NCBI RefSeq assembly: GCF_003752365.1 | Contig: NZ_RJUO01000003.1 | Coordinates: forward strand, 62,001-126,000 | DNA from: Frondihabitans sp. PhB188 | GTDB taxonomy: Bacteria; Actinomycetota; Actinomycetes; Actinomycetales; Microbacteriaceae | DNA length: 64,000 nucleotides | Reading direction: 5' to 3' | Part shown: one piece after another, positions 1-64,000 of the stretch | How positions within the stretch are numbered: the first letter of the stretch is position 1 | Layout: each line of letters begins with the position of its first letter | The notes under the pieces: model-generated | What the model saw: only the letters and a program-made list of their open reading frames with translations | Told to the model about the DNA's origin: nothing | Databases searched by the model: none | Position numbers and translations under genes: made by a program

Positions 1-1094
1 TGCACGAGCTGCTTGGACAGCGCCGTGATCGCGAGCTTGTTGAAGGTGACGCGGCCCACGTTGTGCTGCTTGCCGCGGTCCTGGGCGCGACGCAGCGCCT
101 CGGCTACGAGCTGCGGCTGCACGACCATGCGCTCTCCGTCGATGTCGACCTCGACCGGCTCCGTCGGCACGATCTGACGGGAGCGGACCGCCCGGCGCAG
201 CAGGTCGGCCATGCGCGCCGAGCCCTTCAGCGCAGCGACGTCGGGCGCGTCGTCGATCGTCGCCTCGACGCCCGGGAAGAGCCCGCCGAGACTCGACAGC
301 ACGACCCCGCTCTCGCCGAGCGAGGGCAGGACCTGCTCGATGTAGCGCAGGAACGAGCGACTCGGCCCGACGACCAGGACTCCGGAGCCGCGGAGCCGCT
401 CCCGGTGCGAGTACAGCAGATAGGCCGCCCGGTGCAGGGCCACGGCGGTCTTGCCTGTTCCGGGGCCGCCCTGCACGACCAGGATGCCGTCGAGCTCGGA
501 GCGGATGATGCGGTCCTGCTCGCCCTGGATCGTCGCGACGATGTCGGTCATGCGGCCGGTGCGCTGCGCCGTGAGCGCGGCCATGAGAGCGCCCTCGCCC
601 TGCAGCTGCGCGTCTCCGCGGTCGAGGAGCGTCGGGTCGAAGACCTCGTCTTCGATGCGGGTGACCGCGCGTCCGCTCAGAGTGAGGTGGCGGCGAGCGC
701 GAGCACCCATCGGGGTCGCCGCCGTGGCCTGGTAGAACGCGCTCGCGCCCGGGACTCGCCAGTCGAGCAGGATCGGGTGGTGGTCGGTGTCGCGCAGCCC
801 CACGCGGCCGATGTACCGGAAGGCGCCGTCGCCGGCCGTGGGAGAGGTGGTCTCGTCGGGCTTCTCGAGCTCGAGCCGGCCGAAGGCCAGGCGATCGTCG
901 ACCTCGCTCAGCTGCGCGAGGGTGTCTTCGTAGAGGCGCGCGTAGGCGTCGCGCTCGCTGCGGCTCTGGTGGTTGCCGCCGACCATCTCGCGACGGGTCT
1001 CGACGAGCCTTGCTCGTGCCTCGTCTTTCAGGGTGTCGAGGCGCTCGTAGAGCGTCTGGACGTAGTCACGTTCACGGTCGAGTTCAGATGGCAA
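1..1094 (-). CDS. HelD/HelR-like RNA polymerase-recycling ATPase (C-terminus beyond window)
   Basis: UvrD/Rep-type helicase-fold ATPase of the HelD family, which in Gram-positives releases stalled RNA polymerase from DNA rather than unwinding DNA. The first 364 or so residues are visible; the rest lies left of the window. Residues 1-75 are charged and helical, fitting the antiparallel coiled-coil arm HelD inserts into RNA polymerase. A Walker A motif GGPGTGKTA lies near residue 213, preceded by the Q-motif-like segment around QGEQDRIIR. The start chosen is TTG at 1094, with GAGGAG about 10 nt upstream; an upstream in-frame GTG (1123) lacks a ribosome site. A TAGAAT -10-like hexamer lies at 1133-1128. 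Actinobacterial HelR homologues contribute to rifamycin tolerance, but I see no rifamycin-associated element upstream. Family is secure, subfamily inferred. Confidence 0.88.
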   Translation of the reverse strand, partial: MPSELDRERDYVQTLYERLDTLKDEARARLVETRREMVGGNHQSRSERDAYARLYEDTLAQLSEVDDRLAFGRLELEKPDETTSPTAGDGAFRYIGRVGLRDTDHHPILLDWRVPGASAFYQATAATPMGARARRHLTLSGRAVTRIEDEVFDPTLLDRGDAQLQGEGALMAALTAQRTGRMTDIVATIQGEQDRIIRSELDGILVVQGGPGTGKTAVALHRAAYLLYSHRERLRGSGVLVVGPSRSFLRYIEQVLPSLGESGVVLSSLGGLFPGVEATIDDAPDVAALKGSARMADLLRRAVRSRQIVPTEPVEVDIDGERMVVQPQLVAEALRRAQDRGKQHNVGRVTFNKLAITALSKQLV

Positions 1095-1187
1095 CGGGAT
1101 GGCACTCCTCGAGAAAGACAGCACACGATTCTAATCACTCGCCGGCTTCGAATCTGACGACAGGGGAAGCCGCCCCACGTGGAGGAC

Positions 1188-1248
1188 CCCGCCGAATGGG
1201 CACGGTCCCGCTGGAGAGTGCGAGGGGACGTGCCGAATCGGCGGGGCC
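1188..1248. repeat. Inverted-repeat element, GCCGATTCGGC family, copy 1
   Basis: A hairpin-forming element between the HelR-like gene and the aldo/keto reductase. The left arm reads CCCCGCCGAATGGGCAC and the right arm GTGCCGAATCGGCGGGG, matching at 15 of 17 positions. An inner GTCCC/GGGAC pair extends the stem. The exact palindrome GCCGAATCGGC is at 1232-1242. It lies downstream of the leftward reductase gene, so it could end that transcript. Related elements occur at 11525-11622 and 18107-18518. Confidence 0.8.
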
Positions 1249-1280
1249 AGAGGGTGCGAGCGGTCAGAACTCCTCGGGGG

Positions 1281-2123
1281 TCAGAACTCTTCGTGGGTCA
1301 GCGGATCGCCGTCCCAGAGGCGGCCGCGCTCGAGACCGGAGATGCGGGCGACCTCCTCGTCGGACAGCTCGAAGCCGAAGACGTCGAGGTTCTCGCGCTG
1401 GCGTCCGGCGTCGCCCGACTTGGGCAGCGGGACGGCGCCGAGCTGGACGTGCCAGCGGATGACGACCTGCGTCGGTGTCACGCCGTGAGCCGCCGCGACG
1501 TCGAGGATGACCTGCTCGGTGAGCAGCTCGGACTGCTTGCCGATCGGGCTCCAGCTCTCGGTCACGATGCCCAGGTCGGCGTGGACCGCCCGGAGCTCCG
1601 CCTGCGGGAAGTACGGGTGCAGCTCGACCTGGTTCACGGCCGGCACGACGCCGACCTCGTCGCGGACGCGCTCGAGGTGCTTCTTCGTGAAGTTGGAGAC
1701 GCCGATGCTGGTGACCAGCCCGTCGTCCTGCAGCTTCTTCAGGGCCTTGAACGACTCGACGTACTTGTCGATGCGCGGCAGCGGCCAGTGGATCAGGTAC
1801 AGGTCGACGTGCTCGAGGCCCAGGTTCGTCCGGGTCTCCTCGAAGCTCGCCAGCGCCTCCTCGTAGCCGTGGTGGCGGCCCGGGAGCTTCGACGTGACGA
1901 TGATCTCGTCGCGCGGCACGCCGGTCTCGCGGACGGCGCGCCCCACGGCGTCCTCGTTGCCGTAGTTGAGCGCCGTGTCGAGGATCCGGTAGCCGGTCTC
2001 GAGTCCGGAGAGCACGGCGGCCGTGCCCTCGTCGCCGTTGAGCTTGTAGGTGCCGAGTCCGACGGCGGGGAAGGCCGTCCCGTCGTTCAGCGCGAGGGTG
2101 GGAACCGCGATGGGCTCGGCCAC
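1281..2123 (-). CDS. Aldo/keto reductase (AKR5-like, 2,5-diketo-gluconate reductase type)
   Basis: NADPH-dependent cytosolic carbonyl reductase of 280 residues, the normal length for single-domain AKRs. The catalytic tetrad is intact: Asp49 and Tyr54 (DTALNYGNE), Lys79 (TSKLPG) and His112 (LIHWPLP). The cofactor-binding C-terminal segment PLPKSGDAGRQRENLDVF is also present. Translation starts at GTG 2123-2121, which overlaps the TAG of the upstream FKBP gene by one base (TAGTG), so the two are co-transcribed and probably translationally coupled. The 3' end is odd: a 17-bp unit starting at the stop codon is repeated just downstream (1264-1280 against 1281-1297). The physiological substrate cannot be told; detoxification of aldehydes or sugar ketones is typical of the family. 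Confidence 0.93.
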   Translation of the reverse strand: MAEPIAVPTLALNDGTAFPAVGLGTYKLNGDEGTAAVLSGLETGYRILDTALNYGNEDAVGRAVRETGVPRDEIIVTSKLPGRHHGYEEALASFEETRTNLGLEHVDLYLIHWPLPRIDKYVESFKALKKLQDDGLVTSIGVSNFTKKHLERVRDEVGVVPAVNQVELHPYFPQAELRAVHADLGIVTESWSPIGKQSELLTEQVILDVAAAHGVTPTQVVIRWHVQLGAVPLPKSGDAGRQRENLDVFGFELSDEEVARISGLERGRLWDGDPLTHEEF

Positions 2124-2497
2124 TAGCTGACGCCCAGAAGGTCGATGACGAAGATGAGGGTCTTGCCGCTGAGCGGGTGGCCTCCGCCGGCCGGGCCGTA
2201 GGCGAGGTGGGGCGGGAGCACGAGCTTGCGTCGGCCGCCGACCTTCATGCCGGGGATGCCCTCCTGCCAGCCGCGCACGAGAGCCGCGAGCGGGAAGTTG
2301 ATGGCCTCGCCGCGGCCCCACGACGAGTCGAACTCCTCGCCGGAGTCGTACTCGACGCCCACGTAGTGGACGTTGACGGTGGAGCCGGCGAGCGCCTCGG
2401 CGCCGTCGCCGACGGTGATGTCGGTGCTCTCGAGCTGCGAGGGGGCAGGGCCCTCCGGCGCGTCGATCTCGGGCTTGGTCGATGAGTCGTGAGTCAT
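2123..2497 (-). CDS. FKBP-type peptidyl-prolyl cis-trans isomerase
   Basis: Small cytosolic FKBP prolyl isomerase of 124 residues that assists protein folding. A disordered acidic N-terminus of about 25 residues is followed by one complete FKBP domain. Visible family landmarks are VNVHYVG, the FDSS strand, the VRGWQEGIPGMKVGG loop, the LPPHLAYG segment and the closing LIFVIDLL strand. Start ATG 2497 is chosen because the domain begins only about 25 residues later and no signal peptide is present. The stop TAG overlaps the GTG of the aldo/keto reductase. The pairing is probably operon convenience; no mechanistic link is evident. Confidence 0.93.
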   Translation of the reverse strand: MTHDSSTKPEIDAPEGPAPSQLESTDITVGDGAEALAGSTVNVHYVGVEYDSGEEFDSSWGRGEAINFPLAALVRGWQEGIPGMKVGGRRKLVLPPHLAYGPAGGGHPLSGKTLIFVIDLLGVS

Positions 2498-2705
2498 GCC
2501 ACCAGTCAAGCACCATCCGGCGACCGGCCGGAAACGGGCGACGGGCCGAGCGCCCGGTTCCTCCCTGCGAGGAGACGGATGCTCGGCCCATCGGAATCCG
2601 CACCGAGATCGAGTCATCGATGCGAACGCACGCAGGCTACGCCTGCGACACCCGTCGCGCAAACGCGATCGGACGGACGACGCGCGAATCCGTCAGAATG
2701 GACCC

Positions 2706-4022
2706 TTGACCACCACACCGCGCAAGACACTGTTCGTCGACATCTCGCCGCTCCGCGAGAGTCCCGCGTTCGCCCGACTCTGGATCGGCTCGTCGATCTC
2801 GGGCATCGGCGCGCAGCTCACCCTCGTCGCTGTCGGTCTCGAGATCTACGACATCACCCGGTCGACGTTCGCCGTCGCCCTCGTCGGCGTCATCTCGCTC
2901 GTGCCGATGATCGCGGCCGGCCTCTACGGCGGCATGCTGGCCGACGCGTTCGACCGGCGCCTCGTCGCGCTCCTCGCCGCCGTCGTCGCCTGGGTGACCA
3001 CGGCGGCCATCGCCCTGCACGCCTACCTCGGCCTCGAGAACGTCGGCCTGCTCTACCTGCTGACCACGATCGACGCCGTCGCGGCGACGATCATCACGAC
3101 GTCGAGGGCCGCGATCATCCCGCGGCTCCTGCCCGCGCGGCTTCTCCCCGGGGCCTCGGCGCTGAACGGAATCGGCACGGGCGTCCAGCTCACCGTCGGT
3201 CCGGCGCTCGCGGGAATCCTCGTGGCCGCCGCGGGTTTCCCGGCGACGTACACGGTCGACGTCGTGCTGTTCACGTTCGCCTTCCTCGGCATCCTGACGC
3301 TGCCGGCGATCCGGCCGGAGGGCGAGACGCAGCGGCCCGGACTGTCGTCGCTCATGTTCGGCGTGCGGTTCCTGCGTCGCTCCCCCAACATCCGGATGAC
3401 GTTCATCGTCGACATCATCGCCATGACCTTCGGCCAGCCTCGCGTGCTCTACCCCGTCGTCGGCGCCGTGCTGATCGGCGGCGGCGCGGTGACCGTCGGC
3501 GTGCTCACCGCCGCCTACGCCGTCGGAGCCCTGGTCTGCAGCGTCTTCTCGGGCCGGCTCGGGCAGGTCCGCAAGCAGGGCGCCGCCGTCAACTGGGCCA
3601 TCACGGCCTACGGCGCATGCATCCTCGCCTTCGGCGGCGCCCTGCTCGCCGCCCAGATCTCGGGCCCGCGCGGAGCCGGAGGCCTCACGGAGGACTTCTG
3701 GTCGGCCAACCTGCCGGCGCTCGCGTTCGCCGCACTGGCGCTCGCCGGCGCGGGCGCCGCGGACAACGTGTCGGCGATCTTCCGGTCGACGATCCTGCAG
3801 TCGGCCGCGCCCGACGCCATGCGCGGTCGCCTCCAGGGGATCTTCGTCGTCGTGGTGACCGGCGGGCCCCGCATCGGCGACCTGTTCGTCGGACTGCTCG
3901 CCGTGGCCGGGACCGTGTGGCCGCCCCTGCTCGGCGGAGCGCTCATCATCGCGCTCATCGGGCTGCTGGCGCGGGTGCAGCCGTCGTTCCGGCGGTACGA
4001 CGCGCTCGAACCGACCCCGTAG
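2706..4022 (+). CDS. MFS transporter, EntS/DHA3-like exporter
   Basis: Integral-membrane major facilitator of 438 residues with about 12 hydrophobic segments. It belongs to the MFS_3 group, which includes enterobactin exporter EntS and macrolide exporters. The loop after TM2 reads GGMLADAFDRR, the MFS motif-A region. The short N-terminus (KTLFVDISPLRESPAFARLWIGS) is typical of the group. The start is TTG 2706; no ATG is available in frame at a sensible place. It diverges from the FKBP/AKR pair with about 210 bp between starts. It probably exports a small amphiphile such as a siderophore or antibiotic; substrate unknown. It is followed by a strong bidirectional terminator. Confidence 0.88.
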   Translation: MTTTPRKTLFVDISPLRESPAFARLWIGSSISGIGAQLTLVAVGLEIYDITRSTFAVALVGVISLVPMIAAGLYGGMLADAFDRRLVALLAAVVAWVTTAAIALHAYLGLENVGLLYLLTTIDAVAATIITTSRAAIIPRLLPARLLPGASALNGIGTGVQLTVGPALAGILVAAAGFPATYTVDVVLFTFAFLGILTLPAIRPEGETQRPGLSSLMFGVRFLRRSPNIRMTFIVDIIAMTFGQPRVLYPVVGAVLIGGGAVTVGVLTAAYAVGALVCSVFSGRLGQVRKQGAAVNWAITAYGACILAFGGALLAAQISGPRGAGGLTEDFWSANLPALAFAALALAGAGAADNVSAIFRSTILQSAAPDAMRGRLQGIFVVVVTGGPRIGDLFVGLLAVAGTVWPPLLGGALIIALIGLLARVQPSFRRYDALEPTP

Positions 4023-4027
4023 CGCCG

Positions 4028-4094
4028 GGCTCGCCGGCGTCCCGTCGATCCTGCGCCACCGGAGCCGCTCGACGGGACGCGGCCGCGGCGAGCC
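4028..4094. terminator. Bidirectional intrinsic terminator-like nested hairpin
   Basis: Nested perfect inverted repeats between convergent genes. The inner stem is CGTCCCGTCGA (4038-4048) with TCGACGGGACG (4069-4079). The outer stem is GGCTCGCCG (4028-4036) with CGGCGAGCC (4086-4094). There is no U-tract, as is common in high-GC actinobacteria. Confidence 0.7.
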
Positions 4095-4100
4095 GCCGCC

Positions 4101-5267
4101 CTAGGGGCGGAGCGCCGCGCGTTCCGCGGCGACCGCCGCCAGGAGCTCCTGCTCGTCGGCCTGGGCGGCCGCTCGCGCCGCCGGGGCATGCGCCATCGAC
4201 AGGATCTTCTGCCGGGTCGAGGCCAGGCGGGTGGCATCGGAGACGAACGCCCGCATCGCCGGACCGACGCCGTTGTACTTCGCCCAGCGGAGGGCCCGGC
4301 GCCGCGCCGGTCCGCTCGACAGCATCGCCACCTCGTCGCGGTCGAACCAGCCGACGGCGGCGTACTCCGCCAGGCGCAGGCGGGTGACGCGGCGCTCGAG
4401 GTGGCGGAGCACGAAGACGAGGGCGACGCAGGCGAGGAAGATCGGCACCTGCACGAGCACGTAGTACGTGAAGAAGCGGTCGCCGACGACGACGAGGGCG
4501 CCGTTCCAGAGGGCGTGCAGCAGCATCGCCGGGATGAGGCCGAGCACGAAGTAGCCGATCGCTCCGGCCGCGCCGGTGCGGCGAGCGGCCAGCCCGAGCG
4601 CGAAGCCCGTGCACGCCGTGTAGATGATGTGGCCGAACGGCGCCATCAGGGCCCGCACGACGAAGACCCCGGCGAGGCTCTCGCCGCCGTAGGCCTGATC
4701 GACGGCCTGCACGGAGAAGTACTGGATGTTCTCGACGAACGCGAAGCCCGCCGCCACGGTCGCGGCGTAGACCACGCCGTCGACCGGGCCGTCGAAGTGC
4801 TTGCGGAAGATCCAGAGGATCAGCAGCACGCCGAACCCCTTCGCCGTCTCTTCGACGACTGGTGCCTGCACGACCGCGCCGAGCACGTCGGCCGCGTCGC
4901 TCTGACCGCCGCCGAACACGCTCTGCACCGTCTGCACGGCGAAGTCGAAGAGCAGGGCCGCGCCGACCGACACGGCGGCTCCCCAGAAGAACGCGAACAC
5001 GAGGGTGATGCGCGGCTCGGGCTCCCAGCGGTCGACGAGCCACACGCCGAACAGCACGATCACCAGCGGGACCGCCGCGAGCAGCAGGCCGATGACGAGC
5101 ACCTGCGTCGGCAGGACCTGCACGAAGTAGAAGAACACGGCGACCGCGAAGCAGGCGACCACCACGAAGGCGACCGCGACGGCAGCGAAGTTGGCCGACG
5201 GCCGACGGCGGGTCAGCACCGTCGGAACGGGCACCCAGGCGTCGCGGTCGGGAGGCGCCTCTGTCAT
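4101..5267 (-). CDS. prsW: PrsW-family intramembrane metalloprotease
   Basis: Polytopic membrane protease-like protein of 388 residues. In Bacillus PrsW cuts an anti-sigma factor; actinobacterial homologues are mostly uncharacterised. Family motifs are intact: EETAK at 139-143 (the EExxK motif), FAFVENIQY around 175-183, His213 in GHIIYTACTG, and HALWN near 245. About eight hydrophobic segments occupy residues 27-295. The C-terminal 90 residues are soluble and basic. ATG 5267 is the first start of the homologous region. It diverges from the BrkB-like gene with only 33 bp between starts, so promoters must overlap. No anti-sigma/sigma pair is adjacent, so the target is unknown. Confidence 0.88.
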   Translation of the reverse strand: MTEAPPDRDAWVPVPTVLTRRRPSANFAAVAVAFVVVACFAVAVFFYFVQVLPTQVLVIGLLLAAVPLVIVLFGVWLVDRWEPEPRITLVFAFFWGAAVSVGAALLFDFAVQTVQSVFGGGQSDAADVLGAVVQAPVVEETAKGFGVLLILWIFRKHFDGPVDGVVYAATVAAGFAFVENIQYFSVQAVDQAYGGESLAGVFVVRALMAPFGHIIYTACTGFALGLAARRTGAAGAIGYFVLGLIPAMLLHALWNGALVVVGDRFFTYYVLVQVPIFLACVALVFVLRHLERRVTRLRLAEYAAVGWFDRDEVAMLSSGPARRRALRWAKYNGVGPAMRAFVSDATRLASTRQKILSMAHAPAARAAAQADEQELLAAVAAERAALRP

Positions 5268-5300
5268 AGGAGGAGCGTACCGGCCCGGTATCCTCGGGGT

Positions 5301-6482
5301 ATGACAGGACGAGCACTCGAGCCCGTCCTCGCGCTGCTGCGGCTGCTGGCCTCGCCCTTCGTGAAGGCCTGGAACGCCTGGCTCGTCGTCGGCCCCGACG
5401 ACCCGATCCCGTGGCGCTACGCCCTGCGCCGCACCTACCACGGCTTCCTCCGGCACCGGACGGTCGATGCCGGCGCAGCGCTCGCGTTCTTCTCGACCCT
5501 GGCGATCCTGCCCGGCGCCCTCGCGGTCGTGTCGGCCGCGTCGCTCGGCCAGAGCGACGGCGATGCGGTCGACGACATCCTCGAGATCGCGCGTCTCGCG
5601 ATCGGGCCGAACGCGGCCTCGGCGCTCCGGTCGCCGCTGATCTCGCTGCTCAGCCTGTCGAGCCCCGGCGTGACCCTCGGTGTCGGCCTGGTGCTGACGC
5701 TGTGGGCGCTGTCGGGCTACAGCTCGGCATTCGGGCGCGCGATGAACACGATCTACGACGTGCAGGAGGGACGGCGCTTCTTCCGGTTCCGGGCGCAGAT
5801 GCTGCTGCTGTCGGCCGTTCTGATGGTGCTGTACGCGGGTATCGCCGCGATCCTGCTCATCACTCCGACGATCGCCGAAGCCGTCGGGTCGCAGCTCCGC
5901 ATCGGGTTCCTGCTCGTTCCGCTCTGGAACGTGCTCAAGTGGCCGGTGCTGGTCGGGCTCGTGGTGCTGTCGGTCGCGCTGCTGTACTACTTCACGCCGA
6001 CGATCAAGCATCCGCGCGTGCGCTGGGTCTCGTACGGCGCGCTGCTCGCCATCGGCGGCTGGGGCCTGTCGACGGCGGGCTTCGCGATCTACGTGACGAC
6101 CTTCACCAAGTACGACCGGGTCTACGGGGTGCTCGGCGGCGCGGTCGTCGTGCTGGTCTACGCGTTCATCTCGAACTTCGTGCTGGTGCTGGGCGGCGAG
6201 CTCGACTCGCAGATCATCCGGGTGCGCTACCTGCAGTCGGGCGTCGAGGCGGAGGGTCTGATCCCGCTGCCGATGCGCGACAGCAAGCGCAACCTGGCGC
6301 TCGCCCGGCACAACTCGCTCGACATGGTCGACGGGCGCACGATGCGCCTGAAGGCGGTGCGCCTCTACGGCGAGCCGACCCTCGACGAGCTGGGGCGGCC
6401 GCACATCCGGCCGCGCTTCCAGGTGCACGAGAGCCGCGGCCACATCGAGATCGACGACCAGGACCTCGACGACCGCTCGTAG
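5301..6482 (+). CDS. YihY/BrkB family inner-membrane protein
   Basis: Membrane protein of 393 residues of the YihY/BrkB (virulence factor BrkB, formerly 'RNase BN') family. Six hydrophobic segments span about residues 55-310. Characteristic stretches are GAALAFFSTLAILPG, LWALSGYSSAFGRAMNTIYDV, YYFTPTIKHPRVRW and the LGGELD end of the last helix. The C-terminal 85 residues are hydrophilic and end acidic. The family is implicated in envelope transport, with no firm biochemical role. ATG 5301 is used; it diverges from the PrsW-like gene. Confidence 0.9.
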   Translation: MTGRALEPVLALLRLLASPFVKAWNAWLVVGPDDPIPWRYALRRTYHGFLRHRTVDAGAALAFFSTLAILPGALAVVSAASLGQSDGDAVDDILEIARLAIGPNAASALRSPLISLLSLSSPGVTLGVGLVLTLWALSGYSSAFGRAMNTIYDVQEGRRFFRFRAQMLLLSAVLMVLYAGIAAILLITPTIAEAVGSQLRIGFLLVPLWNVLKWPVLVGLVVLSVALLYYFTPTIKHPRVRWVSYGALLAIGGWGLSTAGFAIYVTTFTKYDRVYGVLGGAVVVLVYAFISNFVLVLGGELDSQIIRVRYLQSGVEAEGLIPLPMRDSKRNLALARHNSLDMVDGRTMRLKAVRLYGEPTLDELGRPHIRPRFQVHESRGHIEIDDQDLDDRS

Positions 6483-6541
6483 GCTTCCGCGCCTCGCGGC
6501 AGTGTCGTCTGACAAGCGCCAGGGCGCAGGAACTGGCCGCC

Positions 6542-7945
6542 CTACCTCGGCGTCACCGCGATCGCACGCCAGGTCGCCGGCGTGCCCAGCGTCCGCAGCC
6601 CGACGAGGCCGCTCGTCGCCGCGCAGCCGGTGTCGGCGGCCGTCGACCTGGTCAGCACGCTGCCGGTCTTGAGCTGCGCCGTCGCCGAGATCGTGCAGCC
6701 GACGGCCTCGACGGTCACGTGGTACCAGGTGCTCGCTCCGAGAGTCGCGGGGAGCGGGTCGGTATCGAGCACCGTCGCGGTGCCCGACGCGATGCGCGTG
6801 ATGCTGAGGTTCGTCGACGACAGGTTGACGTAGTAGCCGGCGACGTTGTTGAGGCCGCTGGAGGCGCCGCTCGCCCGCACCAGGAACCCCGCGCCCGTCG
6901 TCGCGGTCGGAGCCGACGTCATCAGGACGTCGCCCGTCAGCGAGTAGTTGCCCCAGGTCGACGTGCCCGTCAGGGCCTTCGCCCCGGCTGTCGAGCTGGA
7001 GTTCGCGTAGGTCTCGTTGCCGGTATTCGTGGACCAGGTGCCGCCGTAGGTGCTCCAGCCGGACGTCGCGGCAGTCGTTGCGCCGAACTGCGACAGGTAC
7101 GGGGCGATCGCCGTCGAGGTCGTGCCGCCGGAGGTCGCTGTGATGTTGCGCCAGCTCGCACCGCTGCCGAACTCGCGCACCCCGATGGCGCCGGCGGTCG
7201 GACAGCCGGCGTCGGTGTAGGTGGCGCTCGTGACGGGCCCGGTGCCGAGGAGCTGGCCGAGGGGCTGCATCGTGTAGGTGAAGACGCAGCCGACCGCCTG
7301 GATCGTGACGTGGTACCAGGTGCCCGCCGCCACGGTCCCGGCCGTCGACTTGAGCGCCGTGTACGAGTTGTTCTCGCGGCCGAGCGTCATCGAGCCGGAC
7401 GTGTAGAGCCCCAGGTAGTAGCCGTTCAGGGTGTCGTTGCCGACGCCGGGACCCTGGACGCGGAACAGCAGGCCGGCCTGCGAGCCCGAGTTGATCTTGA
7501 CGTCGCCCTGGAGCGTGTAGTCGGTCCAGCTCGTCTGGCCGGTCACGGCCTTCGGGCCGTTGGCCGCGGACGACGACTCGGTGTAGGTCGAGCCGGAGGT
7601 GGCGGACGCCGTGGCCCAGGTGCCGGAGTAGTCGTTCCAGCCGCTGTCGCCGCCGTCCCACGTGTCGTTGTAGGGCAGGACGCCGCCGGAGGGGCTGAAG
7701 TTCGGCGCGGTGCCGACGGTGTTCGAGGTGGTGCCGACCGTCGCGGTGAAGCCCGACGACGTGCCCGGAGCGAGCTCGGCGGTGAGGGCGACCGCCGCCA
7801 GCAGGAGGACGCCGACACCGGCGACGACCCGTCGGCGACGCAGCTGCGCAGAGACCCAGGTGCGGGCGCGATGAGGAGCGGGGGCTTGCCCCGTGGCGTC
7901 CGCCGGCTGGTTCGTCCGGTCGGACGCGGTCTCCTGAACAGACAC
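6542..7945 (-). CDS. Exported surface protein with two concanavalin/LamG-like repeats
   Basis: Protein of 467 residues. A cytoplasmic basic N-terminus of about 38 residues is followed by a hydrophobic segment (about 42-60). After it comes the pattern SSGFTATVGTTSNTVGTA, which resembles the post-cleavage region of SipW/TasA-type exported proteins in actinobacteria. Residues 90-280 and 281-467 are two homologous Ser/Thr/Gly-rich beta domains. Each has a YSGTW/YGGTW strand, an 'ASTWYHVTVEAVGC' type strand and a closing WR(N/A)I strand, as in DUF1080/LamG-type lectin folds. No catalytic residues are recognisable. GTG 7945 has AGGAAAG upstream. A carbohydrate-binding or adhesive role is inferred. 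No sorting signal is seen at the C-terminus. Confidence 0.75.
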   Translation of the reverse strand: MSVQETASDRTNQPADATGQAPAPHRARTWVSAQLRRRRVVAGVGVLLLAAVALTAELAPGTSSGFTATVGTTSNTVGTAPNFSPSGGVLPYNDTWDGGDSGWNDYSGTWATASATSGSTYTESSSAANGPKAVTGQTSWTDYTLQGDVKINSGSQAGLLFRVQGPGVGNDTLNGYYLGLYTSGSMTLGRENNSYTALKSTAGTVAAGTWYHVTIQAVGCVFTYTMQPLGQLLGTGPVTSATYTDAGCPTAGAIGVREFGSGASWRNITATSGGTTSTAIAPYLSQFGATTAATSGWSTYGGTWSTNTGNETYANSSSTAGAKALTGTSTWGNYSLTGDVLMTSAPTATTGAGFLVRASGASSGLNNVAGYYVNLSSTNLSITRIASGTATVLDTDPLPATLGASTWYHVTVEAVGCTISATAQLKTGSVLTRSTAADTGCAATSGLVGLRTLGTPATWRAIAVTPR

Positions 7946-8088
7946 GCGCTCGCTCTTTCCTGGGGGTGGGTGGTGATGCCAGACCAGGTGGTGCAGCGCC
8001 GAGTCTACCGGGACAGGTGTCGAGCGCCTCAGCCCTGCGCGGGTGTCAGACCGGACCGCCTCGGGGAGCGCCGGTTAGTCTCGACGGC

Positions 8089-9588
8089 ATGACGGATGCG
8101 ACGCAGCAGACCAGGCTCGAGACCGACTCCCTCGGATCGAGGGAGGTGCCGGCCGACGCGTACTGGGGCGTGCATACTCTCCGGGCCGTCGAGAACTTCC
8201 CGATCGCCAACCGCCCGATCTCGGTCTACCCGGAGCTCGTCGTCGCGCTCGCCGTGGTCAAGCAGGCCGCCGCCCGCGCCAACGTCGAGATCGGGGTGCT
8301 GTCGCAGGAGAAGGCCGCGGCGATCGAGCAGGCCTGCGAGGAGATCCGCGCCGGGGCGCTGCACGACCAGTTCCGGGTAGGGGTGCTGCAGGGCGGCGCG
8401 GGCACGAGCACGAACATGAACAGCAACGAGGTCATCGCCAACCGCGCACTCGAGATTCTCGGACACGGCAAGGGCGACTACGAGTTCCTGCACCCGATCG
8501 ACGACGTGAACCGCAGCCAGTCGACCAACGACACCTACCCGACCGCCATCAAGCTGGCCATGTCGCTCGCGCTCACCCCGTTCGTCGCCGAGCTCGGCCG
8601 CACCGCCGAGGCGTTCGCGAAGAAGGGGCACGAGTTCCGCGACGTGCTGAAGGTCGGCCGCACCCAGCTGCAGGACGCCGTGCCGATGACGCTCGGCCAG
8701 GAGTTCACCGGCTTCGCCCACACCCTCGGCGAGGACCAGCAGCGGTTGCGCGACACGCTCCCGCTGCTCGCCGAGATCAATCTCGGAGCCACCGCCATCG
8801 GCACCGGCATCACGGCCGACCCGAAGTACGCCGAGGCCGTGCGCCGCCACCTCAGCGACATCTCGGGCATCGAGATGGTCACGGCGCCCGACCTCATCGA
8901 GGCGACCAGCGACGCCGGGGTCTACATGACCGTCTCGGGCGCACTCAAGCGGAGCGCCATCAAGCTGTCGAAGATCTGCAACGACCTGCGGCTGCTCTCG
9001 AGCGGGCCGCAGGCGGGCCTCGGCGAGATCACGCTGCCGCCGCGCCAGGCCGGGTCGTCGATCATGCCGGGCAAGGTGAACCCGGTGATCCCCGAGGTCG
9101 TGAACCAGGTCGCGTTCGCCGTCGCCGGCGCCGACGTCACGGTGACGATGGCCGCCGAGGCAGGGCAGCTGCAGCTCAACGCCTTCGAGCCCGTGATCGC
9201 GAACTCGATCCTGCAGAGCGTGTCATGGCTGTCGCGCGCCTGCGTCACCCTGCGGGTCAACTGCATCGACGGCATCCGCGCGAACACCTCGCGGCTCGCC
9301 GCCCAGGTCGAGACGAACATCGGCGTCGTCACGGCGCTCACGCCCTACATCGGCTACGCGGCCGCCGCGTCGATCGCGCACACCGCCCTCGCCACCGACA
9401 CGCCGATCGCGACCCTGGTCGTGGCCGCCGGCCTCATGAGCGACGAGCAGGTGCAGCACGTGCTGTCGCCGGCCCGACTCTCGGGGCTGGAGGCGATCAC
9501 GTCGTCGATCCCGGTGGTCACGGCCGAGCAGATCACGAAGCACCTGGCGTCGCTGGATGCCGGGCATGCGGATGAGACGAGCGGCTGA
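8089..9588 (+). CDS. aspA: Aspartate ammonia-lyase
   Basis: Cytosolic enzyme converting L-aspartate to fumarate and ammonia; 499 residues, slightly longer than the usual 470-480. The superfamily signature loop GSSIMPGKVNPV is at about 321-332. AspA-type features distinguish it from fumarase: TSTNMNSNEVIANRALE near residue 106, GRTQLQDAVPMTLGQEF near 190, and PEVVNQVAF just after the signature. ATG 8089 is the only start before the conserved ETDSLG(S)REVPADAYWG segment. It stands alone and diverges from the surface-protein gene. It feeds fumarate to the TCA cycle or releases nitrogen from aspartate. Confidence 0.93.
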   Translation: MTDATQQTRLETDSLGSREVPADAYWGVHTLRAVENFPIANRPISVYPELVVALAVVKQAAARANVEIGVLSQEKAAAIEQACEEIRAGALHDQFRVGVLQGGAGTSTNMNSNEVIANRALEILGHGKGDYEFLHPIDDVNRSQSTNDTYPTAIKLAMSLALTPFVAELGRTAEAFAKKGHEFRDVLKVGRTQLQDAVPMTLGQEFTGFAHTLGEDQQRLRDTLPLLAEINLGATAIGTGITADPKYAEAVRRHLSDISGIEMVTAPDLIEATSDAGVYMTVSGALKRSAIKLSKICNDLRLLSSGPQAGLGEITLPPRQAGSSIMPGKVNPVIPEVVNQVAFAVAGADVTVTMAAEAGQLQLNAFEPVIANSILQSVSWLSRACVTLRVNCIDGIRANTSRLAAQVETNIGVVTALTPYIGYAAAASIAHTALATDTPIATLVVAAGLMSDEQVQHVLSPARLSGLEAITSSIPVVTAEQITKHLASLDAGHADETSG

Positions 9589-9982
9589 GCCGCGCCGCTC
9601 GGGCGGCTGCGCCGCGGGGTGAGGCGGATGCGCTGCCGCTCGTGAGATCTGTCCTGCGGACCGTCGCACCGGCGTGTGCGTCGTGCTGAAGGGGCGGCTC
9701 GCCGCCGCGGGGCTGCGTCGGGCGGCGGGCGGCGCCCTCGGGATCGGCACGAGCCCGCCGGCGCGCAGGCGGGGCTGAGCCGGAACGGCGGGGTGAGCGC
9801 GGCGGGGTGGGCGCGGCGGGGGTGAGCGCGGCGGCTCGGGGCGCGGCGGTGGGGCCGGAGTTCCTGCGCCCGGCGCCCTCGGGATCGGCACGAGCCCGCC
9901 GGCGCGCAGGAGGGGACGAGCCGAAACGGCGGGGGGAGGCCGGGGCACACAGGGCCAGGGCCGAGCCGATGCGGCCGCCCCG
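9589..9982. repeat. Repeat-rich intergenic region with 39-bp direct repeats
   Basis: A 394-bp gap between convergent genes without a credible gene. A near-identical segment beginning GGCGCCCTCGGGATCGG and ending GCCGGCGCGCAGG occurs at about 9731-9769 and 9872-9910 (spacing 141 bp). Between the copies lie short GAGCGCGGCGGGGTG-type repeats (9790-9845). A GTTCCTGCGCC word at 9860-9870 sits directly before the second copy. The block may act as a terminator region; no single clean stem-loop with a U-tract is present. Confidence 0.7.
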
Positions 9983-10978
9983 TCAGGTGGTGACGACGAG
10001 CTTGCCGGCGCCGCCCCCGCGCTCCATCACGGCGTGCGCGTCGGCGATTCGGTCGAGCGGGAACACCTCCTGGATCGGCACGGCGGCCTCCCCCGCTGCG
10101 ACGGCGTCGAGGAACTCCTGCAGCACGGCCGCCGGCAGGTCGGACGCGTCGCCCGAGTAGGCCGCGAGCCGCACGCCGCGGGGCAGCCAGCCGTTCGGGT
10201 AGAAGTCGTCGAGGATCCACCTGTTCGACAGCATCCCCGTGAAGCACACGGTGCCGTGGTAGCCCGTCGCGGCGAGGGTGTCGCGGAGCGTCGGGGCGCC
10301 GATCAGCTCCAGGGCCGAGCCGACGCCGTCGGGGGCGATCGCCCGCACCTGGGCGGCGACGTCGCCGTCGTCGACGAGCACGTGGTCGATCCCGATCGCC
10401 GTGAGAGACGACGCCTTCGCAGCGCTCCGCGTGGTCGAGAACACCGTCATGCCGCGTCGCTTGGCCAGGACCGCCGCCGCCATGCCGATCGACGACGTCC
10501 CGCCGCGGATCAGCACCGACGACCCGGGCTGGGCGTCCATGCCGACGGTGAGCGACCCGTAGGCCGTCTGCAGCATCTCGGGCACGGCGCCGAGGGTGGC
10601 CCAGTCGAGCCCGGACGAGAAGGGCACGACCTGAGATGCGGGCACCGACGTGTACTCCGCGTAGCCGCCGTCGAAGGTGCGCCCCATGCCGCCCATCATC
10701 GCGACCACCTGCTGCCCCGCCTCGAACTCCCCGCCCGGAGCCGACTCGACCATTCCGGTGGCCTCGATGCCGAGCACGCGCGGGTAGGTGACGCCCTCGC
10801 CGAACCCCATGCGGGTGTGCAGCTCGGAACGGTTGAGGCCGAACGCCCTGACGCGGATCAGCACCTCCCCGGGCTTCGGCACCGGCACCGGGATCTCGCG
10901 AACGTCGAGCGCTCCGGGAGCCTCCTCGGTGCCGGGAGCGTCGAGCACGGCTGCGCGCATGGTGGTGGGTGTGGTCAT
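9983..10978 (-). CDS. Zinc-independent NADPH:quinone reductase (MDR family)
   Basis: Medium-chain dehydrogenase/reductase of 331 residues, quinone-oxidoreductase type. The N-terminal GroES-like domain (to about residue 120) lacks the zinc ligands of alcohol dehydrogenases. The Rossmann domain carries IRGGTSSIGMAAAVLAKRRG, the AxxGxxG-like nucleotide loop. It probably reduces quinones or enones with NADPH in the cytosol. The ATG overlaps the TGA of the upstream marR gene (ATGA), so the two form a coupled operon. That suggests induction by phenolic or quinone compounds sensed by the MarR protein. Substrate is not determinable. Confidence 0.9.
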   Translation of the reverse strand: MTTPTTMRAAVLDAPGTEEAPGALDVREIPVPVPKPGEVLIRVRAFGLNRSELHTRMGFGEGVTYPRVLGIEATGMVESAPGGEFEAGQQVVAMMGGMGRTFDGGYAEYTSVPASQVVPFSSGLDWATLGAVPEMLQTAYGSLTVGMDAQPGSSVLIRGGTSSIGMAAAVLAKRRGMTVFSTTRSAAKASSLTAIGIDHVLVDDGDVAAQVRAIAPDGVGSALELIGAPTLRDTLAATGYHGTVCFTGMLSNRWILDDFYPNGWLPRGVRLAAYSGDASDLPAAVLQEFLDAVAAGEAAVPIQEVFPLDRIADAHAVMERGGGAGKLVVTT

Positions 10979-11481
10979 CGGTCTGCCCTCTCGGTGGGGT
11001 CGGTCGCTGTCTCCGTGTCGGTGTCCGTCTGGGTGCGTGCCTTCGCATCAGCCCGCAGGAACTGAAGGGCCCGCCCGAACGCGGCAAACCCGTCATGGCC
11101 CAGCGGCTCCGCGATCCGGGTCTCCACCTCGGCGGCCACCTCGACGTTCGCCCGCTCGAGCACCGCCTCCCCCTCCGCCGTCAGCCCGAGCAGCGACGAC
11201 CGCCTGTCGCCCGGGTTGGCACGCCGTTCGCACAGGCCGCGCGCCTCCAGCCGGTCGACGATCTTGCTCGCGCCGCCGACCGTGATCACGAGGCGCTCGG
11301 CGATGTCGGCGACCCGGCAGTCGCCCCGCTCGGCCATGATGCGCAAGGGCTGATGGATCGCCACAGGCAGGTCGAGGGTGCGCTGGAGGCGGGCGTCGAC
11401 GGCGTTCCAGACCTCGATCTGGAAGCGGACGAGGTCTTCGAAGACGTCGATCGGTGTTGCCAGGGCTGATTTGGTTGCCAT
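10975..11481 (-). CDS. MarR-family transcriptional regulator
   Basis: Winged-helix repressor of 168 residues, probably a dimer. The wHTH spans about residues 35-105. The recognition helix lies in ITVGGASKIVDRLEARGL, and the wing contains the family's typical RRANPGDRRSSLLGLT segment. The C-terminus is an acidic Thr/Asp tail. ATG 11481 is chosen over upstream GTG codons because homology starts right after it. The stop overlaps the start of the quinone reductase gene by 4 nt, so the regulator is first in its operon and probably represses it in cis. Confidence 0.92.
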   Translation of the reverse strand: MATKSALATPIDVFEDLVRFQIEVWNAVDARLQRTLDLPVAIHQPLRIMAERGDCRVADIAERLVITVGGASKIVDRLEARGLCERRANPGDRRSSLLGLTAEGEAVLERANVEVAAEVETRIAEPLGHDGFAAFGRALQFLRADAKARTQTDTDTETATDPTERADR

Positions 11482-11524
11482 GGATGTATCTTCCACGGTA
11501 ACTAGTTGCGGCGCAAGCCGGCCC

Positions 11525-11622
11525 GCCGATTCGGCACGGTGCCGCCTAAACGGGCCGGTCGCCCCGCCGAATCGGCGAAGCCCCACCGAATCTTCGGCGG
11601 GAGCCAGCCGATTCGGCGGGGC
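11525..11622. repeat. Inverted-repeat elements, GCCGATTCGGC family, copies 2-3
   Basis: The gap 11482-11679 holds three exact 11-bp palindromes (11525-11535, 11566-11576, 11607-11617). They form two larger inverted pairs, for example GCCCCACCGAATC (11580-11592) with GATTCGGCGGGGC (11610-11622), one mismatch. It lies just upstream of marR and downstream of the ABC permease gene, both read leftward. Confidence 0.8.
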
Positions 11623-11679
11623 GGCGCGGGGCGGCGCAGGGCTGGGCAGGGCGCGGGCGCCGCCACAACGCGCGGCCAC

Positions 11680-14406
11680 TCAGACGGCTGGCAGCCGCAG
11701 CACCGTCCAGAGGCCGCGCGGGCGGCGGAGCGCGAGCCAGGAGCCGCCGGCGATGACCAGGGGGATGCCGATCGCGGTCAACCCCAGGAGGAGCCACGGA
11801 GGCACGAACGGGACGTACCCTGCGGAGCCGTCAACACCGTGGACCGACAGGGCCGCGGCCGGTACGAGGCCGAGGGCGACGCCGATCACCGATCCGAGGC
11901 CGGTGATCACGATCGCCTGCCAGAAGCCGAAGGCTCGCTGGAGTCGCGGCGGGGCGCCGACGGCGACGAGCACCTCGTCGTCGCGACGGGCGTCGGCCCG
12001 AGCCAGTGCCAGCGCCACGGCTGCGGACACCAGCGCGATGAGAGTGGTCACAGCCAGAAGCGGCCACGACCACAGCGCCGCGAAGCGCGGAGGACCGGTC
12101 TCGACATAGGGGAACACGATCGGATTGGCGACGGACACCGCGGCTCTCGCCGCGTCGTCCTCGGCGGCGGTCGGAGCGTGGTCGAGAGCGGCCACGACGG
12201 CGGTCGGATGGATCGGGATGCCGAGCCGATCAGCCGTCGCGATCGTGACGAAGATTCCGAAGTCGGTCGGCACCGATGCGCTCTGGACGGTCGCCGCAAG
12301 CGACTGCGAGCGCACCGGCTTGCCGGGGTCGTCCGCGGTGAGCGACGCGCTCGTCACGGTGTCGATGGTGACTCGTCCGTCGTGGAGGTACTGCGGGTAG
12401 AGCGACACCGCCCCGCCGGCGGCCAGCGTGGCCCGGGACGTCGCGTTCGCGGGCTCGCCCAGCATGACCGCCAGGTCGTCGAGGTCGCCCGCGATGAGAT
12501 GACCTGTCCCGGTGCTCGACTGCTGATACGACTCGGTGAGCCCCTTCGTCGTCACGAGCCGCGGCACCGTGTACGTCGAGACCGAGTCGCCCACGAGTCC
12601 CGCGTCGAGCGCACCCGAGAGGACCACAGCCTGCGATCCCGGGTAGCTCTTGGCGAGCGCGGCGGCGATCCCGTCGGGCTGGACCAGGAACGAGCGGCCC
12701 TGGGCATCGCTGTAGCCGGTCAGGTTGACGACGGCGGTGTTGTCGGGCACCGTCCAGCTGTAGGTGTCGACCGTGAGCTTCTGCCCACCCGCCAGCATGC
12801 AGAGGGCGAAGGCGGAGACGAAGACGCAGCTCATTATCGCGGCGACGGCGGGCACGGTGCGGCCGGAGTTGCGCGAGGCATCGCGCGCCCCGAGCCGAGC
12901 GGCCGTGCCGAGGCGGGAGAGTCCGCGCGCCGTCCAGCGGAGAAGGAGGGGCGCGGTCAGGAGAGCGCCGATCTGCATGATCACGGGGCCAGCCGCCAGG
13001 AGGACGATGCCGAGTGTCAGCACCCGGTTCTGACCGTTGGCCTCGATGTTCTGGGACGAGATGATCACGAGTCCTCCGGCGAGCGCGATCACCGAGCCGG
13101 CTGCCGCGATGAAGACGCCCACGAGCGGACGACGCAGCGTCGAAGCAGTCGGGCGCTGGGCACCGCGCAGCGCCACGACGATGTCGACACGAGACGCCGC
13201 GCGGGCGGGGATAGCGGCTGAGATCCAGCCGGCCAGGGTGGCCGCGAGAACCGTGGCGCCCAGGGCCACCGGATCGACATGGAATCCCGGGTACCTGCTC
13301 TGGTCGCCGCCGGCCAGGATCGGGGCGGCGATGGCAGCCCCCGCGATACCGAGAGCGGTGCCGAGCAGGCCGCCGAGGGCCCCCAGGATCACGCCTTCGA
13401 ACGACATGATGCCGAACAGGGTGCGGCGATCGGCGCCGACGCTCGACAGGATGGCCAGAGCCCGCTGGCGGCGACGAGCACCGACGGCGAACGCGGCGCC
13501 GGCGAGCAGGCAGACCTCGAACAGGCCGAAAGCGGCGAGGAGCACGACGAAGAGGCCGAGCAGGCCGTCTCCGCCTGTCGATGACGAGATGGAGGCGTCC
13601 GTCGGCGGGTCCAGCACGACCGCGCGCGACAGCACCGTCAGCCCCTTCGCGTTGAGCGCCTGCACCTGGGGCCAGTCGAGACGGAGGTCGGGCAGGTAGT
13701 ACTCGGTCTGCGAGACCGCCTCGGACGGCTTCACCGTCGCGAACGCGCCGGTGCGGCCGTAGACGACGGCGTCGTCGGCCGGCGAGCTGGCGTTCTCGAG
13801 CACGCCGACGACCGTGTACGTGTGCGGGGAGGGCTGCGTGACCCGCAGCGTGCCTCCGACCGCGACGCCGAAGCGCTTCACCCCGCCGGGCGAGACCATC
13901 ACCTCGTCGTCCGTCGTCGGCGACCGCCCCGTGACCACGTCGTCGCGGCCCGCGAAGGCGCGATTCCAGACGGGCCCCTCGACGGCCGACACGTTGGCGA
14001 TGCCGGTCACGGTGCGGACGACGACGCTGGTGGCCAGCACGGGCAGGATGCGCGTGCCCGGGGGCAGCACCTCGGCGGGAGACGAGATGGTCACCGGGGT
14101 GTCGATCGAGCCGCTCGTGCTGAAGGGGTCGACGGGGTCCTGCTCGAGCCCCGACCCGGGGCCGGAGACCACCTGCACCATCGCCTCGTTCTGGCCGAGC
14201 TGCAGCCGGACCGACTCGGACGGCGTCGCCTGGCGGCTCGCCTGGACGGTGTCGATGCCGGCGACGCCGAAGATGGGGACGGCGATGAGCACCGCCACCA
14301 GGACGCTGCGCCCCACGGACTGCTGCGCCATCCTGCGCGACATCCGGAAGGCGAGCCGCCATCCCCCGCGGCTCGTCTCCGGAAGCCCCTCCCCCCTCTT
14401 GGTCAC
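11680..14406 (-). CDS. ABC transporter permease, FtsX/MacB-like, two FtsX domains
   Basis: Large permease of 908 residues with about ten transmembrane segments. TM1 is near residues 33-50, followed by an extracytoplasmic region of about 230 residues. A first FtsX block of three TMs lies near 285-420, with helices near 440-510. A second external domain follows (about 555-760), then a last FtsX block (about 775-900). This layout matches two-FtsX permeases that pair with a LolD/MacB-type ATPase and move lipids or peptides or act mechanically, not importers. The start is GTG 14406, overlapping the TGA of the ATPase gene (GTGA). Third gene of the padR operon. Substrate unknown; antimicrobial-peptide resistance is a common role. 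Confidence 0.9.
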   Translation of the reverse strand: MTKRGEGLPETSRGGWRLAFRMSRRMAQQSVGRSVLVAVLIAVPIFGVAGIDTVQASRQATPSESVRLQLGQNEAMVQVVSGPGSGLEQDPVDPFSTSGSIDTPVTISSPAEVLPPGTRILPVLATSVVVRTVTGIANVSAVEGPVWNRAFAGRDDVVTGRSPTTDDEVMVSPGGVKRFGVAVGGTLRVTQPSPHTYTVVGVLENASSPADDAVVYGRTGAFATVKPSEAVSQTEYYLPDLRLDWPQVQALNAKGLTVLSRAVVLDPPTDASISSSTGGDGLLGLFVVLLAAFGLFEVCLLAGAAFAVGARRRQRALAILSSVGADRRTLFGIMSFEGVILGALGGLLGTALGIAGAAIAAPILAGGDQSRYPGFHVDPVALGATVLAATLAGWISAAIPARAASRVDIVVALRGAQRPTASTLRRPLVGVFIAAAGSVIALAGGLVIISSQNIEANGQNRVLTLGIVLLAAGPVIMQIGALLTAPLLLRWTARGLSRLGTAARLGARDASRNSGRTVPAVAAIMSCVFVSAFALCMLAGGQKLTVDTYSWTVPDNTAVVNLTGYSDAQGRSFLVQPDGIAAALAKSYPGSQAVVLSGALDAGLVGDSVSTYTVPRLVTTKGLTESYQQSSTGTGHLIAGDLDDLAVMLGEPANATSRATLAAGGAVSLYPQYLHDGRVTIDTVTSASLTADDPGKPVRSQSLAATVQSASVPTDFGIFVTIATADRLGIPIHPTAVVAALDHAPTAAEDDAARAAVSVANPIVFPYVETGPPRFAALWSWPLLAVTTLIALVSAAVALALARADARRDDEVLVAVGAPPRLQRAFGFWQAIVITGLGSVIGVALGLVPAAALSVHGVDGSAGYVPFVPPWLLLGLTAIGIPLVIAGGSWLALRRPRGLWTVLRLPAV

Positions 14407-15125
14407 CGGTCTGCTCCCTCGAAGAGCGTCGTGACCGGCGGCGTCTGCGCCTCGTCGACAAGGCGGCCGTCGCGGATGAACACGATCCGGTCGGCCCAGG
14501 CGGCGTGGCGGGCGTCGTGCGTGACGAGGATGCCGCCGGCACCCGCGTCGACGCGCGAGCGCAGCATGCGGAGCACGACCTCGCCCGTCGTCGAGTCGAG
14601 CGCGCCGGTGGGCTCGTCGGCGAGGATCAGCGAGCGGCCGCCGACGACCGCCCGTGCGATGGCGACTCGCTGCTGCTGGCCGCCCGAGAGGTCGACGGGA
14701 TAGCGGTCGGCCTTGTCGAGCAGCTCGACTGAGGCGAGCGCGTCGAGGCCGGGGCGCTTGGCGCGCTTGCCCGGGAAGCCGTCGAGCTCGAGCGGGAGCG
14801 TCACGTTCTCGAGCACGGTGAGCGACGGGATCAGGTTGAAGTCCTGGAAGACGAAGCCGAGGCTCCGGCGACGGAGGGTCGCGAGCTGGCGGGGCGAGAG
14901 CTGGCTGAGCCAGTTGCCCTCGACGATCACCTCGCCGCTGGTCGGCGTGGTCAGGCCGCCGGCGACCGTGAGGAGGGTCGACTTGCCGGAGCCGGAGGCG
15001 CCCATGACGGCGACGAGCTCGCCGCGGGACACGGTCAGGTCGATGCCCGACAGCGCGGTCACCCGCGTCTCGCCGGTGCCGTACTGCATGGAGACGCCGT
15101 CGAGGCGGAGGAGCTCTTCGGTCAT
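14403..15125 (-). CDS. ABC transporter ATP-binding protein, LolD/MacB type
   Basis: Cytosolic ATPase subunit of 240 residues. It has Walker [10 protein letters not shown] at 42-50, Q-loop near FVFQDFNL, signature [14 protein letters not shown] near 146, Walker [14 protein letters not shown], and H-loop VTHDARH near 200. All motifs are intact. Its ATG overlaps the stop of padR (ATGA) and its TGA overlaps the permease GTG. The three genes are therefore one coupled unit with near-stoichiometric translation. It powers the two-FtsX permease encoded next. Confidence 0.95.
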
Positions 15126-15748
15126 GCGCGGGCCTTCCCGTCGATGGGGACGCCGCCGCGAGCCGGACGACCCCGCCGCGCCCGCGTCTCGTCGATCGGC
15201 ATCGGCTCGGCGAGCCCGCTGGCCTTCGCGCGCACGAGGCGCGTCTCGGAGTGGTCGAGCCACCGCACCTCGGCCTCGGCCTGGAAGATGAGCGAGTCGA
15301 TGACGAGCTGCCAGGAGAGGTCGTCTCCTGCACCGCCGTCGCCCCCGGCGCGCTTGGCCCGGGTGAGCTCCTGCAGGTTGCGGAGCGTGGCCTGCCGCTG
15401 CGCCTGGATCAGGGCGGTGATGTCGACGCCCGGGAGCGTGATCGCGATCGCGAGCTTCATGGCGAGCTCGTCGCGGGGCGCCGCTGTCGATCGGACGACC
15501 GGCGAGACCAGCCACTGGGCGACCTCGTCGTGACCGGTCGGCGTGATCGCGTAGTAGACGTGGTCGGAGTCGTCGGCCTCGGTTCGCTCGACGAGGCCGT
15601 CGCGCTCCAGACGATCGAGCGTCGAGTAGATCTGGCCGATGTTAAGGGGCCACGTCGACCCCGTCCGCCGGTCGAACTCGGCCCGGAGCTGGTAGCCGTA
15701 GCAGGCGCCCTGGTCGAGGATGGCCAGGAAGCTCTGGCGTATGGACAT
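15122..15748 (-). CDS. PadR-family transcriptional regulator
   Basis: Regulator of 208 residues, first gene of the padR-ABC operon. The N-terminal PadR winged helix (1-85) contains [16 protein letters not shown], the [16 protein letters not shown] recognition region and the [12 protein letters not shown] wing. The C-terminal helical dimerisation domain (90-170) belongs to the PadR_C type, followed by a basic tail. ATG 15748 is preceded by GGGGGAA at good distance. PadR proteins next to ABC genes usually repress them and respond to the exported compound. An imperfect inverted repeat upstream (15782-15798) is a candidate operator. Confidence 0.93.
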
Positions 15749-16081
15749 TGGATTCCCCCGTCGTAAGTACCTACGCAGTATTGCATACCCGGTACGCACG
15801 AACCAACGGGTTCGGATGTATGCAAACGCATGGGTGGACAGAGGGTTCTCGCAGGCTTCTGACCAGCTCTCTCCAGGAACCCCGGCAATACTCGCCACTT
15901 CGTGCCCGCCGGCCCTAGCGCCTGGCACGTCTGAGGCTTCGCCGCCTCGCAGAACCGCAACCGGCCCACCATCCGCCTGGCACGCGCGTCCCGAGCTTCG
16001 TCCGGGGCCCGGCCCGGTACGGCCGCGCGCTCCCGCGACCCCGCGCGAGCCGCGATTCGTCGTCGCCCTGTCTTCGTCGAG
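15749..16081. promoter_or_regulatory. Divergent regulatory gap with candidate PadR operator
   Basis: A 333-bp gap between padR (left) and the lysozyme-like gene (right). An imperfect inverted repeat TGCATA-ccCGg-TACGCA (15782-15798) lies about 35 bp before padR, where its promoter should be, and is the best operator candidate. The region is locally less GC-rich around 15770-15830. I looked for a c-di-AMP riboswitch before the lysozyme-like gene and found no convincing match. No gene is seen. Confidence 0.4.
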
Positions 16082-17086
16082 GTGGTGGCACACCGGTCGA
16101 GCACGAGGAACTCCTTGCCCTTCAGAAGCACCAGCACCAGCACCCGCACCACCCGCCACTCCCGGACCCTCGCCCGCCGCCGCTCCCGCCGCCTCCGGCT
16201 GGCGGGCCTCGGCGCCTTCGCGGTCGCCGCCGGCCTCGCCTGCACCGGCGTCGTCGTCTCCGCCACGACCGGCACCCCCGTGATCGGCACATCGGCCCTG
16301 GCCGACAGCATCGGCGCCGGCACCCCGAGCGGCACGCCGACCATCGACGCCGGCGCGGGAGTGACGATCACCCGGCTCGGCGACGACCGCATCTCGGTCC
16401 ACGCCGGCTCGGCCGTGCCCCGGAACACGGCGAACACCGTCGCCGCCATCGCGCTGGCCTCGGGCCACGACGTCAAGGCCAAGGCGCAGAGCGTCGCCAC
16501 GAAGACGCCTGCCACCGTGTCCACGACGACGCTGAGCCGATCCACGACGACCCTCAGCAGCCGCCTCGCAAAGCTCTCGGACTACCGCAGCGCCGACCCC
16601 GACATCGTCATGGCGCGCGTCGAGGCGACCCAGGACGCCGCCGACGCCGTCTCGACCGCCACCGCGGCGACCGAGAAGGCGGCCCAGGCCGAGGCCGCCG
16701 CGAAGGCGAAGGCCGCCACCGCGGCGAAGGCGAAGGCCGCCGAGGCCAAGGCCGACGCCATCCGCCAGGCCGCAGCGAACACGCCCGACGGCGCCAAGGC
16801 CACCGCGAAGGCCCTGATGGCCAGCCAGTACGGCTGGGGCGACGACCAATACGGCTGCCTGGTCAGCCTCTGGACCAAGGAGTCCGGCTGGAACTACCAG
16901 GCCTACAACGCATCCGGCGCCACCGGCATCCCCCAGGCGCTGCCCGGCAGCAAGATGGCGAGCGTGTCGTCCGACTGGGCCTCCAACGCCACCACCCAGG
17001 TCATCTGGGGCCTCGGGTACATCTCGGGCTCGTACGGCACGCCCTGCGCGGCCTGGGCGCACTCGGTCGCGAACAACTGGTACTGA
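16082..17086 (+). CDS. Secreted transglycosylase/lysozyme-like protein (aggregation-promoting-factor type)
   Basis: Exported protein of about 334 residues. A basic N-terminus with a hydrophobic segment (about 41-60) ends in an Ala-rich signal sequence. Residues 75-200 form a linker with a Lys/Ala coiled coil (AAKAKAATAAKAKAAEAKAD) near 205-225. The C-terminal 85 residues carry the lysozyme-like fold of aggregation-promoting-factor proteins: LWTKESGWNYQAYN, the putative catalytic Glu; NASGATGIPQALPGSKM; and WGLGYISGSYGTPCAAW. It likely cleaves or remodels peptidoglycan outside the cell. The start (GTG 16082, or the next codon) is uncertain. Confidence 0.85.
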   Translation: MVAHRSSTRNSLPFRSTSTSTRTTRHSRTLARRRSRRLRLAGLGAFAVAAGLACTGVVVSATTGTPVIGTSALADSIGAGTPSGTPTIDAGAGVTITRLGDDRISVHAGSAVPRNTANTVAAIALASGHDVKAKAQSVATKTPATVSTTTLSRSTTTLSSRLAKLSDYRSADPDIVMARVEATQDAADAVSTATAATEKAAQAEAAAKAKAATAAKAKAAEAKADAIRQAAANTPDGAKATAKALMASQYGWGDDQYGCLVSLWTKESGWNYQAYNASGATGIPQALPGSKMASVSSDWASNATTQVIWGLGYISGSYGTPCAAWAHSVANNWY

Positions 17087-17135
17087 GCGGCGGCGGGTGC
17101 GGGTGGGAGCGCAAGTTCCTGCGCGGTCGGCTCTT

Positions 17136-18047
17136 CTAACGCGGGGCGAACACCCGCAGGGCCCCGGGTACCACGCCGACGTCGACGGGGAGCGGGCCGA
17201 TCCGCTCGCCGTCGCCGTACGCGATGACGCCGGGCGCATCGATGCGCACCCGCTCGGCACGGCTCAGCCGCACGCGCGGATCGTCGCCGTGCGTCCCCTT
17301 CGAGACCCGGGGGAACAGGCGCAGGAACTGCGTTCGAGTCAGACGGTCCACGACGAGAAGATCGAGCCGGCCGTCGTCGATCCTCGCGTCGGACAGCAGG
17401 GTGATCCCGCCGCCGACGGAGCGCGCGTTGCCCACCGACACCAGCGTGCCGGCCACCGACCGGGTCTCGCCGTCGACGGTGACCTCGTACTCGACCTGCC
17501 GGAGCCGCACCAGCTCGAGCGCGAGCGCCACGTCGTAGCGCAGGCGGCCGCGCGGGCGCCGGATCCGGTTGGCGGTCTCGTTGACGAACGCGTCGAAGCC
17601 GGCCGACACTCCCCCGGCGACCCAGGTCTCGCCGCCACCGTGGGCGACGCGGAGCGCGTCGACCACCCGCGGCTCGCCGTCGAGCAGCCCGACGAGCTGG
17701 TCGAGCGCCGCCGCCGGGTCGTCGTAGGGGATGCCGAGGGCGCGCGCGAAGTCGTTGCCCGTGCCGGCGGGAACGATCCCCAGCGGCGTGCCGGTCTCGG
17801 CGACGAGCCCCACGCCGAGGCTGACCATGCCGTCGCCGCCGACGACGACCAGGGCGTCGGCTCCCGCCGCCAGCTCGGCCCGGCACGCGGTGAGCAGCTC
17901 GGCGTGCGACCCCCGCTGGAGCGGCACGACGTCGTGGCCCGCGGCGCCCAGCCGGTCGACGACGGCGGGGCCGACCGGGCGATGGCGGCCGAAGGAGGCG
18001 CTCGGGTTGATGGCGACGGCGATCCTGCGCGGCGTCGGTGTCGTCAT
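17136..18047 (-). CDS. Diacylglycerol kinase-family lipid kinase (DagK/YegS-like)
   Basis: Cytosolic or membrane-associated lipid kinase of 303 residues. The catalytic N-domain has the nucleotide motif VVGGDGMVS (70-73 is GGDG) and PAGTGNDFARALG near 93-105. The C-terminal beta domain ends GALRVFAPR. It may phosphorylate diacylglycerol or a related lipid or sphingoid base. ATG 18047 is chosen because homology starts within ten residues; upstream sequence belongs to the repeat array. One GTTCCTGCGCC word (reverse) lies inside the gene at 17338-17348, encoding QFLRL. Confidence 0.92.
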   Translation of the reverse strand: MTTPTPRRIAVAINPSASFGRHRPVGPAVVDRLGAAGHDVVPLQRGSHAELLTACRAELAAGADALVVVGGDGMVSLGVGLVAETGTPLGIVPAGTGNDFARALGIPYDDPAAALDQLVGLLDGEPRVVDALRVAHGGGETWVAGGVSAGFDAFVNETANRIRRPRGRLRYDVALALELVRLRQVEYEVTVDGETRSVAGTLVSVGNARSVGGGITLLSDARIDDGRLDLLVVDRLTRTQFLRLFPRVSKGTHGDDPRVRLSRAERVRIDAPGVIAYGDGERIGPLPVDVGVVPGALRVFAPR

Positions 18048-18106
18048 GCGTCGATCAGGGCATGCGGTCGCGGGGTGGGGCCGGGCTCGGGCCCGCGGGG
18101 TCGGCT

Positions 18107-18518
18107 CGATCCCGCCGATTCGGCTCGACACCGCCGGACCGGGCCGGGCACCCCGCCGATTCGGCCCGACACCGCCGGACCGGGCCGGGCACCCCGCCGA
18201 TCCGGCTCAGCCCCGCCGTCGCGCCGGAGGGAGTGTGCCGATTCGGCGGGGGCGGTCCCGGCACCGCCGGATCGGCCCGACACCGCCGATTCGGCTCGAC
18301 ACCGCCGAACCGGGCCGGGCACCCCGCCGACCCGGCTCAGCCCCGCCGTCGCGCCGGAGGGAGCCTGCCGATTCGGCGGGGGCGGCCCCGGCACCGCCGG
18401 GTCGGCCCGACACCGCCGATTCGGCTCGACACCGCCGGACCGGGGCGGGCACCCCGCCGATCCGGCTCAGCCCCGCCGTCGCGCCGGAGGGAGCCTGCCG
18501 ATTCGGCGGGGGGGGGGG
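18107..18518. repeat. 130-bp tandem repeat array, GCCGATTCGGC family
   Basis: Three-plus copies of a 130-bp unit fill most of the 554-bp gap 18048-18601. The unit boundary TGCCGATTCGGCGGGG recurs at 18236, 18366 and 18496, an exact 130-bp period with few substitutions. The first copy carries an internal 41-bp duplication. Seven exact GCCGATTCGGC palindromes occur (18114, 18155, 18237, 18285, 18367, 18415, 18497). The array ends in a run of G (about 18504-18517). All frames over it give low-complexity Pro/Arg peptides without ribosome sites, so I treat it as noncoding. Confidence 0.92.
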
Positions 18519-18601
18519 CGGACCGGCGGGGAGCGGCGGCGCGCAACTCCGCCGGGCCGCCGGGGTTACGCTCGGCGCGGGACGAGAACGGGAGGCCGAC
18601 G

Positions 18602-19426
18602 GTGGCACGAGGCGAGGCGGAGCGTGACCCGGGCCCCGGCGACGCCGACGGCCCGGCGGCCGACGACCGCGACGCCGCCCGCCGCCGGCTGATCGAGGTG
18701 GCGTACTCCCCCGATGCCACGCCCGCCGAGTCGGCCACCGCCGCGCGGGCCCTCCGCGACCTCGACTCCATGCCCGCCGCCGCGCCGGATACGGTGCCCG
18801 CGCACGCGCACGCGCACGCGCCCGCCCCGGACTCCGTGCCCGCGCCCGCGACCGCCCCGAACTCCGTGCCCGCGCCCGCGACCGCCCCGAACTCCGTGCC
18901 CGCGCCCGCCACCGCGCCGGCGGCGCTGCGTCGGCCGTCGGCGCGCCGCACCGGCGCTCTGCTCGCCGGCGTCGCCGTGGCGGCGTTCGGCCTCGGGATC
19001 GCGGCGACGACGGCCGGCGCGACGCTGCGCCCGGGCACGGCCGCGCCGACGCCGAGCCCGACCATCACCGCCGACGCACCGCTGACGGTGTCGGTCATCA
19101 CCCGGGCCCTCGGCCGGGTGCAGGTGCAAACCGACGCCCTGCCGACCGCGCTCCGCGGCGACGTCGACGCCCGGTCGAGCAGGCTGCTCTACGACGACGA
19201 CCCCAGGGCCAGCGCGACCCGCGAGCGGTGGCGCCTCTGGCTCGGGACCGGCGAGAACCCCCAGCAGCTCTGCTTCGTCGGCACGTTCGACAACGTCACG
19301 GACCAGGTGACGTGCGTGCCCGCCGATCGCGCCATGGTCGACCGCTACGTGTTCACGCAGACCACGCGCGCCGGGACGTTCGAGGTGCTCGTCAACGGGG
19401 GCGCCGTGGCGGTCGCCATCGAGTGA
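18602..19426 (+). CDS. Membrane-anchored protein with Pro/Ala repeat, function unknown
   Basis: Unrecognised protein of 274 residues. The N-terminal 60 residues are acidic and helical (RRRLIEVAYSPDATPAES). They are followed by a HAHAHA stretch and a 10-residue repeat (core NSVPAPATAP) present three times, encoded by a 30-bp tandem repeat (about 18832-18921). One transmembrane helix lies near 120-140 (LLAGVAVAAFGLGIAATTAGA). The remaining 130 residues would be outside the cell and include a Cys pair (QLCFVGTFDN / QVTCVPADR). GTG 18602 has GGGAGG 6-8 nt upstream. Topology resembles anti-sigma-like or sensory membrane proteins, but no such domain is recognisable. Confidence 0.75.
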   Translation: MARGEAERDPGPGDADGPAADDRDAARRRLIEVAYSPDATPAESATAARALRDLDSMPAAAPDTVPAHAHAHAPAPDSVPAPATAPNSVPAPATAPNSVPAPATAPAALRRPSARRTGALLAGVAVAAFGLGIAATTAGATLRPGTAAPTPSPTITADAPLTVSVITRALGRVQVQTDALPTALRGDVDARSSRLLYDDDPRASATRERWRLWLGTGENPQQLCFVGTFDNVTDQVTCVPADRAMVDRYVFTQTTRAGTFEVLVNGGAVAVAIE

Positions 19427-19435
19427 CCCGGCGGG

Positions 19436-19648
19436 TCAGCCGCCGTGGAACGCCGGAACGATGAGGTAGATCCCGAACAGCACGCCGAGCCCGCACACGA
19501 CGAAGCAGCCGTAGGCGCCGGCACGGGCCACCCGGACCGGTCCTTCGACGGCCAGGAGGCGGAGCCCGGCGGCGTACAGGCTCACGAGCGCGGCCGCCGA
19601 CACCAGCGAGACGAGCGCGACGACGACGAATGCTCCCCAGTCGATCAT
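19436..19648 (-). CDS. Small two-TM membrane protein coupled to pit
   Basis: Protein of 70 residues with two hydrophobic helices (about 7-30 and 44-66). Its ATG overlaps the TGA of the phosphate permease gene (ATGA), and GGAGGAT precedes it. It is thus co-translated with the permease and may be a membrane partner. I do not recognise a named family. It converges with the Pro/Ala-repeat protein gene with 9 bp between stops. Confidence 0.75.
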   Translation of the reverse strand: MIDWGAFVVVALVSLVSAAALVSLYAAGLRLLAVEGPVRVARAGAYGCFVVCGLGVLFGIYLIVPAFHGG

Positions 19649-20919
19649 CGGGATCCTCCTTCGGCCGGCACGTCGACGGCGTCGTCGGCACCCATCTCGA
19701 AGAGCGACGACTCGTCGCTCATGCGGCGTCGCTCGGCCAGCATCTCGTCGCCGCGCTTCTTCGCGCGGGCCCGGCGCTCCTGCCGGGTGAGGACGGAGTT
19801 CATGGCGACGTCGACCTCGAGTGCGTTGGACTGCTCGGCGGGCTTGCGGCGCGACGCGACGAAGATGGCCACGATGACGCCGGCTCCGAGGAGGGCGTCG
19901 ATGACGAGGCCGATGGTCCCCGCGCGGGCGATCAGCTCGCAGGCGGCGCCGACGAGACCGGCCGCCGGCAGCGTGATGAACCAGGCGATCACGATCTTGC
20001 TCGCCGTGCCCCACTGAATGACACCGCCGCGGCGGCCGAGGCCGGCGCCGATGATCGATCCCGATGACACCTGGGTCGTCGACAGGGCGAAGCCGAGGTG
20101 GCTCGACGCGAGCACGGTGGCGGCGGTGGACGCCTCGGCCGAGAAGCCCTGCGTCGCCTTGATGTCGGTGAGGCCGCCGCCCATCGTCTGGATGATCCGC
20201 CAGCCGCCGGTGTAGGTGCCGAGCGCGATGGCGAGGGCGCAGACGAGGATCACCCAGAACGGCGGGCTGGCCCCGGTGTCGAGGAAGCCGCCGGCGATCA
20301 GGGCCAGCGTGATGACGCCCATCGTCTTCTGGGCGTCGTTCGTTCCGTGCGCCAGGGCCACCAGCGACGACGTGAACATCTGCCCGACTCGGAAGCCGCC
20401 GCGCTGGTTCTTGCCGACCGGCCGGCGCGTGATCCGGTAGGCGAGGCGCGTCGCGGTGAAGGCCACGAGCCCGGCGACGAGAGGCGCCAGGAACGCCGGC
20501 AGCACGACCTTCGAGAGCACGACTCCGAAGTCGACCGAGCCCGTCCCGGCCCCGACGAGCGCCGCGCCGATGAGCCCGCCGAAGAGCGCGTGCGACGACG
20601 ACGACGGAAGGCCGCGGAGCCAGGTGATCATGTTCCAGATCACGGCGCCGATGAGGCCGGCGAAGATCATCGTCGGCGTGATCTCGACGCCGCCCGGACC
20701 CTCGCGGATGATCCCGCCCGAGATCGTCTTGGCGACCTCGGTCGAGAGGAACGCGCCGACCAGATTGAGGAGCGCGGCGACGGTGACCGCCACCCGGGGC
20801 CTCAGCGCCCCGGTCGCGATCGGCGTGGCCATCGCGTTGGCCGTGTCATGAAAGCCGTTTGTGAAGTCGAAGAAGACGGCCAACACGATGACCAGGACGA
20901 CTATGACTGTGAGATCCAC
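19645..20919 (-). CDS. pit: Inorganic phosphate transporter, PiT family
   Basis: Cation-coupled phosphate permease of 424 residues with ten or so TM helices. The two PiT signatures are present: FFDFTNGFHDTANAMAT near residue 20 and ALAHGTNDAQKTMGVI near 200. So are the PSSSSHAL and SSHLGFALSTTQV segments that line the transport path. A charged cytoplasmic tail of about 60 residues follows. GTG 20919 is chosen: GGAAGAG lies 8 nt upstream and the N-terminus VDLTVIV matches family starts; longer options (GTG 20928, TTG 20955) fit less well. It overlaps the downstream small membrane protein gene. Confidence 0.93.
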   Translation of the reverse strand: MDLTVIVVLVIVLAVFFDFTNGFHDTANAMATPIATGALRPRVAVTVAALLNLVGAFLSTEVAKTISGGIIREGPGGVEITPTMIFAGLIGAVIWNMITWLRGLPSSSSHALFGGLIGAALVGAGTGSVDFGVVLSKVVLPAFLAPLVAGLVAFTATRLAYRITRRPVGKNQRGGFRVGQMFTSSLVALAHGTNDAQKTMGVITLALIAGGFLDTGASPPFWVILVCALAIALGTYTGGWRIIQTMGGGLTDIKATQGFSAEASTAATVLASSHLGFALSTTQVSSGSIIGAGLGRRGGVIQWGTASKIVIAWFITLPAAGLVGAACELIARAGTIGLVIDALLGAGVIVAIFVASRRKPAEQSNALEVDVAMNSVLTRQERRARAKKRGDEMLAERRRMSDESSLFEMGADDAVDVPAEGGSR

Positions 20920-20976
20920 CGCCGTCACTCTTCCAGTCCGATGAACGCGCGTCAAACGCCAGGTGAACGAACCGGG

Positions 20977-22500
20977 TCAGATGTGCGGCACGAACGACTG
21001 CCAGACCCGGCGGCGCTCGCCCCGCGGGTCGAACTCGACGCGGTCGGCCTTGTCGATGATGAGCGTCCGGCGCCGGAACGGGTCGTACGACGGCCAGTCG
21101 GCCACGTCGCCGGTCGTCACGAACTCGAGCCACCGGCGGCGCATCCGCCGGGCCGCGAGCTGGAACGCGCGTCGCCCGCCGAGCGCCGACATGGCGAAGC
21201 CGAACGCCGAGTCCATCCGGTCGAAGAGCGCGTAGAGGTCGAGCCCGTGGAACGCGTCGACGCCGGCCGCCCTCAGGATGCGCGGCGCGATGTCGAACCG
21301 GTAGAAGAACACCTTCGCGAACCGGGCGTGCCGCTCGGCGACCTTCACCGTCGGGAACCAGAACGAGAAGTCGCCGCCGAAGTCGAGCGCCGCGGGCCGC
21401 GACGGCAGCCCCGGGTACTGAGCGGTGATCGCCTTCCGGGCCTTCTTCTTCGTGTTGGCGAAGATCGACCGGATGCGCAGCGGCGTCGTCGCCAGGATGT
21501 CGCGGCGCCCCGTGAACACGGAGCCCTCGCGGTCGTTGGTGCCGATGATCAGCGGCACCCGGTGGGCGCGCCCCGCCTTGAACGCATCGAGCGGGCGCTC
21601 CGGCAGGATCTCGCCGTCGATCACGGGCGACAGGAAGATCGACCCGGGCACGTCGTCGGGCGTCCGGAGGAAGAGCCTCGCCGTCGCGCGCACGATCGCC
21701 TGCGTCGACGCGCTCTGCAGCAGGGCCGGCGCGTCTTCGTACGAGGTCGACTCCAGGTCGTCGTCGCGCACGACGCGGCTGAGGATCTCGAGGAAGTCGC
21801 CCGCCCACCTCTCGGTCACCTCGGGCTCGTAGATGGCGTTGGCCGGCGACGACTGCGCGATCGCGGCGCGGAACAGGCCCTCCGCCCGGGGCACGGCCAT
21901 CAGCGTCGTCACGGCGTTCGCCCCCGCCGACTCGCCGCACACGGTGACCTGCTCGGGGTCGCCGCCGAACGCCGCGATGTTGTCGCGCACCCACTCGAGC
22001 GCGTGCAGCTGGTCGCGCAGGCCCAGGTTCGACTCGATCGGGCGCTCGGGCGTCGACCAGGCCGAGAAGTCGACGTAGCCGAGCCCTCCGAGGCGGTAGT
22101 TGAACGACACGTAGACGATGCCGCCCTCGCGCACCAGCGCCTCGCCCTGCCGCGGGAACTCGCGCGACGACCCCACGGCGTACGCCCCGCCGTGGATGTA
22201 GACCATGACCGGCAGGCCGGCGCCGGGTCGCGAGCCGCCTGGAGCGACGACGTTGATCGTGAGGCAGTCCTCGCTCTGAGGCGTCGTGGCGTCGATGCCG
22301 ACGAACTGCCCGCGATCCTGCGGTGCTGCCGGGCCGAAGTGCCGTGCGGCGCGGACGCCGCTCCAGGGCGCAGGAACCCGCGGCGCCCTGAACCGCAACT
22401 CGCCCACGGGCGGCTCGGCGTACGGGATGCCCCGCCACGCGAGCACGTCGCGCTCCGCCACGCCGCGGACCGCCCCCGAGGTCGTCGTCCGCTGAATCAC
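20977..22500 (-). CDS. Type B carboxylesterase/lipase
   Basis: Alpha/beta-hydrolase of the carboxylesterase type B family, 507 residues, the usual size. It has the oxyanion segment YIHGGAY near 103-109, SEDCL, the nucleophile elbow CGESAGA near 190, an acid residue in the FTGRRDI region or nearby, and the His region FHGLDLY. It lacks a signal peptide and so acts in the cytosol on ester substrates. GTG 22500 begins IQRTTTSGAVRG, typical of the family. It diverges from the Na+/H+ antiporter gene. A GTTCCTGCGCC word (reverse) at 22367-22377 encodes VPAPW. Confidence 0.92.
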   Translation of the reverse strand: MIQRTTTSGAVRGVAERDVLAWRGIPYAEPPVGELRFRAPRVPAPWSGVRAARHFGPAAPQDRGQFVGIDATTPQSEDCLTINVVAPGGSRPGAGLPVMVYIHGGAYAVGSSREFPRQGEALVREGGIVYVSFNYRLGGLGYVDFSAWSTPERPIESNLGLRDQLHALEWVRDNIAAFGGDPEQVTVCGESAGANAVTTLMAVPRAEGLFRAAIAQSSPANAIYEPEVTERWAGDFLEILSRVVRDDDLESTSYEDAPALLQSASTQAIVRATARLFLRTPDDVPGSIFLSPVIDGEILPERPLDAFKAGRAHRVPLIIGTNDREGSVFTGRRDILATTPLRIRSIFANTKKKARKAITAQYPGLPSRPAALDFGGDFSFWFPTVKVAERHARFAKVFFYRFDIAPRILRAAGVDAFHGLDLYALFDRMDSAFGFAMSALGGRRAFQLAARRMRRRWLEFVTTGDVADWPSYDPFRRRTLIIDKADRVEFDPRGERRRVWQSFVPHI

Positions 22501-22649
22501 GTTCCAAGGCTAGGCGCGGAAGCGAGTCGGGGCACAGGTGTCGCCTGGGCGGAGCCTGGCAGAATGGTGATCCCCTGCTTCACGGCCTGACGGATGGATC
22601 CGCCCTGGAACTCCTCGAACTCCTCCTTCTGCTCGCGGGCTCGCTCGCG

Positions 22650-24410
22650 GTGACCGCGTTCGCCCGCTGGCGAGGCCTGCCCGCGCCCCTGCTCGTCGTC
22701 GCCGTCGCGCTCCTGGTGTCGTTCATCCCCGGGCTGCCCGAGATCGAGATCGACTCCGAGGTGATCCTCACCGTCATCCTGCCGCCGCTGCTCTACTCGG
22801 CCTCGCTCGACGTGTCGTTCCAGAACTTCCGCGAGAGCCTCGTGCAGATCCGGCGGCTCGGCATCTTCCTCGTCATCGTGACCGCGCTCGTCGTCGGCTG
22901 GATCGCCTACGTGCTGATCCCCGACATGTCGCTGCCGGCGGCGATCCTCGTCGGCGCCGTGGTGGCCCCGCCCGACGCCGTGTCGGCCGCGTCCATCGGC
23001 CGCAAGCTGGGGCTGCCCCGCAAGATGATGGCCGTGATCTCGGGCGAGAGCCTCATCAACGACGCCGCATCGCTGACCCTGGTGAAGGTGTTCCTCGCGA
23101 TCGTCGGCGGAGCCGCCCTGACCGGATGGCAGGGCCTCGGCATCTTCGGCCTCGCGATCGGGGTGGGCGTCGGCGTGGGCCTGGTGCTGGGCGTGCTGGC
23201 GCACTACCTGCGCATCCACGTCAAAGACCCCGTAGTCGAAATCGTGATCGGCCTGATCCTGCCGTTCCTCGCGTACATCACGGCCGAGCAGCTCCAGGGC
23301 TCGGGCGTGCTGGCGGTCGTGGCCGCCGGGCTCTACGTCGGCTACAACTCGCCCAAGGCGGGCTACGCGTCGCGCCTCCAGGAGCGCCCCATCTGGGCCG
23401 CCGCCGACGTCACGCTCGAGGGCTTCGTGTTCGCGCTGATCGGCCTGCAGCTCTCGACGGTCGTCAACGACGTCACGGAGAGCGGCCGCGATCTGGGCCA
23501 GAGCGTCGGCGTCGCGTTCGTCGTGCTCGGAGTCGTGATCGTCGTCAGACCGATCTTCATCTTCGTCACCTACTACTGGTCGCGCGGCATGCGGCGGTTC
23601 GTCTACGTGCGGTTCCGCCGGTTCCGCAAGGCCCGGGTCCGACGTCTGCTCTGGGGTCGCCGCGATCCGAAGCTGTCCTGGCGGCAGCTGCTCGTGCTGT
23701 CGTGGACGGGCATGCGCGGTGTGGTCACCCTCGCTGCCGCCGTCTCGATCCCCGTCATGACGGACTCCGGCCGAGAGGTACCCGCCCGTGACGTCATGTT
23801 CCTCATCGCGTTCGTCGTGACAGTCGGCACGCTCCTGCTCCAGGGCCTGACGCTGCCCTGGATGATCCGACGCCTCGGCGTGCAAGACCTTGAGCAGAAC
23901 GAGCGCGACGTGCAGGCCGAGCTGCGCCTGGTGTCCAACAGCACGCAGGAGGCCATCGAGTACCTCGACACCCGTCGCGCCGCGTGGGCCGACGAGTGGG
24001 GCGAGGAGCCGATCGACCGCGGCATCACCATCCTCAAGGAGCGTCTCCAGCGGCAGGACCAGGCCTTCCGCCAGGGGCTGCGCGAAGACAGCGACGCCGC
24101 AGCCGAAGCCGACTCGGACGCCGAGGAGGTCGAGCCTCCGTCGCCGGAGCGCGGCTCCGACATGCGGTCGACCCCGCACATCGCGATCCCGGACATCACG
24201 CCCGATCCGACGCTGGCGCGCCCCACGCGCAACAACGCTCGAGCGCTGGCGAGCATCCGGCGCGAGCTGCTGCAGAAGCGGCGCGAGGTCGTGCTGCGGG
24301 AGCGCGATGCCGGCAACCTCGACGAAGAGGTGATGCGGCGCGTGCTCCTCGGCCTCGACGCCGAGGAGCTCGCGATGGACACGTCGGCGGTCGCGCGCAC
24401 CCGCTCGTGA
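22650..24410 (+). CDS. Na+/H+ antiporter, CPA1 family (start uncertain)
   Basis: Polytopic monovalent cation:proton antiporter of at least 586 residues. Core motifs are PPDAVSAASIGRKLGLPRK and SGESLINDAASL, which holds the ion-binding Asp. About eleven TMs are followed by a 200-residue cytosolic tail rich in charged helices. The in-frame sequence upstream of GTG 22650 (22605-22649) encodes a further hydrophobic run (LELLELLLLLAGSLAV), which looks like the missing first helix. No ATG, GTG or TTG exists in that stretch, so translation may start at CTG 22605. A separate 8-codon ORF (MVIPCFTA, 22564-22590) precedes it. It diverges from the esterase gene. Confidence 0.85.
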   Translation: MTAFARWRGLPAPLLVVAVALLVSFIPGLPEIEIDSEVILTVILPPLLYSASLDVSFQNFRESLVQIRRLGIFLVIVTALVVGWIAYVLIPDMSLPAAILVGAVVAPPDAVSAASIGRKLGLPRKMMAVISGESLINDAASLTLVKVFLAIVGGAALTGWQGLGIFGLAIGVGVGVGLVLGVLAHYLRIHVKDPVVEIVIGLILPFLAYITAEQLQGSGVLAVVAAGLYVGYNSPKAGYASRLQERPIWAAADVTLEGFVFALIGLQLSTVVNDVTESGRDLGQSVGVAFVVLGVVIVVRPIFIFVTYYWSRGMRRFVYVRFRRFRKARVRRLLWGRRDPKLSWRQLLVLSWTGMRGVVTLAAAVSIPVMTDSGREVPARDVMFLIAFVVTVGTLLLQGLTLPWMIRRLGVQDLEQNERDVQAELRLVSNSTQEAIEYLDTRRAAWADEWGEEPIDRGITILKERLQRQDQAFRQGLREDSDAAAEADSDAEEVEPPSPERGSDMRSTPHIAIPDITPDPTLARPTRNNARALASIRRELLQKRREVVLRERDAGNLDEEVMRRVLLGLDAEELAMDTSAVARTRS

Positions 24411-24438
24411 CCCCTCGGCGGCGGCGTATCCTGGGCCC

Positions 24439-24690
24439 GTGACACGTCTTCAGCTGCACCGCCTGCTCCTCGCCCTGGTCGCCGTCTTCGTCGTCGGCGC
24501 GGTCGTCCTCTACGTCCTCTCGATCTCGCTCGCGGGCAACGGCGGCGACACGGCGCGTCTCTTCGACAGCTTCGCGATCGTCGCCTTCATGGGCGCCGTG
24601 CTCTTCGGAATCATCGACTTCTTCGTGCGCCCGGTCATGCGGGCGACACCCGACGGCTCGCGAGACGTCGAGACCCCGCTCAACGGCTGA
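24439..24690 (+). CDS. Small two-TM membrane protein, function unknown
   Basis: Protein of 83 residues with two hydrophobic helices (about 8-31 and 43-62) and a short acidic tail. It starts at GTG 24439, 28 bp after the antiporter stop, and reads in the same direction, so it is probably co-transcribed. I recognise no family. A strong terminator follows at 24710-24766. Confidence 0.7.
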   Translation: MTRLQLHRLLLALVAVFVVGAVVLYVLSISLAGNGGDTARLFDSFAIVAFMGAVLFGIIDFFVRPVMRATPDGSRDVETPLNG

Positions 24691-24709
24691 GCCGAGCGCC
24701 TGACACCTG

Positions 24710-24766
24710 CTCCACGCAGAAACGCACCGACCGGGAGGGATCCGGGCGGTGCGTCTGCGTGTGGAG
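24710..24766. terminator. Intrinsic terminator-like hairpin
   Basis: Long imperfect stem between convergent genes. CTCCACGCAG and AACGCACCG on the left pair with CGGTGCGT and CTGCGTGTGGAG on the right, with one bulged base and a loop of about 17 nt. It serves the antiporter/small-protein transcript and probably the facing gene too. Confidence 0.75.
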
Positions 24767-24782
24767 AGAAGTGCGGAGGGCC

Positions 24783-25100
24783 TCAGGCCGAGTGGCGCTC
24801 GTACGGCTGGGCGACACGCTCGAACGGCGCGTTGTCGATGATGAAGTTGGCGCGGCGCACGTTGCGCCGGGCGACCTTCACGGCCTGCCGGGCGAACATG
24901 GCGAGCACGCCGACGACGCCTGCCCAGAAGAGGAGGGTGCCCTCGGAGCCGAGGAGGCTGCCTGCGACGACTGCGGTCCAGACAGCGGGCCAGACGAGAG
25001 CGGCGACCCAGCCGACATGGTTGGCGGCGACCCCCGGGGTACGGTTCGTGTCCGTCGAAAGGTGGACGTTGTTCGCGATCCTGCTGTCGAACGTGCTCAT
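24783..25100 (-). CDS. Small membrane protein, function unknown
   Basis: Protein of 105 residues. A polar N-terminus of about 28 residues is followed by two hydrophobic helices (about 30-50 and 56-73) and a basic/polar C-terminus. ATG 25100 is preceded by GAGGGAG at 6-7 nt. No family is recognised. The 145-bp gap to the Nudix gene (25101-25245) holds no other gene. It stands alone in its transcription unit. Confidence 0.75.
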   Translation of the reverse strand: MSTFDSRIANNVHLSTDTNRTPGVAANHVGWVAALVWPAVWTAVVAGSLLGSEGTLLFWAGVVGVLAMFARQAVKVARRNVRRANFIIDNAPFERVAQPYERHSA

Positions 25101-25245
25101 GATGCTCCCTCAGCAATGCTTGGTCGTGCATCTGTCCCGATGCGTTTGTCACCCGGCGGGTGGCTCTACATCGAATCTAGTGAGTGATCAGATCGGACGC
25201 GTCCCCCTTTCGTGGTGGCACCCATCCGGGGGGACACGCCTGAAT

Positions 25246-25743
25246 CTACGCTGTTCCGGACGGAACCGTCCGGTGCGAGGCCACGCTCGCGAGGTCGTCG
25301 GCGAAGACGAACTCGCTCGAGACGTGTCCCCCGAGGAGTACCCCGGGGAGCCACGCCTTCGCGTCGTCCCACATCTCGTCGAGCGGCACGGAGTCGAGAT
25401 CGAACCACTCGGGGTCGAGCTCGTCACTGGGGGACGGATCGCCGGCCCAGCGGGTGACGACGAATACCGTCGACCGCTGGCTCCAGGCCGGCCGGGCCGG
25501 GAAGAAGTAGTGCAGATCGCCGCGCCGGTCGAGGTCGGCGGGGTCGACCACGACGCCCGCCTCCTCCTCGATCTCGCGCACGATGGCCTCGCGCTCGGTC
25601 TCGCCCTCCTCGAACTTGCCGCCGAGGCCGACGAACCGCCCCTCGCCGAGGCCGCGCTTCTTGCGGCCGAGGAGCACCTGCGATCGGCCCTGGTGCTCGC
25701 GGAGGAGGTAGGCCACGCAGACGCGGCGCAGGTCGGAGATCAT
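25246..25743 (-). CDS. Nudix hydrolase, 8-oxo-dGTP diphosphatase-like
   Basis: Cytosolic nucleotide pyrophosphohydrolase of 165 residues. The 23-residue Nudix box begins GGKFEEGETEREAIVREI and ends EEEAGV at about 41-64, with all catalytic Glu residues. The RKKRGLGEGRFVGLGGKFE context is typical of MutT/MTH1-type 8-oxo-dGTP or 2-OH-ATP sanitising enzymes. ATG 25743 begins ISDLRRVCVAYLL, the expected first strand. It diverges from the following small gene with 48 bp between starts. It fits the oxidative-damage theme of the window. Confidence 0.9.
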   Translation of the reverse strand: MISDLRRVCVAYLLREHQGRSQVLLGRKKRGLGEGRFVGLGGKFEEGETEREAIVREIEEEAGVVVDPADLDRRGDLHYFFPARPAWSQRSTVFVVTRWAGDPSPSDELDPEWFDLDSVPLDEMWDDAKAWLPGVLLGGHVSSEFVFADDLASVASHRTVPSGTA

Positions 25744-25791
25744 GCGTCCAGGATGGCAGGCCACCAGCGGCACGGGCGTAGCCTTGTCGAG

Positions 25792-26127
25792 ATGGATTCC
25801 ACGGACGCACCCGAGTTCTCGGGGGCCGGCCGCAGCCTGGAGGTGCTGCGCGCTGAGGCCCACGACGAGCTCCGCACGCTCATCGAGCTGCGCTGCCGCG
25901 CTGGCGAAGACCCGTGGGAGGTCATCCCGGAGCTGCCGACGGTCGACGAGCAGGTCGTGATCTCGCTGAGGGCGGACGCGTTCGGGCACGCCGGGGCGGG
26001 GGCCAGCTCGGGCATGAGCCTGGGCGGCGAGCTGGAGTTCCTGCGCCGGATCGCCCTGTGGCACCCCGAGCTCTCGCGGGCCGTCTGGCTGCTGATGGGC
26101 AAGCTGGAAGACGCGGGCCACCTCTAG
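25792..26127 (+). CDS. Conserved hypothetical soluble protein
   Basis: Acidic helical protein of 111 residues with no recognised domain or membrane segment. The middle has EAHDELRTLIELRCRAGEDPW and the C-terminus a Leu/Trp-rich helix (LSRAVWLLMGKLEDAG). ATG 25792 begins DSTDAPEFSG. It sits 23 bp before the oligopeptidase gene in the same direction and is probably co-transcribed. A GTTCCTGCGCC word at 26037-26047 encodes EFLRRI. Confidence 0.7.
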   Translation: MDSTDAPEFSGAGRSLEVLRAEAHDELRTLIELRCRAGEDPWEVIPELPTVDEQVVISLRADAFGHAGAGASSGMSLGGELEFLRRIALWHPELSRAVWLLMGKLEDAGHL

Positions 26128-26150
26128 CCCGGCGTCACTAGGCTTTGATC

Positions 26151-28271
26151 ATGGCAGCACCAGAGGCACCGCACGCCCCCAAGAAGCCCATCACCCGTCG
26201 TCACCACGGTCGCGAGTTCATCGACGACTACGAGTGGCTCCGCGAGAAGCAGAACCCGGAGGTGGTCACGCACCTCGAGGCCGAGAACGCCTTCACGGAG
26301 CTCGAGAACCGCCACCTCGAGGGCCTTCGCGAGACGATCTTCGAAGAGATCAAGGGCCGCGTCCAGGAGACCGACCTCGGCGTCGCGACCCGCGAGGGCG
26401 GCTACTGGTACTACTCCCGCACGGCCGAGGGCAAGCAGTACGGCATCCAGTGCCGCCTGCCGATCACGGGCACCGACGACTGGACCCCGCCGACCATCGA
26501 GCCCGGCGCCCCCGCCGCCGGCGAGCAGGTCATCTTCGACGGCAACATCGAGGCGGAGGGCCACGACTTCTTCTCGCTCGGCAGCTTCGACGTCTCGCCC
26601 GACGGCGGCCTGCTGGCGTACGCCGTCGACACCGACGGCTCCGAGCGGTACACGCTGCGCGTCCGCGATCTGGAGACCGGCGCCGACCTGGCCGACGAGA
26701 TCGCCGAGACCGCCCCCGGCGCAACCTTCGACGCCTCGGGCCGCTACCTCTTCTACCCGACCGTCGACGAGTCGTGGCGCCCCGACACCATCTGGCGCCA
26801 CCGCGTCGGGTCGACGGAGGCCGACGTCTCGATCTTCCACGAGCCCGACGACCGCTACTGGATCGGCGTCGGCCTCACGCGAAGCAAGCAGTACCTCCTC
26901 ATCGAGGCGGGCTCGAAGATCACGAGCGAGACCTGGATCCTCGACGCAGCCGACCCCGTCGGCGACTTCCGCGTCGTCTGGCCGCGCCGCGAGGGCGTCG
27001 AGTACGAGATCGATCACGCGATCGTCGACGGCAGCGACCGCCTGCTGATCCTCCACAACGAGGGCGCCATCGGCTTCGAGCTGATCGACGTGCCGGCCGA
27101 CGACCCGCAGTCGACCAGCGACCGCCGCGTGGTCCTCGCCCACGACCCGGCCCGGCGACTCGAGTCGGTCGAGGCCTTCACCGGCCACCTGCTCGTCGAC
27201 TTCCGCGCCGACGGCCTCTCGCAGATCGCCATCGTGCGCCTGCCCGGCGACGGCTCCGGCTACGGCGACCTCGACGTGCTCGAGTTCGACGAGGCCCTGT
27301 TCACGGCGGGCTGGTCGGGCAACCCCGAGTTCACCCAGGCGACGGCGCGGTTCGGGTTCTCGTCGTTCGTGACGCCGGCGACGGTGCTCGACCTCGATGT
27401 CCGCGCAGGAACTCGCACCACCCTCAAGCAGCAGATCGTGCTCGGCGACTACTCCCCCGCCGACTACGACCAGGCCCGCGAGTGGGCCACGGCCGGCGAC
27501 GGCACCCTGGTGCCCGTCTCCCTGGTCTGGAAGAAGGGCCTGGTCGCGCCGGGTCAGCCCGCGCCGGTGCACCTCTACGGGTACGGGTCGTACGAGCACA
27601 GCATCGACCCGGGCTTCAGCGTCGCCCGGCTCTCGCTCCTCGACCGCGGCGTCGTGTTCGCCGTCGCGCACGTCCGCGGCGGCGGAGAGATGGGCCGCGA
27701 GTGGTACGAGAACGGCAAGACGCTGACGAAGCGCAACACGTTCACCGACTTCGTCGCCGCGGCCGACCACCTGATCTCCGAGGGCCGCACGACCCCGCAG
27801 CTGCTGGTCGCCGAGGGCGGCAGCGCCGGCGGGCTCCTCATGGGCGCCGTCGCCAACCTGGCCCCCGACCGGTTCGCCGGGATCCTGGCAGCAGTGCCGT
27901 TCGTCGACGCGCTCACGTCCATCCTCGATCCCGATCTGCCCCTGACGGTGATCGAGTGGGACGAGTGGGGCGACCCCCTGCACGATCCCGACGTGTACGA
28001 CTACATGGCGACGTACACGCCCTATGAGAACGTGGCCGACGACGCCAGCGCCTACCCGAAGATCCTCGCGGTGACGAGCTTCAACGACACCCGGGTGCTC
28101 TACGTCGAGCCGGCGAAGTGGGTGGCACGCCTCCGCGACGCCGGTGCTCCCGCCACGATGAAGATCGAGATGCAGGCCGGACACGGCGGCGTCTCGGGCC
28201 GCTACGAATCGTGGCGCGAGCGCGCCTTCGAGATCGCCTGGCTGCTCGAGGTGCTGGGGCTGGCGTCGTGA
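26151..28271 (+). CDS. ptrB: Oligopeptidase B / prolyl oligopeptidase family serine peptidase (S9A)
   Basis: Cytosolic serine peptidase of 706 residues cutting short peptides, usually after Arg/Lys. The N-terminal seven-bladed propeller covers about 70-410. The catalytic domain carries the nucleophile in AEGGSAGGLLMGAV near 556, the Asp near 644 (FNDTRV) and the His near 677 (QAGHGGVSGR). VRGGGEMGREWYENGK is the S9A oxyanion/S1 region. ATG 26151 is preferred over TTG 26145. The stop codon lies in a 17-bp tandem triplication (28269-28319). Confidence 0.93.
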   Translation: MAAPEAPHAPKKPITRRHHGREFIDDYEWLREKQNPEVVTHLEAENAFTELENRHLEGLRETIFEEIKGRVQETDLGVATREGGYWYYSRTAEGKQYGIQCRLPITGTDDWTPPTIEPGAPAAGEQVIFDGNIEAEGHDFFSLGSFDVSPDGGLLAYAVDTDGSERYTLRVRDLETGADLADEIAETAPGATFDASGRYLFYPTVDESWRPDTIWRHRVGSTEADVSIFHEPDDRYWIGVGLTRSKQYLLIEAGSKITSETWILDAADPVGDFRVVWPRREGVEYEIDHAIVDGSDRLLILHNEGAIGFELIDVPADDPQSTSDRRVVLAHDPARRLESVEAFTGHLLVDFRADGLSQIAIVRLPGDGSGYGDLDVLEFDEALFTAGWSGNPEFTQATARFGFSSFVTPATVLDLDVRAGTRTTLKQQIVLGDYSPADYDQAREWATAGDGTLVPVSLVWKKGLVAPGQPAPVHLYGYGSYEHSIDPGFSVARLSLLDRGVVFAVAHVRGGGEMGREWYENGKTLTKRNTFTDFVAAADHLISEGRTTPQLLVAEGGSAGGLLMGAVANLAPDRFAGILAAVPFVDALTSILDPDLPLTVIEWDEWGDPLHDPDVYDYMATYTPYENVADDASAYPKILAVTSFNDTRVLYVEPAKWVARLRDAGAPATMKIEMQAGHGGVSGRYESWRERAFEIAWLLEVLGLAS

Positions 28272-28319
28272 GCGGGACTGCGTCGTGAGCGGGACTGCGT
28301 CGTGATCGGGACCGGGTCG
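28269..28319. repeat. 17-bp tandem triplication covering the ptrB stop codon
   Basis: The unit TGAGCGGGACTGCGTCG occurs at 28269 and 28286 exactly and at 28303 with three substitutions. The first TGA is the ptrB stop. Because 17 is not a multiple of three, expansion or contraction would move the stop's context rather than add residues. Confidence 0.85.
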
Positions 28320-28354
28320 CGTGCGGCGCGCGTCGAGGCCGGGGCGGCTCGGCC

Positions 28355-28900
28355 GTGAGCGACACGCGCAGCTGGGTCGCGCTCCTGCGGGGCATCAACG
28401 TCGGAACCGCCAAGCGGGTGCCGATGGCCGAGCTGCGCGCGGCCGTCGAGTCCCTCGGAGGCACGGACGTGAAGACCCTGCTGAACAGCGGCAACGTGGT
28501 CTACGACACCTGCGCCGAGGCCGGCCCGAGCGCGGATGCCATTCGCGGGGCAGTGCGCGAGCGCACCGGCGTCGACAGCGAGGTGATCGTCGTCTCCGGC
28601 GACGCCTTCCGCGCCGTCGCCGAGGCCTGTCCCCTGCGCGCCGCGGGCCGACCCGGCAATCGCGTGAGCATCGCTTTCCCCGCGGCACCCCTCGATCCCA
28701 CGTCGCAGGTGCCCGACCCGGCCGCGCTCGCGCCCGAAGAGCTCGCGCTGACCGCGACCGCCGTCTACCAGTGGCTTCCCGACGGACAGCTCGCCACGAA
28801 GGTCCCGGCCGCGTGGTGGCGCGGACTCGGCGTGACCGTGACCGCGCGCAACGACGCCACGGTCCAGAAGCTGGTCGCGCTGCTCGACGCGCGCGCCTGA
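28355..28900 (+). CDS. DUF1697 domain protein
   Basis: Soluble protein of 181 residues matching the DUF1697 family. The family's N-terminal segment SWVALLRGINVGTAKRVPMAELR is clear, followed by LLNSGNVVYDT and the C-terminal ARNDATVQKLVALL. The biochemical role of the family is unknown. GTG 28355 immediately precedes the conserved start. It lies 83 bp after ptrB in the same direction, with the triplication between. A 385-bp palindrome-rich gap follows. Confidence 0.9.
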   Translation: MSDTRSWVALLRGINVGTAKRVPMAELRAAVESLGGTDVKTLLNSGNVVYDTCAEAGPSADAIRGAVRERTGVDSEVIVVSGDAFRAVAEACPLRAAGRPGNRVSIAFPAAPLDPTSQVPDPAALAPEELALTATAVYQWLPDGQLATKVPAAWWRGLGVTVTARNDATVQKLVALLDARA

Positions 28901-29285
28901 GCCGCTCCGAGAGCAGCGCGCCGCCCGGCCCGATGTGCAGCCCGCCCCGCGGTGTCGGCGACCACATGCTCAGGGGCCACGGCGTCGGGGCCACGGGGCC
29001 ACGGGGCCACGGGATCAGGGGATCTTCTCCAGAGCCGCTTTCCCTGCGCGTGAATTCACGCCCAGGGAAAGCGTCTCCAGACGGAAGTGCCCCGGGCTTC
29101 CGTTTGCGGCATCTGCGGGTTCGCGTGAGGTCGCGCGAACCCAGTTGGGGCTCCTGAGCAAACCCCGAGGCCGCGGCACTCTTTCGCACGGCGAGCCGCT
29201 GCGTGTGGGCGCGCGGGCCCCCCGCTCGGTCGGCCAGCGAGGCGCCGGCCAGCGCGAGGGTCCCGTCCCGCGAGGGGTGTCCGCG
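28901..29285. repeat. Convergent gap with three consecutive palindromes and flanking direct repeat
   Basis: No gene is seen in this 385-bp gap. Three inverted repeats follow one another. The first is a 38-bp near-perfect palindrome at 29036-29073 (arms CGCTTTCCCTG / CAGGGAAAGCG, centre GCGTGAATTCACGC, one C/C mismatch). The second is ACGGAAG...CTTCCGT at 29081-29103, followed by TTT. The third is GGGTTCGCG (29117-29125) with CGCGAACCC (29134-29142). The 38-bp palindrome is flanked by the 8-bp direct repeat TCTCCAGA (29026-29033 and 29074-29081). A GGGGCCAC repeat lies at about 28975-29012. It probably terminates both converging transcripts. Confidence 0.8.
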
Positions 29286-30797
29286 CTAGAGCTTCTCGGC
29301 GAGCTTGGGGAGGCGGGCGAAGGCGGCGTCGCGGCGGCCGAGCGCGACCGTGGCGAGCACGCCGTAGCCGAAGGTGTCCTCCTCGGCCCATCGGGCGGTG
29401 TCGGCCACGGTGCGGTACCGCTCCATGGCCGCGTGGGCGTCGAGCGCCTCGCCGAGCACGCGCTGGATCGCGTGCGCCGCCTTCGGGCTGACGCCGCCCT
29501 TGAGCTCAGCAGACCTCTGGGCCTCGATGCCGTAGCGCAGGCGACGACCCGCCTTGCGGGCCCGGTGCACCGGCACGACGTCGAACGCGTCGATGGCCGC
29601 GGCCGCCCTGGCGCCGCGGCGCGCCCGCTTCGACTCCTTGGCGATGCGGGCGGCGGCGTACTTGGCCGCCGACTTGTCGGCCGAGGGGCCGTCCGGAGTC
29701 TCGCGCGGCAGCGCCTCCAGCTGGTCGAGGAGCTCGAAGTACGAGGTGTCGGTCATGGCGATCTCGAGGCGGTAGCGGGCGTCGACGGCCTGCTCGCGGA
29801 ACTGCGCCCGGATTCTGCCTGCCACATCGTGAGAGACGAAGCCCTGCGGGGCCTCGGCGAGGTCCACAGCGAGCTGCTGCTCGGCGACCTCGGCATCGCG
29901 CACGGCGCCCGCGGCCGCTCCGATCACGGCCAGCCTCTCGTCGAGCGCGGCTGTCGTCTCGGCATCGACGACGCCGCGGTACACGCGAAGCACGCTGCGG
30001 AGGCGACGGAGGGTCGTGCGGTACTGGTGGACGGCGTCCTCCTCGTCGTCGCGGGCGGAGGGGTCGAGCGCGACGATGCGGGCGACGAGGTCGGCGACGC
30101 GGGTCATCACGAAGGCGCCGGCGGTTCCGTCGTCGGGATCGAGCGGGGCCTCGGCAGGGGCCGGCACGGCGGCGGCGAGGCCGGGCAGATCGCCGAGGCC
30201 GCGCGCGAGCTTCGACTTCGAGGCCGAGACGGATGCGCCGGCGGCTTCGAGCACGTCGCCGACCTCGTCGAGGAGCGCCTCGCCGTCGGCCCGATCGACG
30301 CCGGGTGCCAGCTCGACCTCCCACTCGCGCCAGGAGCGGATCGAGGCCGTGTCGGGGTTGGTCGCCGTGACCTCGTCATCGGCGAGCTCGGCCAGCGGCT
30401 GACCGTCCGGGTCCAGAAGCGCGGTGGCGGTGCGGGTCGTCTCGAGCAGGAGCACCGGGTGAAGAGGGCGACCGCGCAGGATCGCCTCGACCCGGCGGCG
30501 GATCTCAGCGGGCACCCCCGCGTCGGCGGAACCCAGCGGCGCGTGCACCTCACGGCGAGCGCCGCCGCCCGCCGGCAGCTTCACGTGCCAGCCCTCGTCG
30601 TGGCCGCCCTCGCGGCGGCGGAGGGTGACGCGGTTCGCGAGGAGGAGGTGCTCGGCGGTGTCGTAGTAGACGGCGCGCAGGCTCACGGGCTCGTCGGGCC
30701 TCACGGTCGCGATCGGGCCCACGCCCTCGAGGGCCGGCACCCTCACATCGGTGCCGACGTCGTACTTGCGCTCGATCTCGATCTGCTGGGTGCTCAT
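29286..30797 (-). CDS. CYTH-CHAD domain protein
   Basis: Cytosolic protein of 503 residues. The N-terminal CYTH (adenylate cyclase B/thiamine triphosphatase) domain occupies about 1-200, with the metal motif EIERKYDV (ExExK), YYDTAEHLLL and LRRREGG. The C-terminal CHAD domain (about 225-500) is helical and has the conserved His in DAVHQYRTTLRRLRSVLRVY and KAGRRLRYGIE. CHAD domains bind polyphosphate and CYTH domains cleave triphosphates, so a role in polyphosphate or triphosphate metabolism is likely. ATG 30797 diverges from the maltokinase gene. Confidence 0.92.
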   Translation of the reverse strand: MSTQQIEIERKYDVGTDVRVPALEGVGPIATVRPDEPVSLRAVYYDTAEHLLLANRVTLRRREGGHDEGWHVKLPAGGGARREVHAPLGSADAGVPAEIRRRVEAILRGRPLHPVLLLETTRTATALLDPDGQPLAELADDEVTATNPDTASIRSWREWEVELAPGVDRADGEALLDEVGDVLEAAGASVSASKSKLARGLGDLPGLAAAVPAPAEAPLDPDDGTAGAFVMTRVADLVARIVALDPSARDDEEDAVHQYRTTLRRLRSVLRVYRGVVDAETTAALDERLAVIGAAAGAVRDAEVAEQQLAVDLAEAPQGFVSHDVAGRIRAQFREQAVDARYRLEIAMTDTSYFELLDQLEALPRETPDGPSADKSAAKYAAARIAKESKRARRGARAAAAIDAFDVVPVHRARKAGRRLRYGIEAQRSAELKGGVSPKAAHAIQRVLGEALDAHAAMERYRTVADTARWAEEDTFGYGVLATVALGRRDAAFARLPKLAEKL

Positions 30798-30824
30798 TCA
30801 CCCTGTCTATCGGATGCGGGTGAA
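30797..30824. promoter_or_regulatory. Inverted repeat in divergent CYTH-CHAD/maltokinase promoter gap
   Basis: TTCACCC (30797-30803) and GGGTGAA (30818-30824) form a perfect 7-bp inverted repeat with a 14-bp spacer. It covers the first base of the leftward start codon and lies 37 bp before the maltokinase ATG. With only 63 bp between the two starts, a regulator bound here could control both. Confidence 0.4.
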
Positions 30825-30860
30825 GGCCGCGTGCAAGGACCCGGGCGTATTGTGCGAGGC

Positions 30861-32210
30861 ATGAGCACTGTTGCCCCGTCGTTCCCCGGTTGGATGGCGC
30901 GTCAGCGCTGGTATGCCACGAAGGGTGCCACTCCGAACATCCGCGTGATCGGCAGCATGGAGACCATGGTCGAGGACACCCTCGTCATGACCCTGCTGGT
31001 GATCGACGAGGCCCCGCTGCAGCCGGTCCTCTATCAGGTGCCGATGGTCGCCCGGACGGCGCCGCTGCCCGGTGGCGACAACGCGTTCATCGGTTCGAGC
31101 GACGGCTACTACCTCTACGACGGCCCGCGCGACCCGATCTACGCGCGCGGCCTCCTGACCACGATGGCCCAGCAGAGTCATGTCGACGGCTCCGACCTCA
31201 CGGCCGACGGCGTGCTGCTCCAGGACCCGGGGCGGGTCGTGCGGACGCGGGTGCTCGAAGGCGAGCAGTCGAACACGTCGATCATCTACGACGTCGACGG
31301 GCCGGTCTCGAAGGTCATCGCGAAGGTCTTCCGCGTGCTGCACCACGGCGAGAACCCCGACGTCACCTCGCAGGCGGCGCTGACTGCCGGAGGCTCGACG
31401 CGTGTTCCGTCGTCGTTCGGCTTCGTCACGGCGAGCTGGACCGACCCGGGCCGCGACGAGGGCGTGGCGCACGGGCACCTCGCCTTCGCGCAGGAGTTCC
31501 TTGACGGGTCGGAGGACGCCTGGCGCGTCGCGCTCGAAGCCGCTCGCTACGGCCACGACTTCTCCGAGCAGGCGCATGCGCTCGGCAAGGCCACCGCCGA
31601 GGTGCACCACACCCTCGCCGAGCGCCTGGGGACGACCCCGGCCGGGCCCGCCGAGGTCGAGGGCGCCCTCGCCAGCATGCGACGCAGGATCGCGACGGCC
31701 TCCCGCGAGGTCCCCGCCGTCGCGGAGTACCGCGCCGCCATCGAGGCCGTCTACGACTCCGTGACCGACCTCCACTGGCCCGATCTGCAGCGGATCCACG
31801 GCGACCTGCACCTCGGCCAGGCGCTCCAGTCACCCGAGCGCGGCTGGATCCTGCTCGACTTCGAGGGTGAGCCGCTCCGGCCGATGCCCGAGCGCTCGCG
31901 CCCCGACGTGCCGCTGCGCGACGTCGCGGGCATGCTGCGCTCGTTCGACTATGTCGCCGGGTCGCTGGCGCAGGAGCGCCCCCGCATCGACGCGACCGCC
32001 TGGGCGTCGGCCGCCCGCCGGGCCTTCGTCGACGGATACGTCGAGGCGTCGGGCGCGGACGTGCGCCAGCAGCGCGCGCTCCTCGACGCGTTCGAGATCG
32101 ACAAGGCCGTCTACGAGGCCATCTACGAGTCGCGCAACCGCCCCGACTGGATCGGGATCCCGCTCGGGGCGATCGGGCGGCTGGTGGCGCGGAGCGCGCC
32201 CGCGGCCTGA
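30861..32210 (+). CDS. mak: Maltokinase
   Basis: ATP:maltose 1-phosphotransferase of 449 residues. It supplies maltose-1-phosphate to GlgE for alpha-glucan synthesis from trehalose. The N-terminal cap domain (to about 115) begins with FPGWMARQRWYATKG, typical of maltokinases. The kinase fold has the catalytic loop HGDLHLGQAL near 312 and the metal motif LLDFEGEP near 330. DLHW before it and RSFDYVAG after it are also family features. No glgE or treS lies in this window, so the pathway must be encoded elsewhere. ATG 30861 diverges from CYTH-CHAD. Confidence 0.88.
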   Translation: MSTVAPSFPGWMARQRWYATKGATPNIRVIGSMETMVEDTLVMTLLVIDEAPLQPVLYQVPMVARTAPLPGGDNAFIGSSDGYYLYDGPRDPIYARGLLTTMAQQSHVDGSDLTADGVLLQDPGRVVRTRVLEGEQSNTSIIYDVDGPVSKVIAKVFRVLHHGENPDVTSQAALTAGGSTRVPSSFGFVTASWTDPGRDEGVAHGHLAFAQEFLDGSEDAWRVALEAARYGHDFSEQAHALGKATAEVHHTLAERLGTTPAGPAEVEGALASMRRRIATASREVPAVAEYRAAIEAVYDSVTDLHWPDLQRIHGDLHLGQALQSPERGWILLDFEGEPLRPMPERSRPDVPLRDVAGMLRSFDYVAGSLAQERPRIDATAWASAARRAFVDGYVEASGADVRQQRALLDAFEIDKAVYEAIYESRNRPDWIGIPLGAIGRLVARSAPAA

Positions 32211-32247
32211 GGGTCGGCGGCGGGCACGCAGTTCCTGCGCCCGGGCT

Positions 32248-34005
32248 CTAGGGCTTCGGGATGTTGCGCAGGTTCGAGCGCGCCATGGCGACCGCCTCGC
32301 CGGCGCCGCCGTTCATCACGACCTTCGACATCGCCAGCGCGAAGCCCTTGAGCTGCGTGCCGGTGATGGTCGGCGGCAGCGAGAGGGCGCGCGGGTCGGT
32401 GACGATGTCGACGAGGGCGGGTCCGTCGTGCTCGAAGGCGGCCTCGAGGGCGGTCTCGAGGTCGCCCGGGTCCTCGACCCGGACAGCGTGGATCCCGAGG
32501 GCCCGAGCGACGGCCGCGTAGTCGGTCGGGGGCACGTCGACGCCGAAGTCCGGCAGCCCTGCGACGAGCATCTCGACCTTGACCAGACCGAGCGTCGAGT
32601 TGTTGAACACGACGATCTTGACCGGCACCTTGTAGGCGGCGACGGTCACGAGCTCGCCGAGCAGCATGGAGAGCCCGCCGTCGCCCGACATCGACACGAC
32701 CTGGCGGCCCGGATAGGCGAAGGCGGCGCCGACGGCCTGCGGCAGAGCGTTGGCCATCGAGCCGTGCAGGTACGAGCCGATGATGCGACGTCGGCCGTTG
32801 GGCGTCAGGTAGCGGGCGCTCCAGACGTTCGACATGCCGGTGTCGGCCGTGAAGATCGCGTCGTCCGAGGCGGCCTGGTCGACCAGCGAGGCGGCGAACT
32901 CGGGGTGGATCGGCACGATCTTGGTGGCGTCCTTCGTGTACGAGCCGACGACGCCGGTCATGAGCTTCTGGTGCTTCTTGAGCAGGCCGTCGAGGAATCT
33001 GCGGTTGGTCTTGCGCTTCAGCAGCGGCAGCAGAGCGCGGATCGCCGGGCCCACCTCGGCGTGCACGGGCAGGTGCACGTCGACCCGGCGGCCGATGTTC
33101 GCCGCGTTGGCGTCGATCTGCGCGACCTTGATCTTGTCGCCGTCGGGCAGGAACTGCTCGTACGGGAAGTCGGTGCCGAGCATCAGCATCACGTCGGCGT
33201 CGTGGATGCCCGCGTGCGCCGCCCCGTAGCCGAGCAGACCCGTCATCCCGACGTCGAACGGGTTGTCGTACTGGACGATGTCCTTGCCGCGCATCGAGTG
33301 GCCGACAGGCGCGAGCAGGAACTCGGCCAGCTCCACGACGGCATCGTGCTCGCCGACCGCGCCCGCCCCGACGAACAGCGCCACCGACTTCGCCGCGTTG
33401 AGGGCGTCGGCGAGCGCCTGGAGGTCGTCGGGGTTCGGCTCGAGAGTCGGCGGCTTCGTCGCCACGTACGCGGGCACATGGCCGGCCGCCTCGAACTCCG
33501 CGATGTCGCCCGGCAGCGTGATGACGCTGACGCCGTCGCCGGCCAGCGTGTGCCGGATCGCGCTCGCGACCACGCGCGGCGCCTGCTCGGCGGTCGAGAT
33601 CATCTCGGAGTAGCCCGAGCACTCGGTGAACAGGCGGTCGGGGTGGGTCTCCTGGAAGTACGACATGCCGATCTGCTTCGCGGGGATGTGGCTGGCGATC
33701 GCGAGCACGGGCCCGCCGGAGCGGTGCGCGTCGTAGAGTCCGTTGATCAGGTGGAGGTTGCCGGGGCCGCACGAGCCCGCGCACACCGCCAGCTCGCCGG
33801 TCAGCTGAGCGTCGGCGGAGGCCATGAACGCGGCCGCCTCCTCGTGCCGCACGTGAATCCAGTCGATGCCGCCCTTCGCCGACCCGCCGGTGCGTCTGAC
33901 TGCGTCGACCACCGGGTTGAGGCTGTCGCCCACGATGCCGTAGATGCGACGCACCCCGGCCTCCACGAGCTGGGAGACGAGCTGGTCGGCGATGGTCTGA
34001 GCCAT
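32248..34005 (-). CDS. poxB: Pyruvate:quinone oxidoreductase (thiamine-diphosphate, FAD)
   Basis: Peripheral membrane flavoenzyme of 585 residues that decarboxylates pyruvate to acetate and CO2 and passes electrons to quinone. It has the ThDP glutamate region IHVRHEEAAAFMA near 51, the CAGSCGPGNLHLINGLYDAHR loop near 75, a central FAD domain (190-340), and the ThDP/Mg motif SGDGGLSML near 436 ending in FNNS. The C-terminal tail is short. ATG 34005 begins AQTIADQLV, standard for the family. It diverges from mycoredoxin with 63 bp between starts. A GTTCCTGCGCC word lies in the downstream gap (32231-32241). Confidence 0.93.
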   Translation of the reverse strand: MAQTIADQLVSQLVEAGVRRIYGIVGDSLNPVVDAVRRTGGSAKGGIDWIHVRHEEAAAFMASADAQLTGELAVCAGSCGPGNLHLINGLYDAHRSGGPVLAIASHIPAKQIGMSYFQETHPDRLFTECSGYSEMISTAEQAPRVVASAIRHTLAGDGVSVITLPGDIAEFEAAGHVPAYVATKPPTLEPNPDDLQALADALNAAKSVALFVGAGAVGEHDAVVELAEFLLAPVGHSMRGKDIVQYDNPFDVGMTGLLGYGAAHAGIHDADVMLMLGTDFPYEQFLPDGDKIKVAQIDANAANIGRRVDVHLPVHAEVGPAIRALLPLLKRKTNRRFLDGLLKKHQKLMTGVVGSYTKDATKIVPIHPEFAASLVDQAASDDAIFTADTGMSNVWSARYLTPNGRRRIIGSYLHGSMANALPQAVGAAFAYPGRQVVSMSGDGGLSMLLGELVTVAAYKVPVKIVVFNNSTLGLVKVEMLVAGLPDFGVDVPPTDYAAVARALGIHAVRVEDPGDLETALEAAFEHDGPALVDIVTDPRALSLPPTITGTQLKGFALAMSKVVMNGGAGEAVAMARSNLRNIPKP

Positions 34006-34068
34006 GGGGTGAGCCTTTCGTTCGGAATCTCCACTCAACTCCAGGCCCGCCCGGCGTACCCTTTGACC

Positions 34069-34335
34069 ATGACCACCAATGCCCATGACTACGTGCCCGC
34101 GGCCGGCACGATCACGATGTTCTCGACCGGCTGGTGCGGCTACTGCGCGCGCCTCAAGCAGCAGCTGACCAAAGACGGCATCGCCTACAACGAGATCAAC
34201 ATCGAAGAGGTCGACGGCACCGCCGAGATCGTCGAGAGCGTCAACGGCGGCAATCAGACCGTGCCGACGGTGATCTTCCCCGACGGCACCTCGGCGACCA
34301 ACCCGTCGCTGGCCGAGGTGAAGGCGCGGCTCTAG
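34069..34335 (+). CDS. Mycoredoxin (glutaredoxin-like)
   Basis: Small cytosolic thiol oxidoreductase of 88 residues. The active-site motif WCGYC (Cys23, Cys26) in FSTGWCGYCARLK is that of mycoredoxin-1, which reduces mycothiol-protein mixed disulfides in actinobacteria. The cis-Pro segment TVPTVIFPDG is also present, near 64. ATG 34069 is supported by homology from residue 14; the first dozen residues are a leader. It diverges from poxB. Its presence indicates a mycothiol-using organism. Confidence 0.9.
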   Translation: MTTNAHDYVPAAGTITMFSTGWCGYCARLKQQLTKDGIAYNEINIEEVDGTAEIVESVNGGNQTVPTVIFPDGTSATNPSLAEVKARL

Positions 34336-34338
34336 GCC

Positions 34339-34923
34339 TTAGCGCTTGTAGTCGTCGGGGTGATCCGTGCCGAGCTGACGGTAGGGCTTCGAGGCGCGTG
34401 GCTGATCCTGCCCCGGATTCTTCTCGGGTAGTGAGACCAGTGTCTGTCCCAGTCTCCTCACGAACGTCACAGCGTTCACCACGGGAATCATCATCGCGAA
34501 GAGCGCGCCGAACGCGCCGAAGCCGTTACCCTCTCTTCCGATGACGACACCTACCATCCCGATCATGAAGGCCACCACGATTCCGCACGCTCCCAACGAC
34601 GACAGGATCAGGCCTTGGAACGCCGGTCGGGGGTCATTCCATTCGGAGATCGACCGGTAGCGGTCCTGCTTGGTTAACTTTGGGCGCCAGCGTGTCATGA
34701 GGATCCACGCGGCGATGCTGGCAAGCGCCACGCCAGCAGCAAGCGAGATCAGCACGTTCGGGACGCCGTCGAAGACGCCGACCGCAGACAGGCCTGCGGA
34801 GCCGCCGAGACCGAGCGCGACGACCACGGCGGCCAGGATCCGCTGACGGCGGGGAGGGACGACCTCTCGGGCGTACGGAAGGAACAGCCGCCACCCGGCG
34901 CTCAAGTCGGCGCGGACTCCCAC
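34339..34923 (-). CDS. Polytopic membrane protein, function unknown
   Basis: Protein of 194 residues with four predicted TM helices in two pairs (about 28-50, 57-76, 105-125, 133-155). They are separated by a polar loop with KLTKQDRYRSISEWNDPRP. The C-terminal tail of 35 residues is hydrophilic (EKNPGQDQPRASKPYRQLG). No family is recognised. Start GTG 34923 lies 6 bp after the VOC gene stop, so the two are co-transcribed. It converges with mycoredoxin with 3 bp between stops. Confidence 0.75.
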   Translation of the reverse strand: MGVRADLSAGWRLFLPYAREVVPPRRQRILAAVVVALGLGGSAGLSAVGVFDGVPNVLISLAAGVALASIAAWILMTRWRPKLTKQDRYRSISEWNDPRPAFQGLILSSLGACGIVVAFMIGMVGVVIGREGNGFGAFGALFAMMIPVVNAVTFVRRLGQTLVSLPEKNPGQDQPRASKPYRQLGTDHPDDYKR

Positions 34924-34929
34924 GACGGA

Positions 34930-35328
34930 TCAGTCGGTCAAGTCGGGCGCCGCGAAGAACTCGATCGCGTTGCCGTCGGGGTCCTTGATGTTGAGGACGG
35001 TGCCGTAGTCCACCTCGACGAGGTCGCCCGGGATCCCCGCGTCGGCGAGCCGGTTCTGGATGCGCACCACGTCGGAGCCGCTCGGGACGGCGAAGCTGAC
35101 GTGATCGAGGCCCGGAACGAGCGGGTCGAAGCGCCCGGCCTTCTTCTGGGTGTACTCGGTCACACCGAAGATCTGGCCCCCTCCGGCGGGGAAGATCTTG
35201 CGGTCGAAGTCGTCGGTCACGATCTCGCCGACCGGCTTCGTCTCGAAGACGATCTCGTAGAACGGGAGGCTCTTCGCGTGGTCGGTGACCGTGATGGCGA
35301 CGTGGGCGTAGCCGGAGAACTCGGGCAT
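34930..35328 (-). CDS. VOC-family (glyoxalase-like) protein
   Basis: Single-chain vicinal-oxygen-chelate protein of 132 residues with two beta-alpha-beta-beta-beta modules. AHVAITVTDHAKSLPFYEIVF opens the first and LDHVSFAVPS the second. The closing KDPDGNAIEFFAAPD contains the usual metal-ligand Glu, and His9 and His74 or so fit the other ligands. Members act as glyoxalases, dioxygenases or binding proteins for antibiotics; the substrate is unknown. ATG 35328 is preceded by an array of 18-bp repeats (35346-35411). A membrane-protein gene follows in the same unit. Confidence 0.88.
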   Translation of the reverse strand: MPEFSGYAHVAITVTDHAKSLPFYEIVFETKPVGEIVTDDFDRKIFPAGGGQIFGVTEYTQKKAGRFDPLVPGLDHVSFAVPSGSDVVRIQNRLADAGIPGDLVEVDYGTVLNIKDPDGNAIEFFAAPDLTD

Positions 35329-35345
35329 GGGGTCTCACTTCTCTG

Positions 35346-35411
35346 TACTGGTTCGAAATCGGGTACTGGTTCGAAATCGGGTGCTGGTTCGAATTCGGGT
35401 GCTCGTTCGGG
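35346..35411. repeat. 18-bp tandem repeat array with TTCGAA core
   Basis: Units TACTGGTTCGAAATCGGG at 35346 and 35364 are exact. The unit at 35382 has two changes and a fourth (35400-35411) is truncated. Each of the first three contains the 6-bp palindrome TTCGAA, spaced 18 bp apart. The array lies 18 bp upstream of the VOC start and 94 bp upstream of the divergent AbiEi-like gene, where a promoter would be expected. Confidence 0.85.
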
Positions 35412-35504
35412 CTCTTGCAGTCAACACCTGCCGCCCTCCAGGAGTTCTCCACAGACGTGTCGCGAGGCGTCCCCCGGTGGTCGCCGGTGCGCCACGCTTG
35501 TCGG

Positions 35505-36419
35505 GTGCAGATCGGCCCTCATCTCCTCGTCCACTCATCACATGACGACACCGAAGTCCGGCGCGCGTGTCTCCGTGGCAACCTCGTCCGGGTCGTGCCC
35601 GGGCGCTACGTCCGGACTGCGCACTGGATGTCGCTGTCCCTCGACGAGAAGGAGATCATGCGCATCGTCGCAGCGGTTACGACCCTGCACGGCACGGCCG
35701 TGGTCTCCCGCCTCTCTGCGGCGGCCCTCTGGGGCATGCCTCGCCTCGGTGCGCCACCCAAGCGAGTTCACGTGACAGACAGCAGGATCACTCAGACGGT
35801 GCAGAACGCGTTCACGGTGAAGCACGCGGGCTCACTCGGCCCGGCCGAGGTCGCCGAGCGCTTCGGAGTGCTTGTCACGACGCCAACGCGGACAGCTCTC
35901 GACATCGCACTGACGGCGTCCTTCCGGCAGTCAGTCGTCGTCCTCGACCATTGCCTCCGCTCCGGGCTCGTGACGAAGGACGGTCTCCGACGCGACCTCG
36001 AGCGTCAGCCGACGGCGCGAGGCAGCGCGAGAGCGGCTCGGGCCATCGACTTCGCCGACCACCGGGCGAATCGACCGGGCGAGTCGCTGAGCCGCGTGGT
36101 CATGCTCGAGGCGCGCATCGAGGCCCCCGAGCTGCAGGCGCCCTTCGACGGCCCCGACAGTCAACATGCCGACGTCGACTTCTTCTGGCCGGGCCTCGGG
36201 CTCGTCGGGGAGTTCGACGGCATGACCAAGTACCGCGACTCGGGCCGGTGGTCCGGGCTCAAGCCGCACGAGGTGGTGATCGCCGAGAAGGTGCGCGAGG
36301 ACTGGATCAGGGCCGACCCCGCCGTGCGGGGCTTCGTCCGCTGGACGTGGCACGACGTGGTGGCATCGGGACGGCTGGCGGCTTTGCTGTCGGCGGCCAT
36401 GAGGCCTCGCCTTCGCTAA
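35505..36419 (+). CDS. AbiEi-antitoxin-like / DUF559-type protein
   Basis: Protein of 304 residues of a type common in actinobacteria. The N-terminal winged-helix-like part (about 1-60) includes EVRRACLRGNLVRVVPGRYV, as in AbiEi antitoxins. The middle part has VSRLSAAALWGMP and TPTRTALDIAL. The C-terminal part (about 205-300) has the endonuclease-like segment DVDFFWPGLGLVGEFDGMTKYRD and a terminal WTWHDV, resembling DUF559 (Vsr-like) folds. There is no AbiEii toxin next to it, so it is an orphan and its role is unclear. GTG 35505 is preferred to TTG 35415 because homology starts there. Confidence 0.7.
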   Translation: MQIGPHLLVHSSHDDTEVRRACLRGNLVRVVPGRYVRTAHWMSLSLDEKEIMRIVAAVTTLHGTAVVSRLSAAALWGMPRLGAPPKRVHVTDSRITQTVQNAFTVKHAGSLGPAEVAERFGVLVTTPTRTALDIALTASFRQSVVVLDHCLRSGLVTKDGLRRDLERQPTARGSARAARAIDFADHRANRPGESLSRVVMLEARIEAPELQAPFDGPDSQHADVDFFWPGLGLVGEFDGMTKYRDSGRWSGLKPHEVVIAEKVREDWIRADPAVRGFVRWTWHDVVASGRLAALLSAAMRPRLR

Positions 36420-36475
36420 CCGTTGCACGCAGGGCTAACCGCCGCGACGGTTAGCTGTACGTGAAACGGTTAGCG
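36414..36475. terminator. Nested cruciform-like inverted repeats between convergent genes
   Basis: The outer pair is CGCTAACCG (36414-36422) with CGGTTAGCG (36467-36475). The inner pair is GCTAACCG (36434-36441) with CGGTTAGC (36448-36455). All four arms share CTAACCG. The first arm includes the stop codon of the AbiEi-like gene. It probably terminates both this transcript and the facing SNF2 gene. Confidence 0.75.
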
Positions 36476-36504
36476 GCGCGACTCAGCGGCGGGGCGGGCG
36501 GGGG

Positions 36505-38679
36505 CTAGCGGCGACGCTGCGGCGCCGCGCGACGCGCCGCGGGCGACGCCGACAGCGCGTCGGTGAGCAGTGCGACGAGCGCACCGAGCTGCACGTCGGC
36601 CGACGAGGTGACCTCTTCGTCCGAGCCGTCGAGCGCGCGGGCGGCGAGGCCGGCCTTCGAGTCGATGAGCTCGGCGATCTTGGTGTCGATCGTCTGGGCG
36701 GCGATCACACGCCACGCGGTGACGGGCTCCTCCTGGCCGATGCGGTGCACGCGGTCGATGGCCTGCGTCTGCTCGGCGTCGGTCCACGAGAGCTCGGCGA
36801 GCACCACGTTCGAGGCGACCTGAAGGTTGAGGCCGACGCCGGCGGCGGTGAGCGAGCAGACGATCACCTCGACCGAGGGGTCGTTCACGAACGCGTCGAT
36901 GTTCTTCTGGCGCACCGTCGACGACTGGTCGCCGCGGATCGACGCAAACTTGATGTCGCGGCGCTTGAAGGTGTCTTCGGCGACGTCCATGACGTCGATG
37001 TGCTTGGCGAAGAAGACGACCTTGCCGACGTTGCGCGCCAGCTGAGCGGTGTAGTCGGCGGCGAGGCCGGCCTTGGCCTGGCCGATGCGGCGCACCATGC
37101 TGAAGACGTTCTCGCCGGTCTTGCCGCCGTCGCCGTCTTCGAGCTCCCACTTGGCGACCTGGCGCACCAGGTCGTGGTCGATGCCCTCGACCTGCACGCC
37201 GGAGGTGCGGGTGGCGAGAGCGGTCTGGTAGCGGGCGACGAGCTTCTTGGCGAGGTCGCGCTCGGCCTCGCGGATGGAGCGGCCCGCCTCGTCGTCGAGC
37301 TCGACGGGGAGGTCGGCGATCCTGCGTGCCGGGATGTCGGCGGCCACGTCGACCTTGCGCCGGCGCACGATGCCGAGGTCGATCACCGAGGCGCGGGCCG
37401 ATGCGAAGAAGCCGGGCTCGGCCGGGGTCAGACCGGTCTCTTCGAGTGCCTCCATCAATTCGGCGCCGGGCTTCTTGTCGTCGATCCAGCCCAGGAACTG
37501 CCAGATCGCCCTGAAGTCCTCGATGTCGTTGATCAGCGGCGTGCCGGTCAGCGCCATCAGGAGGGGGTGAGCCGTGCGGGCGCGGATCCGCGCCGAGAGC
37601 TGCAGCACGTTGCGCGAGCGCTGCGAGTCCTTGTTCTTGATGAAGTGCGCCTCGTCGACGACCATGCCGCGGAAGCCGAGGTCGCCGAGCCAGCCGACGT
37701 GGCGGTCGAGCACCTCGTAGTTGACGATGACGATGTCGGCGAAGCCGTCGATGGTGTCGCCGTCGCCGTGGATCACGGTGGCGGTGCGATTCGGGGTCCA
37801 GAGGCCGACCTCACGAGCCCAGTTCGTCTTGACGACGTTGGGCACGACGACGAGCAGGGGGTAGGCGTTCGCGGCCTGAGCGGCGAGGAGCGACTGCGCG
37901 GTCTTGCCGAGGCCCGGCTCGTCGGCGAGCAGGAAGGTGCGGTGGCCCTCGGCCGCCGCCTCGACGACCTGCGCCTGGTGGCGCATCATCTCGGCGCCGC
38001 CGGGGGCGCTGAGGGTGGTCGGCTCAGGGAGGTCCATGCACGCCGAGACACCGCCGGCGCCGTACTCGAACGACTTGAACAGGGGGCCGAAGAGCTCCCA
38101 GTTGGCCAGGCGGCGCGGGTGCGCCTCACGCTGCTCGGCGAGGGCGAAGTCGGGCGCGAGGAAGGGGTTCGCCAGCTGGCGAGAGATGACCGACTGCGGG
38201 ATCACCTGGCGCTCGGTCGAGACAGTCGGCGCTGCGGCCTCGGTGGTGATGATGAGGTCGTCGGGGCTCATCTCGGCGCCGGCGGCCATGAGCATGTCGC
38301 GCTTGAGCGAGCGCGCGGTCTCGGAGACCACGACCTCTTCGGCGAGCAGGGCGATCAGCGAGGTGTCGCGCGCGGCCGCCTTCGCGAGGATCGTCGCCAC
38401 GCCGTCGAGGCGCTTGAGCTGCTCGGCGCGGTCGGCGTCGCCGACCGTCTTGTCGCCCTTGACGCGGGCGCGCTCTTCGCGCATGAGGATCGCGACGACC
38501 TGGAACTTGGTGCGCCCGGACGGCTTGACGGGGCCGCGCTGCGCGGCGGCCTCGACCTCGCGGACGGCCTTGGCGAGGACGGGGATGATGCCGTCGTTGT
38601 CGAGGTCGCGGACGCGTCGGTGGTTCGAGCGGGTGGCGGTTCGAGTACCGCCGGACTGGCGCTGGCCTGGTCGAGCCAA
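36505..38679 (-). CDS. SNF2-family DEAD/DEAH-like helicase
   Basis: DNA translocase-like ATPase of 724 residues. Residues 1-190 are a charged helical N-terminal region without a recognised domain. The ATPase core follows: motif I ADEPGLGKTAQS near 255, VNYEVL, motif II VVDEAHFIKN near 340, motif III ALTGTPLIND, then helicase C with VGKVVFFAKH, SLTAAGVGLNLQVAS and the motif VI segment QAIDRVHRIGQEEPV. Members remodel protein-DNA complexes or RNA polymerase (RapA-like). TTG 38679 with GGAGGAG just upstream is the best start. It is a single-gene unit ending at the cruciform. Confidence 0.92.
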   Translation of the reverse strand: MARPGQRQSGGTRTATRSNHRRVRDLDNDGIIPVLAKAVREVEAAAQRGPVKPSGRTKFQVVAILMREERARVKGDKTVGDADRAEQLKRLDGVATILAKAAARDTSLIALLAEEVVVSETARSLKRDMLMAAGAEMSPDDLIITTEAAAPTVSTERQVIPQSVISRQLANPFLAPDFALAEQREAHPRRLANWELFGPLFKSFEYGAGGVSACMDLPEPTTLSAPGGAEMMRHQAQVVEAAAEGHRTFLLADEPGLGKTAQSLLAAQAANAYPLLVVVPNVVKTNWAREVGLWTPNRTATVIHGDGDTIDGFADIVIVNYEVLDRHVGWLGDLGFRGMVVDEAHFIKNKDSQRSRNVLQLSARIRARTAHPLLMALTGTPLINDIEDFRAIWQFLGWIDDKKPGAELMEALEETGLTPAEPGFFASARASVIDLGIVRRRKVDVAADIPARRIADLPVELDDEAGRSIREAERDLAKKLVARYQTALATRTSGVQVEGIDHDLVRQVAKWELEDGDGGKTGENVFSMVRRIGQAKAGLAADYTAQLARNVGKVVFFAKHIDVMDVAEDTFKRRDIKFASIRGDQSSTVRQKNIDAFVNDPSVEVIVCSLTAAGVGLNLQVASNVVLAELSWTDAEQTQAIDRVHRIGQEEPVTAWRVIAAQTIDTKIAELIDSKAGLAARALDGSDEEVTSSADVQLGALVALLTDALSASPAARRAAPQRRR

Positions 38680-38992
38680 GGCTCCTCCTAGTGTGGCCTC
38701 CGGTCGGGCGGCACCGTGGTGTCGCGCCGGGAGGCGGGAAGGTCTGCATCGGGGCCGGTGGTTCGGCCGGATGCGGAAATGCTGAGAGACCGGCATTCGG
38801 TGGCGGCCCCCGGGTGCGACGGGCGGATCGGAGAGATCCGTCGGACACCTGGCAGGAGCCGGGGCCGAATGTCGCTGGCACGAACAGTCGCACAGGAAGG
38901 CGAAGCCGTGTTCCCGCCTATGCTACGCCCCGCTCGACCCCAAGGCCAGCGGAGTCCGCGCCGGGCGTGTCCGTCGTCGAGGGCCGGGCCGG
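38680..38992. other. Intergenic region, leader/promoter of SNF2 gene
   Basis: A 313-bp gap upstream of the leftward SNF2 gene and downstream of the leftward Rieske oxidoreductase gene. It holds a small hairpin CGGATC-ggaga-GATCCG near 38823-38839 and a TAGCAT-type -10-like word near 38920 (reverse strand). No convincing gene, riboswitch or repeat is seen. Confidence 0.4.
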
Positions 38993-40474
38993 TCAGTCGT
39001 CGTGACGGGCGAGGCCGCGACCGGCCGGACCCTCGATGACCTCTCCGGTGCGGGTGAAGCGGGAGCCGTGCAGCGGGCAGTCCCAGGTGAGCTCCTGGTC
39101 GTTCCAGGTGACGACGCCGGCGAGGTGAGGGCAGACGGCCGAGAGCGTGCAGGTCTCGCCCTCGACGGTCGAGCGCGCGACGGGCGTGAAGCCGTCGATG
39201 CCGACGCGTCCGTGCCCTTCGGACGGGATCTCGCCCGGCAGGAGCGGGTTGGTCAGCGCCCTGCCCCAGCCGCGGGCGAACGACCAGGCCACCGCGGCGT
39301 TCTCGCCGAGCGCGGCTCCGATGGCGACCGGGGTCGTGACACGGTGGTGGATGGTGGTCATCCACGGAGTGTTGTCGCCGACGACGTCCGACACGAGCAT
39401 GCGGGCGGCCGAGACCGCACCGGTCATGCCCCACGAGTCGTAGCCGGTCGCGAGGTAGATGCGCCCGCGCCCGCGCGGCAGGGAGCCGACGAACGGCACG
39501 CCGTGCGGCGTCGCGTAGTCCTGCCCGCTCCAGACCCGGCGGGTGTGCGCGGTGGGCCAGTGCGACCGCGTCCAGCGCTCGAGCGAGTGGGCGATCTGCG
39601 CCTCCGAGGAGGCTCGGCCGACACCGTGCGCTCCCCCGCCGACGATCAGCTGGCTGCCGAAGCTGCGCACCGAGCGCCCGCCGTCGTCGACGCCCTGGTA
39701 CATGGCGTCGGGGAGCTCAGCCGCGTCGATGCCCGAGAACGCGAGGCCGAACGAGCGGCGCGGCGCGATCTTCGCGAAGTACAGGCCGCGGTCGAGGATG
39801 GGGGCGCCGGTCGTCAGGTGCACGCGCTCCGACGAGACGTCGCCGAGCGCGGTGTGCGTGGTCGCGGGATCGCCGGCATCGACGCCGGTGACGCGGGCGT
39901 TCTCGACGATGACGCCGCCGAGGGCGCGCAGGTCGGCGGCGAGCGCCGCGACGAGGTCGAGCGGGTCGAGCTGCGCCTGGTCGCGGAGGCGCACGGCGCC
40001 GATGGTCGCGAAAGGCGCGTCGACGTCGACGGTCTTCTCGAGGTCGAGCCCGGCGCGTCGGCCGACGAGGTACTCGGCGTCGACGCGGGCGAGTCCACGG
40101 CGGTCGGTCGCGTAGCTGTAGGCGTCGCGGCGCTCGACGTCGACGCCCGCGTCGGCGGCGTAGCCCAGGAGCCAGTCGAAGGCCTCGCCGGTGCCCGCCA
40201 CGTACGCGTCGACGACGGACTGGTAGGTGCGGCGGCGGATCTTCTGCAGCTGCGCGCCCTGCAGGCGGCTGACCATCGCCGACGAGCTGGCCGTGGCGAG
40301 CCCTCCGACCCGGCCCGCCTCGAGGACCGCGACGGTGTGCCCGCGCCGGGCGAAGAGGAGGGCGGTCACGAGGCCGGTGAGGCCGGCGCCGATGACGACG
40401 TCGTCGTAGGTCGCGAGAGGTTCGAACTCGTCGGTGGGGATCTCGCGGACCTTGTCGAGCCAGATCGAGGTCAC
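38993..40474 (-). CDS. FAD-dependent oxidoreductase fused to a Rieske [2Fe-2S] domain
   Basis: Protein of 493 residues joining two domains. Residues 1-400 are a DAO-type FAD oxidoreductase with dinucleotide motif VVIGAGLTGLVTALLFARRG near 26. The C-terminal Rieske domain (about 405-490) has the complete cluster motif: CPHL near 446, then WNDQELTWDCPLHGSRF. Such fusions oxidise small amines or amino acids and hand electrons to the Fe-S centre. GTG 40474 has GGAGGAAG upstream. It lies 22 bp downstream of a phosphotransferase gene in one operon. Substrate unknown. Confidence 0.9.
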   Translation of the reverse strand: MTSIWLDKVREIPTDEFEPLATYDDVVIGAGLTGLVTALLFARRGHTVAVLEAGRVGGLATASSSAMVSRLQGAQLQKIRRRTYQSVVDAYVAGTGEAFDWLLGYAADAGVDVERRDAYSYATDRRGLARVDAEYLVGRRAGLDLEKTVDVDAPFATIGAVRLRDQAQLDPLDLVAALAADLRALGGVIVENARVTGVDAGDPATTHTALGDVSSERVHLTTGAPILDRGLYFAKIAPRRSFGLAFSGIDAAELPDAMYQGVDDGGRSVRSFGSQLIVGGGAHGVGRASSEAQIAHSLERWTRSHWPTAHTRRVWSGQDYATPHGVPFVGSLPRGRGRIYLATGYDSWGMTGAVSAARMLVSDVVGDNTPWMTTIHHRVTTPVAIGAALGENAAVAWSFARGWGRALTNPLLPGEIPSEGHGRVGIDGFTPVARSTVEGETCTLSAVCPHLAGVVTWNDQELTWDCPLHGSRFTRTGEVIEGPAGRGLARHDD

Positions 40475-40496
40475 GCTTCCTCCAAAGACGGTCGGG

Positions 40497-41750
40497 TCAG
40501 GTGTCGGAGCCCACGGTAGGCCCGTCTCCTGGCAGCGGCTCGGATCGGCGCGGCCAGAGCGCGCCCTCGGCGGCGTCGACCAGCTGGAGCGCCTTGCGGC
40601 GGCCGGTGTCGGTGCCGAGGGTGGCTTGTCCGCCGGCGTGCGCCAGCAGCTGGGAGGCGACCGTCGGCGCGAGCCGGTCGGCGATGTCGGGGTGCCGGTC
40701 GGTCCACTCGTCCGACACGGCGTCGGCGATGCGCTCGCAGGCGCGGGCCTGCTCCTCGTCGCCGTTGCCGCGGTGCCACTGCGCCGTGACGACGAGGTGG
40801 GCGACGAGCGAGCCGGCGTCGCGCGCGGCGTGCCCGACGCCGGCGGTGTCGATGTCGAGCAGGCCGGTGACGTGGCCCGGCTGGTCGGGATCGACGAAGA
40901 GCTGCTCGAGGTGGAGGTCGCCGTGGACGACCCGCATCTCGTCGGACGACCAGGTCGAGGTGCGCGCCTCGATCTCGTCGTAGACGGCGTCGATCCCCGA
41001 TGCCCGGTCGGGCAGCGACCCGGTGAGGCTGCGGCGGTGCCACGAGCCGTTGTCGAGGGCGTCGGCCTGGGCCGTCTGGGTGAGGTGCACGCGCGCGACG
41101 GTCTCGGAGAGCCCGACCACGGTGTCGACGAACGCACGTCCGGCCGCGAGGTCGATCACGCGGGTTCCGGCGGGTACGCCGTCGACGCGGCGCAGGATCA
41201 GGAGGCCGTCCGGCTGCGTCGCGACCACCGTCGGCACAGGCAGCCCCGCCTCCGCGAAGGCCGCGTGCAGCGCGGCGATGGGCTCGGCGCGGCTGGGTCG
41301 CACCACCTTCAGGAAGAGCGTGGCCTCGGCGCTCTCGAGCTTGATGACGGCGCGCTTGCCGGGGCGGTAGGCGGCCACGCTGAGGGTCGGATCGCTGACG
41401 GCGAGGCCGATGCGAGCCAGGAGCTCGACGACGCGCTCGGGGTAGGTGACTGCGGCGAGCGCCGGCAGCGCCGGGTCGGCCGGGTAGGCCCAGACGCGCA
41501 CGAGCTGACCGCTGCCCGGGTCGGCGACGACGTTCCCGCCGGCGGCGCGCGACGCCTCGACCGAGGACGGGTCGGTGTCGACGAACGTCAGGACGGTCGA
41601 GGAGGCACCCGCGGCGTCGATCGTGTCGACCTCGTATCCGAAGAGGTAGCCGCCGCCCGACGGCTCGACGGAGTGCGGCCGGAACGACACGACTCGGACC
41701 CCGCTGTCCGCGAACGCTGCGGGGAGGATCTCTCCTGAGTTGGGCCACAC
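40497..41750 (-). CDS. APH-family phosphotransferase (maltokinase-like)
   Basis: Protein of 417 residues with a C-terminal aminoglycoside-phosphotransferase kinase fold. The lysine region is YRPGKRAVIKLESAEATLF near 160, the catalytic loop VVHGDLHLEQLFV near 274, and the metal motif LLDIDTAGVG near 292. The N-terminal 150 residues are a beta-rich cap without a named family, with conserved FGYEVDTID. It phosphorylates an unknown small molecule. It is first in a two-gene operon with the Rieske/FAD oxidoreductase, suggesting a shared metabolite. GTG 41750 diverges from the FUSC gene. Confidence 0.83.
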   Translation of the reverse strand: MWPNSGEILPAAFADSGVRVVSFRPHSVEPSGGGYLFGYEVDTIDAAGASSTVLTFVDTDPSSVEASRAAGGNVVADPGSGQLVRVWAYPADPALPALAAVTYPERVVELLARIGLAVSDPTLSVAAYRPGKRAVIKLESAEATLFLKVVRPSRAEPIAALHAAFAEAGLPVPTVVATQPDGLLILRRVDGVPAGTRVIDLAAGRAFVDTVVGLSETVARVHLTQTAQADALDNGSWHRRSLTGSLPDRASGIDAVYDEIEARTSTWSSDEMRVVHGDLHLEQLFVDPDQPGHVTGLLDIDTAGVGHAARDAGSLVAHLVVTAQWHRGNGDEEQARACERIADAVSDEWTDRHPDIADRLAPTVASQLLAHAGGQATLGTDTGRRKALQLVDAAEGALWPRRSEPLPGDGPTVGSDT

Positions 41751-41798
41751 GAGCCACAGTCAAGCAGGAACGGCGAGATTTACTCAGGCGTCGGGCCG

Positions 41799-42896
41799 GT
41801 GCGCCGAAAGCGCGGCCCGTACCCTGGAGACCGTGCACGTGCCCCGGTCCCGCTGATCTCCCGCCTTCGGCAGCCCTCGCGCCTGCCCCTGCTCCAGGTG
41901 GTCAAGACGTCGATCGCGGTCGTCGTCGCCTGGGTCCTGAGCTTCCTGGCGCTCGGCCAGCCGCTGCCGATCTTCGGCGCGATCGCCGCCCTCCTGGTGG
42001 TGCAGCCGAGCGTCAACCAGTCGTTCGCCCGCGGCCTCGAGCGCAGCGCGGGTGTCGTGATGGGCGTGGGCCTCGCCTACGTCGTCGGGGCCGTCCTCGG
42101 CCACGAGCACACCTGGGTGGTGCTGGTCGCCGTCGTGCTGGCGCTGCTGCTGGCCTGGCTCGTGAAGCTGACGCCGACGTCGAGCACTCAGGTGCCGATC
42201 TCGGCGATGCTCGTGCTGTCGGTGGGGGTCGTCACGCCCGGCTATGCGGTCGACCGCATCATCGAGACGGTGATCGGGGCGGTCGTGGCGCTGCTGGTCA
42301 ACGCCCTGATCGTCCCGCCGGTGCTCCTCGGGCCGGCGCACCTCTCCGTCGGCCGGCTGGCTCGCGACCTCGGCACGGCCCTCGACGACCTGGCGGGCTC
42401 CCTCGAGCAGGCGACGCCGACGGCCGACCTCGACGCGATGCTCCTGCGGGCGCGCGAGCTCCGCGTGCTCCGCGACCAGGCCGCGTCGGCCGTCAAGACG
42501 GGCGAGGAGTCGCTCACCCTCAACCCTCGCGCCAGCCGGCAGCGCCGGGTGCTCGAGGCCGACCGAGCCCTGCTCGCCCCGCTCTCGAATCTGGTGCACC
42601 GCGTCGTCGCGATGACCCGCACCCTCCGCGACAACTACGACCCGGCGCTCGTCGACGACTCGGTGGTCGCCGGAATCGCCGAGGAGCTCCGTCGCGCCGC
42701 CCACGACGTGCGCCTGCTCGTGCACGACCGCGAGGAGACCGCTGCGCGGGGCGAGGGAGCAGGAACGGGCTCCCCCGACGACCTCCCTGCCCTGACCGCG
42801 CCCCTGCAGGTCGTCCGCCCCGACCCCGACCACTGGATCCTGGTGGGGTCGCTTCTGGAGGACCTCCGCCGCGTGCGCGAGGAGCTGCGACAGTAG
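41799..42896 (+). CDS. FUSC-family aromatic-acid exporter-like membrane protein
   Basis: Membrane protein of 365 residues. An N-terminal block of five or six TMs (about 32-180) contains LLQVVKTSIAVVVAW, PIFGAIAALLVVQPSVNQS and a GVGLAYVVGAVLG helix. A long cytosolic helical region with many charged residues follows to the end. This is the half-size FUSC (YgaE/aromatic acid exporter) arrangement, probably acting as an oligomer to export organic acids. GTG 41799 is used; no better start exists. It diverges from the phosphotransferase gene. A GTTCCTGCGCC word follows its stop (42903-42913). Confidence 0.85.
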   Translation: MRRKRGPYPGDRARAPVPLISRLRQPSRLPLLQVVKTSIAVVVAWVLSFLALGQPLPIFGAIAALLVVQPSVNQSFARGLERSAGVVMGVGLAYVVGAVLGHEHTWVVLVAVVLALLLAWLVKLTPTSSTQVPISAMLVLSVGVVTPGYAVDRIIETVIGAVVALLVNALIVPPVLLGPAHLSVGRLARDLGTALDDLAGSLEQATPTADLDAMLLRARELRVLRDQAASAVKTGEESLTLNPRASRQRRVLEADRALLAPLSNLVHRVVAMTRTLRDNYDPALVDDSVVAGIAEELRRAAHDVRLLVHDREETAARGEGAGTGSPDDLPALTAPLQVVRPDPDHWILVGSLLEDLRRVREELRQ

Positions 42897-42925
42897 CGGC
42901 GAGTTCCTGCGCCCGCCTCCGGGGT

Positions 42926-43645
42926 TCAGCCCTGGAGCGCCGCCAGGATCGCCGCCCGGCCGGCCGGGTGGCCGAGGATGCGGAAGTGGCCGTCGATCGG
43001 CACGCTGACGTTGCGCGCCCCCTCGAGGCGGCTGCCGTCGGGCACGTGGCCGTCGAATCGCGCGAACACCGACGTGATTCGCGCGTTGACGTCGACGAGG
43101 CCGCTGAGGCGAACCAGACCGGCATCGTCGGTGCGGAACGCGCGGAGCGTCTTGCCGGGAGCGAACCGTGCCATGCGCGACCCTGAGAACGGGCTGTTGA
43201 CGGCGACCATGCGGTCGATGCGAGCGCTGGCGTCGGTGTCGAGCATCATGGACTTTCCGACGAGGCCGCCCTTGCTGTGGGCCAGGACGACGACGCCGCG
43301 GAGGTCGTTGGCGTCGAGCACGCGCTGCGCGAGCTCGGCGGTCTCGGCGATCGGCCGTACGTTGTGCGCCATCCCGGGAACGACCACGACCGGGTGGCCC
43401 TGCTCGTTGAGGCGGTCGGCGAACCAGCGCAGCGTGCGCCACGACTCGTAGACGCCGGGCAGCAGCAGCACGGGCGCGAGGCCGCCCTCGCGGTACCGGG
43501 CAGGCACCGACGCGTTGCCGAACAGGCTCCGCGAGTGCGTTCGCACCGCGTAGGCGTAGTCGGCGGGCAGGAACTCGAGGTAGTGCAGGACGCTCCCCCG
43601 AGAGGTTCGCGCCCGCACGATCTTGCGCAGATCAGGCAGGGTCAC
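42926..43645 (-). CDS. Alpha/beta hydrolase, lipase-like
   Basis: Soluble alpha/beta-hydrolase of 239 residues. The core strand VLLLPGVYESWRTL near 59 is followed by the nucleophile elbow VVLAHSKGGLVG, Ser near 124. The acid and base residues are plausibly in FDGHVPDGSRLEG and the GHFRILGHP segment near 220. No signal peptide is seen. It may be an esterase or acyltransferase of unknown substrate. GTG 43645 is used. It lies 9 bp after the stop of the small upstream gene, so the two are co-transcribed. Confidence 0.85.
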   Translation of the reverse strand: MTLPDLRKIVRARTSRGSVLHYLEFLPADYAYAVRTHSRSLFGNASVPARYREGGLAPVLLLPGVYESWRTLRWFADRLNEQGHPVVVVPGMAHNVRPIAETAELAQRVLDANDLRGVVVLAHSKGGLVGKSMMLDTDASARIDRMVAVNSPFSGSRMARFAPGKTLRAFRTDDAGLVRLSGLVDVNARITSVFARFDGHVPDGSRLEGARNVSVPIDGHFRILGHPAGRAAILAALQG

Positions 43646-43654
43646 GCCGCCAGC

Positions 43655-44014
43655 CTAGGCGCGGAGCAGCTCGCCGAGGTCGAGTGGCGACGGTGTCGTC
43701 AGGACGATGTCGGCGCTCTCGGCGAGCATGTCGTCCCAGCGCTGGCAGATCGAAGCCCAGGCCGGCGGGCATCCGGCGGCAGCGAGCAGCACTCGCTCGG
43801 CCGAGTCGCCGTACCCGGCCCGCGCGGCGGCCGCGGCGGCCTCCGGCACGATCCCGCTGATCTCGTCGACGACGCGCACGCGGTGCGCGAAGTCCATCTC
43901 CTCGATCGCGTCGAACGCATGGAAGGCGCTGGTCAGAGCGTTCTCCAGGTCGGTGATCTCACGCGGGACCCTGGCCCCCCGCACAGCGCTTCGAACTGCC
44001 GTCACGTCACTCAT
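43655..44014 (-). CDS. Hypothetical soluble protein
   Basis: Helical, acidic protein of 119 residues without a recognised domain. It contains ITDLENALTSAFHAFDAIEEMDFAHR-type helices near 20-45 and a Cys-Pro-Pro segment (AGCPPAWASICQRWDDML) near 80. ATG 44014 is first of a two-gene unit with the alpha/beta hydrolase. It diverges from dps, sharing a 191-bp regulatory gap. Confidence 0.7.
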   Translation of the reverse strand: MSDVTAVRSAVRGARVPREITDLENALTSAFHAFDAIEEMDFAHRVRVVDEISGIVPEAAAAAARAGYGDSAERVLLAAAGCPPAWASICQRWDDMLAESADIVLTTPSPLDLGELLRA

Positions 44015-44075
44015 GACTGCCCCCTCAGGCCCCGCAGCTTTTCGGGAACCGCGGGTGTCTGCAGACTACACGAAA

Positions 44076-44121
44076 GGGGTACATTCTCTGCGCCCAATTT
44101 GAGGGACAACTGCGGGGTACA
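44076..44121. promoter_or_regulatory. Direct repeat GGGGTACA in the dps upstream gap
   Basis: GGGGTACA occurs at 44076-44083 and 44114-44121, 38 bp apart and in the same orientation. The 191-bp gap separates dps from the divergent hypothetical gene. The segment between them is AT-richer than surrounding DNA (CCCAATTTGAGG). The repeats are candidate binding sites for a stress regulator, or part of overlapping divergent promoters. Confidence 0.35.
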
Positions 44122-44205
44122 AACCGGGAGCGCGGAGCGTCACGGGCCTACCGTCCACTCTGACGCCGATTCACGGCGCCCCCACGACGACCACAAGGAG
44201 GAACC

Positions 44206-44745
44206 ATGTTCCAAGGATCCGAGAAACTGCGCGACAGCATGCAGAAAGTGCTCGTCGACCTCATCGAGCTCCACGTCCAGGGCAAGCAGGCCCACTGGAA
44301 CCTGCTCGGCTCGAACTTCCGCGACCTGCACCTGCAGCTCGACGAGATCGTCGACGCCGCCCGCGGGTTCTCGGACGAGGTGGCCGAGCGCATGCGCGCC
44401 GTCTACCTGGTGCCGGACGGCCGTACGAGCACCGTCACGAAGACGACCGCCCTGCCGGAGTTCCCCGAGGGCCCGGTCGAGACGACCGCCGTCGTCGATC
44501 TGATCGTCGAGCGGATGTACGCGGCCACCGAGACCATGCGCACGGTCCACGACGACATCGACGACGAGGACCCCACCACCGCCGACGTGCTGCACTCGAT
44601 CCTCGAGCGGCTCGAGCAGCTCGCCTGGATGACCGGTGCGGAGAACCGCCACCCCGCCGCCGACGCCAAGAGCAAGGCGACGCGCGAGCGCGACGAGAAG
44701 GCGGAAGAGGCCGGCCTCGACCGCGTCGGCGCCATCGCCAACTGA
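44206..44745 (+). CDS. dps: Dps-family DNA-binding ferritin
   Basis: Ferritin-like protein of 179 residues forming hollow dodecamers that oxidise and store iron and shield DNA during starvation or peroxide stress. The ferroxidase region is KQAHWNLLGSNFRDLHLQLDE (about 28-48), with the conserved His, Trp and Asp/Glu ligands. The helix LEQLAWMTGAENRH lies near 140. The C-terminal tail of 25 residues is charged (KSKATRERDEK), as in Dps proteins that bind DNA with a tail. ATG 44206 has a strong AAGGAGG. It precedes the flavoprotein reductase gene by 34 bp. Confidence 0.94.
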   Translation: MFQGSEKLRDSMQKVLVDLIELHVQGKQAHWNLLGSNFRDLHLQLDEIVDAARGFSDEVAERMRAVYLVPDGRTSTVTKTTALPEFPEGPVETTAVVDLIVERMYAATETMRTVHDDIDDEDPTTADVLHSILERLEQLAWMTGAENRHPAADAKSKATRERDEKAEEAGLDRVGAIAN

Positions 44746-44779
44746 TCGACCTGCCCGCTCATCCCTGATTGGAGCTCCC

Positions 44780-46003
44780 ATGGCCGACGCCGACACTGCG
44801 TCCGCTGACACCGCCGTTGCAGAGACGGCGGCTGCCGGATACGTCATCGTCGGAGGCGGGATGGTCGCCGATGCGGCCGCCCGCGGTATCCGCGAGCGCG
44901 ACGCGACCGGGTCGATCCTCATCCTGAGCGACGACGTCGACCAGCCGTACACCCGGCCGGCGCTGTCGAAGAAGCTGTGGACCGATGACAGCTTCACCAC
45001 CAGCGACAACGACCTGGGCACGGCTGCCGAGACCGGCGCCGAGATCCGCCTGCGCACCTCGGTCGACAGGATCGACCGCACCGGCCGGACTGTCACCACG
45101 ACCGACGGCGAGACCATCGGCTACGGCCGGCTCCTGCTCGCCACGGGCGGACGGCCGAAGACGCTCGATCTGCCGGACGACGACCGCGTGATCTACTTCC
45201 GCACGGCGGCCGACTACCGGAATCTGCGTGAGTTGTCGGGCTCCGGCAAGCACGTCGCCGTCATCGGCGGCGGCTACATCGGGTCGGAGCTGGCCGCGGC
45301 ACTAGTGCAGAACGACACGGCCGTCACGATCGTCTTCCCCGACCCCGACCTCGGTGCCTCGCTGTTCCCCGAGCGGGTCGACGCGAAGTTCGAGTCGCGG
45401 TTCGTCGAGCACGGCGTCACGCTCCGCGCGAACAGCCGTCTCCGCGGCGGCACGGCCAAGGGCGACGGCTTCGAGCTGGTGCTCGACGACGGCTCGACGC
45501 TCCGGGCCGACGGCGTCGCGGTCGGGCTGGGCATCGAGCCGAACACCGAGCTCGCCGAGAAGGCCGGGCTCGCCGTCGACGACGGCATCCTGGTCGATGC
45601 GCGTCTCGCGACCGACGACCCGTTCGTCTACTCCGCCGGCGACGTGGCGTCGTACCCGGACCCGATCCTGGGTCGACGTCGTGTCGAGCACGTCGACAAC
45701 GCGAAGGAGCAGGGAGCTGCGGTCGGCCGGATCATGGCCGGCTCGGATGAGAAGTACACGCATACGCCGATGTACTACTCCGACGTGTTCGACCTCGGCT
45801 ACGAGGCCGTCGGCAGGCTCGACGCCTCGCTCGAGACGGTGGAGGACTGGAAGGACGACGACAGCGTCGTCGTCTACTACCTCGAAGGCGGCGTGCCTGT
45901 GGGCGTGCTGCTCTGGAACGTGTGGGACTCCACCGACAAGGCGCGTCAGATCCTCGCCGAGGCGCGAGCGCTAACGCCCGACAACCTCGTCGGCCTGATC
46001 TAG
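44780..46003 (+). CDS. NAD(P)/FAD-dependent oxidoreductase, ferredoxin-reductase/AIF-like
   Basis: Flavoprotein reductase of 407 residues. An Ala/Thr-rich leader of about 20 residues precedes the FAD motif YVIVGGGMVADAAARG. The NAD(P) motif VAVIGGGYIGSELAAALV lies near 155. The FAD ribityl motif is VYSAGDVASYPDP near 285, and a C-terminal dimerisation domain follows. It resembles rhodocoxin/ferredoxin reductases and AIF-like proteins. It is probably co-transcribed with dps (34-bp gap) and has its own GGAG site. A role in reducing a ferredoxin or in iron release from Dps is an inference. Confidence 0.9.
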   Translation: MADADTASADTAVAETAAAGYVIVGGGMVADAAARGIRERDATGSILILSDDVDQPYTRPALSKKLWTDDSFTTSDNDLGTAAETGAEIRLRTSVDRIDRTGRTVTTTDGETIGYGRLLLATGGRPKTLDLPDDDRVIYFRTAADYRNLRELSGSGKHVAVIGGGYIGSELAAALVQNDTAVTIVFPDPDLGASLFPERVDAKFESRFVEHGVTLRANSRLRGGTAKGDGFELVLDDGSTLRADGVAVGLGIEPNTELAEKAGLAVDDGILVDARLATDDPFVYSAGDVASYPDPILGRRRVEHVDNAKEQGAAVGRIMAGSDEKYTHTPMYYSDVFDLGYEAVGRLDASLETVEDWKDDDSVVVYYLEGGVPVGVLLWNVWDSTDKARQILAEARALTPDNLVGLI

Positions 46004-46019
46004 CAGCTCATCCAGTCCG

Positions 46020-46877
46020 TCAGCCGAAGAGGCGGGGCAGCACGCCCGGTCGGTCGAGCTCGACGGCGAACAGACCGCCGGAGAGCGGAGACTCCTGGAG
46101 CTGCTGCTCCGTCGCGTTCTCACGTGCCGACCCCACGTAGAGCGTCGTCAGATCAGCGCCGCCGATCGTGATGCCGGTCACGTTCGGCGCGGGCAGGGCG
46201 ATCGTCTCGAGCAGCTCGCCTGCGGCCGACAGGTGCACCACCTCGCCGTCGCCGTAGATCGCGCTCCAGAACTCCCCCAGCGAGTCGCGGACGAGCCCGT
46301 CGTGCGTGCGCCCGGTCGAGAACGGCACCAGCTCGCCGAGAGTGCCGTCGGCGTCGTACGAGGCCTGGTAGATCGTCTGCACGGCCGTGTCGGTCACCCA
46401 CATCATGCTGCCGTCGTCGGAGAACTCGATTCCGTTGGTCGTGCCGAAGCCGCCGGCGAGCACCGTGACCTCGCCAGACGGAGTGATCCGGTAGAGGCCC
46501 GCGTCCGGGTCGTCACGGGTCGCATCCATGCCGCCGACGACGAAGTTGCCGAACGGGTCGCACTTGCCCTCGTTGAAGCGGATGCCGGCGTGCGAGTGCT
46601 CGACGCGCACGAGGTCGCGTTCGTAGACGCCGGCGTCGTCGGTGAGCACGACGCGATCCTGGAGAGCCACGACGAGGCCGCCACCGGAGCGCCTCTGGAA
46701 CGAGGCCAGCGGGGGCGGCAGCACCGCCTCGAGTTCCTGCGCCCCGTCCGGGCTCGCCCGGTGCAGCGTGCCGGCGGTGATGTCGCACCAGAGAATCTGC
46801 TGGGCGTCGGCGTCCCACACGGGGCTCTCGATGAGGATGGCGCGGGCGTCGACGATGAGGCGCGGTTCGGAGGTCAC
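46020..46877 (-). CDS. SMP-30/gluconolactonase family protein
   Basis: Six-bladed beta-propeller lactonase-like protein of 285 residues. It has the opening ESPVWDADAQQILWCDI (metal-ligand Glu near 15), the FNEGKCDPFGNFVVGGMD metal region near 97, TTNGIEFSDDGSMMWVTD (Asn ligand) near 145, and THDGLVRDSLGEFW (Asp ligand) near 188. It likely hydrolyses sugar lactones in the cytosol. GTG 46877 is chosen; upstream in-frame sequence is not conserved-looking. It diverges from the GH15 gene, hinting at shared carbohydrate metabolism. A GTTCCTGCGCC word (46733-46743) encodes AQEL. Confidence 0.9.
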   Translation of the reverse strand: MTSEPRLIVDARAILIESPVWDADAQQILWCDITAGTLHRASPDGAQELEAVLPPPLASFQRRSGGGLVVALQDRVVLTDDAGVYERDLVRVEHSHAGIRFNEGKCDPFGNFVVGGMDATRDDPDAGLYRITPSGEVTVLAGGFGTTNGIEFSDDGSMMWVTDTAVQTIYQASYDADGTLGELVPFSTGRTHDGLVRDSLGEFWSAIYGDGEVVHLSAAGELLETIALPAPNVTGITIGGADLTTLYVGSARENATEQQLQESPLSGGLFAVELDRPGVLPRLFG

Positions 46878-46945
46878 CCGGTCAGGTCTATCAGGCGGGG
46901 GACGCCGCCGGTGCGCACTCAGGGGCACCGGAGCATCGTGGGTGC

Positions 46946-48832
46946 GTGACCGATACGATCGACCAGCCCACCGTCCGCGACTGGCGCTCGCCCTCGCAGC
47001 GCACCGACGGCTACCAGCCCCTCCGCTCGTACGCCGCGATCGGAGACGGCCGCACGGTCGCCCTCATCGCCGACGACGGTCAGATCGACTGGCTGCCTCT
47101 GCCCGAGATGAACACGGCGCCGGTGATCGCCGGGCTGCTCGACGCCGGGCGCGGCGGCTTCTTCGAGCTGCGACCCACGGCCGACTTCGAGGTAGACCGG
47201 TCGTACCTCGAGGGCACCAACGTCCTGACCACGCGCTTCCGCACCGCGACCGGCGAGGTCGAGGTCACGGACGCCCTCGTGACGGGCGTCGCGGGCCGCC
47301 TGCCCTGGTCGGAGCTGGTGCGCCGCATCGAGGGCGTCGAGGGCAGCGTGGAGATGACCTGGGCGGTCGTGCCGGGCAACGTCTTCGGCACCCACGACGT
47401 CGAGCGCGTCGACACGGTCCACGGCCCCGTCCTTCGGGCCGGCGACGTCAACCTCGTGCTCATCGGCTCCGACCACGGCCGCACCGATCCGACGGGTCCC
47501 GGCGACGGCGTCTCCGACGAGGCGGCGGAGTTCCGCGGAGCCTTCACGACGACGCCCGGCTCGCGCACGATCCTCTGCCTCTGCGGCACCGACGACGAGC
47601 CCGTCCACATCCCGAACGCCGAGGTCGTCGACCAGGGCGTCGACCGCACCGTCGACAACTGGGCGCTGTGGTCGAAGAACTTCTCCTGGGACGGCCCGTG
47701 GTCGGAAGCCGTCACCCGCTCCACCCTCGCGCTCAAGCTCCTGATCTACAGCCCCACCGGGGCGATCGCCGCCGCGGCCACCGCCGCCGTGCCCGAGAAC
47801 TTCACCGGCCTTAAGAACTGGGACTACCGCTTCGCCTGGGTGCGCGACCTCGCCTACACGGTGCAGGCGCTCCTCAACTTCGGCCTCCGCGAGGAGCCCC
47901 ACGCCGCCGTCTCGTGGATCCTGAGCTGCCTCAAGGAGCACGGCCGCGAGATGCACATCTTCTTCACCCTCGACGGCGGGCTGCCCGACGGAACGACGCT
48001 GACCGAGGCCGAGGGCTGGCGCGGCATCGGCCCGGTCTACGACGGCAACCCGGCGTCGGGGCAGCTGCAGCTCGGCGTGTTCGCCGACATCCTGGCGATC
48101 CTGAGCCAGTACGCCTCGGGCGGCAACATCATCGACGCCTCCACCGACGAGCTCCTGTGCTCGTTCGCCGACGAGGCCTGCCGCCGGTGGCAGGAGGAGG
48201 ACTCGGGCATGTGGGAGCTCGGCGACCTCCAGCACTACACGTCGAGCAAGATGGGCTGCTGGCAGGCCATCGACGCCGCCTGCCACCTCGCCGACATCGG
48301 CCAGCTGCACCCCTCCGACGATGATCTCGCGCACTGGAAAAAGAACGCGCGGCTGATCCGCGAGTACGTCGACGAGAAGTGCTGGTCGGAGTCGCGTGGT
48401 GCGTACCTGATGTACCCCGGGTCGCAGGAACTCGACGCCTCCGTCCTCCTGCACGCCCCCACGGGCTTCGACCGCGGCGAGCGCATGTCGCGCACGATCG
48501 ACGCGCTCCGCGACGAGCTCGGCCGGGGCCCGCTCCTGTACCGCTACTCGGGTATGGACGCCGAGGAGGGCACCTTCACGGCGTGCGCGTTCTGGTGCGC
48601 GGCCGCGCTGGCCTGCGTGGGCCGGCTCGACGAGGCCGTGGCCCTGATGGACGAGCTGATGGAGCAGGTCAACGACGTCGGGATGCTCTCCGAGATGATC
48701 TCGGAGAACGGCGAGTTCCTGGGCAATCTGCCCCAGGGCCTCAGCCACCTCGCGCTGGTCAACGCGGTCATCACGATCGACCAGCTGACGAAAGAGAAGG
48801 GCGAGGACGAGGGCGACGAAGTCGGAGCGTGA
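46946..48832 (+). CDS. Glycoside hydrolase family 15 (trehalase/glucoamylase-like)
   Basis: Protein of 628 residues. The N-terminal beta-sandwich domain (about 25-240) opens with YQPLRSYAAIGDGRTVALIADDGQIDWLPLP. The C-terminal (alpha/alpha)6 barrel has NWDYRFAWVRDLAYT near 292, the general acid Glu in SGMWELGDLQHYTSSK near 425, and the base Glu in EEGTFTACAFW near 540. Actinobacterial GH15 enzymes of this layout include trehalases, so alpha,alpha-trehalose is the likely substrate; glucoamylase activity is the alternative. GTG 46946 diverges from the SMP-30 gene. It may complement the maltokinase at 30.9 kb in trehalose turnover. Confidence 0.92.
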   Translation: MTDTIDQPTVRDWRSPSQRTDGYQPLRSYAAIGDGRTVALIADDGQIDWLPLPEMNTAPVIAGLLDAGRGGFFELRPTADFEVDRSYLEGTNVLTTRFRTATGEVEVTDALVTGVAGRLPWSELVRRIEGVEGSVEMTWAVVPGNVFGTHDVERVDTVHGPVLRAGDVNLVLIGSDHGRTDPTGPGDGVSDEAAEFRGAFTTTPGSRTILCLCGTDDEPVHIPNAEVVDQGVDRTVDNWALWSKNFSWDGPWSEAVTRSTLALKLLIYSPTGAIAAAATAAVPENFTGLKNWDYRFAWVRDLAYTVQALLNFGLREEPHAAVSWILSCLKEHGREMHIFFTLDGGLPDGTTLTEAEGWRGIGPVYDGNPASGQLQLGVFADILAILSQYASGGNIIDASTDELLCSFADEACRRWQEEDSGMWELGDLQHYTSSKMGCWQAIDAACHLADIGQLHPSDDDLAHWKKNARLIREYVDEKCWSESRGAYLMYPGSQELDASVLLHAPTGFDRGERMSRTIDALRDELGRGPLLYRYSGMDAEEGTFTACAFWCAAALACVGRLDEAVALMDELMEQVNDVGMLSEMISENGEFLGNLPQGLSHLALVNAVITIDQLTKEKGEDEGDEVGA

Positions 48833-48856
48833 CAGCTGATCGCGTAGGGTCGGCCC

Positions 48857-49585
48857 ATGCCGCTCCGCATCGTGAACGTGAACGTCAAGGCCCGTGACGA
48901 CCAGGCACTCGGCCGCTTCTGGGCCGACGCGCTCGGCTGGAGCACCGACAGCGAGGGCCCGGGCGTCACGAGCGCCTACCCCGACGGCCTCGAGTGGCCC
49001 GACGCGTCGGCCGTGTGCATCGACGCGGTCACCGTGCCCGACCCCGAGACCGTGCACTACCGGGTGCGCATCGAGCTGGCCGCCGAATCGCTCGAGCACC
49101 GCGCCGCCCTGATCGAGCGCCTGCTCGCGCTCGGGGCGACCCGCGTCGACGCGGGGTTCGCCGACCCCGAGGGCAATGTCTTCCGGGTGCAGGATCCCCG
49201 CCCCGACGAGAGCGCGACCGGGCCGATCGGGGCGATCGTGCTCGAGTGCGACCACCCGCGCAGCCAGGCGGCGTTCTGGGCGGCGGCGACCGACTGGGTC
49301 GCCGTCGAGCGGCCCGAGCAGCGAGACCAGCACGACGGCCCGGCGCGGTTGCGGTCGGCGGTCGGGGTCGGGCCGTTCGTGGAGTTCGTCGAGGCGCCCG
49401 GAGTTCCTGCGCCCAGCCGGTTTCACATCGACCTGAAGCCGTACGCCGCCGACGACCAGTCGGCCGAGGTCTCACGGCTGCACTCCCTCGGGGCCGTCGA
49501 CACCGACCTCGGGCAGGGCGACTCGGCGTGGAAGTGCCTCGCCGACCCCGAGGGCAACGACTTCTGCGTGCTGGCGGCGGGCTAG
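48857..49585 (+). CDS. VOC-family protein with two tandem glyoxalase-like modules
   Basis: Protein of 242 residues. Module one (about 4-118) runs from IVNVNVKARDDQALGRFWADALGW to FADPEGNVFRVQDPRP. Module two (about 125-240) runs from GAIVLECDHPRSQAAFWAAAT to LADPEGNDFCVLAAG. Both end in the DPEGN(V/D)F strand of the glyoxalase_6 type. The function is unknown. ATG 48857 follows GH15 by 24 bp, so it is probably co-transcribed. Its stop codon TAG shares the palindrome CTAG with the stop of the convergent ku gene. A GTTCCTGCGCC word (49403-49413) encodes VPAP. Confidence 0.87.
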   Translation: MPLRIVNVNVKARDDQALGRFWADALGWSTDSEGPGVTSAYPDGLEWPDASAVCIDAVTVPDPETVHYRVRIELAAESLEHRAALIERLLALGATRVDAGFADPEGNVFRVQDPRPDESATGPIGAIVLECDHPRSQAAFWAAATDWVAVERPEQRDQHDGPARLRSAVGVGPFVEFVEAPGVPAPSRFHIDLKPYAADDQSAEVSRLHSLGAVDTDLGQGDSAWKCLADPEGNDFCVLAAG

Positions 49586-50550
49586 CCGGCCTTCGCTGTG
49601 CCGTCCTTCGTGGCTGTGCCGCTCTTCTTCGCCGTGCCGCTCTTCTTCGCCGTGCCGCTCTTCTTGGCGACCGCCGGCTTCTTCGCCGCGGCCTTCTTCG
49701 CCGTCGCCTTCTTCGCGGCGGGGGCGGGCTTCTTCGCGCCCTTGGCGGCCCGGTTCTTCTCGACGCTCGCGCGCAGGGCGTCCATCAGGTCGATGACCTC
49801 GCCGCCCCCCGCCGACGAACCCGACTCGTCGTCGTCCGACGTCTCGCCGAACGTGGCGTCGGTGTCGAGCGACTCGCCCTCCTTGAGCTTGGCGTCGATG
49901 AGCTGCTGAAGCTCCTTCTGGTAGTCGTCGCTGAAGTCGGCGGGCTCGAAGTCGTCCGAGAGGCTGTCGACGAGGCTGGCCGACATGTCGAGCTCCTTGT
50001 CGGTGATGCGGATGCCCTTCGACAGGGCCGGGAAGTCGGCGTCGCGCACTTCGTCGTCCCAGAGGAGCGACTGCAGCATGAGCACCGTGCCGCGCACGCG
50101 GAGGGCGCCGAGCCGGGTCTTCTGCCGCAGCGAGAAGTGCACGATCGCGGTGCGGTCCGTCTCTTCGAGGGTGCGCCGCAGCAGAACGTACGCTTTCGCC
50201 GACGAGCCGTCGGGCTCCAGGAAGTACGAGCGGTCGAACATGATCGGATCGAGCTGGTCGCTCGGCACGAACTCGAGCACGTCGATCTCACGGCTGCGCT
50301 CCTCGGGCAGCGACGAGAGGTCGTCGTCGGTGAGCACGACCGTCTGGTCGCCGTCGTCGAACGCCTTGTCGATGTGCTCGTAGTCGACCACCTTGCCGCA
50401 CACCTCGCACCGGCGCTGGTAGCGGATGCGCCCGCCGTCTTCGTCGTGCACCTGGTGCAGCGAGATGTCGTGGTCTTGGGTGGCGCTGTAGACCTTCACC
50501 GGCACGTTGACGAGGCCGAAGGTGATGGCGCCCTTCCAGATCGATCGCAT
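49582..50550 (-). CDS. ku: Non-homologous end joining protein Ku
   Basis: Homodimeric DNA-end-binding protein of 322 residues that threads onto broken ends and recruits LigD. The core (1-255) begins RSIWKGAITFGLVNVPVKVYSAT and has RYQRRCEVCGKVV near 44, RGTVLMLQSLLW and DFSDDYQKELQQLIDAK. The C-terminal 60 residues are a Lys/Ala tail with three copies of AKKSGT encoded by an 18-bp repeat (about 49616-49669). Such basic tails aid DNA binding. ATG 50550 is the family start. It faces the double-VOC gene with overlapping stops in CTAG, and diverges from the SDR-ligD operon with a 66-bp gap. Confidence 0.96.
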   Translation of the reverse strand: MRSIWKGAITFGLVNVPVKVYSATQDHDISLHQVHDEDGGRIRYQRRCEVCGKVVDYEHIDKAFDDGDQTVVLTDDDLSSLPEERSREIDVLEFVPSDQLDPIMFDRSYFLEPDGSSAKAYVLLRRTLEETDRTAIVHFSLRQKTRLGALRVRGTVLMLQSLLWDDEVRDADFPALSKGIRITDKELDMSASLVDSLSDDFEPADFSDDYQKELQQLIDAKLKEGESLDTDATFGETSDDDESGSSAGGGEVIDLMDALRASVEKNRAAKGAKKPAPAAKKATAKKAAAKKPAVAKKSGTAKKSGTAKKSGTATKDGTAKAG

Positions 50551-50616
50551 GCGGCCAGTGTGCTCCCGCCGCGGGGTGAGGGGTACACGATTCCCGATCC
50601 GGAGTTGACTCGACGG

Positions 50617-51504
50617 ATGAGCCAGTACGAGAAGAAGGATCCGATCAGCCTCTACCCCGCCCCGCCGTTCCCGGAGCAGGATCAGTCGCTGCCGGGCCGC
50701 GCCTCGAAGATGCGCCCGAAGCCCGACCACGGCGAGGAGAGCTACGTCGGCCTCGAGCGCCTGAAGGGGTTCCGCGGAATCGTCACCGGCGCCGACTCCG
50801 GCATCGGCCGTGCCGCCGCGATCGCGCTGTCGCGCGAAGGCGCCGACCTCGTGCTCACCTACCTGCCCGACGAGCAGGAGGACGCCGAGGAGGTGCGCGA
50901 CCTGCTCGAGGCCGAGGGCCGTAAAGCCGTTCTCGTCCCGGGCGACATCAGCGACGAGTGGTTCTGCGGCACTCTCGTCGACACGGCCGTCAAGGAGCTC
51001 GGAGGCCTCGACACCCTCGTCATGGTGGCCGGCCACCAGGAGAGCCACCCCGACATCCTCGAGATGTCGACCGATGGCATCGACGCGACGTTCAAGACCA
51101 ACCTCTACTCGCTGTTCTGGCTGACCCAGGCGGCGATCCCCCACCTCGAGCCGGGATCGTCGATCGTGACGACCGGGTCGATCCAGGGCAGCCAGCCCTC
51201 CCCCGACAAGCTCGACTACGCCATGTCGAAAGGCGCGATCGGCGTCTTCACGGCGGCCCTCGCCCAGCAGCTCGCGCCGAAGGGGATCCGGGTCAACTCG
51301 GTCGCCCCCGGTCCGGTGTGGACGCCGCTGCAGCCCGCGTCTCAAGACCCGGAGCGCGTCTCCGAGTTCGGCTCCGACTCCCCCTACGGCCGCCCCGGGC
51401 AGCCGGCCGAGCTGGGCGCCGCGTACGTGCACCTCGTCAGCCCCGAGTCGAGCTACACCTCGGGGGCGACGATCACGATCGCCGGCGGCACCGCGGCCTT
51501 CTGA
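50617..51504 (+). CDS. SDR-family oxidoreductase (YghA/GSP39-type)
   Basis: NAD(P)-dependent short-chain dehydrogenase of 295 residues. An N-terminal extension of about 48 residues (KDPISLYPAPPFPEQ) marks the stress-associated YghA/GSP39 subgroup. The cofactor motif GADSGIGRAAAIALSREGAD lies near 57, the active-site Ser near 188 (TTGSIQG), YAMSK near 205, and VAPGPVWTPL follows. It is cytosolic, with substrate unknown. ATG 50617 diverges from ku. Its stop lies 2 bp before the ligD start, so it is the first gene of the SDR-ligD-MFS operon. Confidence 0.92.
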   Translation: MSQYEKKDPISLYPAPPFPEQDQSLPGRASKMRPKPDHGEESYVGLERLKGFRGIVTGADSGIGRAAAIALSREGADLVLTYLPDEQEDAEEVRDLLEAEGRKAVLVPGDISDEWFCGTLVDTAVKELGGLDTLVMVAGHQESHPDILEMSTDGIDATFKTNLYSLFWLTQAAIPHLEPGSSIVTTGSIQGSQPSPDKLDYAMSKGAIGVFTAALAQQLAPKGIRVNSVAPGPVWTPLQPASQDPERVSEFGSDSPYGRPGQPAELGAAYVHLVSPESSYTSGATITIAGGTAAF

Positions 51505-51506
51505 CT

Positions 51507-53957
51507 GTGGCTGCCGGCGACCGCGTCACCGTCGAGGGGCACGTGCTGCGCCTCACGCACCTCGACAAGGTGCTGTATCCCTCGACGGGCACCACCAAGG
51601 GCGACGTGCTCGCCTACTACGCGGGGATCGCCGAGCACCTGATCGCGCACGCCGAGGGTCGGCCAGCTACCCGCAAGCGCTGGGTGAACGGCACCGGCGA
51701 GGAGCCCTTCTTCGAGAAGAACCTCCCCGAGTCGGCCCCCGGGTGGATCCCCCGCCACACCATCGAGCACAAGGGCCACGACAACGTCTACCCGATGGTG
51801 AACGACCTGGCGACGCTCACCTGGCTCGGCCAGCAGGCAGCCCTCGAGATCCACGTGCCGCAGTGGCGCTTCGGCCCGCGCGGTGCCCAGCGCAACCCCG
51901 ACCGGCTCGTGCTCGACCTCGACCCGGGCGACGGCGTCGGCCTGCCCGAGTGCGTGTTCGTGGCGCAGGAACTCCGGCCCATCCTGCGCGGCATGGGCCT
52001 CGACCCGATGCCCGTGACGAGCGGCAGCAAGGGAATCCATCTCTACGCGGCGCTCGACGGTTCGCAGCCGCCCGACGTCGTCAGCGAGGTGGCACACGAG
52101 CTGGCCCGCGCCCTCGAGGCCGATCACCCCGACCTGGTGCTCAGCTCGATGGGCAAGGCCGACCGGCGCGGCAAGGTGTTTCTCGACTGGTCGCAGAACA
52201 ACGGCAGCAAGACGACGGTCGCCCCGTACTCGCTGCGCGGACGCGAGCGGCCGACGGTCGCGGCACCCCGCACCTGGCGCGAGCTGGCGTCGAAGTCGCT
52301 GCGCCAGCTCGAGATCGGCGACGTGCTGACGGCCGTGAAGCGGCGCGGCGACCCGCTGGCGGGCATGTCGGCGGGCGCTCCCGTGCCCGCGGACGAGGAG
52401 GACGGCGATGCGGCCGAGGACCGCCTGACGGCGTACCGCTCGAAGCGGGATGCCTCGAAGACGCGGGAGCCCGTTCCTGCGACCGCTCCCGTCTCGACCG
52501 ACGGCCGCAGCTTCGTGATCCAGGAGCACCACGCGCGGCGCCTGCACTGGGACTTCCGGCTCGAGCACGACGGCGTGCTGGTGAGCTGGGCGCTGCCCAA
52601 GGGCGAGCCCGCCGACGTGAAGCACAATCGCCTCGCCGTGCAGACCGAAGACCACCCGCTCGAGTACGGCACCTTCGAGGGCACCATCGCGAAGGGCGAG
52701 TACGGGGCCGGCACGGTGTCGATCTGGGACTCCGGCGAGTACGAGCTCGAGAAGTGGCGCGACGGCAAGGAGGTCATCGCGGTGCTGCACGGCGAGCAGC
52801 GGGGCACGAGGCGCGTCGCGCTGATCCACACGGGCGAGCAGAACTGGCTGATCCACCGTATGAAAGACACGGCGGTCGACGACCACGGGGCGCAGGAACC
52901 CGACCACCCGCGCGCGCGCCCGAAGCCGTCGTCGAAGCCCGCCCCGTCGCACCGTGCCGCCGGGCCGCCCGCCGCCCCGATGCTCGCCACCGCCGGCACG
53001 GCCGCCGACATCGGGGGGCCCGACGAGTGGGCCTACGAGCTGAAGTGGGACGGCCTCCGCGCCACGGTCGTCGTGCAGGACGGCTCTGTCACCATCGCCA
53101 GCCGCAACGGCCACGACCTCACGCCGTCGTACCCGGAGTTCGCCGCGCTGGCCGAGCGGCTGACCGGAGCCGACGACGCCGTGCTCGACGGCGAGATCGT
53201 CGCCGTCGACCCGTCGGGGCGGCCCGACTTCGGGCTCCTGCAGACGCGGATGAAGCTGACCCGGCCGCGCGACGTGGAGCGCGTCTCGAAGTCGGCGCCC
53301 GTGCGACTGCTGCTGTTCGACGTGACCGCGGTCGACGGTCGCTCGCTCGTGAAGGAGCAGTACGACGAACGCCGAGCGACCCTCGAGGGCCTCGTCGACA
53401 CCGACCGCACCATCGACGTGCCGCCGGCATTCGAGGGCGACCTCGACGGCGCCGTCGCCTTCTCGAAGTCGCTGCGCCTCGAGGGAGTCGTGGCCAAGCG
53501 ACGCGACAGCACCTACACGGCCGGACGCCGCAGCCGCGCCTGGATCAAGATCAAGCACCACGCCACCCAGGAGGTCGTGATCGCCGGCTGGCGCCCGGGA
53601 GCGGGCCGTCGATCCGGCGGCGTGGGATCTCTGCTGGTCGGCATCCCCGGTCCGGACGGCCTCCGGTACGCGGGCCGCGTCGGAACCGGGTTCCGCGACT
53701 CCGACCTCGACGACCTGCAGGAGCGCCTGGGGCGTCTCGCCCGGAAGACCTCGCCGCTCGTCGACGTCCCCGCCGCCGACTCCCGCGACGCGCACTGGGT
53801 GACCCCGTCGCTCGTCGGCGAGGTCGAGTTCGCGGAATGGACGTCGACGGGCCGCCTCCGACAGCCGTCGTGGAGGGGGTTCCGGCCCGACAAAGACCCG
53901 GTCGACGTCGTCCTGGAGAAGCCGGAACGCCCGCCCTCGGGCCTCCACGAGGGCTAG
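51507..53957 (+). CDS. ligD: Multifunctional ATP-dependent DNA ligase LigD (POL-PE-LIG)
   Basis: End-joining ligase of 816 residues, domain order polymerase-phosphoesterase-ligase as in mycobacteria. The POL domain (about 1-285) has LVLDLDPGDG with the metal Asp pair near 134 and KADRRGKVFLDW near 220. The PE domain (about 330-470) has EHHARRLHWDFRLEHDG and SWALPKG. The LIG domain (about 490-815) has motif I ELKWDGLRA (nucleophile Lys), DGEIVAVD, EGVVAKRRDS and WIKIKH. All catalytic motifs are intact. GTG 51507 is the first start. Both interdomain linkers hold GTTCCTGCG-type words (52473, 52889). Confidence 0.96.
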   Translation: MAAGDRVTVEGHVLRLTHLDKVLYPSTGTTKGDVLAYYAGIAEHLIAHAEGRPATRKRWVNGTGEEPFFEKNLPESAPGWIPRHTIEHKGHDNVYPMVNDLATLTWLGQQAALEIHVPQWRFGPRGAQRNPDRLVLDLDPGDGVGLPECVFVAQELRPILRGMGLDPMPVTSGSKGIHLYAALDGSQPPDVVSEVAHELARALEADHPDLVLSSMGKADRRGKVFLDWSQNNGSKTTVAPYSLRGRERPTVAAPRTWRELASKSLRQLEIGDVLTAVKRRGDPLAGMSAGAPVPADEEDGDAAEDRLTAYRSKRDASKTREPVPATAPVSTDGRSFVIQEHHARRLHWDFRLEHDGVLVSWALPKGEPADVKHNRLAVQTEDHPLEYGTFEGTIAKGEYGAGTVSIWDSGEYELEKWRDGKEVIAVLHGEQRGTRRVALIHTGEQNWLIHRMKDTAVDDHGAQEPDHPRARPKPSSKPAPSHRAAGPPAAPMLATAGTAADIGGPDEWAYELKWDGLRATVVVQDGSVTIASRNGHDLTPSYPEFAALAERLTGADDAVLDGEIVAVDPSGRPDFGLLQTRMKLTRPRDVERVSKSAPVRLLLFDVTAVDGRSLVKEQYDERRATLEGLVDTDRTIDVPPAFEGDLDGAVAFSKSLRLEGVVAKRRDSTYTAGRRSRAWIKIKHHATQEVVIAGWRPGAGRRSGGVGSLLVGIPGPDGLRYAGRVGTGFRDSDLDDLQERLGRLARKTSPLVDVPAADSRDAHWVTPSLVGEVEFAEWTSTGRLRQPSWRGFRPDKDPVDVVLEKPERPPSGLHEG

Positions 53958-53966
53958 CCTGACCCC

Positions 53967-55427
53967 ATGGCCAATCGCTCCGGCGAACGCGTAGTTCTGG
54001 TCGTCGCGATCCTCGCGTCGTTCGTGGCCTTCCTCGACGGCTCGATCGTCACGGTGGCGCTGCCGGCGATCGCCCGCGACCTCGGAGGCGGCGTGACGCT
54101 GCAGGCCTGGGTCGTCGACGGCTACCTGCTGACTCTCGGCTCGCTCATGCTCGTAGCAGGGTCGCTCTCGGACACCTTCGGCCGGGTGCGCATCCTCCGC
54201 ATCGGCCTGGCCGGATTCGCGGCGACCTCGATCCTGGCCGCCGTGGCGCCCAGCGCCGGCCTCCTGATCGCCGCGCGCGCACTGCAGGGCGTCTCGGGGG
54301 CCCTCCTCGTGCCGTCGAGCCTCGCGGTCATCACGGCGACCTTCTCCGGTGCTGCCCTCGCCCGTGCCATCGGTACCTGGACCGCCTGGACCGGCGTCGC
54401 CTTCCTGATCGGCCCGCTGGCCGGCGGCGGCCTGGTCGACACGGTCGGCTGGCGCTGGGTGTTCGGCATCGTCGTGGTCCCCGTCGTCGTCACGCTCGTC
54501 GTCATGGGTCGACTGCCGGGCGATGCCCATCGAGGAGGCGCCGGAACGGGCGCCCACGTCGATGTGCCCGGCGCCGTGCTGGCGGCCCTCGGGCTCGCGG
54601 GCCCCGTCTTCGCGCTGATCGAGGGCCAGCGGATCGGCTTCGACGACCCGTTCGTGCTGACGGCGCTCGTGGCCGGCGTCGCCTGCCTCGTCGCCTTCGT
54701 CTGGTGGGAGCGGCGAACGACCCAGCCGATGCTGCCGCTCCGCCTGTTCTCGGTGCGCGCGTTCAGCGTGAGCAACCTCGCGACCGTCGGCATCTACGCC
54801 TCGGTGAGCCTCGGCACGCTCGTGATCCCGCTCGCTGTGCAGGAGATCGGCCACCTGCCCGCGACGGTCTCCGGGCTCATCACCCTGCCGACGACGGTCG
54901 TGTCGCTGCTGCTGTCATCGCGCGTGGGCGCCCTGGCCGGCCGGTTCGGCCCCCGCCCCTTCATGGCGGTCGGGCCCCTGATCACAGCGGCCGGCTTCCT
55001 CTGGATGCTGACGGTCTCGACCGACTTCGACCCCTGGCTGCAGATCCTGCCCGGCGTCACCCTGTTCGGCCTCGGCATGACAATCACGGTGACGCCGCTG
55101 ACCTCCACGGTGCTCGGCCAGATCGATCCGTCGGAGGCCGGCATCGCCTCAGCCGTCAACAACGCGATCTCGCGGGTCGCCGGCCTGGTCGCGATCGCGT
55201 TCGTCGGCGTCATCGCGGGAGGCGTGCTCGACGTCCCCGGCTTCCACCGCGTCGTCATCGTGGTCGCCGTGCTGCTCGTCATCTCGGCGGCGGTGTCGTT
55301 CTTCGGGCTGCCGCGCGGGCTGATGGCCGAGCGGACGACGCCGCCGACGGCGCCCGCGCCTTCGCCTTCGTCGTCGTCTTCGTCGTCGTCGTCTTCTTCT
55401 TCGTCTTCGTCTTCAACGAAGGGCTAG
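53967..55427 (+). CDS. MFS transporter, DHA2 (14-TM) family, poly-Ser tail
   Basis: Drug:proton antiporter-like protein of 486 residues with 14 predicted TMs. The first helix ends FLDGSIVTVALPAI, close to the DHA2 motif D1 (LDxTxVNVALP). Motif A is SDTFGRVRILRIG. Motif C-like glycine/proline pattern lies in the TM5 region IGPLAGGGLVDTVGWRWVF. The C-terminus ends in 18 or so consecutive Ser encoded by TCG/TCT triplet repeats (about 55365-55415). It exports an unknown compound. ATG 53967 is 9 bp after ligD, in the same operon. The poly-Ser tract is a slippage-prone microsatellite that would change length in frame. Confidence 0.92.
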   Translation: MANRSGERVVLVVAILASFVAFLDGSIVTVALPAIARDLGGGVTLQAWVVDGYLLTLGSLMLVAGSLSDTFGRVRILRIGLAGFAATSILAAVAPSAGLLIAARALQGVSGALLVPSSLAVITATFSGAALARAIGTWTAWTGVAFLIGPLAGGGLVDTVGWRWVFGIVVVPVVVTLVVMGRLPGDAHRGGAGTGAHVDVPGAVLAALGLAGPVFALIEGQRIGFDDPFVLTALVAGVACLVAFVWWERRTTQPMLPLRLFSVRAFSVSNLATVGIYASVSLGTLVIPLAVQEIGHLPATVSGLITLPTTVVSLLLSSRVGALAGRFGPRPFMAVGPLITAAGFLWMLTVSTDFDPWLQILPGVTLFGLGMTITVTPLTSTVLGQIDPSEAGIASAVNNAISRVAGLVAIAFVGVIAGGVLDVPGFHRVVIVVAVLLVISAAVSFFGLPRGLMAERTTPPTAPAPSPSSSSSSSSSSSSSSSSTKG

Positions 55428-55455
55428 GCGCTCGCGACCGTCGCCCGGACGCCAA

Positions 55456-55494
55456 AAGCCGCCCCATGCTCCGGTAGGGCGGAGGGGGCGGCTT
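55456..55494. terminator. Intrinsic terminator-like hairpin
   Basis: AAGCCGCCCC (55456-55465) pairs perfectly with GGGGCGGCTT (55485-55494), loop of 19 nt. AAAA precedes the left arm, giving a U-tract for leftward transcription. It ends the SDR-ligD-MFS transcript and the facing small gene. Confidence 0.8.
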
Positions 55495-55586
55495 CGGCGG
55501 GTCCTGACGAGGGATGCTTCGCACTGCGCGACGACCTGTAGGGGATGGTCGCCGACAGCGGCTCGCAGGACCGGTCTGGGGGGAGG

Positions 55587-55724
55587 TCAGTCCGCTCCGA
55601 ACTGGCGCACTCGCTCCTCGAGCCAGTCGTCGCTGACCGAGACGCGTCCGTAGTCTCCGAAGTCATGCTGCTGGCCCAGCGAGAGCGCTGAGAGCCCTTC
55701 GTCGTGAAGCTGTTCGTTGTCCAT
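55587..55724 (-). CDS. 45-residue acidic small protein, function unknown
   Basis: Short gene with an excellent ribosome site: AGGAGGT lies 7 nt before ATG 55724. The 45-residue product begins MDNEQLHDEGLSALSLG and ends VSDDWLEERVRQFGAD. It is acidic, soluble and without Cys. Codon use follows the genome's GC3 pattern. The upstream gap (55725-55864) can hold its promoter. The hairpin at 55456-55494, with AAAA giving U in this direction, would end its transcript. I recognise no family. Confidence 0.7.
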   Translation of the reverse strand: MDNEQLHDEGLSALSLGQQHDFGDYGRVSVSDDWLEERVRQFGAD

Positions 55725-55864
55725 TAATCGACCTCCTGGTCTGACGGTAATTCAGGTCGGCAGGAGGCCACGAGTCCACCTTCGGGGCGCGCTCGTTCGG
55801 GGGCAGACGGGTCGTCGCCCCCTCGTTCGGGTCGTTCCGAGACGCGCCACGGCCCGCCCGGGAG

Positions 55865-56350
55865 TCAGGGCGTGTAGACGAACGTGCCCGTCGCCGAGCC
55901 GTTCAGCGGGTGCGGGAATCGCTCCCCCACCTCGACCCAGCCCTGCGAGCGGTACAGCCCGACCGCCACGGCGTTCTCGACGAGCACGTGCAGCACCGCC
56001 TCGTCGTACCCGGCGGACGCGATGCGCTCGTGCACGGCGCGGAGCAGGCGCCCACCCAGGCCGGCCCCCTGGCGACCGGGGGCCACCGCGAAGAGCGAGA
56101 GGTAGGCGGCGGCGGGCGGGTCGGCGGGGCGGCCGGTTCCTGCGCCCGTGACCAGGCTGAAGGCCGCGATCTCGGCGAGCTCGTCGCGCAGAACCACCCA
56201 GGCGACGCGCGCGAGGGCGAACTTGCCGCGGCAGCGCTCGGCCGTGCCCTCGACGGGCGGATGGCCGTCGCGCACCTCGAGGGCGTGCAGCCACAGCGCG
56301 ACGCAGGCCTCGAGATCGTCGTCCGAGGCCTCGGCTGTCACGATGCTCAC
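55865..56350 (-). CDS. GNAT-family N-acetyltransferase
   Basis: Cytosolic acetyl-CoA-dependent acyltransferase of 161 residues. Motif A, the acetyl-CoA pyrophosphate loop, is LFAVAPGRQGAGLGGRLLRAV near 85-105. The later strand LHVLVENAVAVGLYRSQGW near 120-138 is the usual motif B. The substrate is unknown. GTG 56350 begins SIVTAEASDDDLEAC, typical of the first strand and helix. It lies 46 bp downstream of the tetR gene in the same direction. Two GTTCCTGCGCC words bracket it: one inside (56136-56146) and one just before its start (56362-56372). Confidence 0.9.
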   Translation of the reverse strand: MSIVTAEASDDDLEACVALWLHALEVRDGHPPVEGTAERCRGKFALARVAWVVLRDELAEIAAFSLVTGAGTGRPADPPAAAYLSLFAVAPGRQGAGLGGRLLRAVHERIASAGYDEAVLHVLVENAVAVGLYRSQGWVEVGERFPHPLNGSATGTFVYTP

Positions 56351-56396
56351 CCGTCCATCATGGCGCAGGAACTGCCCCGCCCCGCCGAGCTCGGCC

Positions 56397-57119
56397 TCAG
56401 GAGGCGGGTGCGCCGGCGCGGAGCCCCACCGCCGGCAGGATGACGCTGTCGACGAGCGAGACGAGGAACTCGCGGTCGACGGGCTTGCGCTGCACGAGCG
56501 TGCGGTAGGCGGCCATCGACGGCGAGATCAGCGAGAGCGCTTCGACGTCGCAGTCGGCCGAGATCTCGCCGCGATCGATCGCGCGCTGGAAGAGCACGCG
56601 GTTGATCTTCGCTCGGGGCTCGACCATCGCGGCGTTGACGGCGTCGGACATCTCGGGGCTCCGCGCGATGAGCGACACGATGCCCGCCATGACTTTGAGC
56701 TTCTTGTCGGCGTCGTCGATCGAATGCGGGCGGATGAGGGCGAGGAGGTCGCCGCGCAGCGTTCCCGTGTCGGGCAGGGTCTCCGGAGCGACGCCGCGCT
56801 TCATGCAGGCGATGGCCTCGATGACGAGCTCGCTCTTGGAGCCCCAGCGGCGGTAGACCGTCGCCTTGCCGGCCTTGGCGCGGGCCGCCACCATCTCCAT
56901 GGTCATGCCGTCGTAGCCCTCCTCGGCAAGGACGTCGATGGCCGCGCTGAGGATCTCGGGGTCGCGGGTGTGGTCGCGCTTGCGGCCCAGCTTGGCGGGC
57001 TCGGGGCTGCCGGGCTCGGGGCTGCCGGGCTCGGTGCTTGAACGCTCGGGGCTGGCGCTGGTCGCTGGCATGTCGGTGGTCGCTGGCATGGTTCTCTCGT
57101 CGGGATCGACTCGCGTCAT
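56397..57119 (-). CDS. TetR/AcrR-family transcriptional regulator
   Basis: Repressor of 240 residues. The first 45 residues are a disordered leader with repeated (G)SPEP. The HTH (about 52-98) reads ILSAAIDVLAEEGYDGMTMEMVA then AKAGKATVYRRWGSKSELV. The C-terminal ligand/dimer domain is of the TetR_C_16-like kind with RSPEMSDAVNAAMVEPR. ATG 57119 is used; internal ATGs at residues 11 and 17 are alternatives. It diverges from a DHA2 MFS exporter gene. Its own promoter (TTGAGT-17-TATAAT) overlaps an inverted repeat, so autoregulation and control of the exporter are likely. Confidence 0.93.
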   Translation of the reverse strand: MTRVDPDERTMPATTDMPATSASPERSSTEPGSPEPGSPEPAKLGRKRDHTRDPEILSAAIDVLAEEGYDGMTMEMVAARAKAGKATVYRRWGSKSELVIEAIACMKRGVAPETLPDTGTLRGDLLALIRPHSIDDADKKLKVMAGIVSLIARSPEMSDAVNAAMVEPRAKINRVLFQRAIDRGEISADCDVEALSLISPSMAAYRTLVQRKPVDREFLVSLVDSVILPAVGLRAGAPAS

Positions 57120-57147
57120 TGCCGTCGCCCCTTTTCTCGTTGTGCCG

Positions 57148-57211
57148 ATTATACGTCTGCACATTGTGAAACTCAATAGTTCCGAAACTCGCCAGAACCG
57201 GATAGAGTTCC
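57148..57211. promoter_or_regulatory. tetR promoter and putative TetR operators in the tetR-MFS gap
   Basis: On the minus strand TTGAGT (57176-57171) and TATAAT (57153-57148) are separated by exactly 17 bp, a near-consensus housekeeping promoter for tetR. An inverted repeat GAAACT-CAAT-AGTTCC (57168-57183, one mismatch) covers the -35 box. A second related pair GAAACTC (57184-57190) and GAGTTCC (57205-57211) lies directly before the MFS start at 57216. Binding here could shut both genes. Confidence 0.7.
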
Positions 57212-57215
57212 CCGC

Positions 57216-58769
57216 ATGACGCAAACCTCCCCCGTTACCGGCGCCCCGAGCGCCGTGGTGGCGCCTCGCCGGTGGCTCACCCTCACCACCGTCGCCCTGG
57301 CGCAGCTCATGGTCGTGCTCGACTCGACCGTCGTCAACATCGCGCTCCCTAGCGCCCAGCACGACCTCGGATTCACGAACGGCGAACGCCAGTGGATCGT
57401 CACCGCCTACTCCCTCGCCTTCGGCAGCCTCCTGCTGCTGGGCGGGCGCCTCTCCGACCTCATCGGCCGCAAGCGCACCTTCATCATCGGCCTCATCGGC
57501 TTCGCCCTCGCCTCGGCCCTGGGCGGCGCGGCCGGCAGCTTCGGCATGCTCGTGTTCGCCCGGGCCCTGCAGGGCGCCTTCGGAGCGCTCCTCGCCCCGA
57601 CCGCGCTCGCCGTGCTCACGACGACCTTCACCATCCCGAAGGAGCGCGCCCGCGCGTTCGGCGTGTTCGGCGCCATCGCCGGTGCGGGCGGGGCCATCGG
57701 CCTCCTGCTCGGCGGCGTGCTGACCGAGAACTTCAACTGGCGCTGGAACCTCTACATCAACGTCTTCATCGCCGTCATCGCCGTCATCGGCGCCGTGATC
57801 TTCGTCACCAGCCCCAAGCGCCAAGGGCCGCGTCCGAAGCTCGACGTGCCCGGCACCGTCCTGGTCTCGGCCGCGCTGTTCTCGCTCGTCTACGGGTTCT
57901 CGAACGCCGAGACCGAGAAGTGGTCGTCGCCGCTCACGTGGGGCTTCCTGTCGGCCGCCGGGATCCTGCTCATCGCCTTCGTCCTCTGGCAGCGTCGCGC
58001 GGCGCACCCGCTCCTGCCGCTGCACATCATCCTCGACCGCAACCGCGGCGCCGCCTACGCGTCGGTCACGATCGCGGGTGCGGGCATGTTCGGCATCTTC
58101 CTGTTCGTGACGTACTACCTGCAGACGTCGCTGGCGTACACGCCGATCCAGACGGGCGTCTCGTTCCTGCCGATGATCGGCATGCTCGTGCTCGCCGCCC
58201 AGCTGTCGACGAACATCTTCGTTCCCCGTTTCGGCCCCAAGATCATGGTGCCGTTCGGCATGGTGCTCGGCGCAGCGGGAATGCTCTACCTCACCCGCCT
58301 GGGCCTGGACAGCACCTACGCCCGCGACGTGCTCCCCGCGCTGATGGTGCTCGGCTTCGGCATGGGCTCCATCATGCCCGCGTCGATCCAGACCGCGACC
58401 CTCGGCGTCGACCGCGGCCACGCCGGCGTGGCCTCGGCGATGGTCAACACCAGCCAGCAGGTCGGCGGATCGATCGGCACGGCGCTGCTCAACACGCTCG
58501 CCGCCACCGCCGCAGTGAACTACGTCGCGTCGCACACCCCCGCCACCGCGCGCGTCGCGGCCGAGGCCGCCGTGCACAGCTACGCGACCGCGTACGCCTG
58601 GGGCGCCGGCTTCTTCGCCTTCGGTGCCGTGATGGCCGTGCTGCTCTTCCGCACCCGGTCCGACACCCGGGCCCGGGCCGAGGCCGCCACCGCTCGCGCC
58701 GACGCGGAGGCCGCCGCCGAGGGCACGACCGTCGACTCGTCGCCGGCCGAGCCGGTCGTCGCGCACTAG
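57216..58769 (+). CDS. MFS transporter, DHA2 (14-TM) family
   Basis: Drug efflux permease of 517 residues with 14 predicted TMs. It has motif D1 as VVLDSTVVNIALPSAQ near 35, motif A GGRLSDLIGRKRTF near 75, and motif C-like GAIAGAGGAIGLLLGGVLTENFNWRWNL near 150. The C-terminal tail of 40 residues is Ala/Glu/Arg-rich. It probably exports hydrophobic toxic compounds using the proton gradient. ATG 57216 diverges from tetR and lies directly after putative operators. A perfect 16-bp-stem terminator follows. Confidence 0.94.
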   Translation: MTQTSPVTGAPSAVVAPRRWLTLTTVALAQLMVVLDSTVVNIALPSAQHDLGFTNGERQWIVTAYSLAFGSLLLLGGRLSDLIGRKRTFIIGLIGFALASALGGAAGSFGMLVFARALQGAFGALLAPTALAVLTTTFTIPKERARAFGVFGAIAGAGGAIGLLLGGVLTENFNWRWNLYINVFIAVIAVIGAVIFVTSPKRQGPRPKLDVPGTVLVSAALFSLVYGFSNAETEKWSSPLTWGFLSAAGILLIAFVLWQRRAAHPLLPLHIILDRNRGAAYASVTIAGAGMFGIFLFVTYYLQTSLAYTPIQTGVSFLPMIGMLVLAAQLSTNIFVPRFGPKIMVPFGMVLGAAGMLYLTRLGLDSTYARDVLPALMVLGFGMGSIMPASIQTATLGVDRGHAGVASAMVNTSQQVGGSIGTALLNTLAATAAVNYVASHTPATARVAAEAAVHSYATAYAWGAGFFAFGAVMAVLLFRTRSDTRARAEAATARADAEAAAEGTTVDSSPAEPVVAH

Positions 58770-58776
58770 CCGCGCC

Positions 58777-58819
58777 GCCGCGAGGCCCCCGCGCGCGTCG
58801 CGTGCGGGGGCCTCGCGGC
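58777..58819. terminator. Intrinsic terminator-like hairpin after MFS gene
   Basis: GCCGCGAGGCCCCCGC (58777-58792) and GCGGGGGCCTCGCGGC (58804-58819) form a perfect 16-bp stem with an 11-nt loop, 8 bp after the stop codon. No U-tract follows. Confidence 0.85.
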
Positions 58820-58974
58820 GTTGCGAAGCGTGCGGGGCCTCGCCGCGTGCGGGCTCGGCCAAGCGCGGGGTCCTCGCCGCGTGCGGCCCCGTGCGCGTCC
58901 GCGCCGCGCGCGCCGCGCCCGTCCGCTCGCCCCGCGCGCGCCCCCGCCGCCCCCTCACGCCGCCGCTCCCTCTC

Positions 58975-59558
58975 GCGACATGGCCCTTCCCGTCGGGCCG
59001 GCCCCGCCGCGGCGACAAGCACGGCCACCTCGCGCCAGCCGCGCCCGCCCACGCCGGCGCGCCACCCGCCGCCGCCCCGCGCCCGCACGCGCCGCCTCTC
59101 CTTCCCGCGAGATGGCCCCCGCCGTCGCGCTGGCCTCGCCCCGGCGACAAGCACGGCCACCTCGCGCCAGCCGCGCCCGCCCACGCCGGCACGCCACCCG
59201 CCGCCGCCCCGCCCCGCCCCCGCCCCGCGCCCGCCCCCGCCGACCCTCCCGCGAGATGGCCTCCGCCGTCGGGCCGGACCCGCCGGGGCGACAAGCACGG
59301 CCACCTCGCGCAGGCCGGGCCCACCCACGCCCGACCAGCCACCCCGACCCCACCCGCGAGATGGCCCTTCCCGTCGGGCGCGACCCGCCGGGGCGACGTG
59401 CACGGCCACCTCGCGGAAGCCGCGCCCGCCCACGCCGGCGCGCCACCCGCCGCCGCCCCGCGCCCGCCCGCGCTGGCGAGCAACCCGCCGACCCTCCCGC
59501 GAGATGGCCCCCGCCGTCGGGCCGGCCCCGCCGCGGCGACAAGCACGGCCACCTCGCG
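58975..59558. repeat. Five-copy array of 60-bp hairpin elements, GCGAGATGGCC family
   Basis: The 821-bp gap 58770-59590 has no credible gene. Elements start at 58975, 59107, 59251, 59356 and 59499. Each runs from GCGAGATGGCC (first copy GCGACATGGCC) to GGCCACCTCGCG, about 60 bp (first copy 58975-59034, last 59499-59558). The ends are mutually complementary apart from one A/C position. Spacers of 45-84 bp are C/G-rich and partly repeated (CCGCGCCCGCCCACGCCGG). A related single element is at 63851-63909. Long open frames across this array encode repetitive Arg/Pro/Ala peptides without ribosome sites and are not called. Confidence 0.88.
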
Positions 59559-59590
59559 CAAGCCGCGCCCGCCCGGCGCCAGCGCCGGCG

Positions 59591-60727
59591 CTACACCCCG
59601 ACGGGCTCGTAGATCTCGCTCAGGACACGGTCGGCCAGCCCGAGCCCGGTCGTCATGCCGATGCCCGTCGTCACGGAGACGACGTGCACGCCATCGAGAG
59701 GCTCCTCGACCAGGAACTCCTCCGGCGCCACCGCGTACACGCCCTGCCAGCGCTCCACGACCTCGAGCGTCGACGCCGGCTGGCCGAAGAAGTCGGCCGT
59801 CCCGCGCAGCAGGGCGTCGAACGACCCCTCCGACTGGAACGGCGCGATCGCGTCGTCGCGGTAGTGCGTGTCGCCGACGATGACCGTTCCGTCGGGCAGC
59901 TGCGTGTACATCTGGTTGATGTCGAGGGCGCGGAACTCGGGGTCGCCGGCCCATAGCCGCTCGCGCACGGCCTCGAGCGAGGGCGCCGTGGCGAAACCCG
60001 AGTAGCGCAGCATCGACCAGCCGGTGAGCACGGGCCCGGCGAGCGGCGCGGTCAGGCCGGGGATCCGCACGCGCATCATGTCGAGCCCGCAGCGGCGCAC
60101 GCCGTACGCGGCCGACAGGTCGGGGAAGAGCTGGTCGACGTCGTAGTTGACGGCGACGACGATCTGGTCGGCGCCGATCCTGCCCCGGGTGGTGTGCAGT
60201 CGACCCGAGCGGATGGTCCGCACCGCGGTGGCGAACGCGAAGGTCACGCCGCGCGACTCGAGGTAGGCGACGATCTGGCCGGCCGCCTCGCGCGGGTTCA
60301 GCTGCAGGTCGTCGAGCAGATGCGCTCCCCCGACGGCGGACGCCGCACCGGTGAGCCGGGCCGTGTCGTCGGCGCCGATCATCTCGACCGACGTGGGGCG
60401 CCGGGCGGCGAACTCCGACAGCGCGCGCAGCTCGTCGTCGGCGCGGGCCGCCACGTACCCGCCGCCGTCGCGCATCCACAGCCCCGCCTCGTCGCGGAGG
60501 CGCAGCCACAGCTGGCGACTGCGGTCGGCGTAGACCTGAGCGGCCCCGGACTGCACGCTGATGCACGCGTGGCCGAAGTTCCTGATCGTCGATCCGTTGG
60601 GCCTGCTGGTCCGGTCGACGACGTGCACGCTGAGCCCCCGGTCGACCGCCGCCAGGGCGTGGCCGAGCCCGACGATGCCGGCGCCGACGATCGCCACGTC
60701 GACGATCCGGTCGAAATCCTTTGCCAT
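59591..60727 (-). CDS. TIGR03364-type FAD-dependent oxidoreductase (DAO family)
   Basis: Flavoprotein of 378 residues resembling the TIGR03364 group of D-amino-acid-oxidase-like enzymes. FAD motif VAIVGAGIVGLGHALAAVDRG lies near 11. It is followed by the group's characteristic RTSRPNGSTIRNFGHACISVQSG. The C-terminal part has VVSVTTGIGMTTGLGLADRVL near 355. In other bacteria this group often accompanies 2-aminoethylphosphonate genes, but no phosphonate genes are visible here, so the substrate is open. ATG 60727 diverges from the PAP2 gene. Its 3' end lies 32 bp from the hairpin array. Confidence 0.87.
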   Translation of the reverse strand: MAKDFDRIVDVAIVGAGIVGLGHALAAVDRGLSVHVVDRTSRPNGSTIRNFGHACISVQSGAAQVYADRSRQLWLRLRDEAGLWMRDGGGYVAARADDELRALSEFAARRPTSVEMIGADDTARLTGAASAVGGAHLLDDLQLNPREAAGQIVAYLESRGVTFAFATAVRTIRSGRLHTTRGRIGADQIVVAVNYDVDQLFPDLSAAYGVRRCGLDMMRVRIPGLTAPLAGPVLTGWSMLRYSGFATAPSLEAVRERLWAGDPEFRALDINQMYTQLPDGTVIVGDTHYRDDAIAPFQSEGSFDALLRGTADFFGQPASTLEVVERWQGVYAVAPEEFLVEEPLDGVHVVSVTTGIGMTTGLGLADRVLSEIYEPVGV

Positions 60728-60760
60728 GCGCAGAGGCTAGGTCGGCCCGGTTGACTGCTG

Positions 60761-61423
60761 GTGAACACATCCGCATGGTTGAGTGGGCGCGTGCCCCTTC
60801 GACCTCCGTCTTCGTCGCGAACCCCCAGCATCCTGCCCCCGAGAATCCTGGCTCTCGACCGCAGGATCGGGCGGCGCGTCAACGGGGCCGGCACCGGCCC
60901 CGCCCTCGACCGCGTGCTCCTCGGCCTCTCGACCGCGGCCAACAACGGCCTCCTCTGGTACGGGGTCGCCGGCGCCCTCGCGCTGACCGGCCCGACCGGG
61001 CGCCGCGCGGCCGTGCGCGGCCTGCTCTCGCTCGGCGGGTCGAGCGCCGTCGCCAACCTCGTCGCCAAGCCGCTGTTCGGCGGGCACCGCCCCGTCGCCG
61101 CAGACATCCCCGTGGCGCGGCAGCTGAAGGTCTTCCCGCAGTCGGCGTCGTTCCCGTCGGGCCACACGGCGAGCGCCTTCGCGTTCGCCACCGGCGTCGC
61201 CCTCGAGAGCCCCGGCAGGGCGGCGCTGATCGCGCCGATCGCGGTCGGCGTCGCGTACTCGCGACTGCACGTCGGCGCGCACTGGGTGTCGGACGTGGTC
61301 GGGGGCGCCGTGATCGGGTCGGGTGTGGCGGTGGCGGGGCAGTTCCTGCGCCCGGAGCGCCTTGTCGCGCGGCTGGCCCGACGGGCGAAGCGGGCAGCGG
61401 CGGCAGGGCGGCTGGCACACTAG
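60761..61423 (+). CDS. PAP2-family phosphatase
   Basis: Membrane phosphatase of up to 220 residues acting on lipid phosphates such as undecaprenyl pyrophosphate or phosphatidic acid. The tripartite PAP2 motif is complete: KPLFGGHRP (KX6RP) near 103, FPSGHTASA near 129, and SRLHVGAHWVSDVVGG near 166. There are about four or five hydrophobic segments. The start is uncertain: GTG 60761 gives the longest form, GTG 60791 a form ten residues shorter. It diverges from the FAD oxidoreductase and is followed after 4 bp by the MaoC gene. A GTTCCTGCGCC word (61342-61352) encodes QFLRP. Confidence 0.87.
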   Translation: MNTSAWLSGRVPLRPPSSSRTPSILPPRILALDRRIGRRVNGAGTGPALDRVLLGLSTAANNGLLWYGVAGALALTGPTGRRAAVRGLLSLGGSSAVANLVAKPLFGGHRPVAADIPVARQLKVFPQSASFPSGHTASAFAFATGVALESPGRAALIAPIAVGVAYSRLHVGAHWVSDVVGGAVIGSGVAVAGQFLRPERLVARLARRAKRAAAAGRLAH

Positions 61424-61427
61424 ACGC

Positions 61428-61883
61428 GTGCCTCACTTCCTCGAAGACCTCGAAGCGGGTCAGACCTTCGTCACCCCCGGCCGCACGATCACCGAGGCCG
61501 ACGTGGTCTCGTTCGCGAGCTGGACCAACGACAACAACCAGGTGCACACCGACGCCGAGTTCGCGAAGTCGACGCGATACGGTCGACGCGTCGTGCACGG
61601 GCTGCTCGGCACGTCGCTGTGCCTCGGGCTGATCGCGCGCACCGGCGTCTTCGAGGGGTCGGCGGTCGCGCTGCTCGGCATCGACGGCTGGAGCTTCTCG
61701 GCGCCGATCTTCATCGGCGACACCGTGACCTGCACCGTCGAGATCCTGTCGACGCGGCTGACCTCGTCGGGCACGACCGGCATCGTCGAGCGGGCGGTCA
61801 GCCTGCGGAACCAGCGCGGCGAGGTCGTGCAGTCGGGGCGCATGGACCTGATGGTGCTGACGCGCGACGCCGCGATCGGCTAG
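61428..61883 (+). CDS. MaoC-like (R)-hydratase/dehydratase
   Basis: Hot-dog-fold protein of 151 residues. The family's hydratase-2 segment is present as FASWTNDNNQVHTDAEFAKSTRYG near 27-50, with the catalytic Asp and His (TNDNNQVH). The hot-dog strand VVHGLLGTSLCLGLI follows. It likely hydrates or dehydrates enoyl thioesters. GTG 61428 begins PHFLEDLEAGQTF, the usual start. It lies 4 bp after the PAP2 stop, so the two are co-transcribed, although no functional link is evident. Confidence 0.92.
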   Translation: MPHFLEDLEAGQTFVTPGRTITEADVVSFASWTNDNNQVHTDAEFAKSTRYGRRVVHGLLGTSLCLGLIARTGVFEGSAVALLGIDGWSFSAPIFIGDTVTCTVEILSTRLTSSGTTGIVERAVSLRNQRGEVVQSGRMDLMVLTRDAAIG

Positions 61884-61915
61884 AGCGGACCCAGACCACG
61901 GGTGGCACCCCGGGC

Positions 61916-62287
61916 CTAGCGGGCGACGATCGCCTCCGCGTTGTCGGCGATCCAGTCCATGAGAGGCAGCAGGCGCTCGGCGGCCTCGCGCCCGAGCGGC
62001 GTCAGCTCGTAGTCGACGCGCGGTGGGATGGTCGCCTGGGCCTCGCGGTGCACGAGCCCGTCGGCCTCGAAGGTGCGGAGCGTCGACGCCAGCATCTTCT
62101 CGCTGATGCCCTCGATCTCGCGGTGCAGCTCACCCCAGCGATGACCGCCCTGCTCGAGAGCGAGGAGCACGAGCACACCCCAGCGGCTCGTGATGTGGGT
62201 GAGCACGGTGCGAGTGGGGCAGTCGGCCGGGTATTTTCCCGAGGTGAGGCCGGGGCGGGGCCGGGAAACCGCAAAACTGACGTCCAT
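61916..62287 (-). CDS. HxlR/DUF24-family regulator, probably redox-sensing (QorR-like)
   Basis: Winged-helix regulator of 123 residues. The HxlR signature is CPTRTVLTHITSRWGVLVLLAL near 23-45, followed by GGHRWGELHREIEGISEKMLASTLR and the PRVDYELTPLG wing. Cys23 is at the position used by thiol-switch DUF24 regulators such as QorR, YodB and HypR. It diverges from a QorB-like quinone reductase gene, the arrangement known for qorR/qor2 in Corynebacterium. Quinone or diamide stress sensing is therefore likely. ATG 62287 is used. Confidence 0.92.
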   Translation of the reverse strand: MDVSFAVSRPRPGLTSGKYPADCPTRTVLTHITSRWGVLVLLALEQGGHRWGELHREIEGISEKMLASTLRTFEADGLVHREAQATIPPRVDYELTPLGREAAERLLPLMDWIADNAEAIVAR

Positions 62288-62313
62288 GGCGGGTAGCTTA
62301 CAAAAAAGTGCGT

Positions 62314-62335
62314 ACCTGCGTTCGGGAAGTCAGGT
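62314..62335. promoter_or_regulatory. Candidate HxlR operator in divergent gap
   Basis: The 113-bp gap between hxlR and qorB contains ACCTG (62314-62318) and CAGGT (62331-62335), a short inverted repeat with a 12-bp spacer. An A-tract (62302-62307) lies nearby. The position between divergent starts fits autoregulation plus control of the reductase, but the sequence evidence is weak. Confidence 0.35.
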
Positions 62336-62400
62336 GCGACCTTCACCGTTGTCCCCACCATCGGGCCACTCGCCCGCCGCCCTTCGAAAGGACTCCCCCC

Positions 62401-63248
<848 letters not shown>

Positions 63249-63255
<7 letters not shown>

Positions 63256-63340
63256 CGGCTGACGCAGCAGCCGCCCACGCAGCAGCCGCCCACGCAGTAG
63301 CGGCTGACGCAGCAGCCGCCCACGCAGCAGCCGCTGCGCA
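63249..63340. repeat. 45-bp tandem duplication spanning the qorB stop codon
   Basis: A unit beginning GCAGTAGCGGCTGACGCAG starts at 63249 and again at 63294, exactly 45 bp later. Within it the sub-unit GCAGCAGCCGCCCAC recurs. The first TAG is the qorB stop. As 45 is a multiple of three, read-through or contraction would keep frame. Confidence 0.88.
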
Positions 63341-63356
63341 GCATCCGCCGACGCAC

Positions 63357-63392
63357 GAAGACGCCCCCTGCCTTGCGGCAGGGGGCGTCTTC
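63357..63392. terminator. Perfect intrinsic terminator hairpin
   Basis: GAAGACGCCCCCTGCC (63357-63372) and GGCAGGGGGCGTCTTC (63377-63392) form a perfect 16-bp stem with a 4-nt loop (TTGC). It lies between the convergent qorB and small hypothetical genes and probably serves both. Confidence 0.92.
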
Positions 63393-63402
63393 GCGGTGAG
63401 CC

Positions 63403-63630
63403 CTAAGCGGTCAGAGACAGCGGCTGAAGCCGGCGAGTGATCTGCCGGAACTCGATCTCGGCGTCGAGCGCGTCCATGCGCCCGTCGTCGACGGCCGTCG
63501 ATACCCGCACGAGGTCCAGCCGTCGTTCGGCCCGCTCGCGCGCCGTGAAGATCGTGTCGGAGTCGATCGCCTTCGCCGCCTCGAGCCGGGCAAGAATGGC
63601 GTCCTTGGTCCAGCGGTGTGTCGTGCTCAT
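63403..63630 (-). CDS. Small soluble protein, function unknown
   Basis: Protein of 75 residues, highly charged and helical (DAILARLEAAKAIDSD near 10-25; FTARERAERRLDLVRVS near 28-44). It has no Cys or membrane segment. ATG 63630 has AAAGGGG at 7-8 nt. The upstream gap is AT-richer near 63690-63720 and can hold a promoter. I recognise no family. Confidence 0.75.
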   Translation of the reverse strand: MSTTHRWTKDAILARLEAAKAIDSDTIFTARERAERRLDLVRVSTAVDDGRMDALDAEIEFRQITRRLQPLSLTA

Positions 63631-63963
63631 GTCTTACCCCTTTCGTCGTGCTTCGCGAGTGGTTCCGCAACGCCTCAGAAGCCTGAATCGTTACGGTGCC
63701 GTTATCTAATGTGGTCAGAGTAAGCGCCCGAGTCGACGAAAGGTACGCCCCCGAACGGGTCAGACGGTAAACGTCTCATTACGACGAAGAGTGCGGCGTG
63801 TTACGCCACGCCGCCGCGGTCCGCGGCAGTCTCCGCTGCCTCTCGTGCGCGCGAGATGGCCGTCCGCGTCGCTGGAGCCGCCCCGAGCTGACGACGAGGG
63901 CCATCTCGCCGCCCGTCAGGGGACAGCGCGCAGCACCGCCGGCCTCGAGGCGCGCGGCCGAGC
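63631..63963. repeat. Intergenic region with two hairpins, including one GCGAGATGGCC-family element
   Basis: About 330 bp without a recognised gene. GCGGCGTG (63793-63800) pairs with CACGCCGC (63807-63814). A single element of the family seen at 58975-59558 lies at 63851-63909, with perfect 11-bp arms GCGAGATGGCC and GGCCATCTCGC. The part nearest the small gene (63690-63780) is relatively AT-rich and is the likely promoter region. Confidence 0.7.
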
Positions 63964-64000
63964 TCAGCGGCTGGTGAGGCCGCTTCCGGCGGTGGCGGGC
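63964..64000 (-). CDS. Possible 3' end of a gene running off the right edge
   Basis: On the minus strand an open frame enters from beyond the window and stops at 63966-63964, ending PATAGSGLTSR-like. Only 11 codons are visible. The hairpin element just downstream is where a terminator would be expected. The evidence is too short to assign a function. Confidence 0.25.
   Translation of the reverse strand, partial: PATAGSGLTSR

Follow-up and report, generated by a model that had tools for sequence, protein, structure and literature searches.

Copies of the word in the window and the genome

Why should a 64-kb stretch of Frondihabitans DNA (the window, that is, the whole stretch analyzed) hold 14 exact copies of a single 11-mer, GTTCCTGCGCC? 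A preliminary description had drawn attention to this over-representation and likened the word to DNA-uptake sequences or to Chi/KOPS-like markers. In dinucleotide shuffles of the window the word had a mean of 0.10 and a maximum of 2 copies. The earlier counts of eight forward and six reverse copies, and of an A preceding 11 of the 14, were reproduced on recounting, as were 13 of the start positions; the remaining copy, placed at 17338, starts at 17318 (Table 1). Near-matches reported at 17115, 52473, and 62805 are present and belong to a set of 15 one-mismatch copies in the window. A simple gene caller places six of the 14 in intergenic DNA, the preliminary description five.

Table 1. Exact copies of GTTCCTGCGCC and selected one-mismatch copies in the window.
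Feature	Position	Strand	Context
Exact copy	6523..6533	-	Between convergent genes 5301-6482 (+) and 6542-7945 (-)
Exact copy	9860..9870	+	Intergenic
Exact copy	17318..17328	-	Gene 17136-18047, sense
Exact copy	22367..22377	-	Gene 20977-22500, sense
Exact copy	26037..26047	+	Intergenic
Exact copy	32231..32241	+	Intergenic, directly beyond stop of gene 32248-34005 (-)
Exact copy	42903..42913	+	Between convergent genes 41898-42896 (+) and 42926-43645 (-)
Exact copy	46733..46743	+	Gene 46020-46877, antisense
Exact copy	49403..49413	+	Gene 48857-49585, sense
Exact copy	51962..51972	-	Gene 51507-53957, antisense
Exact copy	52889..52899	-	Gene 51507-53957, antisense
Exact copy	56136..56146	+	Gene 55865-56350, antisense
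Exact copy	56362..56372	-	Between genes 55865-56350 (-) and 56397-57089 (-)
Exact copy	61342..61352	+	Gene 60914-61423, sense
One-mismatch copy GTTCCTGCGCG	17115..17125	+	Among 15 in the window
One-mismatch copy GATCCTGCGCC	4047..4057	+	Form resembling the words of sister species
One-mismatch copy GATCCTGCGCC	41189-41199	-	Second instance in the window

The word is not confined to the window, and the excess is larger than first described: 518 copies were counted in the 3.79 Mb genome, approximately one per 7.3 kb. (Contig C10, which holds N letters only, was dropped, and the sampled stretches analyzed did not include L185 and L186.) The preliminary description had also pointed to related Microbacteriaceae, and there the excess is not shared: 397 other genomes of the family have 0 to 25 copies each, the six other species of the genus that were analyzed 6 to 15. 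The word could conceivably follow from codon preferences or mutational bias at high GC content: TTC CTG CGC and ATC CTG CGC are ordinary codons, and sense TTC-CTG-CGC in frame 2 is the commonest form expected by chance (3.2 copies). Against this, a null model keeping both the proteins and their codon usage yielded 4.7 expected copies in 780,043 sampled bases, where 117 were observed; the excess is seen in sense and antisense readings, in other frames and in gaps, and sister species of the same GC content lack the word. We consider an origin in codon or mutation bias highly improbable. Neither of the two results that would have spoken against the preliminary description, clustering limited to the window or counts near a codon-preserving expectation, was obtained.

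Position and orientation of the copies

The location of the copies relative to gene ends, which the preliminary description had proposed to test, is biased. Gaps make up 11.9% of bases and hold 44 of 118 copies, an approximately 3-fold enrichment in a count that left out four copies of stretch L010, with the other 74 lying inside genes. Convergent gaps are the densest (1.62 copies per kb), followed by tandem (0.73) and divergent gaps (0.32). Seven of eight stretches below 66% GC have no copy and the eighth, L010, has four; low GC is here a proxy for acquired DNA and the cut was set post hoc, and this scarcity is only suggestive as a feature of uptake sequences.

The copies have no strand polarity. 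In the sampled DNA 64 lie in one orientation and 58 in the other (on contigs not ordered to the origin), neighboring copies share their orientation in 31 cases and are opposed in 60, and orientations are mixed inside 20-kb stretches. A seemingly forward-only run past 567 kb of contig C1 was rejected upon finding reverse copies in L015-L017. The words of the sister species, described below, likewise lack polarity.

These observations bear on two explanations other than DNA uptake. Like Chi and KOPS, GTTCCTGCGCC is a short, frequent, genome-wide word of the kind that proteins read; Chi and KOPS, however, are strand-biased words, and both fit poorly because the polarity they predict is absent. 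At a Chi-like site, a recombination helicase-nuclease would read one strand and switch from degradation to repair. The length, genome-wide spread, and spacing of the word would suit such a site, whereas the enrichment in gaps and at convergent gene ends and the inverted pairs (see below) would not; a change of dialect inside one genus would also be unusual for Chi. A Chi-like function is consequently quite unlikely in our judgment. The alternative is a site for a chromosome-organizing protein (KOPS for FtsK, or the site of a nucleoid or segregation protein) with no link to uptake, and the genome-wide spread and nearly invariant core do point to a word-reading protein. KOPS, though, requires polarity from origin to terminus, GTTCCTGCGCC is not palindromic, its positions differ between this genome and the sister species, and a species-specific jump in copies would be hard for a housekeeping protein to explain, leading us to regard an organizing role as unlikely.

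Form of the word, inverted pairs and origin of copies

The word is best written as A-GTTCCTGCGCC, with the core GTTCCTGC. The flanks of 61 copies have [CG][CG]A before the word and C after it, and otherwise little consensus. Decay variants of the core GTTCCTG are nearly absent, with the exception of the change of the second base from T to A (19 observed versus 1.9 expected); weaker excesses of such variants occur at the second and sixth bases.

Ten inverted pairs of GTTCCTGCGCC were found genome-wide, relative to approximately 0.55 expected by our own estimate, and the four that were folded form hairpins of -30.1 to -52.4 kcal/mol. These pairs, together with the convergent-gap bias, would be expected if the word served in transcription termination, had been multiplied by selection, and played no part in uptake. 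Ten pairs account for few of the 518 copies, however, the majority of the copies counted by position are inside genes, and the hairpins in L012 and L013, the two whose 3′ flanks were inspected, are not followed by a T run. A terminator element is thus a very unlikely source of the excess.

The sudden and species-specific abundance of the word might instead reflect a mobile or formerly mobile repeat of the REP or MITE type. An insertion at the genome's own GTTCCTGCGCC sites relative to sister species (at least six own bases opposite a gap) was found in 0 of 42 site-by-species alignments, although an earlier, looser alignment had some gap near the word in 30 of 48. This result, the scant flank consensus, and the rarity of decay variants across most of the core leave a mobile repeat with almost no credence, and the copies look, from these alignments, as if they arise by substitution rather than insertion.

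Words of the sister species and of the family

All six other species of the genus that were analyzed have word variants of their own, most of them centered on ATCCTGC; most share the core TCCTGC, and G004 has GGATCC instead. These words occur in several frames, on both strands, and in gaps, and when words were chosen without reference to any core, 21 of 22 fell into one group. Clear enrichment of the word in gaps is missing from three of the four GATCCTGC species, where the share of copies in gaps is 20/166 (G201), 21/144 (G285), and 13/117 (G087). Co-location of dialects was considered, since among 126 aligned sister cases 10 had a [ACG]TCCTGC word at the own site, relative to 1.35 in a distant-column control; we do not claim it, because by our reckoning homology by itself would yield as many at this level of identity.

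Other genera of the Microbacteriaceae carry GGCATCCG, CGAGGCATCC, GACGCATCC, GCATCCGGC, or CGCGCCTCC words, and ComEC was found in 118 of 120 genomes of the family. The median ratio of the related word GCATCCG to its reversed control was 4.7 in 62 genomes with PilB and 3.1 in 58 without (p 0.013). A family-wide link between type IV pili and GCATCCG is nevertheless not claimed, as the medians were 4.6 versus 3.9 once genomes under 2.4 Mb were removed (57 versus 36 genomes, p 0.40). Among the genomes counted as lacking PilB is G017, where the gene caller called zero genes, and therefore its PilB status carries no evidence; in G238 the genes called covered only 55%.

Competence and pilus genes

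A type IV pilus operon, PilB, and PilT are present in all seven species analyzed, as is ComEC, which in G246 is split between two frames. DprA was found in six of the seven, the exception being G201, although the word of that species is strong. The genome of the window also has ComEA and a Tad-type ATPase, and its own pilus operon encodes three N_methyl pilins above the cut-off. No Mantel test of dialect against the divergence of PilB, PilC, PilA, the two minor pilins, or PilX was significant across the seven species, in a comparison that left out low-GC stretches of the own genome. Minor pilin 2 (mean pLDDT 76) was the one pilin modeled well enough for a structure search, which gave no PDB match at E 0.001; minor pilin 1 was modeled too poorly (pLDDT 57). 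No ComP relative was found by searches other than a profile search.

A probable DNA uptake sequence

Of the functions that the preliminary description had named, Chi/KOPS is disfavored by the missing polarity and an uptake sequence agrees with the sequence features tested. We believe that A-GTTCCTGCGCC probably serves as a DNA uptake sequence and has been spread by transformation, a reading favored by the substitution origin of the copies, the hairpin pairs, the bias to gaps and gene ends, the dialects of sister species, and the competence genes. A DNA receptor at the cell surface, belonging to the machinery for natural transformation, would bind A-GTTCCTGCGCC, and fragments from the own species would in this way be preferentially taken up and recombined. 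Any substitution creating or improving a copy could then be spread by transformation (molecular drive), which would fill the genome with copies, mainly in the least harmful places such as gaps and positions past gene ends. This mechanism supposes competent cells, a word that promotes uptake of DNA, and a pilin as the receptor, either from the type IV pilus tip or from a Tad-type pilus.

Several observations count against an uptake sequence: the absent correlation between dialect and pilins, the lack of a PDB match for minor pilin 2, the missing DprA in G201 and split ComEC in G246, the want of clear gap enrichment in three GATCCTGC species, GCATCCG not being tied to PilB in genomes over 2.4 Mb, and the copies in L010.

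Comparison with known systems and significance

As described in PMC12616744, uptake-sequence systems with dialects have so far been found only in the Neisseriaceae and Pasteurellaceae, both Gram-negative families. The DUS of the Neisseriaceae has dialects and is bound by a minor-pilin receptor, ComP (PMC3630211, PMC6370729, PMC12616744). By these accounts it has in common with the Frondihabitans word a short enriched sequence in both orientations, a bias to gaps, terminator-like inverted pairs, and dialects that differ by species but are built on a core, together with type IV pili and ComEC. Frondihabitans differs in being a Gram-positive actinobacterium with an unrelated, putative uptake word, and in copy number, its 518 exact copies being fewer than the 2,245-5,918 given for dialect words in PMC3630211. 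The USS of the Pasteurellaceae is likewise described as evolving by point mutation and not insertion and as forming pairs in terminators, resembling the inverted pairs of Frondihabitans (PMC7811141, PMC1852404, PMC12616744), and is reported to be rare both in coding sequence and in DNA of recent acquisition (PMC7811141). It is a different word in a different phylum, and its uptake bias has been measured, whereas that of the Frondihabitans word is a prediction. Closer in phylogeny is Micrococcus luteus, an actinobacterium that also has ComEA, ComEC, and Tad-type machinery and whose natural transformation depends on its Flp/Tad pilus (PMC4322843); the terms "uptake sequence" and "DUS" are absent from the main text of that paper. 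Frondihabitans differs in carrying a complete type IV pilus operon as well.

The chances are about even, in our estimation, that the words constitute a third, independently evolved DNA-uptake self-recognition code, the first in Gram-positive bacteria, present in dialects through the Microbacteriaceae. If true, the actinobacterial case would mean that codes of this kind arise again and again and need no outer membrane, would provide a system, not known as a pathogen, in which dialects diverge inside one genus, and would account for the channeling of gene exchange in this large environmental family. The determinant of uptake specificity could then be tested by swapping words among the sister species. 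Dialect shifts would be fertility barriers between species.

Abundance and composition of the word

The 11-mer GTTCCTGCGCC occurs 14 times in the window against 0.10 expected from dinucleotide shuffles, with eight copies forward, six reverse and 11 preceded by A. These figures agree with the preliminary description, including its estimate of about 0.1 copies by chance in 64 kb, save that the copy it placed at 17338 starts at 17318. The excess is not confined to the window, as the Frondihabitans sp. PhB188 genome (3,793,925 bases, 10 contigs, the window spanning 62001-126000 of contig C3) holds 518 copies (247 forward, 271 reverse), 391 of them preceded by A. Among related Microbacteriaceae, to which the same description had pointed for comparison, each of 397 other genomes holds 25 copies or fewer, and the six sister species of Frondihabitans hold 6 to 15 each. 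The excess is genome-wide and, within the sampled genomes, limited to one species.

Codon usage was addressed with a null in which genes were called by a simple codon-model caller, synonymous codons were shuffled across genes and gaps were regenerated by a Markov chain. Over 15 shuffles of 780,043 bases of the genome, window included, 4.7 copies were expected and 117 were seen, so that the count is not near the shuffled expectation, a comparison the preliminary description had proposed. Sense copies by frame numbered 16, 2, and 17 (expected 0.0, 0.1, and 3.2), antisense copies 14, 2, and 24 (expected 0.2, 0.1, and 0.8), and gaps held 42 (expected 0.3); the excess in sense, antisense and gaps rules out codon usage as its cause.

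Orientation and placement

Adding stretches L168 and L175 to this sample gave 122 copies, 64 forward and 58 reverse. The preliminary description had likened the word to DNA uptake sequences or to Chi/KOPS-like markers; Chi and KOPS sites would each need a polarity that a division of 64 to 58 does not provide, and we favor the uptake-sequence reading. Adjacent copies share orientation in 31 cases and are opposed in 60. Gaps make up 11.9% of bases in stretches of at least 66% GC and hold 44 of 118 copies there, with densities (gaps up to 600 bases) of 1.62 per kb in convergent, 0.73 in tandem and 0.32 in divergent gaps. Ten inverted pairs with arms 4 to 34 bases apart were found genome-wide, the chance expectation estimated from counts being ~0.55. 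RNA folding of four gave -49.0, -42.5, -52.4, and -30.1 kcal/mol, and in those at -49.0 and -52.4 kcal/mol an unbroken stem continues past the word.

Origin of copies and the core

A mobile repeat would have spread by insertion, yet none of 42 site-by-species alignments to sister species shows one, taken as at least six bases of PhB188 sequence facing a gap. In an initial alignment with looser settings, 30 of 48 cases carried a gap somewhere close to the word. Identity at the sites is below that at random places (0.66 vs. 0.75 in genes, 0.60 vs. 0.72 in gaps), and in our reading the copies arose by substitution. Apart from three variants (second base T to A, 19 vs. 1.9; second base T to C, 10 vs. 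6.8; sixth base T to G, 7 vs. 2.4), single-mismatch forms of the core GTTCCTG are rare, and the last three bases of the word vary freely. Because a decaying repeat should vary at all positions, this looks like a recognized core under active upkeep.

Other repeats were also noted (coordinates in the table below). Eleven copies of the near-palindrome GCCGAATCGGC (11 bases, complement included) lie in the window, spaced about 41, 48, and 82 bases within clusters; since the remaining sample has few (five copies), it resembles a local repeat of REP type, in contrast to the dispersed GTTCCTGCGCC. Close to some contig ends there are extended runs of a single base, C or G, which are probably assembly artifacts.

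Coordinates of local features
Feature	Stretch	Position
GCCGAATCGGC cluster	window	11525-11617
GCCGAATCGGC cluster	window	18114-18507
GCCGAATCGGC single copy	window	1232
Minor pilin and PilX-like genes	L168	13509-17355
C or G run	L018	57-119
C or G run	L025	1-94
C or G run	L025	3331-3418

Dialects in Frondihabitans and enriched words of other genera

Leading eight-letter words from 180-200 kb of each sister species outnumber the expectation of the same null in several reading frames, in sense and antisense, and between genes.

Leading words and expected counts (other genera: both strands, expectations approximate and summed over classes)
Genome	Word	Observed	Expected
G201, sister species	GATCCTGC	166	16.5
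G285, sister species	GATCCTGC	144	16.4
G087, sister species	GATCCTGC	117	15.4
G246, sister species	GATCCTGC	87	12.7
G004, sister species	AGGATCCG	110	10.4
G004, sister species	CAGGATCC	88	8.6
G150, sister species	GCAGGAGC	117	27.1
G150, sister species	CATCCTGC	75	15.0
G392 (L179-L181), other genus	GAGGCATCC	20	about 0.8
G302 (L182-L184), other genus	CGCATCCG	51	about 6.8
G238 (L176-L178), other genus	GCATCCGGC	15	about 1.5
G110 (L205-L206), other genus	CGCGCCTCC	22	about 3.3

PhB188 is also enriched in GATCCTGC (158 vs. 34.0). Among 22 eight-letter words picked by a fixed threshold with no core as reference, 21 contain TCCTG or GATCC or a complement, the exception being a local repeat of G150. 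We therefore regard them as one motif common to the genus that has drifted, the species of the window having shifted to T at the variable place and to a longer word. Unlike GTTCCTGCGCC in its own genome, GATCCTGC is not clearly gap-enriched in G201 (20/166; gaps 10.3% of bases), G285 (21/144; 15.5%) or G087 (13/117; 13.4%). Separately from its dialect, the strongest long words of G150 come from a repeat around AGACTCCACGA (L113, L115, L117, L118, and others), intergenic by the gene caller.

Competence and pilus genes

All seven Frondihabitans species have a ComEC match, adjoined by comEA in PhB188. In G246 the match (L045, L046) is split over two adjacent frames, through either sequencing error or a disrupted gene. 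DprA was found in six of the seven species searched, G201 being the exception. All seven have PilB-like and PilT-like ATPases and a third secretion ATPase, provisionally called Tad-type from its neighboring genes in L175. A type IV pilus operon was likewise called in all seven (pilB, pilT, pilC, one to three major pilins, two minor pilins, PilX-like, pilD, pilM), several calls in G285 (L172) being short. In PhB188, Pfam supports PilB, PilT, PilC, PilD, PilA, and minor pilin 2 and gave no match for PilX or for minor pilin 1 as called; a six-frame search located three N_methyl motifs within the operon, one heading minor pilin 1. The remaining names were assigned by order and eye.

Identity to the sister-species counterparts is 31-57% for the PhB188 minor pilins and PilX-like protein and 92-95% for PilB, as expected of a changing receptor, and across the seven species this divergence did not correlate with dialect. 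Because these three are far more diverged than other operon genes and two are closest to G150, their genes may have been replaced as a cassette.

Across 120 family genomes, ComEC was found in 118 and PilB in 62 (E 1e-60). The PilB-negative genome G014 had no word of comparable strength, and GCATCCG over a reversed, not codon-aware control did not separate PilB-positive from PilB-negative genomes above 2.4 Mb (p 0.40). Either the role falls to other pili, or the word seen across the family is of a different kind. Micrococcus luteus, an actinobacterial competence model, uses Flp/Tad pili (PMC4322843).

A candidate uptake sequence

Among the titles and abstract openings listed from open-access journal papers, none described an actinobacterial uptake sequence, and of 23 such papers containing GTTCCTGCGCC or a form of it, none of the 10 listed concerned genome repeats by title. 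Known uptake sequences, as described in the literature (PMC3630211, PMC7811141, PMC1852404, PMC12616744), are short enriched words in both orientations that favor gaps, form inverted pairs, arise through point mutation and vary as dialects around a core. GTTCCTGCGCC resembles them in every trait that could be tested, scarcity in acquired DNA being only suggestive: the word is absent from seven of eight stretches below 66% GC (145,732 bases; the eighth, L010, has four copies), a cut set after the data were seen, with low GC a mere proxy for acquired DNA. We infer that the word acts in uptake and is read by a receptor, and on these sequence comparisons consider that GTTCCTGCGCC is quite probably a DNA uptake sequence of this species.
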